Positions 1 to 64,000 of a DNA stretch of 64,000 nt are shown piece after piece; position 1 is the stretch's first letter, and every line of letters starts with the position of its first letter. Source of the DNA: Orobanche coerulescens (taxonomy: Eukaryota > Streptophyta > Magnoliopsida > Lamiales > Orobanchaceae); assembly GCA_033398695.1 (NCBI GenBank), contig JAWKAU010000248.1, positions 101,488-165,487 on the forward strand, in the 5' to 3' direction. Both the position numbers and the translations under genes were made by a program. The notes under the pieces are model-generated. The model was not told the DNA's origin, did no database searches, and was given only the letters and a program-made list of their open reading frames with translations.

Positions 1-505
1 GCCTGAAACCTACTCACCATGCTTACAGCATGCGCGATGTCAGGTCTTGTACACAACATAGCATACATGAGGCTACCCACGGCCGAAGCATATGGTATAT
101 TACTCATTTCCTTTCGTTGTTCCTCACTTTGAGGACACATCTTCAAGGAGAGTTTTATTCCATGTTGCATCGGTAGGAACCCTCTTTTAGAATCATCCAT
201 CTTAAATCGCTTTAAGATTTATCTATATAGAGGGCTTGGGAAAGACCTATTGTTCTCTTCGCTCTATCCCGGTAGAGTCGAATACCAAGAATATAGGTAG
301 CTTCTTCCAAGTCTTTTATGGATAAATTACTCGAAAGCCAAGCTTTCACAGAACTAAGCATTCCCACATCATTTCCTATTAGTAGAATGTCATCTACACA
401 TAGTACTAAGAATGCGATCTAGCTCCCACTAACCCTCTTGTATACACAAGGTTCCTCTTTATTTTGCATGAAGTCAAACTCTTTGTTGCCTCATCAAAAC
501 GAAGG
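1..505 (-). pseudogene. Ty1/copia reverse transcriptase, C-terminal part
   Basis: Minus-strand translation gives the middle and end of a copia RT: a segment ending in EEPCVYKR, the active-site region LVLCVDDILLIGN (about 380-425), then YASAVGSLMYAMLCTRPD (about 30-95). The catalytic motif usual in the family is YVDD; here the first residue reads C. The N-terminal fingers and palm, including the first catalytic aspartate region, are absent: about 500-535 passes almost directly from the integrase C-terminus into mid-RT. In-frame stops occur, for example inside the KRVSGS stretch and in the region before the YASAVG motif. The protein continues beyond the left window edge, where RNase H is expected. 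Certainly non-functional as read. Confidence 0.85.
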
Positions 506-535
506 TCCCAACTACATGAAGACTGCTACAGTCTA

Positions 536-1749
536 TTACATGGAGTCTACATCCACCATTGCTAAGTCATTAGGTCGCGGGTCGGTCTCTTGTTTATCAC
601 CTGGAACCTCGTAGAAACCCAGTTCCTCCAAGTGCATAAAACTATACCTCTCAGGTAATTGAGACACCCTACTAGACCTACGAGGTGGTTGTATTTGTGT
701 TACAGAAGGTTCGGTTCCAAATTCTTGCACAGGTGTCTCATGAGAAGTTTCATTGTATTCTTCCAAAGAAATATTTCTACGTGCTCTGCCTTCCTGAATG
801 AACTCATCTTCCAGGAAGTGTGCTTGTAAAGCAACAACGATCTTTCGATCTTTGGGCATGTAGAATAGATATCCCATCGTCCCAGATGGGAATCCAATGA
901 AACGTCGATTTGCGGACCTAGCTTCCAACTTCTCCACCTTAGTCTTCTTGACATAAGCGGGACATCCCCAAATCCTAATATGATTAAGACTTGGTTTCCT
1001 GCCCTCCCACATCTCATGTGGAGTTTTAGGAATGGATTTGGAAGGACATCTGTTCAAGATATACGTGGCAGTCAGGAGTGTATACCCCCACAGGTAAATT
1101 GGTAAGTCAGTGTAGCCCAGCATGGAACGGACCATGTTTAACAAGGTTCGGTTCCTTCTTTCTGACACACCATTTAAATGAGGAGTACCTGGAGGTGTTA
1201 GTTGTGAAACTATTCCATGTTCCTTAAGGAACTCGTCAAACTCCGTACTCATATACTCGCCACCTCGGTCCGACCGAAGTGCTTTGATATGATTACCAGT
1301 TTGTTTCTCAACTAGGGCCTTGAATTCCTGGAATTTCTCAAAGGCCTCGGATTTATGTTTCATTAAGTAAACATAACCATACCTAGTATGATCATCTGTA
1401 AACGTAATGAAATATTGATATCCGTCACGTCCGCTTCCAAAGCACCACAAACGTCGGTATGGATTAATCCCATTTTATCGGCTCTTTCAAAAGTCCTCGT
1501 GAAGGGGACTTAGTCATTTTGCCTTTAAGGCAAGATTCACAAGTAGGAAAGGGATCCGATCCCAATGGACCCATAAGTCCATCTTTTCCATCTTGTAAAC
1601 CTTGGTCGACCAACATGACCAAGTCTAAGATGCCATTTCAAAACTTGATTGGTTTCATCCCTACCACGTTTTCTAGTCATAGTATTCACAACTACTTTGT
1701 TGTTGAGATTTAGATGATACAATCCATTCAACAATGTAGCAGTACCCAC
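536..1749 (-). pseudogene. Ty1/copia integrase
   Basis: The main open frame (536-1450, 304 aa) carries the integrase core: YQYFITFTDDHTRYGYVYL, then SDRGGEY (second catalytic Asp), then NGVSERRNRT (catalytic Glu). The C-terminal copia-type segment IRIWGCPAYVKK and RRFIGFPSGTMGYLFY follows. The N-terminal zinc-binding region is in another frame at 1537-1749 (WHLRLGHVG), so at least one frameshift lies near 1450-1540. The enzyme would join element cDNA to host DNA. The C-terminus at 536 runs straight into a truncated RT, which marks a deletion. Confidence 0.88.
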
Positions 1750-2060
1750 TAGTTTATTTCTAAAATAAATTTTGCAGAACCATCACCAAGGAAAAATGAA
1801 AAGCCTTTTCGGTCCATGACCGAATGGATACAATGTTTTTGTGCCCCTTGGGCAAAACAAGTACATCTTCTAAAGTCAAAACAAAGCCGGATTCTAAACC
1901 CAAAAGAAGTGATCCTATGTGGTCGCCTCGACACTATGCCCGCTTCCGACCGTGATCATAACTTCTCCACCTCCAAGCTTCCTACTTTGTTCCGCATCCC
2001 GATTCACGGTACAAATATGAGAACTAGCACCGTAATCCAAGATTCAGAAGTAGAAAATAC
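1750..2060 (-). pseudogene. Ty1/copia aspartic protease remnant
   Basis: On the minus strand a protease-like stretch reads WILDYGASSHICTV (about 1995-2045), followed by GSGHSVEAT. Copia proteases normally have D-T/S-G-A at this place; here it reads DYGA, so the catalytic motif is altered. Stops interrupt the frame downstream. It lies between the gag zinc-knuckle remnant and the integrase, the expected place for the enzyme that cleaves the polyprotein. Confidence 0.65.
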
Positions 2061-2085
2061 AAGAGCGAACAATTTGTTTCCAAAA

Positions 2086-2934
2086 CTAAAAGTTCTCAGA
2101 CCAAGTGCCATGAAGAATCGGACAGTCTCTAGCCCGGTGGCCCACCACCGCACTTGAGACAAGCATCCTTCTTCTTCTTGTTCTTCTAACCATCGGGGCC
2201 TTGCCCTTACCCTTAAGGTCCTTTGCTTGTGGTCCAGTTCGCTTCTTGGTCTTTTTATTCTTATTCTTAGACTTCCGAAGTCCAGAAGAAATCACAAGGG
2301 CCGACTTCTTCATCCGCGGAGTCTTCATTTGAGACTGAGCGGTCACAAGTTTGTTCATTAGCCAGCTAAATTACATGCAATCTCATTGCAGTTGAAGTTC
2401 ATAACAAACTGTGAGAAGGAATCAGGGAGAGACTGTAGGATAAGGTCGGTTTGGAGAGAAGTATCCATTTTAAAATCAAGAGCCTCCAATCTCTCGATCA
2501 TGGATATCATTTTGAGGACGTGTTCCCCAACCTTCTCACCTTCCTTCATCCTTGCACCGAACAGTTGCTTGGATATTTCATATCTTGCAGTTCTGCTGTG
2601 CTCACCATAAAGCTCGGTTAAGTGAGATAGAATCTGCCTAGCAGAAGTCATTTTCTCATGAGCTCTCTGAATCTCATTAGACATGGAAGCCATCATATAA
2701 GCACGGACTTTCACGTCATCCTTAACCCACTTTTCGTGGTTTTCAATCTCTTCCTGATTGGCTCGGGTCCGCACAGGAGGCGCGGGAATGTCTGTCTCCA
2801 AGACGTATCCCAGTGCCTCTATACTGAGGACAATCATCGACATGGAGCCAATCCACAAAGTTAGGTTCCATTAAGGTGTTCTTTTCGAGTAGAATTGCGA
2901 GTGGATTCATTGTCATATTGAGATTTGTCTGCAT
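2086..2934 (-). pseudogene. Ty1/copia gag (capsid/nucleocapsid)
   Basis: Starts near 2934 with MTMNPLAILLEKN and a segment ending NFVDWL, typical of copia gag N-termini. It shifts frame near 2845 and continues to 2358 as a UBN2-type gag domain with EIENHEKW, LSHLTELYGEHSR and LILQSLPDSFSQFVMNFN. The frame 2086-2358 holds a lysine/arginine-rich linker and a degraded zinc knuckle (GHRARDCP). The product would form the virus-like particle shell and bind element RNA. The frame breaks make it a pseudogene as read. Confidence 0.82.
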
Positions 2935-4976
2935 TAAGTATAACAGATTAATTAGTGACTTGTTATATTATGATCTGAGTATAGAATTTAGGTTTTTTCT
3001 ATTCTTGTTACCCAGCTCCCACTATTTTATCGGAACAACACACTCCCATGTGAAATTCGGAAGTATCGTCGCTCTACTTCATAGTGGTGATCGAGTTCTT
3101 TATAAATCTTAATAGAGGGCAACCGAACAGGTTTCTAGTCTATTAATTTTCATAAAGTGGTGTCCAACACCAACCCATCTAATGAATGATTCGATCTTTT
3201 TTTTCCCCTTGTTCACTCCCCTCAACCTATACGGTTTCTATGGTTCGTGAACAAGTTAAGTTTATACCATCGACGCAAATCAGTTTCACAATTGAATCTT
3301 ATCCGGCAACCTATCAGGTTTCTAGGGATAAAATTTGCTCCAACCGAAGGCATCCAATGCGCTCCCTGTAATTTATCCGTCCTCCCCGAACGACTACCCC
3401 GATAACTCGGAAGCATAGCACATCCGGTTTGGATTTCAATTTCCCGAAAGCTCGATGGAGGGAAGGAAAACCTTGAAACCTTATAAACTTAATAATTTGT
3501 TGTGGGAGAATTTTCGCGATTAACGTTACACTTTGCACATTAATCATTTTAGCGCGTTTGTTGCATTCATACAATATGTAACAACCATTCACAACCTAGT
3601 TGCTACCAACATGTGGTTCATGGACCGTTCCTAGAAAACAAAAACTCCGTAATCTAATTACAAGTCTTCGTCTTGAATCTTCGTCTTCTCGAAACGGATC
3701 TTCCTCCGGTCTTCGTCATTACATATAAATTTTACATTGAAAATTGCATCCTAGATACAAATATTTCTAGTAAAATAAATAGGCTCAAAACAAATTTTTA
3801 CAACCCAATCGAATAAAACGAACGATTCAAACTAAGTCCATGAACCACATCCCCATTCAAAAGCATTCATCCAATAAATACTCAATAAATGGATAGCGAG
3901 AAGATTACATATGATCCAATCAATAATCAACAATAAATAGAATTGATCCAATCAATTCAACAATAATCGACAATTTAATTTTCGTCCGTAGTGTACCCTT
4001 AAAATATTTTCTTTGAGTTTTCCTCATCAAAAATTCCAAATTAATGATTTTAATACAGAAAATTCAATAATCGAAAATATATCAAAAACGAGACCCAGTG
4101 CCCGACACTGAAAGCGCCAAGAAGACCACTGGGCTCCTCGCCGGCACTTACAAAGCCACGCCTGCAGCCTTACAGCCACGCCCGGCTCCAGACAGAAAGG
4201 GGGCTCGATCATGCCCGGACACGCCGGCAGATACAGCAGTGTCTTGCACTGTCCCAAGGCAACAAGAACGCTGGCCGGATACAAGAACGCGGCCTAAGCA
4301 CTCGGCCGATACAAAGAAGCGCGCTCACTAACCCGGGCACAACACCACGCTAGGCCGGATAAAGAACGCGCTCGGCCAAGCACTCGCCGATACAAAGCGC
4401 GCTCGCATCGACCCGGCACCCTACGGCCATGCTCGGCCGGATACAAGAACGCGCTCGGCCAAGCACTCGGCCGATACAAGAAGCGCGCTGCATCGACCGG
4501 CAGCTTACACCACGCTGCCGGATACAAGAACGCTGCTGCCAAGCACTCGGCCGATACAAGAAGCGCGCTCGCAGATCGACTGGCAGCCAACAAGAACGCT
4601 GGCCGATACAGAAGCGTCCGGCCGATCCAATGAGCACTCGGCTCGACATACACGCTGGCCGGGCCGACTTCGCAGACACAAGAAGGCCCGCCACGGCCCG
4701 GACGTGCTCGGCCACACTCGGCAGCTGTATGGAAAATCGTCCAACGATTCGATACAGCTCGTTTTCGGGCAGATTTCTAAAATCCTGTTATTCCTGATCT
4801 TAATATTATTAATATAAATCATATTTCCAAGAAAAACCTAATTTATATCATAACATAAAATCACGGAAAAACGACACTACGACGAACAATAAAATATCTA
4901 CGATTATTAAAGTGATTCTAAATCACAAAATAAGCATTCCAAATGCTAAATATCGTATATACGATTGCAAGACCTC
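2935..4976 (-). other. Copia leader between PBS and gag
   Basis: About 2 kb without a supported coding region lies between the PBS and the gag start. It is AT-rich except for a GC-rich minisatellite at about 4250-4660. The short open frames inside it look like chance products of the GC-rich repeat. The length is unusual for a simple leader, so an unrecognised nested insertion is possible; I saw no LTR ends or inverted termini to support one. Confidence 0.5.
4250..4660. repeat. GC-rich minisatellite, ~80-bp period, about 4-5 copies
   Basis: The segment AAGCACTCGGCCGATACAA recurs, with small changes, beginning near 4296, 4378, 4461 and 4541, that is every 80-83 bp. Between occurrences are variants of GGCCGGATACAAGAACGCG. 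Copies differ mainly by 1-3-base indels at CGG/CAG/CTG positions. It lies in the copia leader and stands out by GC content from the AT-rich DNA on both sides. Confidence 0.8.
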
Positions 4977-4988
4977 GCTCCGATACCA
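4977..4988 (-). other. Copia primer-binding site
   Basis: The minus strand reads TGGTATCGGAGC directly after the LTR end, with one base between. It differs slightly from the usual plant initiator-Met PBS, TGGTATCAGAGC. It would prime minus-strand DNA synthesis and fixes the 5' LTR boundary at 4990. Confidence 0.85.
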
Positions 4989-4989
4989 C

Positions 4990-6947
4990 TGTTGGGATTC
5001 GGTGCCTAAAACGAAGGCCCAGCGGAAGCGGTAAAACGAAAATTAATTCGATCCGAATCCCTACGAGGATCGATCGAGCTACGTATATACAAATATCAAA
5101 ACGAAATACAAGAGATACGAGAAAGATACCCTCGTAGTCCGTTGATTAAATGGATAACCTTCTCTTGAGCTATTCCCCAAGCTCTTGAACGATCCAACGC
5201 CGAAAACACCGCGTCTCTACTTGCCACGCGCCGGAGAAACGACCGGAACAACAATCACCTTGCTATCCTCCGAGGATACGGCTAGAGCTAAGTGATGAAG
5301 CTATATATTTGTGATTACAACACTCCAAGTGTATAACTCACTTACTCTCAATGAATCTCTCAATTTTCTCCAAGAACAATTAAGATGATATGAAGAAGAT
5401 GATGAAGATAATTGAGAAAAAGGTTTTCTCTTTCTCTGTCTCTATTTCACTTTCACGTATGGAAGCTTGTGTGTTTGTTGAAAAGAGAAGTCTTCCTCTT
5501 TTATTCTATTCCTTTTTTCACATGATACAACTCATCAAATAAGTGATCAACCCCACCATCAAAAGATACCATGACCCCAATGTCTTTATCACTCAATAAA
5601 GAATGAAATAAAGACAAAATGAAGGTGGGTGGAAAAAGAGGGGGCGACCATGTGGATGAATCGGACGAGTTCGGTCCGTTTCGGACTCCCGTGAGTCCAA
5701 ACAGATAATAATCCGATTCCGTTCCGATGTATTTATATCGATTAATTAATCCAATTAATTAATCATATCAAATACATAATGACATAATTAATTTCTCCAA
5801 GAAATAATTATATTTATGAATTAAATTAATCACCCGGTAATTTATTTAATTCATTAGGCCGTAAATTAATTTATCCAATAAATTAATTTAGACATCCAAT
5901 GTCCCAAATTAGATATCCAATATCCTAATATTCATTAGAGAGAATTAGCTTGATTCATTCCGTCGTCAATCCTATTGCGCGACTCGGTAGGTTCGTCTCA
6001 GTCAGCAATGGGAGGAACCAAAGAGTAGTAGCACCACCTAGCCACTGCGGCCTACACTGCACTTAATCGAGAACGAATGATTGGGATCATTCAAGAACCA
6101 TTCTCGTGAATACCAAGATGCGTATAAACCCTTCTTTCAAATGTCCCGATCAAGTTATAGGGTCACGGTCGACCAAACCCTATCTGATTTGACGCTATGC
6201 ATGCGTTAATGCAAATCGAGATCATCGAGTGCCGTGTATCTAATACAACTAGCTCCAATGCTTTGGCCAAAGACTTATGATCTCATCCGCCAATAACCGC
6301 ATAGGACATATAACCCGCTCACTAACGGAGAAAGAATTCTATCTTGGTATTCGCAGACTCGCTACTTGCCCGTCAAGATGCACGTCGAGGTTGACCCCGC
6401 CTTCCGCCAGGTGGTCGAACTACTCTAATGAAAATCTTGACGTCACAAGCACATCCCTACTAAATCCTCAAGTCGAAGGTTCACGAATACCTATCACAAC
6501 CTTTCGATTCCGTCATTGATCGTCCGTGAGTGAAATCCGTGACGAATCGAGGGTGAGTCGGTTCGAGTATACTAATCCAATTAGCACACCTATAACGTGT
6601 GCTCCCACCGACTATTAGTGTTCGACAGCACTCTCCATGTCAAAGAACACGTCATACAAGTCTTCTCATAAACTTAACGCCTACCAAGTTTCATCGACTT
6701 GCGAACGATTAAGTATTTGAGCTATAAACCTTTCCAAAGGCCGACCCCTTATCCAATAAGGAGTGGAATGCTTTTGCTCTCAAATACATGGACTAGTTTC
6801 TATACGTATATTTACGAGTTAGGAATGCCCGTAACTACCAGTAAATAAAGAAACATCCATTGCCTTATATTAATGAATTACATAATTACAAGTACAATGC
6901 CCTTACTCAATATCCTCTGAGTGGCATTCGAGGGCATACTCCTAACA
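4990..6947 (-). repeat. Copia 5' LTR (1958 bp)
   Basis: The plus strand begins TGTTGGGATTC and ends CTCCTAACA, so the element's own strand reads TGTTAGGAG...CCCAACA with TG/CA ends. It is followed on the inside by a PBS and on the outside by 5S array sequence. The small open frame at 6277-6519 has no recognisable motif. Its partner LTR is outside the window, so divergence cannot be measured. Confidence 0.88.
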
Positions 6948-6969
6948 TCGGGTTGGTATGATCGCATCC
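6948..6969 (-). pseudogene. 5S rRNA-like copy 1, type A, truncated
   Basis: Only the first 22 nt of the 5S sequence remain (minus strand, starting GGATGCGATC). The rest was separated by the copia insertion at 6947/6948. TTCGGG-type bases show it was type A. Confidence 0.85.
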
Positions 6970-7544
6970 AAAATTAGAACCACATTCTATTCTCTTATGG
7001 TAGATTCGACCCGAACTTCAAACAGCCATAACTTTCGAACCGGGAGGAGCTACGGGACCCACCACACATGCCGGCAAAGCTCTTCTGGCGCCCATCGTGT
7101 GACCCGACGCTCAGAATTCCTATTATAATATGTTTCCGGAAGCGTAACAGCGACTCGTGTCGAACTCATCGCGTTCCGCCATTACATAACTGGTCCCGAG
7201 CCTAAATTACCCCGTTTTCACGCACTTTCGGCCTTTATATCACATTATTTATATAATATTTCGTTTTTCTTTTGATATCTTGTGTTAATTTCGATTTAGA
7301 TGTTTTTCTTAGGCTTAAAAATACATTCTCCAATGTATTGAGAGGCGGAATTTGATAATTTCTAATTAGTAAAATCGCATTTCTTCCCAAGATTTACGAG
7401 CGTTTGTCATTTACTTTATTACTCTCGTGACGGTATATCATTAAATCTTCTTTAGACCGTAGGTGGAAGGATCACCGTGCATAATTCCTAAGAAAATGAA
7501 AATCGAGTGTAAAAAAGAATCGAGCAAGATTGGACGGCAAAAAT

Positions 7545-7662
7545 GGGGGTGCAACACGAGGACGTCTAGGGGTCACCAATCCTAGTACTACTCTCGCCCA
7601 TGCACGCTTTATTTAGGAGTTCTAATGGGATTCGGTGCATTAGAGTTGGTATGATCGCATCC
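7545..7662 (-). rRNA. 5S rRNA-like copy 2, type B
   Basis: 118 nt, near full length. Minus strand starts GGATGCGATC and ends GCACCCCC, followed by a T5 run. It keeps GAGTAGTAC, has GATTGGTGACC in the box C region, and lacks a couple of bases near the 3' third. Probably a pseudogene. Confidence 0.8.
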
Positions 7663-8238
7663 AAAATTAGAACCACATTCTATTCTTCTTATGGTAGATT
7701 TGACCCGAACTTCAAACAGCCATAACTTTCGAACCGGGAGGAGCTACGGGACCCACCACACATGCCGGCAAAGCTCTTCTGGCGCCCATCGTGTGACCCG
7801 ACGCTCAGAATTCCTATTATAATATGTTTCTGGAAGCGGAACGGCGATTCGTGTCGAACTCATTGCGTTCCGCCATGACATAACTGGTCCCGAGCCTAAA
7901 TTACCCCGTTTTCACGCACTTTCGGCCTTTATATCACTTTATTTATATAATATTTCGTTTTTCTTTTGATATCTTGTGTCATTTTCGATTTAGATGTGTT
8001 TCTTAGGCTTAAAAATACATTCTCCAATGTATTGAGAGGCGGAATTTGATAATTTCTAATTAGTAAAATCGCATTTCTTCCCAAGATCTGACGAGCGTTT
8101 GTCATTTACTTTATTACTCCCGTGACGGTCTATCATTAAATCTTCTTTAAACCGTAGGTTGAAGGATCACCGTGAATAATTCCTAAGAAAATGAAAAATC
8201 AAGTGTAAAAAAGAATCGAAAGCGTTGGACGGCAAAAA

Positions 8239-8349
8239 GGGGGTGCAACACGAGGACTTCCTGTGGGGTCACCCATCCTAGTATTACTCTCGCCCATGCA
8301 CGCTTTACTTAATGGGATTCGGTGCATTCGGGTTGGTATGATCGCATCC
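8239..8349 (-). rRNA. 5S rRNA-like copy 3, type A
   Basis: 111 nt with the type A 9-nt deletion. The box C region keeps GGATGGGTGACC. The segment after it reads CCACAGG instead of CCCCTGG. T5 run downstream. Confidence 0.8.
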
Positions 8350-8914
8350 AAAATTAGAACCACGTTCTATTCTCTTATGGTAGATTTGACCGAACTTCAA
8401 ATGCCATAACTTTCGAACCGGAGGAGCTACGGGACCCACCACACATGCCGGCAAAGCTCTTCCGGCGCCCATCGTGTGACCCGACGCCGTAATTCCTATT
8501 ATAATATGTTTCGAAGCGTAACGGCGATTCGTGTCGAACTCATCGCGCTCCGCCATTACATAATCGGTCCCGAGCCTAAATTACCCGTTTTCACGCACTT
8601 TCGGCCTTTATATCACATTATTTATATAATATTTCGTTTTTCTTTTGATATCTTGTGTTAATTTCGATTTAGATGTTTTTCTTAGGCTTAAAAATACATT
8701 CTCCAATGTATTGAGAGGCGTAATTTGATAATTTCTAATTAGTAAAATCGCATTTCTTCCCAAGATTTACGAGCGTTTGCCATTTACTTTATTACTCTCG
8801 TGACGGTATATCATTAAATCTTCTTTAGACCGTAGGTGGAAGGATCACCGCATAATTCCTAAGAAAATGAAAATCGAGTGTAAAAAAGAATCGAGCAAGA
8901 TTGACGGCAAAAAT

Positions 8915-9030
8915 GGGGGTGCAACACGAGGACGCCCTAGGGGTCACCAATCCTACTACTCTCGCCCATGCACGCTTTATTTAGGAGTTCTAATGGGATT
9001 CGGTGCATTAGGGTTGGTATGATCGCATCC
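8915..9030 (-). rRNA. 5S rRNA-like copy 4, type B
   Basis: 116 nt, type B with small deletions, including one in the intermediate-element region where one TAG triplet of GAGTAGTACTAGG is missing. T5 run downstream. Confidence 0.78.
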
Positions 9031-9608
9031 AAAATTAGAACCACATTCTATTCTTCTTATGGTAGATTCGACCCGAACTTCAAACAGCCATAACTTTCGA
9101 ACCGGGAGGAGCTACGGGACCCACCACACATGCCGGCAAAGCTCTTCTGGCGCCCATCGTGTGACCCGACGCTCAGAATTCCTATTATAATATGTTTCTG
9201 GAAGCGGAACGGCGATTCGTGTCGAACTCATTGCGTTCCGCCATGACATAACTGGTCCCGAGCCTAAATTACCCCGTTTTCACGCACTTTCGGCCTTTAT
9301 ATCACTTTATTTATATAATATTTCGTTTTTCTTTTGATATCTTGTGTCATTTTCGATTTAGATGTGTTTCTTAGGCTTAAAAATACATTCTCCAATGTAT
9401 TGAGAGGCGGAATTTGATAATTTCTAATTAGTAAAATCGCATTTCTTCCCAGTACGACGAGCGTTTGCCATTTACTTTATTACTCTCGTGACGGTATATC
9501 ATTAAATCTTCTTTAAACCGTAGGTTGAAGGATCACCGTGAATAATTCCTAAGAAAATGAAAAATCAAGTGTAAAAAAAGAATCGAGCAGCGTTGGACGG
9601 CAAAAAAA

Positions 9609-9719
9609 GGGGGTGCAACACGAGGACTTCCCAGGGGGTCACCCATCCTAGTATTACTCTCGCCCATGCACGCTTTACTTAATGGGATTCGGTGCATTCG
9701 GGTTGGTATGATCGCATCC
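9609..9719 (-). rRNA. 5S rRNA-like copy 5, type A
   Basis: A clean type A copy of 111 nt with GGATGGGTGACCCCCTGGGA and a T7 run directly after the 3' end. Confidence 0.85.
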
Positions 9720-10295
9720 AAAATTAGAACCACGTTCTATTCTCTAATGGTAGATTTGACCCGAACTTCAAACAGCCATAACTTTCGAACCGGGAGGAGC
9801 TACGGGACCCACCACACATGCCGGCAAAGCTCTTCTGGCGCCCATCGTGTGACCCGACGCTCAGAATTCCTATTATAATATGTTTCTGGAAGCGTAACGG
9901 CGATTCGTGTCGAACTCATCGCGTTCCGCCATTACATAACTGGTCCCGAGCCTAAATTACCCCGTTTTCACGCACTTTCGGCCTTTATATCACATTATTT
10001 ATATAATATTTCGTTTTTCTTTTGATATCTTGTGTTAATTTCGATTTAGATGTTTTTCTTAGGCTTAAAAATACCTTCTCCAATGTATTGAGAGGCGGAA
10101 TTTGATAATTTCTAATTAGTAAAATCGCATTTCTTCCCAGTACGACGAGCGTTTGCCATTTACTTTATTACTCTCGTGACGGTATATCATTAAATCTTCT
10201 TTAGACCGTAGGTGGAAGGATCACCGTGCATAATTCCTAAGAAAATGAAAAATCGAGTGTAAAAAAAGAATCGAGCAGTATTGGACGGCAAAAAT

Positions 10296-10414
10296 GGGGG
10301 TGCAACACGAGGACGCCCTAGGGGTCACCAATCCTAGTACTACTCTCGCCCATGCACGCTTTATTTAGTATTTATAATGGGATTCGGTGCATTATGGTTT
10401 GTATGATCGCATCC
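10296..10414 (-). rRNA. 5S rRNA-like copy 6, type B
   Basis: 119 nt. The stretch that is usually GAACTCCTAAATAAAG is altered (ATAAATACTAAATAAAG), and the 5' part reads ATACAAACC. T5 run downstream. Confidence 0.8.
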
Positions 10415-10989
10415 AAAATTAGAACAAAATTCTATTCTTCTTATGTTAGATTCGACCCGAACTTCAAATGTACCATAACTTTCGAACCGGGAGGAGCTAC
10501 TGACCCACCACACATGCCGGCAAAGCTCTTCCGGCGCCCATCGTGTGACCCGACGCCGAATTCCTATTATAATATGTTTCGAAGCGGAACGGCGATTCGT
10601 GTCGAACTCATTGCGTTCCGCCATGACATAACTGGTCCCGAGCCTAAATTACCCCGTTTTCACGCACTTTCGGCCTTTATATCACTTTATTTATATAATA
10701 TTTCGTTTTTCTTTTGATATCTTGTGTCATTTTCGATTTAGATGTGTTTCTTAGGCTTAAAAATACATTCTCCAATGTATTGAGAGGCGGAATTTGATAA
10801 TTTCTAATTAGTAAAATCGCATTTCTTCCCAAGATTTACGAGCGTTTGTCATTTACTTTATTACTCCCGTGACGGTCTATCATTAAATCTTCTTTAAACC
10901 GTAGGTTGAAGGATCACCGTGAATAATTCCTAAGAAAATGAAAAATCAAGTGTAAAAAAAGAATCGAGCAGCGTTGGACGGCAAAAAAA

Positions 10990-11098
10990 GGGGGTGCAAC
11001 ACGAGGACTTCCTGTGGGGTCACCCATCCTAGTATTACTCGCCCATGCACGCTTTACTTAATGGGATTCGGTGCATTCGGGTTGGTATGATCGCATCC
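10990..11098 (-). rRNA. 5S rRNA-like copy 7, type A
   Basis: 109 nt, type A with a 2-nt loss in GGGCGAGAGTAA (reads GGGCGAGTAA). T7 run downstream. Confidence 0.82.
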
Positions 11099-11670
11099 AA
11101 AATTAGAACCACATTCTATTCTCTTATGGTAGATTCGACCAACTTCAAATGGCCATAACTTTCGAACCGGAGGAGCTACGGGACCCACCACACATGCCGG
11201 CAAAGCTCTTCTCGCGCCCATCGTGTGACCCGACGCTCAAAATTCCTATTATAATATGTTTCTGAAGCGTAACGGCGATTCGTGTCGAACTCATCGCGTT
11301 CCGCCATTACATAACCGGTCCCGAGCCTAAATTACCCCGCTTTCACGCATTTTCGGCCTTTATATCACATTATTTATATAATATTTCGTTTTTCTTTTGA
11401 TATCTTGTGTTAATTTCGATTTAGATGTTTTTCTTAGGCTTAAAAATACATTCTCCAATGTATTGAGAGGCGGAATTTGATAATTTCTAATTAGTAAAAT
11501 CGCATTTCTTCCCAAAGACGATTTGAGCGTTTGCCATTTACTTTATTACTCTCGTGACGGTATATCATTAAATCTTCTTTAGACCGTAGGTGGAAGGATC
11601 ACCGTGCATAATTCCTAAGAAAATGAAAATCGAGTGTAAAAAAGAATCGAGCAAGATTGACGGCAAAAAT

Positions 11671-11787
11671 GGGGTGCAACACGAGGACGCCCTAGGGGTC
11701 ACCAATCCTAGTACTACTCTCGCCCATGCACGCTTTATTTAGGAGTTCTAATGGGATTCGTGCATTAGGGTTGGTATGATCGCATCC
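11671..11787 (-). rRNA. 5S rRNA-like copy 8, type B
   Basis: 117 nt, type B with single-base losses at a few G/C positions. T5 run downstream. Confidence 0.8.
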
Positions 11788-12356
11788 AAAATTAGAACCA
11801 CATTCTATTCTTCTTATGGTAGATTCGACCCGAACTTCAAATGTACCATAACTTTCGAACCGGAGGAGCTACGGACCCACCACACATGCCGGCAAAGCTC
11901 TTCCGCGCCCATCGTGTGACCCGACGCCGAATTCCTATTATAATATGTTCATGGAAGTGGAACGGCGATTCGTGTCGAACTCATCGCGTCCGCCATGACA
12001 TAATCGGTCCCGAGCCTAAATTACCCCTGCTTTCACGCACTTTCGGCCTTTATATCACTTTATTTATATAATATTTCGTTTCTTTTGATATCTTGTGTCA
12101 TTTTCGATTTAGATGTGTTTCTTAGGCTAAAAAATACATTCTCCAATGTATTGAGAGGCGGAATTTGATAATTTCTAATTAGTAAAATCGCATTTCTTCC
12201 CAAAGATTTACGAGCGTTTGTCATTTACTTTATTACTCCCGTGACGGTCTATCATTAAATCTTCTTTAAACCGTAGGTTGAAGGATCACCGTGAATAATT
12301 CCTAAGAAAATGAAAAATCAAGTGTAAAAAGAATCGAGCAAATTGACGGCAAAAAA

Positions 12357-12467
12357 GGGGGTGCAACACGAGGACTTCCCAGGGGGTCACCCATCCTAGT
12401 ATTACTCTCGCCCATGCACGCTTTACTTAATGGGATTCGGTGCATTCGGGTTGGTATGATCGCATCC
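12357..12467 (-). rRNA. 5S rRNA-like copy 9, type A
   Basis: 111 nt, clean type A. T6 run downstream. Confidence 0.85.
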
Positions 12468-13044
12468 AAAATTAGAACCACGTTCTATTCTCTTATGGTA
12501 GATTTGACCCGAACTTCAAACAGCCATAACTTTCGAACCGGGAGGAGCTACGGGACCCACCACACATGCCGGCAAAGCTCTTCTGGCGCCCATCGTGTGA
12601 CCCGACGCTCAGAATTCCTATTATAATATGTTTCCGGAAGCGTAACGGCGATTCGTGTCGAACTCATCGCGTTCCGCCATTACATAACTGGTCCCGAGCC
12701 TAAATTACCCCGTTTTCACGCACTTTCGGCCTTTATATCACATTATTTATATAATATTTCGTTTTTCTTTTGATATCTTGTGTTAATTTCGATTTAGATG
12801 TTTTTCTTAGGCTTAAAAATACATTCTCCAATGTATTGAGAGGCGGAATTTGATAATTTCTAATTAGTAAAATCGCATTTCTTCCCAGTACGACGAGCGT
12901 TTGCCATTTACTTTATTACTCTCGTGACGGTATATCATTAAATCTTCTTTAGACCGTAGGTGGAAGGATCACCGTGCATAATTCCTAAGAAAATGAAAAA
13001 TCGAGTGTAAAAAAAGAATCGAGCAGTATTGGACGGCAAAAAAT

Positions 13045-13164
13045 GGGGGTGCAACACGAGGACGTCCTAGGGGGTCACCAATCCTAGTACTACTCTCGCC
13101 CATGCACGCTTTATTTAGGAGTTCTAATGGGATTCGGTGCATTAGGGTTGGTATGATCGCATCC
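13045..13164 (-). rRNA. 5S rRNA-like copy 10, type B
   Basis: Reference-quality type B copy: 120 nt, the normal length of plant 5S rRNA. The minus strand has GAACTCCTAAATAAAGCGTG, GAGTAGTACTAGG and GATTGGTGACCCCCTAGGAC. Against the plant 5S I know, the A-box start and box C carry several changes. T6 run downstream. Confidence 0.87.
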
Positions 13165-13743
13165 AAAATTAGAACCACATTCTATTCTTCTTATGGTAGA
13201 TTCGACCCGAACTTCAAACAGCCATAACTTTCGAACCGGGAGGAGCTACGGACCTACCACACATGCCGGCAAAGCTCTTCTGGCGCCCATCGTGTGACCT
13301 GACGCTCAGAATTCCTATTATAATATGTTTCTGGAAGCGGAACGGCGATTCGTGTCGAACTCATTGCGTTCCGCCATGACATAACTGGTCCCGAGCCTAA
13401 ATTCCCCCGTTTTCACGCACTTTCGGCCTTTATATCACTTTATTTATATAATATTTCGTTTTTCTTTTGATATCTTGTGTCATTTTCGATTTAGATGTTT
13501 TTCTTATGCTTAAAAATACATTCTCCAATGTATTGAGAGGCGGAATTTGATAATTTCTAATTAGTAAAATCGCATTTCTTCCCAAAGATTTACGAGCGTT
13601 TGTCATTTACTTTATTACTCCCGTGACGGTCTATCATTAAATCTTCTTTAAACCGTAGGTTGAAGGATCACCGTGAATAATTCCTAAGAAAATGAAAAAT
13701 CAAGTGTAAAAAAAGAATCGAGCAGCGTTGGACGGCAAAAAAA

Positions 13744-13854
13744 GGGGGTGCAACACGAGGACTTCCCAGGGGGTCACCCATCCTAGTATTACTCTCGCCC
13801 ATGCACGCTTTACTTAATGAGATTCGGTGCATTCGGGTTGGTATGATCGCATCC
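13744..13854 (-). rRNA. 5S rRNA-like copy 11, type A
   Basis: Reference-quality type A copy of 111 nt. CCCATTA is followed by AGTAAAGCGTG (here CTCATTA), missing the GAACTCCTA-type 9 nt that type B retains. T7 run downstream. Confidence 0.86.
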
Positions 13855-14204
13855 AAAATTAGAACCACATTCTATTCTCTTATGGTAGATTCGACCCGAA
13901 CTTCAAACAGCCATAACTTTCGAACCGGGAGGAGCTACGGGACCCACCACACATGCCGGCAAAGCTCTTCTGGCGCCCATCGTGTGACCCGACGCTCAAA
14001 ATTCCTATTATAATATGTTTCTGGAAGCGTAACGGCGATTCGTGTCGAACTCATCGCGTTCCGCCATTACATAACTGGTCCCGAGCCTAAATTACCCCGT
14101 TTTCACGCATTTTCGGCCTTTATATCACATTATTTATATAATATTTCGTTTTTCTTTTGATATCTTGTGTTAATTTCGATTTAGATGTTTTTCTTAGGCT
14201 TAAA

Positions 14205-14224
14205 AATACATTCTCCAATGTATT
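14205..14224. other. Perfect 8-bp hairpin repeated in each spacer
   Basis: AATACATT-CTCC-AATGTATT is an exact inverted repeat with a 4-nt loop, about 350 bp from the 5S-like gene. The same 20 bases occur in nearly every unit. A few units carry changes, for example near 21050 and 43965. The role is unknown; it could be a folding element or a chance palindrome spread by amplification. Confidence 0.75.
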
Positions 14225-14429
14225 GAGAGGCGGAATTTGATAATTTCTAATTAGTAAAATCGCATTTCTTCCCAGTACGACGAGCGTTTGCCATTTACTT
14301 TATTACTCTCGTGACGGTATATCATTAAATCTTCTTTAGACCGTAGGTGGAAGGATCACCGTGCATAATTCCTAAGAAAATGAAAAATCGAGTGTAAAAA
14401 AGAATCGAGCAAAGATTGACGGCAAAAAT

Positions 14430-14548
14430 GGGGGTGCAACACGAGGACGCCCTAGGGGTCACCAATCCTAGTACTACTCTCGCCCATGCACGCTTTATTT
14501 AGGAGTTCTAATGGGATTCGGTGCATTAGGGTTGGTATGATCGCATCC
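14430..14548 (-). rRNA. 5S rRNA-like copy 12, type B
   Basis: 119 nt, type B with GGGCGTCC in place of GGACGTCC near the 3' third. T5 run downstream. Confidence 0.82.
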
Positions 14549-15122
14549 AAAATTAGAACCACATTCTATTCTTCTTATGGTAGATTCGACCCGAACTTCA
14601 AACAGCCATAACTTTCGAACCGGAGGAGCTACGGACCCACCACACATGCCGGCAAAGCTCTTCCGCGCCCATCGTGTGACCCGACGCCGTAATTCCTATT
14701 ATAATATGTTTCTGGAAGCGGAACGGCGATTCGTGTCGAACTCATTGCGTTCCGCCATGACATAACTGGTCCCGAGCCTAAATTACCCCGTTTTCATGCA
14801 CTTTCGGCCTTTATATCACTTTATTTATATAATATTTCATTTTTCTTTTGATATCTTGTGTCATTTTCGATTTAGATGTGTTTCTTAGGCTTAAAAATAC
14901 ATTCTCCAATGTATTGAGAGGCGGAATTTGATAATTTCTAATTAGTAAAATCGCATTTCTTTCCAGTACGACGAGCGTTTGTCATTTACTTTATTACTCC
15001 CGTGACGGTCTATCATTAAATCTTCTTTAAACCGTAGGTTGAAGGATCACCGTGAATAATTCCTAAGAAAATGAAAAATCAAGTGTAAAAAAAGAATCGA
15101 GCAAATATTGACGGCAAAAAAA

Positions 15123-15230
15123 GGGGGTGCAACACGAGGACTTCCTGTGGGTCACCCATCCTAGTATTACTCTCGCCATGCACGCTTTACTTAATGGGAT
15201 TCGTGCATTCGGGTTGGTATGATCGCATCC
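15123..15230 (-). rRNA. 5S rRNA-like copy 13, type A
   Basis: 108 nt, type A with three further single-base losses. T7 run downstream. Confidence 0.8.
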
Positions 15231-15798
15231 AAAATTAGAACCACATTCTATTCTCTTATGGTAGATTCGACCGAACTTCAAATGCCATAACTTTCAAACC
15301 GGGAGGAGCTACGGACCCACCACACATGCCGGCAAAGCTCTTCCGGCGCCCATCGTGTGACCCGACGCCTGAATTCCTATTATAATATGTTTCCTAAGCG
15401 TAACGGCGATTCGTGTCGAACTCATCGCGTTACGCCATTACATAACCGGTCCCGAGCCTAAATTACCCTGCTTTCACGCACTTTCGGCCTTTATATCACA
15501 TTATTTATATAATATTTCGTTTTTCTTTTGATATCTTGTGTTAATTTCGATTTAGATGTTTTTCTTAGGCTTAAAAATACATTCTCCAATGTATTGAGAG
15601 GCGGAATTTGATAATTTCTAATTAGTAAAATCGCATTTCTTCCCAAGATTTACGAGCGTTTGTCATTTACTTTATTACTCTCGTGACGGTATATCATTAA
15701 ATCTTCTTTAGACCGTAGGTGGAAGGATCACGTGCATAATTCCTAAGAAAATGAAAATCGAGTGTAAAAAAGAATCGAGCAAGATTGACGGCAAAAAT

Positions 15799-15914
15799 GG
15801 GGTGCAACACGAGGACGCCCTAGGGGTCACCAATCCTAGTACTACTCTCGCCCATGCACGCTTTATTTAGGAGTTCTAATGGGATTCGTGCATTAGGTTG
15901 GTATGATCGCATCC
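15799..15914 (-). rRNA. 5S rRNA-like copy 14, type B
   Basis: 116 nt, type B with losses in runs of G or C. T5 run downstream. Confidence 0.8.
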
Positions 15915-16482
15915 AAAATTAGAACCACATTCTATTCTTCTTATGGTAGATTCGACCGAACTTCAAATGCCCATAACTTTCGAACCGGAGGAGCTACGGA
16001 CCCACCACACATGCCGGCAAAGCTCTTCCGGCGCCCATCGTGTGACCCGACGCCGTAATTCCTATTATAATATGTTTCGAAGCGGAACGGCGATTCGTGT
16101 CGAACTCATTGCGTTCCGCCATGACATAACCGGTCCCGAGCCTAAATTACCCTGCTTTCATGCACTTTCGGCCTTTATATCACTTTATTTATATAATATT
16201 TCATTTTTCTTTGATATCTTGTGTCATTTTTGATTTAGATGTGTTTCTTAGGCTTAAAAATACATTCTCCAATGTATTGAGAGGCGGAATTTGATAATTT
16301 CTAATTAGTAAAATCGCATTTCTTTCCAAGATTTACGAGCGTTTGTCATTTACTTTATTACTCCCGTGACGGTCTATCATTAAATCTTCTTTAAACCGTA
16401 GGTTGAAGGATCACCGTGAATAATTCCTAAGAAAATGAAAATCAAGTGTAAAAAAGAATCGAGCAATTGGACGGCAAAAAAA

Positions 16483-16591
16483 GGGGGTGCAACACGAGGA
16501 CTTCCTGTGGGGTCACCCATCCTAGTATTACTCTCGCCCATGCACGCTTTACTTAATGGGATTCTGCATTCGGGTTGGTATGATCGCATCC
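16483..16591 (-). rRNA. 5S rRNA-like copy 15, type A
   Basis: 109 nt, type A; 2 nt are lost in the GCACCGAATCC segment. T7 run downstream. Confidence 0.8.
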
Positions 16592-17164
16592 AAAATTAGA
16601 ACCACATTCTATTCTCTTATGGTAGATTCGACCCGAACTTCAAATAGCCATAACTTTCGAACCGGGAGGAGCTACGGGACCCACCACACATGCCGTCAAA
16701 GCTCTTCTGGCGGTCATCGTGTGACCCGACACTCAGAATTCCTATTATAATATGTTTCCGGAAGCGTAACGGCGATTCGTGTCGAACTCATCGCGTTCCG
16801 CCATGACATAACTGGTCCCGAGCCTAAATTACCCTGTTTTCACGCACTTTCGGCCTTTATATCACATTATTTATATAATATTTCGTTTTTCTTTTGATAT
16901 CTTGTGTTAATTTCGATTTAGATGTTTTTCTTAGGCTTAAAAATACATTCTCCAATGTATTGAGAGGCGGAATTTGATAATTTCTAATTAGTAAAATCGC
17001 ATTTCTTCCCAGTACGACGAGCGTTTGTCATTTACTTTATTACTCTCGTGACGGTATATCATTAAATCTTCTTTAGAGCGTATGTGGAAGGATCGCCTTG
17101 CATACTTCCTAAGAAAATAAATAATCGAGTGTAAAAAAGAATCGAGCAGATTGACGGCAAAAAT

Positions 17165-17284
17165 GGGGGTGCAACACGAGGACGTCCTAGGGGGTCACCA
17201 ATCCTAGTACTACTCTCGCCCATGCACGCTTTATTTAGGAGTTCTAATGGGATTCGGTGCATTAGGGTTGGTATGATCGCATCC
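17165..17284 (-). rRNA. 5S rRNA-like copy 16, type B
   Basis: 120 nt, clean type B. T5 run downstream. The spacer to its right lacks about 17 bp near 17433 that other units have. Confidence 0.85.
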
Positions 17285-17843
17285 AAAATTAGAACCACAT
17301 TCTATTCTTCTTATGGTAGATTCGTCCCGAACTTCAAACAGCCATAACTTTCGAACCGGGAGGAGCTACGGGACCCACCACACATGCCGGCAAAGCTCTT
17401 CTGGCGCCCATCGTGTGACCCGACGCTCAGAATTTATGGAAGCGGAACGGCGATTCGTGTCGAACTCATCGCGTTCCGCCATGACATAACTCGTCCCGAG
17501 CCTAAATTACCCCGTTTTCACGCACTTTCGGCCTTTATATCACTTTATTTATATAATATTTCGTTTTTCTTTTGATATCTTGTGTCATTTTCGATTTAGA
17601 TGTGTTTCTTAGGCTTAAAAATACATTCTCCAATGTATTGAGAGGCGGAATTTGATAATTTCTAATTAGTAAAATCGCATTTCTTCCCAGTACGACGAGC
17701 GTTTGTCATTTACTTTATTACTCCCGTGACGGTCTATCATTAAATCTTCTTTAAACCGTAGGTTGAAGGATCACCGTGAATAATTCCTAAGAAAATAAAA
17801 AATCAAGTGTAAAAAAGAATCGAGCAATATTGGACGGCAAAAA

Positions 17844-17952
17844 GGGGGTGCAACACGAGGACTTCCTGTGGGGTCACCCATCCTAGTATTACTCGCCCAT
17901 GCACGCTTTACTTAATGGGATTCGGTGCATTCGGGTTGGTATGATCGCATCC
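17844..17952 (-). rRNA. 5S rRNA-like copy 17, type A
   Basis: 109 nt, type A with the shortened GGGCGAGTAA. T5 run downstream. Confidence 0.8.
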
Positions 17953-18523
17953 AAAATTAGAACCACATTCTATTCTCTTATGGTAGATTCGACCGAACTT
18001 CAAATAGCCATAACTTTCGAACCGGAGGAGCTACGGACCCACCACACATGCCGGCAAAGCTCTTCCGCGCCCATCGTGTGACCCGACGCTCAGAATTCCT
18101 ATTATAATATGTTTCCGGAAGCGTAACGGCGATTCGTGTCGAACTCATCGCGTTCCGCCATTACATAACTGGTCCCGAGCCTAAATTACCCCGTTTTCAC
18201 GCACTTTTGGCCTTTATATCACATTATTTATATAATATTTCGTTTTTCTTTTGATATCTTGTGTTAATTTCGATTTAGATGTTTTTCTTAGGCTTAAAAA
18301 TACATTCTCCAATGTATTGAGAGGCGGAATTTGATAATTTCTAATTAGTAAAATCGCATTTCTTCCCAGTACGACGAGCGTTTGTCATTTACTTTATTAC
18401 TCTCGTGACGGTATATCATTAAATCTTCTTTAGACCGTAGGTGGAAGGATCACCGTGCATAATTCCTAAGAAAATGAAAACTCGGGTGTAAAAAAAGAAT
18501 CGAGCAAGATTGACGGCAAAAAT

Positions 18524-18643
18524 GGGGGTGCTACACGAGGACGTCCTAGGGGGTCACCAATCCTAGTACTACTCTCGCCCATGCACGCTTTACTTAGGAG
18601 TTCTAATGGGATTCGTTGCATTAGGGTTGGTATGATCACATCC
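18524..18643 (-). rRNA. 5S rRNA-like copy 18, type B
   Basis: 120 nt, type B with 5' start GGATGTGATC and GTAGCACC near the 3' end. T5 run downstream. Confidence 0.83.
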
Positions 18644-19215
18644 AAAATTAGAACCACATTCTATTCTTCTTATGGTAGATTCGACCCGAACTTCAAACAG
18701 CCATAACTTTCGAACCGGAGGAGCTACGGACCCACCACACATGCCGGCAAAGCTCTTCCGGCGCCCATCGTGTGACCCGACGCCGTAATTCCTATTATAA
18801 TATGTTTATGGAAGCGGAACGGCGATTCGTGTCGAACTCATCGCGTTCCGCCATGACATAACCGGTCCCGAGCCTAAATTACCCCGTTTTCACGCACTTT
18901 CGGCCTTTATATCACTTTATTTATATAATATTTCGTTTTTCTTTGATATCTTGTGTCATTTTCGATTTAGATGTGTTTCTTAGGCTTAAAAATACATTCT
19001 CCAATGTATTGAGAGGCGGAATTTGATAATTTCTAATTAGTAAAATCGCATTTCTTCCCAAGATTTACGAGCGTTTGTCATTTACTTTATTACTCCCGTG
19101 ACGGTCTATCATTAAATCTTCTTTAAACCGTAGGTTGAAGGATCACCGTGAATAATTCCTAAGAAAATGAAAAATCAAGTGTAAAAAAGAATCGAAAGCG
19201 CGTTGACGGCAAAAA

Positions 19216-19324
19216 GGGGGTGCAACACGAGGACTTCCTGTGGGGTCACCCATCCTAGTATTACTCGCCCATGCACGCTTTACTTAATGGGATTCGGTGC
19301 ATTCGGGTTGGTATGATCGCATCC
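19216..19324 (-). rRNA. 5S rRNA-like copy 19, type A
   Basis: 109 nt, type A with the shortened GGGCGAGTAA. T5 run downstream. Confidence 0.8.
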
Positions 19325-19899
19325 AAAATTAGAACCACATTCTATTCTCTTATGGTAGATTCGACCCGAACTTCAAATGCCATAACTTTCGAACCGGGAG
19401 GAGCTACGAACCCACCACACATGCCGGCAAAGCTCTTCTGGCGCCCATCGTGTGACCCGACGCTCAGAATTCCTATTATAATATGTTTCCGGAAGCGTAA
19501 CGGCGATTCGTGTCGAACTCATCGCGTTCCGCCATTACATAACTGGTCCCGAGCCTAAATTACCCCGTTTTCACGCACTTTCGGCCTTTATATCACATTA
19601 TTTATATAATATTTCGTTTTTCTATTGATATCTTGTGTTAATTTCGATTTAGATGTTTTTCTTAGGCTTAAAAATACATTCTCCAATGTATTGAGAGGCG
19701 GAATTTGATAATTTCTAATTAGTAAAATCGCATTTCTTCCCAGTACGACGAGCGTTTGTCATTTACTTTATTACTCTCGTGACGGTATATCATTAAATCT
19801 TCTTTAGACCGTAGGTGGAAGGATCACCGTGCATAATTCCTAAGAAAATGAAAAATCGAGTGTAAAAAAAGAATCGAGCAGTATTGGACGGCAAAAAAT

Positions 19900-20019
19900 G
19901 GGGGTGCAACACGAGGACGTCCTAGGGGGTCACCAATCCTAGTACTACTCTCGCCCATGCACGCTTTATTTAGGAGTTCTAATGGGATTCGGTGCATTAG
20001 GTTTGGTATGATCGCGTCC
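19900..20019 (-). rRNA. 5S rRNA-like copy 20, type B
   Basis: 120 nt, type B starting GGACGCGATC. T6 run downstream. Confidence 0.83.
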
Positions 20020-20596
20020 AAAATTAGAACCACATTCTATTCTTCTTATGGTAGATTCGACCCGAACTTCAAACAGCCATAACTTTCGAACCGGGAGGAG
20101 CTACGGGACCCACCACACATGCCGGCAAAGCTCTTCTGGCGCCCATCGTGTGACCCGACGCTCAGAATTCCTATTATAATATGTTCATGGAAGTGGAACG
20201 GCGATTCGTGTCGAACTCATCGCGTTCCGCCATGACATAACTGGTCCCGAGCCTAAATTACCCCGTTTTCACGCACTTTCGGCCTTTATATCACTTTATT
20301 TATATAATATTTCGTTTTTCTTTTGATATCTTGTGTCATTTTCGATTTAGATGTGTTTCTTAGGCTTAAAAATACATTCTCCAATGTATTGAGAGGCGGA
20401 ATTTGATAATTTCTAATTAGTAAAATCGCATTTCTTCCCAGTACGACGAGCGTTTGTCATTTACTTTATTACTCCCGTGACGGTCTATCATTAAATCTTC
20501 TTTAAACCGTAGGTTGAAGGATCACCGTGAATAATTCCTAAGAAAATGAAAAATCAAGTGTAAAAAAAGAATCGAGCAGCGTTGGACGGCAAAAAA

Positions 20597-20707
20597 GGGG
20601 GTGCAACACGAGGACTTCCCAGGGGGTCACCCATCCTAGTATTACTCTCGCCCATGCACGCTTTACTTAATGGGATTCGGTGCATTCGGGTTGGTATGAT
20701 CGCATCC
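20597..20707 (-). rRNA. 5S rRNA-like copy 21, type A
   Basis: 111 nt, clean type A. T6 run downstream. Confidence 0.85.
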
Positions 20708-21277
20708 AAAATTAGAACCACATTATATTCTCTTATGGTAGATTCGACCCGAACTTTAAACTCCCATAAATTTCGAACCGGGAGGAGCTACGGACCCACC
20801 ACACATGCCAAAGCTCTTCCGGCGCCCATCGTGTGACCCGATGCTCGAATTCCTATTATAATATGTTTCGGAGCGTAACGGCGATTCGTGTCGAACTCAT
20901 CGCGTTCCGCCATTACATAACCGGTCCCGAGCCTAAATTACCCCGTTTTCACGCACTTTTGGCCTTTATATCACATTATTTATATAATATTTCGTTTTCT
21001 TTTGATATCTTGTGTTAATTTCGATTTAGATGTTTTTCTTAGGCTAAAAAATACATTCACCAATCTATTGAGAGGCGGAATTTGATAATTTCTAATTAGT
21101 AAAATCGCATTTCTTCCCAAGATCTGACGAGCGTTTGTCATTTACTTTATTACTCTCGTGACGGTATATCATTAAATCTTCTTTAGACCGTAGGTGGAAG
21201 GATCACCGTGCATAATTCCTAAGAAAATGAAAACTCGGGTGTAAAAAAGAATCGAGCAAAGATTGGACAAAGAAAAT

Positions 21278-21396
21278 GGGGGTGCAACACGAGGACGTCC
21301 TAGGGGTCACCAATCCTAGTACTACTCTCGCCCATGCACGCTTTACTTAGGAGTTCTAATGGGATTCGTTGCATGAGGGTTGGTATGATCGCATCC
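21278..21396 (-). rRNA. 5S rRNA-like copy 22, type B
   Basis: 119 nt, type B. The usual terminator is reduced to T4 and followed by CTTTG. Confidence 0.8.
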
Positions 21397-21975
21397 AAAA
21401 TTAGAACCACATTCTATTCTTCTTATGGTAGATTCGACCCGAACTTCAAATCTACCATAACTTTCGAACCGGGAGGAGCTACGGGACCCACCACACATGC
21501 CGGCAAAGCTCTTCTGGCGCCCATCGTGTGACCCGATGCTCAGAATTCCTATTATAATATGTTTATGGAAGCGGAACGGCGATTCGTGTCGAACTCATCG
21601 CGTTCCGCCATGACATAACTGGTCCCGAGCCTAAATTACCCCGTTTTCACGCACTTTCGGCCTTTATATCACTTTATTTATATAATATTTCGTTTTTCTT
21701 TTGATATCTTGTGTCATTTTCGATTTAGATGTGTTTCTTAGGCTTAAAAATACATTCTCCAATGTATTGAGAGGCGGAATTTGATAATTTCTAATTAGTA
21801 AAATCGCATTTCTTCCCAGTACGACGAGCGTTTGTCATTTACTTTATTACTCCCGTGACGGTCTATCATTAAATCTTCTTTAAACCGTAGGTTGAAGGAT
21901 CACCGTGAATAATTCCTAAGAAAATGAAAAATCAAGTGTAAAAAAAGAATCGAGCAGCGTTGGACGGCAAAAAAA

Positions 21976-22086
21976 GGGGGTGCAACACGAGGACTTCCCA
22001 GGGGGTCACCCATCCTAGTATTACTCTCGCCCATGCACGCTTTACTTAATGGGATTCGGTGCATTCGGGTTGGTATGATCGCATCC
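21976..22086 (-). rRNA. 5S rRNA-like copy 23, type A
   Basis: 111 nt, clean type A. T7 run downstream. Confidence 0.85.
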
Positions 22087-22663
22087 AAAATTAGAACCAC
22101 ATTCTATTCTCTTATGGTAGATTCGACCCGAACTTCAAACAGCCATAACTTTCGAACCGGGAGGAGCTACGGGACCCACCACACATGCCGGCAAAGCTCT
22201 TCTGGCGCCCATCGTGTGACTCGACGCTCAGAATTCCTATTATAATATGTTTCCGGAAGCGTAACGGCGATTCGTGTCGAACTCATCGCGTTCCGCCATT
22301 ACATAACTGGTCCCGAGCCTAAATTACCCCGTTTCCACGCACTTTCGGCCTTTATATCACATTATTTATATAATATTTCGTTTTTCTTTTGATATCTTGT
22401 GTTAATTTCGATTTAGATGTTTTTCTTAGGCTTAAAAATACATTCTCCAATGTATTGAGAGGCGGAATTTGATAATTTCTAATTAGTAAAATCGCATTTC
22501 TTCCCAGTACGACGAGCGTTTGTCATTTACTTTATTACTCTCGTGACGGTATATCATTAAATCTTCTTTAGACCGTAGGTGGAAGGATCACCGTGCATAA
22601 TTCCTAAGAAAATGAAAACTCGAGTGTAAAAAAAGAATCGAGCAGCATTGGACAGCAAAAAAT

Positions 22664-22783
22664 GGGGGTGCAACACGAGGACGTCCTAGGGGGTCACCAA
22701 TCCTAGCACTACTCTCGCCCATGCACGCTTTACTTAGGAGTTCTAATGGGATTCGTTGCATTAGGGTTGGTATGATCACATCC
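22664..22783 (-). rRNA. 5S rRNA-like copy 24, type B
   Basis: 120 nt, type B with 5' start GGATGTGATC and GAGTAGTGC in the intermediate-element region. It shares the GGATGTG start with copy 18. T6 run downstream. Confidence 0.83.
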
Positions 22784-23362
22784 AAAATTAGAACCACATT
22801 CTATTCTTCTTATGGTAGATTCGACCCGAACTTCAAACAGCCATAACTTTCGAACCGGGAGGAGCTACGGGACCCACCACACATGCCGGCAAAGCTCTTC
22901 TGGCGCCCATCGTGTGACCCGACGCTCAGAATTCCTATTATAATATGTTGATGGAAGCGGAACGGCGATTCGTGTCGAACTCATCGCGTTCCGCCATGAC
23001 ATAACTGGTCCCGAGCCTAAATTACCCCGTTTTCACGCACTTTCGGCCTTTATATCACTTTATTTATATAATATTTTGTTTTTCTTTTGATATCTTGTGT
23101 CATTTTCGATTTAGATGTGTTTCTTAGGCTTAAAAATACATTCTCCAATGTATTGAGAGGCGGAATTTGATAATTTCTAATTAGTAAAATCGCATTTCTT
23201 CCCAAGATTTACGAGCGTTTGTCATTTACTTTATTACTCCCGTGACGGTCTATCATTAAATCTTCTTTAAACCGTAGGTTGAAGGATCACCGTGAATAAT
23301 TCCTAAGAAAATGAAAAATCAAGTGTAAAAAAAGAATCGAGCAGCGTTGGACGGCAAAAAAA

Positions 23363-23471
23363 GGGGGTGCATCACGAGGACTTCCTGGGGTCACCCATCC
23401 TAGTATTACTCTCGCCCATGCACGCTTTACTTAATGGGATTCGGTGCATTCGGGTTGGTATGATCGCATCC
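23363..23471 (-). rRNA. 5S rRNA-like copy 25, type A
   Basis: 109 nt, type A; 2 nt are lost around CCCCAGGAAG. T7 run downstream. Confidence 0.8.
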
Positions 23472-24042
23472 AAAATTAGAACCACATTCTATTCTCTTAT
23501 GGTAGATTCGACCGAACTTCAAATGACCATAACTTTCGAACCGGGAGGAGCTACGGGACCCACCACACATGCCGGCAAAGCTCTTCCGCGCCCATCGTGT
23601 GACCCGACGCCGTAATTCCTATTATAATATGTTTCGGAGCGTAACGGCGATTCGTGTCGAACTCATCGCTCCGCCATTACATAACCGGGTCCCGAGCCTA
23701 AATTACCCTGCTTTCACGCACTTTCGGCCTTTATATCACATTATTTATATAATATTTCGTTTTTCTTTTGATATCTTGTGTTAATTTCGATTTAGATGTT
23801 TTTCTTAGGCTTAAAAATACATTCTCCAATGTATTGAGAGGCGGAATTTGATAATTTCTAATTAGTAAAATCGCATTTCTTCCCAGTACGACGAGCGTTT
23901 GTCATTTACTTTATTACTCTCGTGACGGTATATCATTAAATCTTCTTTAGACCGTAGGTGGAAGGATCACCGTGCATAATTCCTAAGAAAATGAAAAATC
24001 GAGTGTAAAAAAAGAATCGAGCAAAGATTGGACAAAGAAAAT

Positions 24043-24161
24043 GGGGGTGCAACACGAGGACGCCCTGAGGGTCACCAATCCTAGTACTACTCTCGCCCAT
24101 GCACGCTTTACTTAGGAGTTCTAATGGGATTCGTTGCATTAGGGTTGGTATGATCGCATCC
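24043..24161 (-). rRNA. 5S rRNA-like copy 26, type B
   Basis: 119 nt, type B with T4-CTTTG in place of the usual terminator, as in copy 22. Confidence 0.8.
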
Positions 24162-24736
24162 AAAATTAGAACCACATTCTATTCTTCTTATGGTAGATTC
24201 GACCCGAACTTCAAACAGCCATAACTTTCGAACCGGGAGGAGCTACGGGACCCACCACACATGCCGGCAAAGCTCTTCTGGCGCCCATCGTGTGACCCGA
24301 CGCTCAGAATTCCTATTATAATATGTTTATGGAAGCGGAACGGCAATTCGTGTCGAACTCATCGCGTTCCGCCATGACATAACTGGTCCCGAGCCTAAAT
24401 TACCCCGTTTTCACGCACTTTCGGCCTTTATATCACTTTATTTATATAATATTTCGTTTTTCTTTTGATATCTTGTGTCATTTTCGATTTAGATGTGTTT
24501 CTTAGGCTTAAAAATACATTCTCCAATGTATTGAGAGGCGGAATTTGATAATTTCTAATTAGTAAAATCGCATTTCTTCCCAGTACGACGAGCGTTTGTC
24601 ATTTACTTTATTACTCCCATGACGGTATATCATTAAATCTTCTTTAAACCGTAGGTTGAAGGATCACCGTGAAGAATTCCTAAGAAAATGAAAAATCAAG
24701 TGTAAAAAAAGAATCGAGCGGCGTTGACGGCAAAAA

Positions 24737-24847
24737 GGGGGTGCAACACGAGGACTTCCCAGGGGGTCACCCATCCTAGTATTACTCTCGCCCATGCACG
24801 CTTTACTTAATGGGATTCGGTGCATTCGGGTTGGTATGGTCGCATCC
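24737..24847 (-). rRNA. 5S rRNA-like copy 27, type A
   Basis: 111 nt, type A starting GGATGCGACC. T5 run downstream. Confidence 0.83.
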
Positions 24848-25424
24848 AAAATTAGAACCACATTCTATTCTCTTATGGTAGATTCGACCCGAACTTCAAA
24901 CAGCCATAACTTTCGAACCGGGAGGAGCTACGGGACCCACCACACATGCCGGCAAAGCTCTTCTGGTGCCCATCGTGTGACCCGACGCTCAGAATTCCTA
25001 TTATAATATGTTTCCGGAAGCGTAACGGCGATTCGTGTCGAACTCATCGCGTTCCGCCATTACATAACTGGTCCCGAGCCTAAATTACCCCGTTTTCACG
25101 CACTTTTGGCCTTTATATCACATTATTTATATAATATTTTGTTTTTCTATTGATATCTTGTGTTAATTTCGATTTAGATGTTTTTCTTAGGCTTAAAAAT
25201 ACATTCTCCAATGTATTCAGAGGCGGAATTTGATAATTTCTAATTAGTAAAATCGCATTTCTTCCCAGTACGACGAGCGTTTGTCATTTACTTTATTACT
25301 CTCGTGACGGTATATCATTAAATCTTCTTTAGACCGTAGGTGGAAGGATCACCGTGCATAATTCCTAAGAAAATGAAAAATCGAGTGTAAAAAAAGAATC
25401 GAGCAGTATTGGACGGCAAAAAAT

Positions 25425-25544
25425 GGGGGTGCAACACGAGGACGTCCTAGGGGGTCACCAATCCTAGTACTACTCTCGCCCATGCACGCTTTACTTAGGA
25501 GTTCTAATGGGATTCGGTGCATTAGGGTTGGTATGATCGCATCC
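25425..25544 (-). rRNA. 5S rRNA-like copy 28, type B
   Basis: 120 nt, clean type B. The next copy to the right is also B, so this pair breaks the alternation. T6 run downstream. Confidence 0.85.
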
Positions 25545-26122
25545 AAAATTAGAACCACATTCTATTCTTCTTATGGTAGATTCGACCCGAACTTCAAACA
25601 GCCATAACTTTCGAACCGGGAGGAGCTACGGGACCCACCACACATGCCGGCAAAGCTCTTCCGGCGCCCAACGAGTGACCCGACGCTCAAAATTCCTATT
25701 ATAATATGTTTCTGGAAGCGGAACGGCGATTCGTGTCGAACTCATTGCGTTCCGCCATGACATAACTGGTCCCGAGCCTAAATTACCCCGTTTTCACGCA
25801 CTTTCGGCCTTTATATCACTTTATTTATATAATATTTCGTTTTTCTTTTGATATCTTGTGTCATTTTCGATTTAGATGTGTTTCTTAGGCTTAAAAATAC
25901 ATTCTCCAATGTATTGAGAGGCGGAATTTGATAATTTCTAATTAGTAAAATCGCATTTCTTCCCAGTACGACGAGCGTTTGTCATTTACTTTATTACTCT
26001 CGTGACGGTATATCATTAAATCTTCTTTAGACCGTAGGTGGAAGGATCACCGTGCATAATTCCTAAGAAAATGAAAAATCGAGTGTAAAAAAAGAATCGA
26101 GCAGCATTGGACGGCAAAAAAT

Positions 26123-26242
26123 GGGGGTGCAACACGAGGACGTCCTAGGGGGTCACCAATCCTAGTACTACTCTCGCCCATGCACGCTTTACTTAGGAGT
26201 TCTAATGGGATTCGGTGCATTAGGGTTGGTATGATCGCATCC
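26123..26242 (-). rRNA. 5S rRNA-like copy 29, type B
   Basis: 120 nt, clean type B, second of a B-B pair. The spacer between the pair changes type part-way. T6 run downstream. Confidence 0.85.
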
Positions 26243-26819
26243 AAAATTAGAACCACATTCTATTCTTCTTATGGTAGATTCGACCCGAACTTCAAATGTA
26301 CCATAACTTTCGAACCGGGAGGAGCTACGGACCCACCACACATGCCGGCAAAGCTCTTCCGGCGCCCATCGTGTGACCCGACGCCAGAATTCCTATTATA
26401 ATATGTTTCGAAGCGGAACGGCGATTCGTGTCGAACTCATTGCGTTCCGCCATGACATAACCGGTCCCGAGCCTAAATTACCCTGCTTTCACGCACTTTC
26501 GGCCTTTATATCACTTTATTTATATAATATTTCGTTATTCTTTTGATATCTTGTGTCATTTTCGATTTAGATGTGTTTCTTAGGCTTAAAAATACATTCT
26601 CCAATGTATTGAGAGGCGGAATTTGATAATTTCTAATTAGTAAAATCGCATTTCTTCCCAAGATTTGACGAGCGTTTGTCATTTACTTTATTACTCCCGT
26701 GACGGTCTATCATTAAATCTTCTTTAAACCGTAGGTTGAAGGATCACCGTGAATAATTCCTAAGAAAATGAAAAATCAAGTGTAAAAAAAGAATCGAGCA
26801 GCGTTGGACGGCAAAAAAA

Positions 26820-26930
26820 GGGGGTGCAACACGAGGACTTCCCAGGGGGTCACCCATCCTAGTATTACTCTCGCCCATGCACGCTTTACTTAATGGGATT
26901 CGGTGCATTCGGGTTGGTATGATCGCATCC
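26820..26930 (-). rRNA. 5S rRNA-like copy 30, type A
   Basis: 111 nt, clean type A, first of three A copies in a row. T7 run downstream. Confidence 0.85.
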
Positions 26931-27507
26931 AAAATTAGAACCACATTTTATTCTCTTATGGTAGATTCGACCCGAACTTCAAACAGCCATAACTTTCGAA
27001 CCGGGAGGAGCTACGGGACCCACCACACATGCCGGCAAAGCTCTTCTGGCGCCCATCCTGTGACCCGACGCTCATAATTCCTATTATAATATGTTTCCGG
27101 AAGCGGAACGGCGATTCGTGTCGTACTCATTGCGTTCCGCCATGACATAACTGGTCCCGAGCCTAAATTACCCCGTTTTCACGCACTTTCGGCCTTTATA
27201 TCACTTTATTTATATAATATTTCGTTTTTCTTTTGATATCTTGTGTCATTTTCGATTTAGATGTGTTTCTTAGGCTTAAAAATACATTCTCCAATGTATT
27301 GAGAGGCGGAATTTGATAATTTCTAATTAGTAAAATCGCATTTCTTCCCAGTACGACGAGCGTTTGTCATTTACTTTATTACTCCCGTGACGGTCTATCA
27401 TTAAATCTTCTTTAAACCGTAGGTTGAAGGATCACCGTGAATAATTCCTAAGAAAATGAAAAATCAAGTGTAAAAAAAGAATCGAGCAGCGTTGGACGGC
27501 AAAAAAA

Positions 27508-27618
27508 GGGGGTGCAACACGAGGACTTCCCAGGGGGTCACCCATCCTAGTATTACTCTCGCCCATGCACGCTTTACTTAATGGGATTCGGTGCATTAGG
27601 GTTGGTATGATCGCATCC
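27508..27618 (-). rRNA. 5S rRNA-like copy 31, type A with a B-like 5' end
   Basis: 111 nt with the type A deletion, but the 5' part reads ACCCTAATGC as in type B rather than ACCCGAATGC. This looks like a recombinant or converted copy. T7 run downstream. Confidence 0.83.
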
Positions 27619-28195
27619 AAAATTAGAACCTCATTCTATTCTCTTATGGTAGATTCGACCCGAACTTCAAACAGCCATAACTTTCGAACCGGGAGGAGCT
27701 ACGGGACCCACCACACATGCCGGCAAAGCTCTTCTGGCGCCCATCGTGTGACCCGACGCTCAGAATTCCTATTATAATATGTTTTCGGAAGCGTAACGGC
27801 GATTCGTGTCGAACTCATCGCGTTCCGCCATTACATAACTGGTCCCGAGCCTAAATTACCCCGTTTTCACGCACTTTCGGCCTTTATATCACATTATTTA
27901 TATAATATTTCATTTTTCTTTTGATATCTTGTGTTAATTTCGATTTAGATGTTTTTCTTAGGCTTAAAAATACATTCTCCAATGTATTGAGAGGCGGATT
28001 TTGATAATTTCTAATTAGTAAAATCGCATTTCTTCCCAGTACGACGAGCGTTTGTCATTTACTTTATTACTCCCGTGACGGTCTATCATTAAATCTTCTT
28101 TAAACCGTAGGTTGAAGGATCACCGTGAATAATTCCTAAGAAAATGAAAAATCAAGTGTAAAAAAATAATCGAGCAGCGTTGGACGGCAAAAAAA

Positions 28196-28306
28196 GGGGG
28201 TGCAACACGAGGACTTCCCAGGTGGTCACCCATCCTAGTATTACTCTCGCCCATGCACGCTTTACTTAATGGGATTCGGTGCATTAGGGTTGGTATGACC
28301 GCATCC
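28196..28306 (-). rRNA. 5S rRNA-like copy 32, type A with a B-like 5' end
   Basis: 111 nt, the same A body and B-like ACCCTAATGC as copy 31, with start GGATGCGGTC. Third A in a row. T7 run downstream. Confidence 0.82.
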
Positions 28307-28885
28307 AAAATTAGAACCACATTCTATTCTCTTATGGTAGATTCGACCCGAACTTCAAACAGCCATAACTTTCGAACCGGGAGGAGCTACGGGACCCACC
28401 ACACATGCCGGCAAAGCTCTTTTGGCGCCCATCGTGTGACCCGACGCTCAGAATTCCTATTATAATATGTTTTCGGAAGCGTAACGGCGATTCGTGTCGA
28501 ACTCATCGCGTTCCGCCATTACATAACTGGTCCCGAGCCTAAATTACCCCGTTTTCACGCACTTTCGGCCTTTATATCACATTATTTATATAATATTTCG
28601 TTTTTCTTTTGATATCTTGTGTTAATTTCGATTTAGATGTTTTTCTTAGGCTTAAAAATACATTCTCCAATGTATTGAGAGGCGGAATTTGATAATTTCT
28701 AATTAGTAAAATCGCATTTCTTTCCAAGATCTGACGAGCGTTTGTCATTTACTTTATTACTCTCGTGACGGTATATCATTAAATCTTCTTTAGACCGTAG
28801 GTGGAAGGATCACCGTGCATAATTCCTAAGAAAATGAAAAATCGAGTGTAAAAAAAGAATCGAGCAGTATTGGACGACAAAAAAT

Positions 28886-29005
28886 GGGGGTGCAACACGA
28901 GGACGTCCTAGGGGGTCACCAATCCTAGTACTACTCTCGCCCATGCACGCTTTATTTAGGAGTTCTAATGGGATTCGGTGCATTAGGGTTGGTATGATCG
29001 CATCC
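28886..29005 (-). rRNA. 5S rRNA-like copy 33, type B
   Basis: 120 nt, clean type B. T6 run downstream. Confidence 0.85.
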
Positions 29006-29578
29006 AAAATTAGAACCACATTCTATTCTTCTTATGGTAGATTCGACAACTTCAAATGACCATAACTTTTGAACCGGGAGGAGCTACGGGACCCACCACA
29101 CATGCCGGCAAAGCTCTTCTGGCGCCCATCGTGTGACCCGACGCTCAGAATTCCTATTATAATATGTTTATGGAAGCGGAACGGCGATTCGTGTCGAACT
29201 CATCGCGTTCCGCCATGACATAACTGGTCCCGAGCCTAAATTACCCCGTTTTCACGCACTTTCGGCCTTTATATCACTTTATTTATATAATTTCGTTTTT
29301 CTTTTGATATCTTGTGTCATTTTCGATTTAGATGTGTTTCTTAGGCTTAAAAATACATTCTCCAATGTATTGAGAGGCGGAATTTGATAATTTCTAATTA
29401 GTAAAATCGCATTTCTTCCCAGTACGACGAGCGTTTGTCATTTACTTTATTACTCCCGTGACGGTCTATCATTAAATCTTGTTTAAACCGTAGGTTGAAG
29501 GATCACCGTGAATAATTCCTAAGAAAATGAAAAATCAAGTGTAAAAAAAGAATCGAGCAGCGTTGGACGGCAAAAAAA

Positions 29579-29689
29579 GGGGGTGCAACACGAGGACTTC
29601 CCAGGGGGTCACCCATCCTAGTATTACTCTCGCCCATGCACGCTTTACTTAATGGGATTCGGTGCATTCGGGTTGGTATGATCGCATCC
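29579..29689 (-). rRNA. 5S rRNA-like copy 34, type A
   Basis: 111 nt, clean type A. T7 run downstream. Confidence 0.85.
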
Positions 29690-30266
29690 AAAATTAGAAC
29701 CACATTCTATTCTCTTATGGTAGATTCGACCCAAACTTCAAACAGCCATAACTTTCGAACCGGGAGGAGCTACGGGACCCACCACACATGCCGGCAAAGC
29801 TCTTCTGGCGCCCATCGTGTGACCCGACGCTCAGAATTCCTATTATAATATGTTTCCGGAAGCGTAACGGCGATTCGTGTCGAACTCATCGCGTTCCGCC
29901 ATTACATAACTGGTCCCGAGCCTAAATTACCCCGTTTTCACGCACTTTTGGCCTTTATATCACATTATTTATATAATATTTCGTTTTTCTTTTGATATCT
30001 TGTGTTAATTTCGATTTAGATGTTTTTCTTAGGCTTAAAAATACATTCTCCAATGTATTGAGAGGCGGAATTTGATAATTTCTAATTAGTAAAATCGCAT
30101 TTCTTCCCAGTACGACGAGCGTTTGTCATTTACTTTATTACTCTCGTGACGGTATATCATTAAATCTTCTTTAGACCGTAGGTGGAAGGATCACCGTGCA
30201 TAATTCCTAAGAAAATGAAAAATTGAGTGTAAAAAAAGAATCGAGCAGTATTGGACGGCAAAAAAT

Positions 30267-30340
30267 GGGGGTGCAACACGAGGACGTCCTAGGGGGTCAC
30301 CAATCCTAGTACTTGCATTCGGGTTGGTATGATCGCATCC
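30267..30340 (-). pseudogene. 5S rRNA-like copy 35, B/A hybrid with internal deletion
   Basis: 74 nt. The 3' part is type B (GATTGGTGACC) and the 5' end is type A (ACCCGAATGCA). They are joined at about 30313 with the middle of the gene, including the A-box region, missing. The distance to the next copy is about 652 bp instead of 690. T6 run downstream. Confidence 0.85.
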
Positions 30341-30918
30341 AAAATTAGAACCACATTCTATTCTTCTTATGGTAGATTTGACCCGAACTTTAAACAGCCA
30401 TAACTTTCGAACCGGGAGGAGCTACGGGACCCACCACACATGCCGGCAAAGCTCTTCTGGCGCCCATCGTGTGACCCGACGCTCAGAATTCCTATTATAA
30501 TATGTTTCCGGAATTGGAACGGCGATTCGTGTCGAACTCATTGCGTTCCGCCATGACATAACTAGTCCCGAGCCTAAATTACCCCGTTTTCACGCACTTT
30601 CGGCCTTTATATCACTTTATTTATATAATATTTCGTTTTTCTTTTGATATCTTGTGTCATTTTCGATTTAGATGTGTTTCTTAGGCTTAAAAATACATTC
30701 TCCAATGTATTGAGAGGCGGAATTTGATAATTTCTAATTAGTAAAATCGCATTTCTTCCCAGTACGACGAGCGTTTGTCATTTACTTTATTACTCCCGTG
30801 ACGGTCTATCATTAAATCTTCTTTAAACCGTAGGTTGAAGGATCACCGTGAATAATTCCTAAGAAAATGAAAAATCAAGTGTAAAAAAAGAATCGAGCAG
30901 CGTTGGACGGCAAAAAAA

Positions 30919-31029
30919 GGGGGTGCAACACGAGGACTTCCCAGGGGGTCACCCATCCTAGTATTACTCTCGCCCATGCACGCTTTACTTAATGGGATTC
31001 GGTGCATTAGGGTTGGTATGATCGCATCC
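30919..31029 (-). rRNA. 5S rRNA-like copy 36, type A with a B-like 5' end
   Basis: 111 nt, type A deletion with ACCCTAATGC as in copies 31 and 32. T7 run downstream. Confidence 0.83.
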
Positions 31030-31595
31030 AAAATTAGAACCACATTCTATTCTCTTATGGTAGATTCGACCCGAACTTCAAACAGCCATAACTTTCGAAC
31101 CGGGAGGAGCTACGGGACCCACCACACATGCCGGCAAAGCTCTTCTGGCGCCCATCGTGTGACCCGACGCTCAGAATTCCTATTATAATATGTTTTCGGA
31201 AGCGTAACGGCGATTCGTGTCGAACTCATCGCGTTCCGCCATTACATAACTGGTCCCGAGCCTAAATTACCCCGTTTTCACGCACTTTCGGCCTTTATAT
31301 CACATTATTTATATAATATTTCGTTTTTCTTTTGATATCTTGTGTTAATTTCGATTTAGATGTTTTTCTTAGGCTTAAAAATACATTCTCCAATGTATTG
31401 AGAGGCGGAATTTGATAATTTCTAATTAGTAAAATCGCATTTCTTCCCAGTACGACGAGCGTTTGTCATTTACTTTATTACTCTCGTGACGGTATATCAT
31501 TAAATCTTCTTTAGACCGTAGGTGGAAGGATCACCGTGCATAATTCCTAAGAAAATGAAAAAAAAAGAATCGAGCAACATTGGACGGCAAAAAAT

Positions 31596-31715
31596 GGGGG
31601 TGCAACACGAGGACGTCCTAGGGGGTCACCAATCCTAGTACTACTCTCGCCCATGCACGCTTTATTTAGGAGTTCTAATGGGATTCGGTGCATTAGGGTT
31701 GGTATGATCGCATCC
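31596..31715 (-). rRNA. 5S rRNA-like copy 37, type B
   Basis: 120 nt, clean type B, the last copy before the inserted gypsy element. The TGTAAAA segment that usually lies beyond the terminator is partly missing near 31560. T6 run downstream. Confidence 0.84.
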
Positions 31716-32021
31716 AAAATTAGAACCACATTCTATTCTTCTTATGGTAGATTCGACCTGAACTTCAAACAGCCATAACTTTCGAACCGGGAGGAGCTAC
31801 GGGACCCACCACACATGCCGGCAAAGCTCTTCTGGCGCCCATCGTGTGACCCGATGCTCAGAATTCCTATTATAATATGTTTATGGAAGCGGAACGGCGA
31901 TTCGTGTCGAACTCATCGCGTTCCGCCATGACATAAATGGTCCCGAGCCTAAATTACCCCGTTTTCACGCACTTTCGGCCTTTATATCACTTTATTTATA
32001 TAATATTTCGTTTTTCTTTTG

Positions 32022-32026
32022 ATATC
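32022..32026. repeat. Target-site duplication, left copy
   Basis: ATATC immediately before the LTR start TGTAACACCCC. It matches the right copy. Confidence 0.9.
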
Positions 32027-33673
32027 TGTAACACCCCAAACTAGGCGGATATTACAGTGCCGTGGACCCCTGACTGGGACCCACCAGGCGGATGAAAATG
32101 AATGAATTACACAGGGTGAATGCAGTACCGAACCACATTACAACATTAATTACTCCGATGAGGAGTTTCATACAACACACCCAGGATAAAATAGAATACA
32201 TGTGTATCTTATGTGACGATAAAATACACAACACTGAATGAAACGAGTATTCAAACGGAATGTCTGCAGCGGAATAAATAAAGGAAACATAAATGATCAA
32301 CAGATTGGACAGATCGGGCCCCTTTCTAGTATCACTGACTCCTCGACGTCGCCGTGTTTTCCCGTGCCTTTGCCTTGCCGTGACTGAAAACAAAATCCCC
32401 AACGGGCCGCCATACGTAACAACAATCCTCAAGGGTTGAAATTACACAATCATGAATTAACGAAGTTATGAAATATTCTCAATTATGAATTACGCTGAAG
32501 AGGAGTATCATAGTACGCCCGTAATGTTCTGTGCAAGTGTACAAGACGAATGACGGACACACCCGTCCTTGTACCTAATTAGTCTCACGGAGGTAAGCGT
32601 TACTGTGTGCACGGTCCAATGTATCGGTGAACCCAATACATGACCATCGTGTGCCCGACTAAAAATTCCACACGCCCACACCCGGCCACGCAATATGAAC
32701 CGGAAGGTCACATGAACGAGAATGACCGTGATGAATATCAATGAATAATAATTAGACAAGGCCAAAATGACTCACCGATATGATAGTAATAGTGACGTGA
32801 TTGATAATTCAATGAAATGATTTGGAACCGTCGTTCCTCGTGAATGAAATGATTATTCGACAATTACAAGTCTCGAAATGATTAATATTATGATGAATGA
32901 ATTATGATTATGAGCAATCAACAACAAAAGGAATGAGTATCCTTTTAACCGAGTAAGATTTAACTTACAAAATACCGATGAAGAAAGTCCTTCCACGAAC
33001 AAATGTCCTAAATGAAGTGTCGGTCGCACGAACAACCTTAATTCAATACAATTACCGACAATCCGATCAATATACGAATCAAACACGAATATAACGAACT
33101 CAAAACGTCGATACGATAAAACTAAGTCCATTGAGGCATTAAATCAAACACGTTGTATCCAAACTCCGATTGTTTACAATCAAAACTCGATATATCAATA
33201 TCAAAGTCCCCAAGAAGTGTTTCAAACCAACAAAACATCTCCAATACGATCAATAATCCGTTATGAATATCAAAAAATGTGATTATAACAACAATTAGTC
33301 GAAAATCTCCAATTCCAACTCGATATTCAAGGTGTTCTTGAATAATCCCTCAATAATCCAATGAATCCTTATACAAACTCATAATCATATACATATCCCT
33401 TCATATAACATGATTATAACGTCCAAAACATCATATCTCAACACAAAATCGAAGTCCAAAGTGTTGAAGAAATTACCTCTTGAATATCCAACCAATTCGA
33501 TCCGAAGAACACGAGTTTAATCGAGTATCCAAGCTTCCCGAATGATTGAAGGTGATGAAAAATATACTCTCAAATGATAATTGATGAAGAAATCTCTCCC
33601 TCAAGTATTTCTCTCGGTTGCGGTGAAGAAGATGGAAAAATGGGAGAAATGAGCTCAAAATGCTCAAAAAAGA

Positions 33674-33680
33674 ATTTATA
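33674..33680 (-). promoter_or_regulatory. LTR TATA-like element (3' LTR)
   Basis: TATAAAT on the minus strand directly downstream of the GC-rich palindrome block and GAGTCAACCC. The second gypsy element has TATAAAA in the same position after CAGTCAACCCC. Confidence 0.7.
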
Positions 33681-33689
33681 GGGTTGACT

Positions 33690-33990
33690 CGGCCAACAGC
33701 TCGACCGTGCCCGCCCGACACGGTCGTGGCGCGCACTGGCCAGCGAGGACTCGACCGTGTCCTGTTTGACACGGTCGAGGCGCGAAGGGGCCTACCGACA
33801 GTGACCCGCCCGCGCGCCGACAATGACTCGACCGTGTCCCGAACACACGGCCTCCTCTCGCGCCGCTACAGCTAATCCGGAAGAGCTCGACTCGGCCGCG
33901 CTGCACGACACGGCCGGGTCCTCGAGGCGCACACTTCGGCACTTTCCGGACGAGTACGGCACGGGCCGTGTCGGACGACACGGCCGAGTT
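33690..33990. repeat. GC-rich palindrome cluster in LTR
   Basis: Repeated CGTGTC/GACACG arms. The best is at 33751-33778: 11-bp arms TCGACCGTGTC and GACACGGTCGA around a 6-nt loop. It lies upstream of the TATA-like element on the element's strand. Confidence 0.75.
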
Positions 33991-34357
33991 CGTTCGGCAG
34001 TTGATCGCCAAAATCGAAAAATGAGCGGTTGAGCTAAACGACCATAACTCTCTCGTCCGGACTCGATTGACTCACCGTTTGAACCATTGGAAAGCTAACT
34101 CGATGCTCTATAATATTGCAAAGATTTAGAATTTTTGGAGTTACCAAAAATTAATGGTGATCTAACAAAGTCGAACTCATATGAGGAAAGTTGAAACGAT
34201 GAACAATAACGATACTCAACTCGAAGTTTATACGAACGGTGAACACGGTGAATGAACATGATTGATGAATGATTATAATTGAGTGAAAATACACCGAGTG
34301 ACAATTACAGGCTGATAATTACTGAATGAAAATGAATGAATTACAACCGGTATTACA

Positions 34358-34372
34358 TACTCCCCTTAAAAA
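34358..34372 (-). other. Gypsy element 1 polypurine tract
   Basis: The minus strand reads TTTTTAAGGGGAGTA directly before the 3' LTR start TGTAATACC. It would prime plus-strand synthesis. Confidence 0.8.
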
Positions 34373-34389
34373 GAGTTTCGTCCCCGAAA

Positions 34390-34560
34390 CTAAGGGTCAA
34401 ACAACTCGGGATAACTCTCCCGCATCGTCTCCTCGGTTTCCCTAGTGGCCTCTTCGCCTCCATGTCCGGACCACCGAATCTTGACCAAAGGAATCGACTT
34501 ATTTCTCAACCGTTTGATTCGCCGCTCTAAAACTCGTATAGACGCTCCTCATATGAATGA
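34390..34560 (-). pseudogene. Gypsy element 1 chromodomain-like C-terminal tail
   Basis: The minus strand encodes a tail with LRNKSIPLVKIRWSG, then EEATRETEETMRESYPELF and a stop at 34390. The order 'LRNK.I..VK..W......ATWE.E..M...YP.LF' is that of the chromodomain-like tail of plant chromovirus integrases. This tail is thought to guide insertion to certain chromatin. It is out of frame with the preceding integrase, with the shift near 34560. One aromatic position of the usual ATWE motif reads R. Confidence 0.75.
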
Positions 34561-35948
34561 TCGTCGGCGATCTCGATTTTAACCGCAGATGTGACTGGTC
34601 GGCAACATACTTCCGCAACTGAGAGACATGAAACACATTATGAATTCGGCTCAACGCCGGAGGTAAAGCCAAACGATAAGCTAACTCGCCCACTCGATCC
34701 AAAATCTCAAACGGTCCAATGAATCTCGGACTCAACTTCCCCTCTTCTTCCCAAACTAAGACACCACGACTCGGGGATACCTTGACCAACACGTGGTCAC
34801 CTGTCTCGAACTCTAATGGTCGACGACGGTTATCTGCATATGATTTCTGTCGACTCTGAGCGGTCAACAAATGATTCCTGATCAAACTTACCTTCACATG
34901 GGCGGCTATAAGCATATCGGGCTCGGTGCCGATTGATTCTGATAAGTCGTCCCAACACAACGGAGATCGACAACGACGACCATACAAGGCCTCGTAAGGT
35001 GCCATCTTGATCGAAGCATGCCAGCTATTATTATACGTGAACTCGATCAAAGGTAGCTGGGCTTCCCAATTGTCTTTCCAATCGAGGACGCATGCCCTCA
35101 ACATGTCCTCTAATGTCTGAATGGTCCTCTCTGATTGTCCGCTTGACCGAGGATGAAAAGCGGACGAGATTAAGCTGGGTTCCCATAGCACGATGAACTG
35201 ATTTCCAAAAATGAGATACAAATCGTCCGTCACGATCGGAAACGATACTCTTAGGAGTACCATGCAGTCTTACTATCTCCTTGATGAATAACTGGGCCAG
35301 TCTCTCGGGACCCCACGTATCCTTGATCTCAAGGAAATGAGCTGATTTAGTTAAACGGTCCACAATCACCCAGATTGTATTCATGCCACGACGACTCGTC
35401 GGCAAACTCGTGATGAAATCCATAGAAATGTCTTCCCACTTCCACTCTGGAATAGGGATAGGTTTCAGCATACCCGCCGGTCGCTGATGTTCAATCTTAA
35501 CTTGTTGACAGGTTAAGCATCTCGAAACAAATTCTGCGACTTCTCGCTTCATATTACTCCACCAGTAATTTTGTTTCAAGTCCTTATACATCTTGCTAGA
35601 CCCCGGATGAACGGAATAAGGGGTAGCATGAGCTTCTCTCAAAATCGAGTTTTTCAACTCGTCATTCGCCGGCACGCACAACCGGTTCTTAAACCTCAAA
35701 AGTCCATCCTCGTGGACCACAAATCCAGGGGCTTTCCCCTGAGCCACATCCTCTCGGATGCGTAACAATGATGGGTCCGAACCATGATTCTCTCGAATTG
35801 TCTCCTCTAGTGACGATGAAATCTCTAACATACAAAGTCGCCCTTTGAACTCGGGCTGGACCTCGATCTCGGGTCTAAGGAATTCTCGCCAAGCTCCTTC
35901 AACTGTTAAACGGGCAAGCATCTGCTCCTGAACGGACTTACGACTCAA
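34561..35948 (-). pseudogene. Gypsy element 1 integrase
   Basis: Two overlapping frames. 35948 to about 35170 holds the zinc-binding N-terminus (FVSRCLTCQQVK), the start of the catalytic core (WEDISMDFITSLP; first Asp), VDRLTKSAHFL and IVSDRDGRFVSHFW (second Asp). The frame 34499-35263 continues with [16 protein letters not shown] (catalytic Glu), [20 protein letters not shown] and the C-terminal IGPFEILDRVGELAYRL and HNVFHVSQLRKY region. A frameshift near 35170 lies just after an AAGCTGGG stretch. Apart from that break all core motifs are present. Confidence 0.9.
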
Positions 35949-35989
35949 GGCGTCGGCGACAACGTTCGCCTTGCCCGGTGGTAAAGGAT

Positions 35990-36480
35990 CTCAATATCAT
36001 AATCCTTGATTAGTTCTAACCACCGCTCGCCGCATATTTAACTCCTTCTGAGTAAATATATACTTTAAACTTTTATGATCGGTGAATATCTGACAAGTGA
36101 CGCCATAAAGGTAATGACGCCAAATCTTCAAAGCGAACACCACGGCTGTTAGCTCAAGGTCGTGTGTCGGATAATTAACCTCGTAAGGTCTCAACTGCCG
36201 TGAAGCATAGGCAATAACCTTCCTGCTCGCATGAGTACACATCCGAGACCCTGTCCGGACGCATCACTATAAACCACAAATCCCTCCGTCCCCTGCGGCA
36301 AGGAAAGTACAGGTGCTGACATTAACCGGCTCTTGAGTTCCTCAAAACTCCGCTGACACGCGTCGGACCACGTGTATTTCTTGTCCTTCCGCAAAAGGTT
36401 CGTCAATGGTTGAGCAATTTTGGAAAATCCTTCAACAAACCTCCGATAATAACCGGCTAATCCGAGAAAGCTTCGATTTC
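35990..36480 (-). pseudogene. Gypsy element 1 RNase H domain
   Basis: The end of the RT connection ([20 protein letters not shown]) is followed by the RNase H start [16 protein letters not shown]. In a shifted frame come [26 protein letters not shown] and [18 protein letters not shown]. The shift is near 36240. The domain would remove element RNA from RNA-DNA hybrids. The last part toward 35990 changes frame again. Confidence 0.88.
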
Positions 36481-37132
36481 TTAACATTCTTCTGAGGTAA
36501 CCACCTGGATAGCCTCCGTCTTCTGAGGATCAACACGCACTCCATCTGATGAAATTACATGTCCGAGAAAAGTCACCTCGGACATCCAGAACTCGCATTT
36601 GGAAAACTTTCCATAGAGTTGCTCTCGTCTCAACACGTCGAGAACTTGGTGAAGATGAATCTCGTGTTCCTCTCGGTTACGAGAATAAATCAAAATGTCA
36701 TCGATGAAGACAACAACAAATCGATCCAAAAAGTCGATGAAGACCCGATTCATTAGTTCCATGAATACCGCAGTGCATTAGTTAGCCCGAACGGCATAAC
36801 TACGAACTCAAAATGACCATAGCGTGTTCGAACGCCGTCCTCGCGATATCCGACTCGAATCGCGGTGATGATATCCAGATCTTAAGTCGATCTTGGAAAA
36901 TCAAGCTCCTGAAGTTGATCCAAAAGGTCATCGATACGGGTAAAGGATACTTATTCTTGATTGTCACCCTATTCAACTCCCGATAATCGATACACAAGCG
37001 AAAAGAACCATCCTTCTTTTGACAAACAACACCGGTGCTCCCACGGGACGCACTCGGTCGAATATAACCTTTCTCGAACAACTCCTCAAGTTGGTTCTTC
37101 AACTCTCGCATTTCGGTGGGGCCATTCGGCAC
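36481..37132 (-). pseudogene. Gypsy element 1 reverse transcriptase
   Basis: The frame from 37132 gives the fingers region ([42 protein letters not shown]). It then loses register, so the first catalytic Asp motif is scrambled near 36880-36930. The frame 36481-36762 gives the active site [11 protein letters not shown] and [23 protein letters not shown], then [11 protein letters not shown]. Gypsy RTs have F/Y-x-D-D, and FIDD is present. At least two frameshifts are read in the gene. Confidence 0.9.
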
Positions 37133-37766
37133 GGTGCCTTCGATATCGGGGACGTACCGTGCTCCAACTCAATCGTGAATTCCACATCCTCTCGTGGAGG
37201 CAAACCGTAACTCGTCTGGAAATACATCGGCATATTCCCTTACTACTGGAATATCCGACAACATTATCGATGATTCCTCGGTTTTGGTCATAGAGCACCA
37301 ATAACCGACACATCCTCGATCGAGTAATCGCACCGCTTTCATCAAATTAATGACCTTACGAGCAGTAGGGATTACCTCCCTGAAAAACACATTCAACCCC
37401 ATCGTCTGAAATGATAGTAATCATACGCTTACGGACACTAATGATGGCATCATGACGATCCATCCAATCAATACCCAAGATGACGTCGTCTCTCGGCAAA
37501 TCTACCACGATAAGGTTCACGCCATACACGACCATGAAACCGAATAGGACAATCTGAATCGCACGATTACCGATGATTCGTCTACCATCAGGTAGACCAA
37601 TGACATAAGGCTCACAACTAGTAGCACTACCCAGACGTAGTCTACCCAAACATGATTCGGAAATGAATGTATGCGATGCACCAGTATCAAAAAGGGTACA
37701 CACAAAGTTGAGATAGAATATCAAGTGTACCCGAGATCATTTGGGCCTCGGGATCATCGGTCTTCT
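37133..37766 (-). pseudogene. Gypsy element 1 aspartic protease and linker
   Basis: The frame 37356-37724 contains the protease active site LFDTGASHTFIS (about 37665-37700), then NLIVVDLPRDDVILGIDWM (about 37450-37515). The linker toward RT shifts frame near 37390-37360 (ARKVINLMKAVRLLDRGCVGYW). The catalytic DTG is intact. The domain cuts the polyprotein during particle maturation. Confidence 0.88.
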
Positions 37767-39059
37767 TCATCTCATAAATCCGGGTTTGCTAGTCCCGCAC
37801 CGGACGCCTCCGTCGCCGACTATAGGCTCCACCTTTAGTCGCTCCCGCTGCTTTAAACGACGCCGATTGAGTGGCTCGATTCTCAACGGCCGATCGCTTC
37901 GGGCCTGAGATGACGCTGGAGTAGGTTTGGAGTCCCTACGGCAAAAACGGGCCTTATGTCCCACAATTCCACAGTTATGACACGTGACAGACTGTCTCGG
38001 ACACTTGGTGCTGACATGACCAAGATCCCCACAGTTGTAACAGGTGATGGCCGAACTGGCCGCTCGTGACTGAGATTCCGCGGGTTTAGACGACACTGGA
38101 GGTCGCTCAGAAAAAGCAGAGCCCGCACGGGGTTTCTTGAAGGTTGTCTGACCGCCTTCAGACTGATTACGATTCTTCGATTTCTTGCTAGCAGACGAAG
38201 GTTGCTGCTTAGCAATTTCCTTAGCAGTAAGCTCGTAGGTGAGAGCTTTCTCAATGAATTCGGCCAACGTGGTGCAATTATGATTAAGTAACTGAAGTCT
38301 CATACGGGGTTTCAGCCTCTTGCTGAAATACTTAATCTTATCCGCCTCGGAATGAATGATAGATGAGGCGAAAGGAAGAAGTTCCTGAAATTTCTCGGCA
38401 ATGGCGAGAACATCCTCGTCTGCTGAGGGGTCGGGGGTGAGCAATTCTGACAGCTTGGCCTCTCTGAGTGGGGCCGGATAATATCTCTCCATCATGAGAG
38501 TCTTGAACTGTTCCCAAGTACATGATCCTTCGGTGGGCTTCAACGATAACCACCAAGAATGTGCGCTCTTACCCAGGTAGTAAGCCGCAACAGAAACTTT
38601 GTGTCCTTCGGGACACTCCACCATAGCAAACAACTTCTCGAAATGCTCGAGCCAATGAATGATATCTGCCGGCTCAGACGAGCCCTCAAAAGTAGGTGGC
38701 CTCAGCGAGAGATATCGCCGATGATATTACTCACATTCCTCTCTTGCCTCCGAGGTGGCGGCGGGGAGCTCGCTGATTTTGATTGACGGAGTTATGCATT
38801 GTCTCCATCAACCGAGCCATCTGGGTCATTTGGGCCATCATGCCCCGCATAAAGCGAGTGGGTCAACCCGACACCCTCTCGACCGAGCCGTGTCCTGTAC
38901 GACTCCGATAGTGAATGATCGCGTCCGTGTGAATGAGTGGCGCGCCGCCGCCGATGAATTAGCATTATTCCTCGCGTTTGCACGTGTATTCACATGAGCT
39001 CTCGGGATTCGGCCCGCTCCACGGCCTCGTCCTCCACGTCCTCTTCTTGCCCTCTCCAT
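37767..39059 (-). pseudogene. Gypsy element 1 gag (capsid/nucleocapsid)
   Basis: A start at 39059 gives a basic N-terminus MERARRGRGGRGRGAG, typical of this family. The gag domain continues in other frames and is open from 38633 (HSWWLSLKP, WEQFKTLMMERYYP). It ends with two CCHC zinc knuckles, CYNCGDLGHVSTKC (about 38000-38045) and CHNCGIVGHKARFC (about 37940-37985). Frameshifts lie near 38980 and 38715-38760. The stop at 37767 is near the gag-protease border. It would package element RNA. Confidence 0.9.
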
Positions 39060-39548
39060 ACTGAAGTAGGAAAGTCACATGATGATTATATTCACCGCAT
39101 GAAATATACGTTATGATTATGACATGAGATTATGAAAATGAGCATACGCGCTCTAACACGGTGATTACATGAATGATTAACTGAGGTGACATGATTATCT
39201 GATGAAATTATTGAAATGATTATCTTGAATGAGTTAACAAGATTAATGATTCGATCTTCCTGATCAAAGAATCAACAATGAAATGAATTGGTGATTAATG
39301 AGTTAACTCGACCGGCCCCGTCAAAATGACAATGATGATTGAGGATTGTTAATCGATGAATTATGAATGAATGACTATTGCCGAAATTATACCATGGCAT
39401 TAGAAATCTTACGGTTCTTGGTCCGATTGGCTCGGCATTTGCACAGTCACACGTGACGCGAAAGTCCAATGATACTAGTCCGATGACGATGATTTCAAAT
39501 GAGACATGACTTGGAGGGTAGTATTCAAAACCACGCTCGATACCAACT
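39060..39548 (-). other. Gypsy element 1 leader with PBS
   Basis: Non-coding leader between the 5' LTR and gag. The minus strand reads TGGTATCGAGC at 39535-39545, the initiator-Met PBS with one base missing from TGGTATCAGAGC at its CAG. The rest shows repeated short AT-rich motifs (GATGATT, GAATGA) and no supported gene. Confidence 0.8.
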
Positions 39549-41872
39549 CGTAACACCCCAAACTAGGCGGATATTACAGTGCCGTGGACCCCCGACTAGG
39601 ACCCACCAAAGTGATGAAAATGAATGAATTACACGGGGTGAATGCGATCAACCACATTACAACATTAATTACTCCGATGAGGAGTTTCATACAACACACC
39701 CAGGATAAAATAGAATACATGTGTATCTTATGTGACGATAAAATACACAACACCGAATGAAACGAGTATTCAAACGGAATGTCTGCAGCGGAATAAATAA
39801 AGGAAACATAAATGACTGAAGATCGACAGATCGGGCCCCTTTCTAGTATCACTGACTCCTCGACGTCAGTGTTTTCCCGTGCCTTTGCCTTGCCGTGACT
39901 AAACAAAATCCCCAACGGGCCGGGCCATACGTAACAACAATCCTCAAGGGTTGAAATTACACAATCATGAATTAATCAAGTTATGAAATATTACGAATTA
40001 TGAATTACGCCAAGAGGAGTATCATAGTACGCCCGTAATGTTCTGTGCAAGTGTACAAGACGAATGACCGGACACACCCGTCCTTGTACCTAATTAGTCT
40101 CACGGAGGTAAGCGTTACCGTGTGCACGGTCCAATGTATCGGTGAACCCAATACATGACCATCGTGTGCCCGACTAAAAATTCCACACAGCCACACCCGG
40201 CCACACAATATGAACCCGGAAGGTCACATGAACGAGAATGACCGTGATGAATATCAATGAATAATAATTAGACAAGGCCAAAATGACTCACCGATATGAT
40301 AGTAATAGTGACGTGATTGATAATTCAATGAAATGATTTGGAACCGTCGTTCCTCGTGAATGAAATGATTATTCGACAATTACAAGTCTCGAAATGATTA
40401 ATATTATGATGAATGAATTATGATTATGAGCAATCAACAACAAAAGGAATGAGTATCCTTTTAACCGAGTAAGATTTAACTTACAAAATACCGATGAAGA
40501 AAGTCCTTCCACGAACAAATGTCTTAAATGAAGTGTCGGTCGCACGAACAACCTTAATTCAATACAATTACCGACAATCCGATCAATATACGAATCAAAC
40601 ACGAATATAACGAACTCAAAACGTCGATACGATAAAACTAAGTCCATTGAGGCATTAAATCAAACACGTTGTATCCAAACTCCGATTGTTTACAATCAAA
40701 CCTCGATATATCAATATCAAAGTCCCCAAGAAGTGTTTCAAACCAACAAAACATCTCCAATACGATCAATAATCCGTTATGAATATCCAAAAATGTGATT
40801 ATAACAACAATTAGTCGAAAATCTCCAATTCCAACTCGATATTCAAGGTGTTCTTGAATAATCCCTCAATAATCCAATGAATCCTTATACAAACTCATAA
40901 TCATATACATATCCCTTCATATAACATAATTATAACGTCCAAAACATCATATCTCAACACAAAATCGAAGTCCAAAGTGTTGAAGAAATTACCTCTTGAA
41001 TATCCAACCAATTCGATCCGAAGAACACGAGTTTAATCGAGTATCCAAGCTTCCCGAATGATTGAAGGTGATGAAAAATATACTCTCAAATGATAATTGA
41101 TGAAGAAATCTCTCCTTCAAGTATTTCTCTCTGCGCAGTGAAGAAGATGGAAAAATGGGAGAAATGAGCTCAAAATGCTCAAAAAAGAATTTATAGGGTT
41201 GACTCGGCCAACAGGCTCGACCGTGCCCGCCGACACGGTCGTGGCGCGCACTGGCCGGCAGGGACTCGACCGTGTCCTGTTTGACACGGCCGAGGCGCCG
41301 AAGGCCTACCGACAGCTGACCCGCCCGCGGCGCTCGACAATGACTCCGACCGTGTCCCGAACACGGCCGGCCTCCGGGCGTCGCTACAGCTAATCCGGAA
41401 GAGCTCGACTCGGCCGTGCTGCACGACACGGTCGGGTCCTGAGGCGACGCCGGCACTTTCCGGACGAGTACGGCACGGGCCGTGTCGGACGACACGGCCG
41501 AAGTTCGTTCAGCGATGATCGCCAAAACGAAAAATGAGCGGTTGAGCTAAACGACCATAACTCTCTCTCGTCCGACTCGATTGACTCACCGTTTGAACCA
41601 TTGGAAAGCTAACTCGATGCTCTATAATATTGCAAAGATTTAGAATTTTTGGAGTTACCAAAAATTAATGGTGATCTAACAAAGTCGAACTCATATGAGG
41701 AAAGTTGAAACGATGAACAATAACGATACTCAACTCGAAGTTTATACGAACGGTGAACACGGTGAATGAACATGATTGATGAATGATTATAATTGAGTGA
41801 AAATACACTGAGTGACAATTACAGGCTGATAATTACTGAATGAAAATGAATGAATTACAACCGGGTATTACA
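39549..41872 (-). repeat. Gypsy element 1, 5' LTR (2324 bp)
   Basis: Nearly identical to the 3' LTR at 32027-34357 over its whole length. The differences I noted are mostly short indels at CAG/CTG/CCG, for example near 39590-39660 and 41230-41520. Its inner end is CGTAACACC rather than TGTAACACC. A TATA-like element lies at 41189-41195 and a GC-rich palindrome block at about 41210-41500. Confidence 0.92.
41189..41195 (-). promoter_or_regulatory. LTR TATA-like element (5' LTR)
   Basis: TATAAAT on the minus strand after GAGTCAACCC. In this LTR it would set the start of the genomic transcript. Confidence 0.7.
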
Positions 41873-41877
41873 ATATC
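41873..41877. repeat. Target-site duplication, right copy
   Basis: ATATC immediately after the LTR end ATTACA, followed by TTGTGTC of the interrupted spacer. Confidence 0.9.
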
Positions 41878-42144
41878 TTGTGTCATTTTCGATTTAGATG
41901 TGTTTCTTAGGCTTAAAAATACATTCTCCAATGTATTGAGAGGCGGAATTTGATAATTTCTAATTAGTAAAATCGCATTTCTTCCCAGTACGACGAGCGT
42001 TTGTCATTTACTTTATTACTCCCGTGACGGTCTATCATTAAATCTTCTTTAAACCGTAGGTTGAAGGATCACCGTGAATAATTCCTAAGAAAATGAAAAA
42101 TCAAGTGTAAAAAAAGAATCGAGCAGCGTTGGACGGCAAAAAAA

Positions 42145-42255
42145 GGAGGTGCAACACGAGGACTTACCAGGGGGTCACCCATCCTAGTATTACTCTCGCC
42201 CATGCACGCTTTACTTAATGGGATTCGGTGCATTCGGGTTGGTATGATCGCATCC
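42145..42255 (-). rRNA. 5S rRNA-like copy 38, type A
   Basis: 111 nt, type A with 3' end GCACCTCC and CCCTGGTAAG in the box C region. T7 run downstream. First copy right of the gypsy element. Confidence 0.83.
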
Positions 42256-42820
42256 AAAATTAGAACCACATTCTATTCTCTTATGGTAGATTCGACCCGA
42301 ACTTCAAATGACCATAACTTTCGAACCGGAGGAGCTACGGGACCCACCACACATGCCGGCAAAGCTCTTCCGGCGCCCATCGTGTGACCCGACGCCGAAT
42401 TCCTATTATAATATGTTTAAGCGTAACGGCGATTCGTGTCGAACTCATCGCGTTCCGCCATTACATAACTGGTCCCGAGCCTAAATTACCCCGTTTTCAC
42501 GCACTTTTGGCCTTTATATCACATTATTTATATAATATTTCGTTTTTCTTTTGATATCTTTTGTTAATTTCGATTTAGATGTTTTTCTTAGGCTTAAAAA
42601 TACATTCTCCAATGTATTGAGAGGCGGAATTTGATAATTTCTAATTAGTAAAATCGCATTTCTTCCATCTGACGAGCTTTTGTCTTTTACTTTATTACTC
42701 TCGTTACGGTATATCATTAATTCTTCTTTAGACCGTAGGTGGAAGGATCACCGTGCATAATTCCTAAGAAAATGAAAATTGAGTGTAAAAAAGAATCGAG
42801 CAAGATTGGACGGCAAAAAT

Positions 42821-42938
42821 GGGGGTGCAACACGAGGACGTCTGGGGGTCACCAATCCTAGTACTACTCTCGCCCATGCACGCTTTATTTAGGAGTTCTA
42901 ATGGGATTCGGTGCATTAGGGTTGGTATGATCGCATCC
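42821..42938 (-). rRNA. 5S rRNA-like copy 39, type B
   Basis: 118 nt, type B with the CCTAGGAC segment shortened (reads CCCCCAGACG). T5 run downstream. Confidence 0.8.
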
Positions 42939-43512
42939 AAAATTAGAACCACATTCTATTCTTCTTATGGTAGATTCGACCCGAACTTCAAACAGCCATA
43001 ACTTTCGAACCGGGAGGAGCTACGGGACCCACCACACATGCCGGCAAAGCTCTTCTCTCGCCCATCGTGTGACCCGACGCTCAGAATTCCTATTATAATA
43101 TGTTTCTAGAAGCGGAACGGCGATTCGTGTCGAACTCATTGCGTTCCGCCATGACATAACTGGTCCCGAGCCTAAATTACCCCGTTTTCACGCACTTTCG
43201 GCCTTTATATCACTTTATTTATATAATATTTCGTTTTCTTTTGATATCTTGTGTTATTTTCGATTTAGATGTTTTTCTTAGGGTTAAAAATACATTCTCC
43301 AATGTATTGAGAGGCGGAATTTGATAATTTCTAATTAGTAAAATCGCATTTCTTCCCGATCTGACGAGCGTTTGTCATTTACTTTATTACTCCGTGACGG
43401 TCTATCATTAAATCTTCTTTAAACCGTAGGTTGAAGGATCACCGTGAATAATTCCTAAGAAAATAAAAAATCAAGTGTAAAAAAGAATCGAGCGGCGTTG
43501 GACGGCAAAAAA

Positions 43513-43623
43513 GGGGGTGCAACACGAGGACTTCCTGTGGGGTCACCCATCCTAGTATTACTCTCGCCCATGCACGCTTTACTTAATGGGATTCGGTGCA
43601 TTCGGGTTGGTATGATCGCATCC
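43513..43623 (-). rRNA. 5S rRNA-like copy 40, type A
   Basis: 111 nt, type A with CCACAGGAAG after the box C start. T6 run downstream. Confidence 0.82.
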
Positions 43624-44186
43624 AAAATTAGAACCACATTCTATTCTCTTATGGTAGATTCGACCGAACTTCAAATGCCCATAACTTTCGAACCGGGAGG
43701 AGCTACGGGACCCACCACACATGCGGCAAAGCTCTTGGCGCCCATCGTGTGACCCGGCCTCAATTCCTATTATAATATGTTTAGGAGCGTAACGGCGATT
43801 CGTGTCGAACTCATCGCGTTCGCCATTACATAAGCGGTCCCGAGCCTAAATTACCCGTTTTCACGCACTTTTGGCCATTATATAACATTATTTATATAAT
43901 ATTTCGTTTTGCTTTTGATATCTTGTGTTAATTTCGATTTAGATGTTTTCTTAGGCTTAAAAATACATTCTTCAATGTCTTGAGAGGCGGAATTTGATAA
44001 TTTCTAATTAGTAAAATCGCATTTCTTCCCGATCTGACGAGCGTTTGTCATTTACTTTATTACTCTCGTGACGGTATATCATTAAATCTTCTTTAGACCG
44101 TAGGTGGAAGGATCACCGTGCATAATTCCTAAGAAAATGAAAACTCGAGTGTAAAAAAGAATCGAGCGAGATTGGACGGCAAAAAT

Positions 44187-44305
44187 GGGGGTGCAACACG
44201 AGGACGTCTGAGGGGTCACCAATCCTAGTACTACTCTCGCCCATGCACGCTTTATTTAGGAGTTCTAATGGGATTCGGTGCATTAGGGTTGGAATGACCG
44301 CATAC
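44187..44305 (-). rRNA. 5S rRNA-like copy 41, type B
   Basis: 119 nt, type B with a changed 5' end (GTATGCGGTCATTCC). T5 run downstream. Confidence 0.8.
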
Positions 44306-44871
44306 AAAATTAGAACCACATTCTATTCTTCTTATGGTAGATTCGACCGAACTTCAAATGACCATAACTTTCGAACGGGAGGAGCTACGGGACCCACCAC
44401 ACATGCCGGCAAAGCTCTTGGCGCCCATCGTGTGACCCGACGCTCGAATTCCTATTATAATATGTTTAAGGCGGAACGGCGATTCGTGTCGAACTCATCG
44501 CGTTCGCCATGACATAATCGGTCCCGAGCCTAAATTACCCGTTTTCACGCACTTTCGGCCTTTATATCACTTTATTTATATAATATTTCGTTTTCTTTTG
44601 ATATCTTGTGTCATTTTCGATTTAGATGTGTTTCTTAGGCTTAAAAATACATTCTCAATGTATTGAGAGGCGGAATTTGATAATTTCTAATTAGTAAAAT
44701 CGCATTTCTTCCCGATCTGACGAGCGTTTGTCATTTACTTTATTACTCCCGTGACGGTCTATCATTAAATCTTCTTTAAACCGTAGGTTGAAGGATCACC
44801 GTGAATAATTCCTAAGAAAATGAAAAATCAAGTGTAAAAAAAGAATCGAGCAGCGTTGGACGGCAAAAAAA

Positions 44872-44982
44872 GGGGGTGCAACACGAGGACTTCCCAGGGG
44901 GTCACCCATCCTAGTATTACTCTCGCCCATGCACGCTTTACTTAATGGGATTCGGTGCATTCGGGTTGGTATGATCGCATCC
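44872..44982 (-). rRNA. 5S rRNA-like copy 42, type A
   Basis: 111 nt, clean type A. T7 run downstream. Confidence 0.85.
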
Positions 44983-45559
44983 AAAATTAGAACCACATTC
45001 TATTCTCTTATGGTAGATTCGACCCGAACTTCAAACAGCCATAACTTTCGAACCGGGAGGAGCTACGGGACCCACCACACATGCCGGCAAAGCTCTTCTG
45101 GCGCCCATCGTGTGACCCGACGCTCAGAATTCCTATTATAATATGTTTCCGGAAGCGTAACGGTGATTCGTGTCGAACTCATCGCGTTCCGCCATTACAT
45201 AACTGGTCCCGAGCCTAAATTACCCCGTTTTCACGCACTTTTGGACTTTATATCACATTATTTATATAATATTTCGTTTTTCTTTTGATATCTTGTGTTA
45301 ATTTCGATTTAGATGTTTTTCTTAGGCTTAAAAATACATTCTCCAATGTATTGAGAGGCGGAATTTGATAATTTCTAATTAGTAAAATCGCATTTCTTCC
45401 CAGTACGACGAGCGTTTGTCATTTACTTTATTACTCTCGTGACGGTATATCATTAAATCTTCTTTAGACCGTAGGTGGAAGGATCACCGTGCATAATTCC
45501 TAAGAAAATGAAAAATTGAGTGTAAAAAAAGAATCGAGCAGTATTGGACGGCAAAAAAT

Positions 45560-45679
45560 GGGGGTGCAACACGAGGACGTCCTAGGGGGTCACCAATCCT
45601 AGTACTACTCTCGCCCATGCACGCTTTATTTAGGAGTTCTAATGGGATTCGGTGCATTAGGGTTGGTATGATCGCATCC
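45560..45679 (-). rRNA. 5S rRNA-like copy 43, type B
   Basis: 120 nt, clean type B. T6 run downstream. Confidence 0.85.
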
Positions 45680-46245
45680 AAAATTAGAACCACATTCTAT
45701 TCTTCTTATGGTAGATTCGACCCGAACTTCAAACAGCCATAACTTTCGAGCAGGAGGAGCTACGGGACCCACCACACATGCCGGCAAAGCTCTTGGCGCC
45801 CATCGTGTGACCCGGCCTCAGAATTCCTATTATAATATGTTTCTGGAAGCGGAACGGCGATTCGTGTCGAACTCATTGCGTTCCGCCATGACATAACTGG
45901 TCCCGAGCCTAAATTACCCCGTTTTCACGCACTTTCGGCCTTTATATCACTTTATTTATATAATATTTCGTTTTTCTTTTGATATCTTGTGTCATTTCGA
46001 TTTAGATATGTTTCTTAGGCTTAAAAATACATTCTCCAATGTATTGAGAGGCGGAATTTGATATTTCTAATTAGTAAAATCGCATTTATTCCCGATCTGA
46101 CGCGTTTGTCATTTACTTTATTACTCCCGTGACGGTCTATCATTAAATCTTCTTTAAACCGTAGGTTGAAGGATCACCGTGAATAATTCCTAAGAAAATA
46201 AAAATCAAGTGTAAAAAAGAATCGAGCGGCGTTGGACGGCAAAAA

Positions 46246-46356
46246 GGGGGTGCAACACGAGGACTTCCCAGGGGGTCACCCATCCTAGTATTACTCTCGC
46301 CCATGCACGCTTTACTTAATGGGATTCGGTGCATTCGGGTTGGTATGATCGCATCC
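46246..46356 (-). rRNA. 5S rRNA-like copy 44, type A
   Basis: 111 nt, clean type A, first of a second run of three A copies. T5 run downstream. Confidence 0.84.
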
Positions 46357-46933
46357 AAAATTAGAACCACATTCTATTCTCTTATGGTAGATTCGACCCG
46401 AACTTCAAACAGCCATAACTTTCGAACCGGGAGGAGCTACGGGACCCACCACACATGCCGGCAAAGCTCTTCTGGCGCCCATCGTGTGATCCGACGCTCA
46501 GAATTCCTATTATAATATGTTTCCGGAAGCGTAACGGCGACTCGTGTCGAACTCATCGCGTTCCGCCATTACATAACTGGTCCCGAGCCTAAATTACCCC
46601 GTTTTCACGCACTTTTGGCCTTTATATCACATTATTTATATAATATTTCGTTTTGCTTTTGATATCTTGTGTTAATTTCGATTTAGATGTTTTTCTTAGG
46701 CTTAAAAATACATTCTCCAATGTACTGAGAGGCGGAATTTGATAATTTCTAATTAGTAAAATCGCATTTCTTCCCAGTACGACGAGCGTTTGTCATTTAC
46801 TTTATTACTCCCGTGACGGTCTATCATTAAATCTTCTTTAAACCGTAGGTTGAAGGATCACCGTGAATAATTCCTAAGAAAATGAAAAATCAAGTGTAAA
46901 AAAAGAATCGAGCAGCGTTGGACGGCAAAAAAA

Positions 46934-47044
46934 GGGGGTGCAACACGAGGACTTCCCAGGGGGTCACCCATCCTAGTATTACTCTCGCCCATGCACGCTT
47001 TACTTAATGGGATTCGGTGCATTCGGGTTGGTATGATCGCATCC
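46934..47044 (-). rRNA. 5S rRNA-like copy 45, type A
   Basis: 111 nt, clean type A. The spacers on both sides carry the same A-to-B type switch. T7 run downstream. Confidence 0.84.
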
Positions 47045-47604
47045 AAAATTAGAACCACATTCTATTCTCTTATGGTAGATTCGACCCGAACTTCAACCAT
47101 AACTTTGAGCGGGAGGAGCTACGGGACCCACCACACATGCGGCAAAGCTCTTCCGGCGCCCATCGTGTGATCCGACGCTCGAATTCCTATTATAATATGT
47201 TTCGGAGCGTAACGGCTACTCGTGTCGAACTCATCGCGTTCGCCATTACATAACCGGTCCCGAGCCTAAATTACCCGTTTTCACGCACTTTTGGCCTTTA
47301 TATCACATTATTTATATAATATTTCGTTTTGCTTTTGATATCTTGTGTTAATTTCGATTTAGATTTTTTCTTAGGCTTAAAAATACATTCTCCAATGTAC
47401 CGAGAGGCGGAATTTGATAATTTCTAATTAGTAAAATCGCATTTCTTCCCGATCTGACGAGCGTTTGTCATTTACTTTATTACTCCGTGACGGTCTATCA
47501 TTAAATCTTCTTTAAACCGTAGGTTGAAGGATCACCGTGAATAATTCCTAAGAAAATGAAAAATCAAGTGTAAAAAGAATCGAGCGGCGTTGGACGGCAA
47601 AAAA

Positions 47605-47713
47605 GGGGTGCAACACGAGGACTTCCTGTGGGTCACCCATCCTAGTATTACTCTCGCCCATGCACGCTTTACTTAATGGGATTCGGTGCATTCGGGTTGG
47701 TATGATCGCATCC
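47605..47713 (-). rRNA. 5S rRNA-like copy 46, type A
   Basis: 109 nt, type A with small losses. T6 run downstream. Third A in a row. Confidence 0.8.
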
Positions 47714-48287
47714 AAAATTAGAACCACATTCTATTCTCTTATGGTAGATTCGACCCGAACTTCAAATGGCCCATAACTTTCGAACAGGAGGAGCTACGGG
47801 ACCCACCACACATGCGGCAAAGCTCTTCCGGCGCCCATCGTGTGACCCGACGCTCGAATTCCTATTATAATATGTTTAGGAGCGTAACGGTGATTCGTGT
47901 CGAACTCATCGCGTTCGCCATTACATAATCGGTCCCGAGCCTAAATTACCCCGTTTTCACGCACTTTTGGACTTTATATCACATTATTTATATAATATTT
48001 CGTTTTTCTTTTGATATCTTGTGTTAATTTCGATTTAGATGTTTTTCTTAGGCTTAAAAATACATTCTCCAATGTATTGAGAGGCGGAATTTGATAATTT
48101 CTAATTAGTAAAATCGCATTTCTTCCCAAAGATTTACGAGCGTTTGTCATTTACTTTATTACTCTCGTGACGGTATATCATTAAATCTTCTTTAGACCGT
48201 AGGTGGAAGGATCACCGTGCATAATTCCTAAGAAAATGAAAAATTGAGTGTAAAAAAAGAATCGAGCAGTATTGGACGGCAAAAAAT

Positions 48288-48404
48288 GGGGGTGCAACAC
48301 GAGGACGTCTGAGGGTCACCAATCCTAGTACTACTCTCGCCCATGCACGCTTTATTTAGGAGTTCTAATGGGATTCGGTGCATTAGGGTTGGTATGATCG
48401 CATC
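48288..48404 (-). rRNA. 5S rRNA-like copy 47, type B
   Basis: 117 nt, type B starting GATGCGATC (one G short). T6 run downstream. Confidence 0.8.
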
Positions 48405-48971
48405 AAAATTAGAACCACATTCTATTCTTCTTATGGTAGATTCGACCCGAACTTCAAATGCCCATAACTTTCGAACCGGAGGAGCTACGGGACCCACCAC
48501 ACATGCGGCAAAGCTCTTGGCGCCCATCGTGTGACCCGGCTCGAATTCCTATTATAATATGTTTCTGAAGGCGGAACGGCGATTCGTGTCGAACTCATTG
48601 CGTTCGCCATGACATAATCGGTCCCGAGCCTAAATTACCCGTTTTCACGCACTTTCGGCCTTTATATCACTTTATTTATATAATATTTCGTTTCTTTTGA
48701 TATCTTGTGTCATTTTCGATTTAGATGTGTTTCTTAGGCTTAAAAATACATTCTCCAATGTATTGAGAGGCGGAATTTGATAATTTCTAATTAGTAAAAT
48801 CGCATTTCTTCCCAGTACGACGAGCGTTTGTCATTTACTTTATTACTCCCGTGACGGTCTATCATTAAATCTTCTTTAAACCGTAGGTTGAAGGATCACC
48901 GTGAATAATTCCTAAGAAAATAAAAAATCAAGTGTAAAAAAAGAATCGAGCAGCGTTGGACGGCAAAAAAA

Positions 48972-49082
48972 GGGGGTGCAACACGAGGACTTCCCAGGGG
49001 GTCACCCATCCTAGTATTACTCTCGCCCATGCACGCTTTACTTAATGGGATTCGGTGCATTCGGGTTGGTATGATCGCATCC
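48972..49082 (-). rRNA. 5S rRNA-like copy 48, type A
   Basis: 111 nt, clean type A. T7 run downstream. Confidence 0.85.
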
Positions 49083-49659
49083 AAAATTAGAACCACATTC
49101 TATTCTCTTATGGTAGATTCGACCCGAACTTCAAACAGCCATAACTTTCGAACCGGGAGGAGCTACGGGACCCACCACACATGCCGGCAAAGCTCTTCTG
49201 GCGCCCATCGTGTGATCCGACGCTCAGAATTCCTATTATAATATGTTTCCGGAAGCGTAACGGCGATTCGTGTCGAACTCATCGCGTTCCGCCATTACAT
49301 AACTGGTCCCGAGCCTAAATTACCCCGTTTTCACGCACTTTTGGCCTTTATATCACATTATTTATATAATATTTCGTTTTGCTTTTGATATCTTGTGTTA
49401 ATTTCGATTTAGATGTTTTTCTTAGGCTTAAAAATACATTCTCCAATGTACTGAGAGGCGGAATTTGATAATTTCTAATTAGTAAAATCGCATTTCTTCC
49501 CAGTACGACGAGCGTTTGTCATTTACTTTATTACTCTCGTGACGGTATATCATTAAATCTTCTTTAGACCGTAGGTGGAAGGATCACCGTGCATAATTCC
49601 TAAGAAAATGAAAACTCGAGTGTAAAAAAAGAATCGAGCAGCATTGGACGGCAAAAAAT

Positions 49660-49779
49660 GGGGGTGCAACACGAGGACGTCCTAGGGGGTCACCAATCCT
49701 AGTACTACTCTCGCCCATGCACGCTTTACTTAGGAGTTCTAATGGGATTCGTTGCATTAGGGTTGGTATGATCGCATCC
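49660..49779 (-). rRNA. 5S rRNA-like copy 49, type B
   Basis: 120 nt, clean type B with TGCAACGAATCC in place of TGCACCGAATCC. T6 run downstream. Confidence 0.84.
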
Positions 49780-50354
49780 AAAATTAGAACCACATTCTAT
49801 TCTTCTTATGGTAGATTCGACCCGAACTTCAAATGACCATAACTTTCGAGCGGGAGGAGCTACGGGACCCACCACACATGCCGGCAAAGCTCTTCGGCGC
49901 CCATCGTGTGACCCGACGCCGTAATTCCTATTATAATATGTTTATGGAAGCGGAACGGCGATTCGTGTCGAACTCATCGCGTTCCGCCATGACATAACTG
50001 GTCCCGAGCCTAAATTACCCCGTTTTCACGCACTTTCGGCCTTTATATCACTTTATTTATATAATATTTCGTTTTTCTTTTGATATCTTGTGCCATTTTC
50101 GATTTAGATGTGTTTCTTAGGCTTAAAAATACATTCTCCAATGTATTGAGAGGCGGAATTTGATAATTTCTAATTAGTAAAATCGCATTTCTTCCCGATC
50201 TGACGAGCGTTTGTCATTTACTTTATTACTCCCGTGACGGTCTATCATTAAATCTTCTTTAAACCGTAGGTTGAAGGATCACCGTGAATAATTCCTAAGA
50301 AAATAAAAAATCAAGTGTAAAAAAAGAATCGAGCAGCGTTGGACGGCAAAAAAA

Positions 50355-50465
50355 GGGGGTGCAACACGAGGACTTCCCAGGGGGTCACCCATCCTAGTAT
50401 TACTCTCGCCCATGCACGCTTTACTTAATGGGATTCGGTGCATTCGGGTTGGTATGATCGCATCC
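50355..50465 (-). rRNA. 5S rRNA-like copy 50, type A
   Basis: 111 nt, clean type A. T7 run downstream. Confidence 0.85.
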
Positions 50466-51028
50466 AAAATTAGAACCACATTCTATTCTCTTATGGTAGA
50501 TTCGACCCGAACTTCAAACAGCCATAACTTTCGAACCGGGAGGAGCTACGGGACCCACCACACATGCGGCAAAGCTCTTGGCGCCCATCGTGTGACCGAC
50601 GCTCGAATTCCTATTATAATATGTTTAGGAGCGTAACGGCGATTCGTGTCGAACTCATCGCGTTCGCCATTACATAATCGGTCGAGCCTAAATTACCCGT
50701 TTTCACGCACTTTTGGCCTTTATATCACATTATTTATATAATATTTCGTTTTGCTTTTGATATCTTGTGTTAATTTCGATTTAGATGTTTTTCTTAGGCT
50801 TAAAAATACAATCTCCAATGTCTTGAGAGGCGGAATTTGATAATTTCTAATTAGTAAAATCGCATTTCTTCCCGATCTGACGAGCGTTTGTCATTTACTT
50901 TATTACTCGTGACGGTATATCATTAAATCTTCTTTAGACCGTAGGTGGAAGGATCACCGTGCATAATTCCTAAGAAAATGAAAACTCGAGTGTAAAAAAG
51001 AATCGAGCAAGATTGGACGGCAAAAAAT

Positions 51029-51145
51029 GGGGGTGCAACACGAGGACGTCTGAGGGTCACCAATCCTAGTACTACTCTCGCCCATGCACGCTTTATTTAG
51101 GAGTTCTAATGGGATTCGGTGCATTAGGGTTGGTATGATCGCATC
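51029..51145 (-). rRNA. 5S rRNA-like copy 51, type B
   Basis: 117 nt, type B starting GATGCGATC (one G short) and with CCCTCAGACG near the 3' third. T6 run downstream. Confidence 0.8.
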
Positions 51146-51713
51146 AAAATTAGAACCACATTCTATTCTTCTTATGGTAGATTCGACCGAACTTCAAACC
51201 ATAACTTTCGAACCGGAGGAGCTACGGGACCCACCACACATGCCGGCAAAGCTCTTCGGCGCCCATCGTGTGACCCGACGCTCGAATTCCTATTATAATA
51301 TGTTTAAGGCGGAACGGCGAAGCGTGTCGAACTCATCGAGTTCCGCCATGACATAACTGGTCCAGAGCCTAAATTACCCCGTTTTCACGCACTTTCGGCC
51401 TTTATATCACTTTATTTATATAATATTTCGTTTTTCTTTTGATATCTTGTGTCATTTTCGATTTAGATGTGTTTCTTAGGCTTAAAAATACATTCTCCAA
51501 TGTATTGAGAGGCGGAATTTGATAATTTCTAATTAGTAAAATCGCATTTCTTCCCGATCTGACGAGCGTTTGTCATTTACTTTATTACTGTCGTGACGGT
51601 CTATCATTAAATCTTCTTTAAACCGTAGGTTGAAGGATCACCGTGAATAATTCCTAAGAAAATGAAAAATCAAGTGTAAAAAAAGAATCGAGCAGCGTTG
51701 GACGGCAAAAAAA

Positions 51714-51824
51714 GGGGGTGCAACACGAGGACTTCCCAGGGGGTCACCCATCCTAGTATTACTCTCGCCCATGCACGCTTTACTTAATGGGATTCGGTGC
51801 ATTCGGGTTGGTATGATCGCATCC
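51714..51824 (-). rRNA. 5S rRNA-like copy 52, type A
   Basis: 111 nt, clean type A. T7 run downstream. Confidence 0.85.
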
Positions 51825-52391
51825 AAAATTAGAACCACATTCTATTCTCTTATGGTAGATTCGACCGAACTTCAAACCCATAACTTTCGAACCGGGAGGA
51901 GCTACGGGACCCACCACACATGCCGGCAAAGCTCTTCCGGCGCCCATCGTGTGACCCGGCCTCGAATTCCTATTATAATATGTTTCCTGAAGCGTAACGG
52001 TGATTCGTGTCGAACTCATCGCGTTCCGCCATTACATAACTGGTCCCGAGCCTAAATTACCCCGATTTCACGCACTATTGGCCTTTATATCACTTTATTT
52101 ATATAATATTTCGTTTTCTTTTGATATCTTGTGTTAATTTCGATTTAGATGTTTTCTTAGGCTTAAAAATACATTCTCCAATGTATTGAGAGGCGGAATT
52201 TGATAATTTCTAATTAGTAAAATCGCATTTCTTCCCGATCTGACGAGCGTTTGTCATTTACTTTATTACTCTCGTGACGGTATATCATTAAATCTTCTTT
52301 AGACCGTAGGTGGAAGGATCACCGTGCATAATTCCTAAGAAAATGAAAAATTGAGTGTAAAAAAAGAATCGAAAGATTGGACGGCAAAAAT

Positions 52392-52509
52392 GGGGTGCAA
52401 CACGAGGACGTCTGAGGGGTCACCAATCCTAGTACTACTCTCGCCCATGCACGCTTTATTTAGGAGTTCTAATGGGATTCGGTGCATTAGGGTTGGTATG
52501 ATCGCATCC
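52392..52509 (-). rRNA. 5S rRNA-like copy 53, type B
   Basis: 118 nt, type B with CCCCTCAGACG near the 3' third. T5 run downstream. Confidence 0.8.
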
Positions 52510-53087
52510 AAAATTAGAACCACATTCTATTCTTCTTATGGTAGATTCGACCCGAACTTCAAATAGCCATAACTTTCGAACCGGGAGGAGCTATGGGACC
52601 CACCACACATGCCGGCAAAGCTCTTCTGGCGCCCATCGTGTGACCCGACGCTCAGAATTCCTATTATAATATGTTTCTGGAAGCGGAACGGCGATTCGTG
52701 TCGAACTCATTGCGTTCCGCCATGACATAACTGGTCCCGAGCCTAAATTACCCCGTTTTCACGCACTTTCGGCCTTTATATCACTTTATTTATATAATAT
52801 TTCGTTTTTCTTTTGATATCTTGTGTCATTTTCGCTTTAGATGTGTTTCTTAGGCTTAAAAATACATTCTCCAATGTATTGAGAGGCGGAATTTGATAAT
52901 TTCTAATTAGTAAAATCGCATTTCTTCCCAGTACGACGAGCGTTTGTCATTTACTTTATTACTCCCGTGACGGTCTATCATTAAATCTTCTTTAAACCGT
53001 AGGTTGAAGGATCACCGTGAATAATTCCTAAGAAAATAAAAAATCAAGTGTAAAAAAAGAATCGAGCAGCGTTGGACGGCAAAAAAA

Positions 53088-53198
53088 GGGGGTGCAACAC
53101 GAGGACTTCCCAGGGGGTCACCCATCCTAGTATTACTCTCGCCCATGCACGCTTTACTTAATGGGATTCGGTGCATTCGGGTTGGTATGATCGCATCC
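53088..53198 (-). rRNA. 5S rRNA-like copy 54, type A
   Basis: 111 nt, clean type A. T7 run downstream. Confidence 0.85.
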
Positions 53199-53773
53199 AA
53201 AATTAGAACCACATTCTATTCTCTTATGGTAGATTCGACCCGAACTTCAAACAGCCATAACTTTCGAACCGGGAGGAGCTACGGGACCCACCACACATGC
53301 CGGCAAAGCTCTTCTGGCGCCCATCGTGTGATCCGACGCTCAGAATTCCTATTATAATATGTTTCCGGAAGCGTAACGGCGATTCGTGTCGAACTCATCG
53401 CGTTCCGCCATTACATAACTGGTCCCGAGCCTAAATTACCCCGTTTTCACGCACTTTTGGCCTTTATATCACATTATTTATATAATATTTCGTTTTGCTT
53501 TTGATATCTTGTGTTAATTTCGATTTAGATGTTTTTCTTAGGCTTAAAAATACATTCTCCAATGTACTGAGAGGCGGAATTTGATAATTTCTAATTAGTA
53601 AAATCGCATTTCTTCCCGATCTGACGAGCGTTTGTCATTTACTTTATTACTCGTGACGGTATATCATTAAATCTTCTTTAGACCGTAGGTGGAAGGATCA
53701 CCGTGCATAATTCCTAAGAAAATGAAAAATCGAGTGTAAAAAAAGAATCGAGCAGAGTTTGACGGCAAAAAAT

Positions 53774-53893
53774 GGGGGTGCAACACGAGGACGTCCTAGG
53801 GGGTCACCAATCCTAGTACTACTCTCGCCCATGCACGCTTTACTTAGGAGTTCTAATGGGATTCGTTGCATTAGGGTTGGTATGATCGCATCC
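53774..53893 (-). rRNA. 5S rRNA-like copy 55, type B
   Basis: 120 nt, clean type B with TGCAACGAATCC, as in copy 49. T6 run downstream. Confidence 0.84.
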
Positions 53894-54471
53894 AAAATTA
53901 GAACCACATTCTATTCTTCTTATGGTAGATTCGACCCGAACTTCAAACAGCCATAACTTTCGAACCGGGAGGAGCTACGGGACCCACCACACATGCCGGC
54001 AAAGCTCTTCTGGCGCCCATCGTGTGACCCGACGCTCAGAATTCCTATTATAATATGTTTCTGGAAGCGGAACGGCGATTCGTGTCGAACTCATCGCGTT
54101 CCGCCATGACATAACTGGTCCCGAGCCTAAATTACCCCGTTTTCACGCACTTTCGGCCTTTATATCACTTTATTTATATAATATTTCGTTTTTCTTTTGA
54201 TATCTTGTGCCATTTTCGATTTAGATGTGTTTCTTAGGCTTAAAAATACATTCTCCAATGTATTGAGAGGCGGAATTTGATAATTTCTAATTAGTAAAAT
54301 CGCATTTCTTCCCAGTACGACGAGCGTTTGTCATTTACTTTATTACTCCCGTGACGGTCTATCATTAAATCTTCTTTAAACCGTAGGTTGAAGGATCACC
54401 GTGAATAATTCCTAAGAAAATGAAAAATCAAGTGTAAAAAAAGAATCGAGCAGCGTTGGACGGCAAAAAAA

Positions 54472-54582
54472 GGGGGTGCAACACGAGGACTTCCCAGGGG
54501 GTCACCCATCCTAGTATTACTCTCGCCCATGCACGCTTTACTTAATGGGATTCGGTGCATTCGGGTTGGTATGATCGCATCC
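54472..54582 (-). rRNA. 5S rRNA-like copy 56, type A
   Basis: 111 nt, clean type A. T7 run downstream. Confidence 0.85.
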
Positions 54583-55157
54583 AAAATTAGAACCACATTC
54601 TATTCTCTTATGGTAGATTCGACCCGAACTTCAAACAGCCATAACTTTCGAACCGGGAGGAGCTACGGGACCCACCACACATGCCGGCAAAGCTCTTCTG
54701 GCGCCCATCGTGTGACCCGACGCTCAGAATTCCTATTATAATATGTTTAGGAGCGTAACGGCGATTCGTGTCGAACTCATCGCGTTCCGCCATTACATAA
54801 CTGGTCCCGAGCCTAAATTACCCCGTTTTCACGCACTTTTGGCCTTTATATCACATTATTTATATAATATTTCGTTTTTCTTTTGATATCTTGTGTTAAT
54901 TTCGATTTAGATGTTTTTCTTAGGCTTAAAAATACATTCTCCAATGTATTGAGAGGCGGAATTTGATAATTTCTAATTAGTAAAATCGCATTTCTTCCCA
55001 GTACGACGAGCGTTTGTCATTTACTTTATTACTCTCGTGACGGTATATCATTAAATCTTCTTTAGACCGTAGGTGGAAGGATCACCGTGCATAATTCCTA
55101 AGAAAATGAAAAATTGAGTGTAAAAAAAGAATCGAGCAGTATTGGACGGCAAAAAAT

Positions 55158-55249
55158 GGGGGTGCAACACGAGGACGTCCTAGGGGGTCACCAATCCTAG
55201 TACTACTCTCGCCCATGCACGCTTTATTTAGGAGTTCTAATGGGATTCG
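55158..55249 (-). pseudogene. 5S rRNA-like copy 57, type B, truncated
   Basis: 92 nt, the 3' part of a type B gene. The first 28 nt were cut off by the gypsy insertion whose LTR starts at 55250. T6 run at the 3' end. Confidence 0.87.
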
Positions 55250-55619
55250 TGTAATATCCGGTTGTAATTCAGTCATTATCATTCAGTAATTTTATTCGGT
55301 GATTGTCACTCAGTGGATTTTCACTCATTTATAATCTTTCATCAATCATGTTCATTCACCCGTGTTCACCGTTCGGAAAAACTTCGAGTTGTGTATCGTT
55401 ATTGTTCATCGTTTCAACTTTCCTCTTATGAGTTCGACTTTATTAGATCACCATTAATTTTTGGTAACTCCAAAAATTCTAAATCTTTGCAATATTATAG
55501 AGCATCGAGTTAGCTTTCCAATGGTTCAAACGGTGAGTCAATCGGAGTCCGGACGAGAGAGTTATGGTCGTTTTAGCTCACCCGCTCGTTATTGGCCGAT
55601 CACTGCCGGCCGGACCCGA

Positions 55620-55904
55620 CCGTGTCGTCCGACACGGCCCGTGCCGTACTCGCCCGGAAATGCCGAAGTTTCTGCCGGCCGAACTCGGCCGTGTCGTCCG
55701 ACACGGCCCGTGTCGAACCCTTCCGGATAAGCCAGTATCGTCTGCCGAGCACGCCCGACCGTGTCGTCTGGCACGGTCGAGTCATGCCGAGTCGCTGTCG
55801 GACGGGTCACTGTCGGAAGGCCCTCCGCGCCGCGACCGTGTCAAGCCGGACACGGTCGAGTCCCTGTCGGCCAGCTGTGCGACACGACCGTGCCGGTCGG
55901 CACG
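55620..55904. repeat. GC-rich palindrome cluster upstream of the LTR TATA box
   Basis: Five inverted repeats: 55620-55637 and 55689-55706 (CCGTGTCG-TC-CGACACGG, both perfect), 55756-55779 (CGACCGTG...CACGGTCG), 55833-55858 (CGACCGTGTC with a 6-nt loop) and 55889-55904 (CGTGCCG-GT-CGGCACG). The spacing is about 50-80 bp and the cluster ends about 28 bp before the TATA box. Confidence 0.85.
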
Positions 55905-55931
55905 GGCCGTGTCCGGCAGGCAGTCAACCCC

Positions 55932-55938
55932 TATAAAA
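55932..55938 (+). promoter_or_regulatory. LTR TATA box (5' LTR)
   Basis: TATAAAA in CCCCTATAAAAGG, just downstream of the palindrome cluster. This is the likely Pol II core promoter of the element. The copy in the 3' LTR lies at 62942-62948. Confidence 0.85.
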
Positions 55939-56547
55939 GGCCCTGCAGACGTTTTTCTTGCCATTTTTCACCTTCTTCTCCTCCTCTTCCGCAGCTGGGC
56001 GTGTTCTAAGCTTGAAGCCATGTTGTTTAACAACACATCCATGGATTTCTTGAGGTTATATCATCAATAATCCGTCCGATATCATCCCTTGATCCAGCGA
56101 ATCAAGGTTAGATTTCTAGAACCCTACTTTTGGTAAAATTGGGGGTTTTCGTGTTTTTGTCCGATTCGTTCCGTTTTGTTGATTAATTCATGATGAATAT
56201 GATTAATCTTGTTGGTATTCTTAGTTTCCCTACGGATTCATGGTATATTTCGTGATTTTTACGGAATCGAGAGGGTTTGGTTGTGGTCCGCCCTCGTTGT
56301 TGTTTATATACGAATATACATGAATCGTAGGCGGGTTTTCGGGGGTTTCTTCGTGTAATTTGAATATGGATAATTGATTATCATATTCCTTGCGAATCGT
56401 TTAGGTGCCGAAAGCGCGTTCTCGGACCTACCGAACTCATACCTTTCCTCCGTTCGATTTCTCGATGTCTCAAAGGCAAGTATACATTTATGATTGTACG
56501 TTCTCGACTTTGAAAGTATGAAATATTGATGATATGATTATTTCTAG

Positions 56548-56815
56548 CCACTCCGGGGGCCTATGGTCCTCTCGAGGGTTTCGTAGCCTCTGGTGCGATT
56601 CCATGGTTGATATGAACGAACCGTTTCTACGGCATTCATATGAAATAATGTTGGCATGCTTATTTATATCCACTCCGGGACGGACCGACGGGTCCTCTGA
56701 GGGTTTCGTAGCCTCTGGTGCGATTCCATGGATAATATGAATTAACCACTCCGGGACGGACCGACGGGTCCTCTGAGGGTTCCGTAGCCTCTGGTGCGGT
56801 TCCACGGTATTCATA
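56548..56815 (+). repeat. Three-copy ~70-bp repeat in LTR
   Basis: Copies start at CCACTCCGG near 56548, 56670 and 56746. Each continues with GGGTCCTCTGAGGGTTTCGTAGCC or a close variant and GGTGCGATTCCATGG. The same three copies occur in the 3' LTR from about 63557. Confidence 0.82.
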
Positions 56816-57388
56816 TATGTATTGATGAGATGCTATGAGATTTAGTTATTCCGGAATACTAGTCTTAAATTGATGAATTGACGGAAATTGATGAATTGAC
56901 GGATTACATTTACTTTATTGTCGAGAAGTATTATGTTTCATATTGTTATACTTGCACTAGCTATTCGACGGCTAACCCCTTTATGGGGGAAATACGTTTC
57001 ATGTATTTCAGTTCCAGGAGAGCGGACGGGCGGGTATCGGGTCGGCATAAAGATGGTGGGCAAGTGTGATCTCGTGTCTTTCTCCCGAGTTTATTTTCTT
57101 TGGGAATTCCGTTCGGTGTTGTTGTCTTGGATTGACTATTGAATACTCGAGTATTGTTTTCCTTTTTCCTTGATGTTCCTACTGTGTTTGCCGAAGTATT
57201 GAATTGAGTTGTGATGTTTGTAAGTACATTGGTTATTTTTCGAATACCTTTGTATTGTTTTTCATCCCAATGTGTGTAGACCTTATCGGTCAAAAATTAT
57301 GGTTCCGCGTATGTTTAGCCTTGTGGGTCCCACGGCGGGGCTTACGGCGCTGTAATATCCCTGAATAACTTGGGGGTGTTACAGAATA

Positions 57389-57400
57389 TGGTATCAGAGC
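57389..57400 (+). other. Gypsy element 2 primer-binding site
   Basis: TGGTATCAGAGC, an exact plant initiator-Met tRNA complement, 5 bp after the LTR end. The leader then runs to the gag start at 57629. Confidence 0.93.
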
Positions 57401-57628
57401 TTAGGTCTATGGATACCTAGGCTGTCGGTCTTTTGGGTCGATCGAGTCGTTAATTGTCCACAGTATCACTACTCTGCCATCATCACAGTGCGACCGGTAC
57501 TTGTAAGACCTCTCACTCTTCTGGTGTTTCCTTATTCGTTTTGCTTCCTTTTATCGGTATTCTTGAGAATCGGACACTTTGTTGATGCGTGATTGAATTG
57601 TGCTTACGTGACTTGTGTGTTCTTGAAG

Positions 57629-58680
57629 ATGTCACCGGTAGGGGCCGTGGCGTGGTCGTGGCCGTGGGCGAGGAAGAGGTCGTGGCGCGGCCGTTTCCAT
57701 CGATTGATTCTTGGGTCGGCCAACCCGGCTTGTCGAACTCGGTGCATCCCGATACCGAGAGTCGGCCACGACCGGTCGGATGGCGAGGAACAACGCAGAC
57801 GTTGGAGTGGCGAATGCACTTCAACAATTGGCTACTCGAGATGACTATTTTGGCCCAAACTGTCAATTTGAATAACCCGAATCCAAACACGGATGCCCCG
57901 CTTCAAAATGTAATCCGTATGCACCCTCCACGGTTTGGTGGTGCCACGCACCCGTTAAGCCGGGAGGATTGGCTAGCGAATTGGAAAAGATTTTCGAGGC
58001 GGTTGATTGCCCGAGGTGAGGAAAGTACCGATTGCCCAAGATTTCCTCACTAAGGAGGCCGCTACAGTGGAAGGTCATCAAGCCACAGGATCGTATTGCC
58101 TCATGGGATGAATTTAAGGAGCTCTTGGAGGCCGAGTTTTGTCCTTGGCCGGTGCGAGAGAGCCGAATCCGAGCCTTCTTCGAGGCTAAACCACAAGATA
58201 TTCCGTTTCGCAGCGATTGTGGAGTATAACCAACAATTAATCCATGTGAAGGATCAAGTACGTAACCAGCGAGATAAGATCCGTTATTTTGATATGCGGA
58301 TGAATTTGGACTTACGGCGGTACATGGCCGGATTTGCTTGCACCACACTGAAAGAATATCAGGACAGAGCTTTAGCCCATGATATGTTGAGCCCCAACAA
58401 TGATACCGTTGAAGAACCGAAGAAGCAGAAAGTTGGGGGAAATTTTTCTGGCTCTAAGGGTGGCAACTTTCAGAAGTCACAGACGACTAACCGTTTTACC
58501 GGACAGTCGTCACGTTCTAATAAAGGAAAGAGGGGTTATCGTCCCCTTCGGGTACCTCAAATCGCGCAGTGACTTGCTATAATTGTGGCCGTTCAGGCCA
58601 TATTAATTTGGAATGCCACTTTCCATCGTTGAAGTGTCACACGTGTGGTCAGATGGGGCATAGAGCAGTTTATTGTTCCG
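57629..58680 (+). pseudogene. Gypsy element 2 gag
   Basis: A start at 57629 (MSPVGAV) is soon out of register with the expected Gly/Arg-rich N-terminus. The gag core is split over several frames: PRFGGATHPLSREDWLANW (about 57930-57990), WDEFKELLEAEFCP (about 58105-58145) and LRRYMAGFACTTLKEYQDRA (about 58310-58375). It ends with two zinc knuckles, CYNCGRSGHINLEC and CHTCGQMGHRAVYC (58572-58680), in the frame that continues into protease. Frame breaks lie near 57640, 57990-58040, 58220 and 58570. Confidence 0.87.
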
Positions 58681-59423
58681 AGCCGAACCAGACTTTGGAC
58701 ACTCGGGCTTCTGCCCCAACACCCCTTGATCAAGGTGTTAATCAGCGGCAATCTTTCGGTCAACCTCAGCAGAATTTTGGCAGGGGCCGGGGACGGGGTC
58801 AGAACGCTGGAGGGGGGAACTCTAGCATCGGTTCGGTACAACCACGAGTTTATGAGATGCGTCGAACAGACGAACCCGATGCGGCGGTGGCTTCAGGTAC
58901 CATCCATATTCTATCCTATCCAGTCCGTGTACTTTTTGATTCGGGTGCTACACATTCTTTTATTTCTTTGGAGTGTGTACGCCGTTTGAATATAACTTGT
59001 TTAACTGCTTGCGATCCCTTTATCGTGAGACTGCCTAGCGGGGATAGGATTGTGGGGAATCAGGAGATTAGAGAATTTCCGGTGGTTATATCCGGTATGG
59101 AAAGGTTATCAAATTTAATTGTAGTTGATATGAAAGGCGAGGACGTAATCCTCGGCGAGGATTGGCTTAATAATCACCAGGCGATTATGAATTACCGTAC
59201 CAAAGTTATCACTATGATGACTAAGGACGGATCTGAATACTCATTTTTGGGACGTAAGTTGGGCCAATCCAAGTTACTTATCAGTTCCTTGAAGGCCGTA
59301 AAACTTTTGAATAAAGGTTGTACGGGCTATTGGTGTTATGCATTGAAAACGAAAGGAATTGAAGTCGATTTCTCTTCAATTCCGGTTGTTAATGAGTATC
59401 CGATGTTTTTAGGACGATCTTAG
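58681..59423 (+). pseudogene. Gypsy element 2 aspartic protease
   Basis: Part of an open frame (58569-59423, 284 aa) that runs from the zinc knuckles through the protease. The active site LFDSGATHSFIS lies at about 58930-58965, followed by FIVRLPSGDRIVGNQEI and NLIVVDMKGEDVILGEDWL. DSG is a normal variant of DTG. The usual motif after VILG has a hydrophobic or M residue before DW; here it reads EDWL. The frame is lost near 59410. Confidence 0.9.
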
Positions 59424-60340
59424 GGATTACCGCGAATCGAGAGATAAATTTTCCGTGGATTTAGAGTGGATGCGGCCCCGATTTCTAAAGCACCTTATCG
59501 GATGGCACCTTCCGAGATGCGGGAATCAAGACTCGGTTGGGAGAACTTTTGGAAAAAGGGTACATCGAATAGCGCTTCGCCTTGGGGCGCGCCGTTCTTT
59601 TCGTCGGGAAGAAGGATGGTTCCCTACGTTTGTGCATTGACTACCGTGAGTGAATAAAGTAACCATCAAGAATAAATATCCTTTGCCTCGTATAGACGAT
59701 CTATTTGATCAATTGCAAGGAGGCTGCGGTTTTCTCGAAGGTTGATTTAAGATCCGGTATTATCAACTCGGGGTGAGGGAGTCCGACGTTAGAAGACGGC
59801 GTTTCGGACGAGATATGGACATTACGAATTTGTAGTTATGCCTTTTGGGTTGTGAATGCGCCGGTATTCATGCAATTAATGAATAAAATATTCATCGAGT
59901 ATCTCGACAGTGTGTAGTCGTCTTTATTGACGACATCTTGATCTATTCTCGAGATAAGGAGGAACATGCGGCACTTGCGTTTGGTCTTAGACATTTTGAG
60001 AACCGAGCACCTCTATGCAAAATTCTCGAAATGTGAGTTTTGGTTGGAAGAAGTTATGTTTCTCGGCCATGTGATTTCAGTAGAAGGGGTTCGTGTAGAC
60101 CCGCAGAAGATCGAGGCAGTGTTAGGCCGGGCACCGCCTAAAAATGTTAAGGAGGTTCGTAGCTTTTTGGGCCTTCTTTGGGTATTACGTCGATTTGTCG
60201 AGGGTTCTCGAAACTCGCTCGACCACTTACGAAATTACTCCAGAAGACCGAAAAGTTTATTTGGACGGATGAGAGACAACAGAGCTTCGATGAATCAAGA
60301 GACGATTAACTTCAGCGCCGATTCTAACTTTACCACATGG
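59424..60340 (+). pseudogene. Gypsy element 2 reverse transcriptase, heavily frameshifted
   Basis: Fragments of the RT are readable in different frames: the stretch with [11 protein letters not shown] (about 59665-59700), the [15 protein letters not shown] active site (about 59925-59955) and [23 protein letters not shown] with [11 protein letters not shown] (59966-60090). Stops and shifts occur about every 50-150 bp. Many lie where the related element has a CAG, CTG or CCG triplet that is altered or missing here. Non-functional as read. Confidence 0.85.
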
Positions 60341-60750
60341 TAGCGAAGGCTTTGATTTATAGTGACGCTTGGTCAAGGCACAGTGTGTTCTTATGCAGCA
60401 TGATAAGACAATAGCTTTTGCGTCACGACAATTAAAACCGTATGAGATGAATTATCCTACTCACGATTTAGAGTTGGCCGCAATTGTCTTCGCACTCAAG
60501 ATTTGGCGGCATTATTTGTACGGTTCACCGTGTCGGATTTATACCGATCACAAGAGCCTGAAATATATTTTCAGTCAGAAGGAGCTAAATATGAGGCCGA
60601 GACGTTGGTTAGAATTGATAAAGGATTATGATTTGGAGATTCTTTACCACCCCGGAAAAGCCAATGTCGTTGCGGATGCTTTGAGCCGCAAATCGGCATC
60701 TCTTCAAATGCTTGAGGTTCTTACGTCTCAGACGAAGATTCGTCAAGATT
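60341..60750 (+). pseudogene. Gypsy element 2 RNase H domain
   Basis: Open frame 60369-60830 with [59 protein letters not shown] and [17 protein letters not shown]. The N-terminal SDAS-type strand is broken just upstream, near 60360. The C-terminal half is better preserved than in the minus-strand element. Confidence 0.88.
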
Positions 60751-61600
60751 TAATTGAACAAGGGATCGAAGTTTGGCTTCAGCGAGTACAGGGACAGTTG
60801 TGTACTCGAAATTACTTCGTCCTTGGTTGACGATATCAAAGGGAAACAGTGGAGTGACCCGATGATTTCTCAACTAAAGGAAGATGTAATTAAAGGAAAA
60901 GCTCCAGGCTTTATTGTACACGAGGATAGTATTTTGAGATTTCAGTAGGTGCTTTATGCTCCGAATGATTTGGAATTGAGACAGAGAATTCTCCGAGAAG
61001 CTCATGCTACGCCTTACTCAATCCACCCCGAACGAGTAAGATGTACAAAGATTTGAAGCGCAATTTTGGTGGAATAACATGAAGAAGGATGTTACGGAGT
61101 TTGTACTACGGTGCTTGACGTGTCAACAAGTCAAGATCGAACATCAACGACCATGGGATTGTTGAAACCACTCCCCATTCCCGAGTGGAAGTGGGAAGAC
61201 ATCTCGATGGATTTTATCATCGCATGCCGAGAACTCCTGATGGAATGAATATGATTTGGGTAATTGTCGATCGATTGACCAAGTCTGCACACTTCTTGGG
61301 TATTAAGGATACTTGGGGACCGGATAGACTAGCTCGAACCTTTATTGCCGAGATCGTGAGATTACACGGTAGCCCCAAGACCATTGTTTCCGATCGAGAC
61401 GGCCGTTTCATATCGCATTTTTGGCGGGCCGTTCATCGTGCCTGGGTACGGAGTTGAGATTGAGCACTTCCTTTCATCCTCGGTCGGACGGCCGACGCAG
61501 AGGACGATTCGGACATTGGAAGATATGTTACGGGCTTGTGCCTTGGATCGAGTAATGACTGGGAGCTTCACTTGTCGTTGATCGAGTTTGCTTACAATAA
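60751..61600 (+). pseudogene. Gypsy element 2 integrase
   Basis: Readable pieces: KAPGFIVHEDSILRFQ (ending in a stop at about 60947), the zinc-binding RCLTCQQVK (about 61110-61140), MIWVIVDRLTKSAHFLG (about 61250-61300), IVSDRDGRFISHFW (about 61383-61425, second Asp) and [13 protein letters not shown] (about 61515-61550). The zinc-binding N-terminus, the first catalytic Asp segment near 61205-61225 and the catalytic Glu region near 61480-61510 are disrupted by small deletions. Confidence 0.87.
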
Positions 61601-62238
61601 TAGTTGGCATGCGTCGATCAAAATGGCACCCTTCGAGGCACTCTATGGTAGGCGATGTAGGTCGCCATTATGTTGGGACGAGGCTTCGAGCTAGTTGGGA
61701 CGGAACCGGATATGTTATTGGAGACCAAGGAAAAGATCTCTATTATCCGAGATCGACTACCGACCGCCAGTCGTCGAAATCTTACGCCGATACTCGTCGT
61801 CGACCCTTGGAGTTTGAAGTGGGGATCACGTTTTGCTCAAAGTATCACCGACTGCAGGAGTTTTCCGCTTCGGGAAAAGGGAAAACTCGATCCAAGGTAT
61901 ATCGGACCTTTCGAGATTTTGGACGAGTTGGAGATTTAGCTTATCGCTTGGCGTTGCCTCGGCTTTGAGTCACGTCCATAGTGTTTTCCATGTGTCCCGA
62001 TTAAGGAAGTACGTGCGGATCGAGCCACATTATCGACTACGGTGAGATTGACGTGGCGAGGATATTACCTTTAGGAGAAACCGTGAAGATTCTTGAGCGC
62101 CGTGAGAAACAACTTGGCATAAGACCATTCCACCGGTTAAAGTACAATGGTCGAGGCATGGAGTCGAAGAGGCGACTTGGGAGACGGAAGAGAAGATGCG
62201 AGTTGAATACCCGAACTATTTATTTCTTAAGTTTCGGG
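61601..62238 (+). pseudogene. Gypsy element 2 integrase C-terminus and chromodomain-like tail
   Basis: Overlapping frames give [12 protein letters not shown] (about 61625-61660), ILVVDPWSLKWGSR, YIGPFEILDELE (about 61900-61935) and HSVFHVSRLRKYV (about 61975-62015). From 62053 a degraded chromodomain-like tail follows (KILERREKQLG), ending with FLKFRDETSFRR near 62250. The tail matches that of the minus-strand element in order and position. Several frameshifts are present. Confidence 0.78.
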
Positions 62239-62248
62239 ACGAAACTTC

Positions 62249-62262
62249 TTTTAGAAGGAGAA
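62249..62262 (+). other. Gypsy element 2 polypurine tract
   Basis: TTTTAGAAGGAGAA directly before the 3' LTR start TGTAATATCC. Confidence 0.82.
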
Positions 62263-64000
62263 TGTAATATCCGGTTGTAATTCATCATTATCATTCAAGA
62301 ATTTTATTCGGTGATTGTCACTCGGTGGATTTTCACTCATTTATAATCTTTCATCAATCATGTTCATTCACCCGTGTTCACCGTTCGGAAAAACTTGAGT
62401 TGTGTATCGTTATTGTTCATCGTTTCAACTTTCCTCTTATGAGTTCGACTTTATTAGATCACCATTAATTTTGGTAACTCCAAAAATTCTAAATCTTTGC
62501 AATATTATAGAGCATCGAGTTAGCTTTCCAATGGTTCAAACGGTGAGTCAATCGGAGTCCGGACGAGAGAGTTATGGTCGTTTTAGCTCACCCGCTCGTT
62601 ATTGGCCGATCACTGCCGGCCGGACCCGACCGTGTCGTCCGACACGGCCCGTGCCGTACTCGCCCGGAAATGCCGAAGTTTCTGCCGGCCGAACTCGGCC
62701 GTGTCGTCCGACACGGCCCGTGTCGAACCCTTCCGGATAAGCCAGAATCGTCTGCCGAGCACGCCCGACCGTGTCGTCTGGCACGGTCGAGTCATGCCGA
62801 GTCGCTGTCGGACGGGTCACTGTCGGAAGGCCCTCCGCGCCGCGACCGTGTCAAGCCGGACACGGTCGAGTCCCTGTCGGCCAGCTGTGCGACACGACCG
62901 TGCCGGTCGGCACGGGCCGTGTCCGGCAGGCAGTCAACCCCTATAAAAGGCCCTGCAGACGTTTTTCTTGCCATTTTTCACCTTCTTCTCCTCCTCTTCC
63001 GCAGCTGGGCGTGTTCTAAGCTTGAAGCCATGTTGTTTAACAACACATCCATGGATTTCTTGAGGTTATATCATCAATAATCCGTCCGATATCATCCCTT
63101 GATCCAGCGAATCAAGGTTAGATTTCTAGAACCCTACTTTTGGTAAAATTGGGGGTTTTCGTGTTTTTGTCCGATTCGTTCCGTTTTGTTGATTAATTCA
63201 TGATGAATATGATTAATCTTGTTGGTATTCTTAGTTTCCCTACGGATTCATGGTATATTTCGTGATTTTTACGGAATCGAGAGGGTTTGGTTGTGGTCCG
63301 CCCTCGTTGTTGTTTATATACGAATATACATGAATCGTAGGCGGGTTTTCGGGGGTTTCTTCGTAATTTGAATATGGATAATTGATTATCATATTCCTTG
63401 CGAATCGTTTAGGTGCCGAAAGCGCGTTCTCGGACCTACCGAACTCATACCTTTCCTCCGTTCGATTTCTCGATGTCTCAAAGGCAAGTATACATTTATG
63501 ATTGTACGTTCTCGACTTTGAAAGTATGAAATATTGATGATATGATTATTTCTAGCCACTCCGGACGGGCCTATGGTCCTCTGAGGGTTTCGTAGCCTCT
63601 GCAGTGCGATTCCATGGTTGATATGAGCGAACCGTTTCTCGGCATTCATATGAAATAATCTTGGCATGCTTATTTATATCCACTCCGGGACGGACCAGCG
63701 GGTCCTCCGAGGGTTTCGTAGCCTCAGTGCGATTCCATGGATAATATGAATTAACCACTCCGGGACGGACCGACGGGTCCTCTGAGGGTTCCGTAGCCTC
63801 TGGTGCGGTTCCACGGTATTCATATATGTATTGATGAGATGCTATGAGATTTAGTTATTCCGGAATACTAGTCTTAAATTGATGAATTGACGGAAATTGA
63901 TGAATTGACGGATTACATTTACTTTATTGTCGAGAAGTATTATGTTTCATATTGTTATACTTGCACTAGCTATTCGACGGCTAACCCCTTTATGGGGGAA
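62263..64000 (+). repeat. Gypsy element 2, 3' LTR, partial
   Basis: The first 1738 bp match the 5' LTR at 55250 onward. It includes the palindrome cluster (62630-62914), the TATA box (62942-62948) and the three-copy repeat. The remaining ~400 bp and the right target duplication lie beyond the window. Confidence 0.94.

Follow-up and report, generated by a model that had tools for sequence, protein, structure and literature searches.

A satellite probably derived from the 5S units of Orobanche coerulescens, with units arranged in several higher-order repeats

Satellites derived from 5S units are already known, and what is new in the family described here is the presence of several higher-order layouts. 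Both PcP190 of frogs and the 5S satellite of Hoplias malabaricus are described as tandem repeats that derive from 5S units and lie beside persisting working genes (PMC5437419, PMC11675491), as is the case here. For H. malabaricus, the predicted satellite RNA is reported as far less stable than functional 5S (PMC5437419), a further likeness to our locus. PcP190 units of about 190 bp are described as a conserved 5S-like part joined to a hypervariable part (PMC11675491). Here, in contrast, the gene is kept with its full spacer of about 570 bp, conservation is not higher in the gene part, and several higher-order repeats are built from the units. Amplified 5S pseudogenes were also described in the gymnosperm Gnetum montanum, where short reads and blots led to the proposal that a pseudogene and a working gene take turns in a monomer of about 0.7 kb (PMC6526317). 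The alternation found here is similar, but both partners are altered and their order could be read directly on contigs. Higher-order organisation has likewise been noted in the 5S arrays of pikes, where most copies are reported to be more or less intact and possibly able to function (PMC5437419), unlike the satellite copies found here. In the mosaic 5S rDNA of the duckweed Landoltia punctata, unit classes are also mixed within arrays, although gene length is described as constant and the classes as differing in their spacer (PMC8264772), unlike here.

On its minus strand, the window, i.e., the whole stretch of 64,000 nucleotides that was analysed, carries 57 5S-like copies in tandem (Table 1). 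Of these, 54 are above the Rfam cut-off, with RF00001 scores of 45–72 bits, and three are truncated or deleted (a 5′ stub, a copy that ends at 30343 and has an internal deletion, and a copy cut at 55249). Gene starts were taken from fuzzy matching, which gave 59 matches, three of which lay inside retroelements and were left out. The copies belong to two types, A and B, the former with a 9-nt deletion, and one A plus one B unit form a dimer of about 1.38 kb. A preliminary description had placed the array at 6948–55249. This holds for its extent of about 38 kb in the window, but these positions are not the ends of the array, as retroelements interrupt it there. Leftwards, the array resumes through the contig past position 6948; rightwards, the contig ends inside an LTR element. 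We consider that the array is very probably a satellite of altered units of the genome's own 5S rDNA, organised mainly as A–B dimers that likely spread by unequal crossing-over. No functional 5S rRNA is predicted to arise from its copies.

Table 1. Coordinates of the features in the window.
Feature	Position	Strand	Basis or remark
Copia-type LTR element, right part	1..6947	-	
5S-derived satellite, block 1	6948..32026	-	complete units ~690 bp, mostly B/A alternating; 25-nt 5S stub (6948-6972) first
Example type-A 5S-like gene, 110 nt	9610..9719	-	without canonical nt 39-47; Rfam, consensus
Example type-B 5S-like gene, 119 nt	13046..13164	-	Rfam, consensus
A/B register break	25548..28308	-	mosaic units with gene end 26245 (begins as B, ends as A) and gene end 28308 (begins as A, ends as B); diagnostic sites
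B-spacer unit, 5S gene internally deleted	30273..30343	-	unscored by Rfam
Target-site duplication ATATC, left copy	32022..32026	.	flanks Ty3-type element 32027..41872
Ty3-type LTR retrotransposon inside one satellite unit	32027..41872	-	LTRs 32027-34357 and 39550-41872, 96.4% identical
Target-site duplication ATATC, right copy	41873..41877	.	flanks Ty3-type element 32027..41872
5S-derived satellite, block 2, family of block 1	41878..55249	-	final B-type gene cut by LTR element at 55250
Second A/B register break	46360..47716	-	units with gene ends 47047 and 47716: A start, B end; diagnostic sites
Ty3-type LTR retrotransposon cut by contig end	55250..64000	+	LTRs 55250-56991 and 62263-64000, 98.7%

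When the 54 complete units were typed by the deletion, A and B alternated in 45 of 52 neighbouring pairs, compared with a mean of 26.4 and a maximum of 41 in 100,000 shuffles of their order. With the deleted unit at 30343 typed by its spacer, a hand count on the type string gave 47 of 52 junctions. The 57 copies, the two alternating types and the dimer of about 1.38 kb had all been reported in the preliminary description and are borne out. Unit identity in the window was 0.966–0.971 at even lags and 0.947–0.949 at odd lags, and mosaic A/B units were present at the register breaks. Within types, the deviation level (deletions included) in CHG trinucleotides was about 5–7 times that at other sites, and differences between LTR pairs also concentrate at CHG (9 of 16 and 32 of 45 events). 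Noise in a long-read consensus where CHG is methylated would be expected to give such clustering, which would be consistent with types and order that result from assembly artefacts, such as collapsed or mis-joined repeats or systematic base-calling error. Against this, A and B differ by linked fixed sites and the 9-nt deletion, and recur as such on four contigs (C248, C595, C396 and C1211). Moreover, masking CHG and CG columns in the two window blocks sharpened the alternation (identity of 0.984–0.987 at lag 2 and 0.963–0.964 at lag 1). We thus regard an artefact as highly improbable.

The assembly, a genome of 3.6 billion bases, was searched for related sequences. Canonical plant-type 5S genes of 119 nt were found, with 27 of the 118 Rfam matches in the fetched canonical loci sharing the top score and all being identical. 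Both the search for such genes and the comparison of copy numbers had been proposed beforehand; a canonical 33-nt core occurs 373 times without mismatch in the assembly, compared with 97 copies of the A-junction and 108 of the B-core. A and B are therefore not the only 5S genes of this genome, and tandem units homologous to 5S exist here alongside working-type genes elsewhere, as in a 5S rDNA-derived satellite. Compared with the genome's own 5S gene, the consensus of B has 11 substitutions, so that the 15–17 changes counted earlier were an overestimate. For type A, the deletion was confirmed and the accompanying changes amount to nine substitutions. Between two sets of canonical loci, none of the 119 gene sites and 15 of the 596 spacer sites differ. 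One stretch of the spacer resembles what we take to be the end of 18S; an Rfam search of one canonical spacer, up to E = 5, gave no match for it.

Canonical units measure about 715 bp and match A/B at about 88–93% over gene and spacer, a figure based on comparing the B consensus with units from 13 canonical loci. This whole-length match indicates that the satellite derives from the genome's own 5S unit and not from a Cassandra element. Tandem arrays of Cassandra, a TRIM retroelement with a 5S-like stretch in its LTRs, are known to resemble 5S arrays (PMC7215508) and might have accounted for the locus. Yet Cassandra is described as sharing a core of about 70 bp around the promoter with 5S (PMC10853983), whereas the similarity here spans the whole gene and spacer of the canonical unit. 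A search for the initiator-Met primer-binding site, allowing up to three errors, revealed none beyond chance-like three-error matches. Without this site, and with the whole unit matching the canonical one, a Cassandra origin was rejected as extremely unlikely. In a tree of CHG-masked columns, 68 A/B units formed a single clade (0.992) adjoining a clade of 76 canonical units. A tree over all arrays placed all 134 satellite units in one clade, but with a support of 0.27.

The satellite family is also found on the chromosome-sized contigs C2 and C14, as well as on further contigs. The family includes a third gene type, which we labelled o, with only eight changes and scores of up to 88.6 bits. 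Eight gene changes are common to A, B and o, which suggests descent from one altered ancestor. Canonical, A, B and o genes can be told apart at positions 3, 17, 19, 31, 53, 62, 85 and 101 and by the 39–47 deletion. A–B dimers occur on C248 and C595; on the latter, independently of the window, 35 of 41 called neighbour pairs alternate among the matches listed (B to C595:44380), with a shuffle maximum of 32 in 20,000. The core of the C2 array consists of B–o dimers (BoBoBoBoBoBoo; identity of 0.991 at lag 2 and 0.983 at lag 1), and contig C396 contains A–A–o trimers, with 23 of 25 period-3 matches, reached in none of 20,000 shuffles. Units that lie two apart are hence closer than neighbours in the window and in the C2 core, as are units three apart on C396. 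The canonical genes elsewhere and the alternation recurring on C595 support the earlier reading of a 5S-derived higher-order satellite, which is larger and richer than first described, with its third type, trimers and an array on C2.

On the stem branch of the satellite, polarised using older units from the left part of C248, 8 of 117 gene sites changed versus 8 of 562 spacer sites (OR 5.1, p = 0.0024). The A/B-only stem had 7 of 108 versus 9 of 563 (p = 0.0075). This excess of gene over spacer changes was significant only in the polarised stem tests, as gene and spacer differences were not significantly unequal in the direct comparison with the canonical unit (A, p = 0.16; B, p = 0.15) or between A and B directly (p = 0.38). 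In stem controls, p was 0.021 without CG/CHG sites (4 of 95 versus 3 of 443), 0.0073 with sites 17 and 19 taken as one event, 0.0075 for A/T sites and 0.14 for G/C sites. When a 119-nt window was left to scan freely, it captured 8 out of 16 randomly placed changes with P = 0.067. Judged by their sequences, A and B appear to bear no sign of gene constraint, and the conservation of the gene relative to the spacer that marks a functional array was not found in the satellite. Decay mainly through methyl-C deamination is unsupported, with transitions making up only three of seven A/B stem changes; the observed/expected CpG ratio is 1.36–1.41 in canonical, A and B sequences.

The predicted 5S helices are broken in both A and B, which lack the structure of a functional array. 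The canonical gene retains 32 of 34 Rfam base pairs (MFE of −41.5 kcal/mol), compared with 25 in B (−29.6 kcal/mol) and 24 in A (−29.4 kcal/mol). B keeps its pairs no better than a gene with 11 random changes (random mean of 27.6). The seven changes on the A/B stem branch break five pairs (random mean of 2.75, P = 0.08), and breaking of the modelled structure beyond random expectation is only suggestive. T53A and T62A fall within what we take to be the A-box. In B, the C-box core of the 5S gene, AGGATGGGTG (PMC10853983), reads AGGATTGGTG; both A and o retain it unchanged. Besides the non-significant direct comparisons, the clade support of 0.27 and the few changes and high scores of type o, three observations count against our reading of the locus as a satellite of non-functional units: the terminator T-run downstream of the gene is kept; the upstream stretch from −35 to −1 is close to the canonical one, which is itself without TATATA at −28; and PcP190, the 5S-like satellite of frogs, is reported as transcribed (PMC11675491).

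A, B and o might alternatively encode variant 5S rRNAs used in a certain tissue or stage. The model for stage-specific variant 5S is provided by the oocyte-type 5S genes of Xenopus. The retained terminator run, the intact C-box core of A and o, the maintenance of tandem copies by the hundreds and the high scores of type o would be consistent with such a use, but not the gene change rate, which is at least that of the spacer, the loss of base pairs in A and B to a level no better than random in the latter, the absence of nt 39–47 from A or the altered C-box core of B. We consider variant 5S rRNAs very unlikely.

Regarding the origin of the satellite of altered 5S units, one unit may have ceased to be homogenised together with the working genes, been freed from constraint and then been amplified. 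Blocks of two or three units would later have been copied out of register, with the dimers likely spreading via unequal crossing-over. The resulting array may lie in heterochromatin and be transcriptionally silent. It is conceivable, though rather unlikely, that loss of 5S function was favoured and not merely tolerated, the gene being broken at about five times the rate of change in its own spacer while the unit became a satellite, and the dead units then recombining into array-specific dimers and trimers. If true, safe multiplication would have been open only to units that had stopped burdening the 5S pool or the Pol III machinery. One genome holds, from one ancestor, working 5S genes beside decayed 5S satellites with at least three gene types in at least three higher-order repeats. 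This provides a dated series for the conversion of a housekeeping gene array into a satellite, and a case of higher-order repeat formation outside the known centromere satellites. As a caution, working and decayed units of this species will be mixed in FISH signals for 5S, in counts of 5S copies and in 5S consensus calls made from short reads.

LTR elements inserted into the satellite array. Contig C248 (165 kb) is a single array derived from 5S and interrupted by seven long gaps, each of which was found to hold an LTR pair. The best named matches of the retroelement proteins are in various flowering plants, at 39% identity for the Ty3 query and 48–72% for the Copia query. The LTR pair of the Copia-type element lies at 98952–100918 and 106477–108434 in contig coordinates (97.2%). 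The left part of this contig (0–67 kb) contains a separate 5S lineage, which is older, noisier and outside A/B.

The minus strand of the window carries 54 5S copies scoring 45-72 bits in Rfam, which together with a 5' stub, an internally deleted copy and a cut copy make up the 57 counted in the preliminary description. Alignment and typing of the 54 complete units separated two altered gene types, A, with a 9-nt deletion, and B. The alternation reported for these types was confirmed: when the deletion defines the type, 45 of 52 junctions join an A to a B, against a mean of 26.4 and a maximum of 41 in 100,000 shuffles, and the number rises to 47 if the spacer is used to classify the internally deleted unit at 30343. 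The five exceptions are confined to two places, ~25.5-28.3 kb and ~46.4-47.7 kb. Mosaic units, with one type at the start and the other at the end, occur at both register breaks, the pattern expected from out-of-register exchange. Every unit type carries an 8-bp inverted repeat, AATACATT-GGAG-AATGTATT, in its spacer (for instance around 9380-9400 on the minus strand), within the longest stretch free of A/B differences; three mosaic units apparently switch type there. On the spacer strand opposite the gene, ccgtaggtggaaggatcaccg (plus strand, 7459-7480; repeated in other units) resembles an 18S rRNA 3' end carrying a short deletion. Rfam gave no hit in the one canonical spacer searched.

Within-type deviations among the units at 6948-55249 concentrate in CHG trinucleotides, as do LTR-pair differences. 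For type A, substitution is 0.068 in CHG versus 0.009 elsewhere, and deletion 0.028 versus 0.004. Differences between copies, and small deletions, cluster at CAG, CTG and CCG/CGG sites in both the units and the LTR pairs. Judged from this context, the deviations resemble errors that long-read consensus calling would make at methylated sites; real mutation is the alternative reading. Such noise inflates per-copy divergence and leaves the consensus types unaffected, and the A/B signal is sharper after masking CHG columns.

The window forms the right-hand end of contig C248 (165,487 bases of a 3.65-Gb assembly), along which 135 gene starts lie on the minus strand from 580 to 156,069 (all but 1,499 bases of the contig covered). 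A/B units start near 75 kb; before 67 kb lies a separate, older 5S lineage, C248-left, with weak two-unit periodicity (identity 0.9515 between units two apart and 0.9438 between neighbours, masked columns). All seven long gaps in the gene series contain an LTR pair (about 1.0-2.3 kb each, 91.9-98.7% identical), so retroelements inserted into the satellite repeatedly.

Array gaps and associated features in the window
Feature	Position	Remark
Gap in C248 gene series	1-6947	
GC-rich tandem repeat	4268-4573	~80 bp, 3.8 copies, just before right LTR of left Copia element
Gap in C248 gene series	32027-41872	LTR element inside one satellite unit, flanked by ATATC duplications
Gap in C248 gene series	55250-64000	

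Across the assembly, the full listing of the A junction holds 97 exact copies, on C248 (32) and contigs C396 (32), C595 (30) and C1211 (3). The B core has 108 exact copies and a satellite stretch common to the types 206; among the matches listed, both occur on chromosome-sized C2 (154.607-154.674 Mb), and the common stretch also on C14. On C595 the A/B alternation recurs (35 of 41 called pairs; both motifs in two units; B copies among the matches listed). Other layouts involve a third type, o: C396 has A-A-o trimers (period-3 matches 23/25, 0/20,000 shuffles), and the C2 core has B-o dimers, its 13 units being typed BoBoBoBoBoBoo. The C2 array edges are less regular than the core, and for one stretch B spacing equals four units. 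Between the C2 core and C248, the B gene is identical at 119/119 sites, with 11 differences in the spacer.

Canonical 5S genes, which the preliminary description proposed seeking elsewhere in the assembly, are present: of 118 Rfam hits in 13 canonical loci, 27 reach the maximum of 115.2 bits and are identical plant-type genes, and the assembly contains 373 exact copies of a canonical 33-nt core. The remaining hits score down to 58.7, so damaged copies exist there too. Along both gene and spacer, identity between the B consensus and canonical units is about 88-93%, so the satellite descends from the genome's own 5S unit.

Gene and spacer do not differ significantly in change from canonical to A (9/110 plus the deletion, 27/577; p = 0.16) or to B (11/119, 33/577; p = 0.15), nor between A and B (p = 0.38). 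With C248-left as reference, the stem leading to A and B shows a gene excess (7/108 versus 9/563, p = 0.0075), as does that of ten satellite group consensuses (8/117 versus 8/562, p = 0.0024). The excess persists without CG/CHG sites (p = 0.021) and is not significant among G/C sites alone (p = 0.14); a free scan window test gave P = 0.067. Read cautiously, these results mean that the satellite gene lacks protection; a bolder reading has it being broken at more than the neutral rate. Of 34 base pairs, the canonical RNA keeps 32, A 24 and B 25, while among sequences given 11 changes at random, 97% retain at least as many as B, which agrees with an unprotected gene.

The satellite has lost constraint, taken on several higher-order layouts, and contains mosaic units and retroelement insertions. 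One 5S unit probably escaped homogenisation, after which unequal exchange would have amplified blocks of two and three units, and the satellite would be silent. 5S-derived satellites are described from fish and frogs (PMC5437419, PMC11675491), higher-order 5S arrays from pikes (PMC5437419), and a proposed alternation of 5S gene and pseudogene from Gnetum (PMC6526317). In the literature consulted, no plant was seen to combine a single 5S-derived family into several higher-order repeats.

Four units of a locus on C1 (73.154-73.163 Mb; units starting at 5782, 6483, 7188 and 7892 of the locus) are nearer to C248-left (0.967-0.983) than to canonical units (0.955-0.961), so C1 carries both lineages. 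Among the matches listed on C2, minus-strand canonical cores (154.497-154.571 and 154.775-154.828 Mb), several ~1403 bp or two units apart, flank the plus-strand satellite array on both sides, which may reflect an inversion or a canonical/variant dimer. On C10 (84.18-84.41 and 93.29-93.42 Mb), canonical cores among the matches listed often lie at multiples of ~343 bp (343, ~1031, ~2062), suggesting a different, shorter 5S unit.
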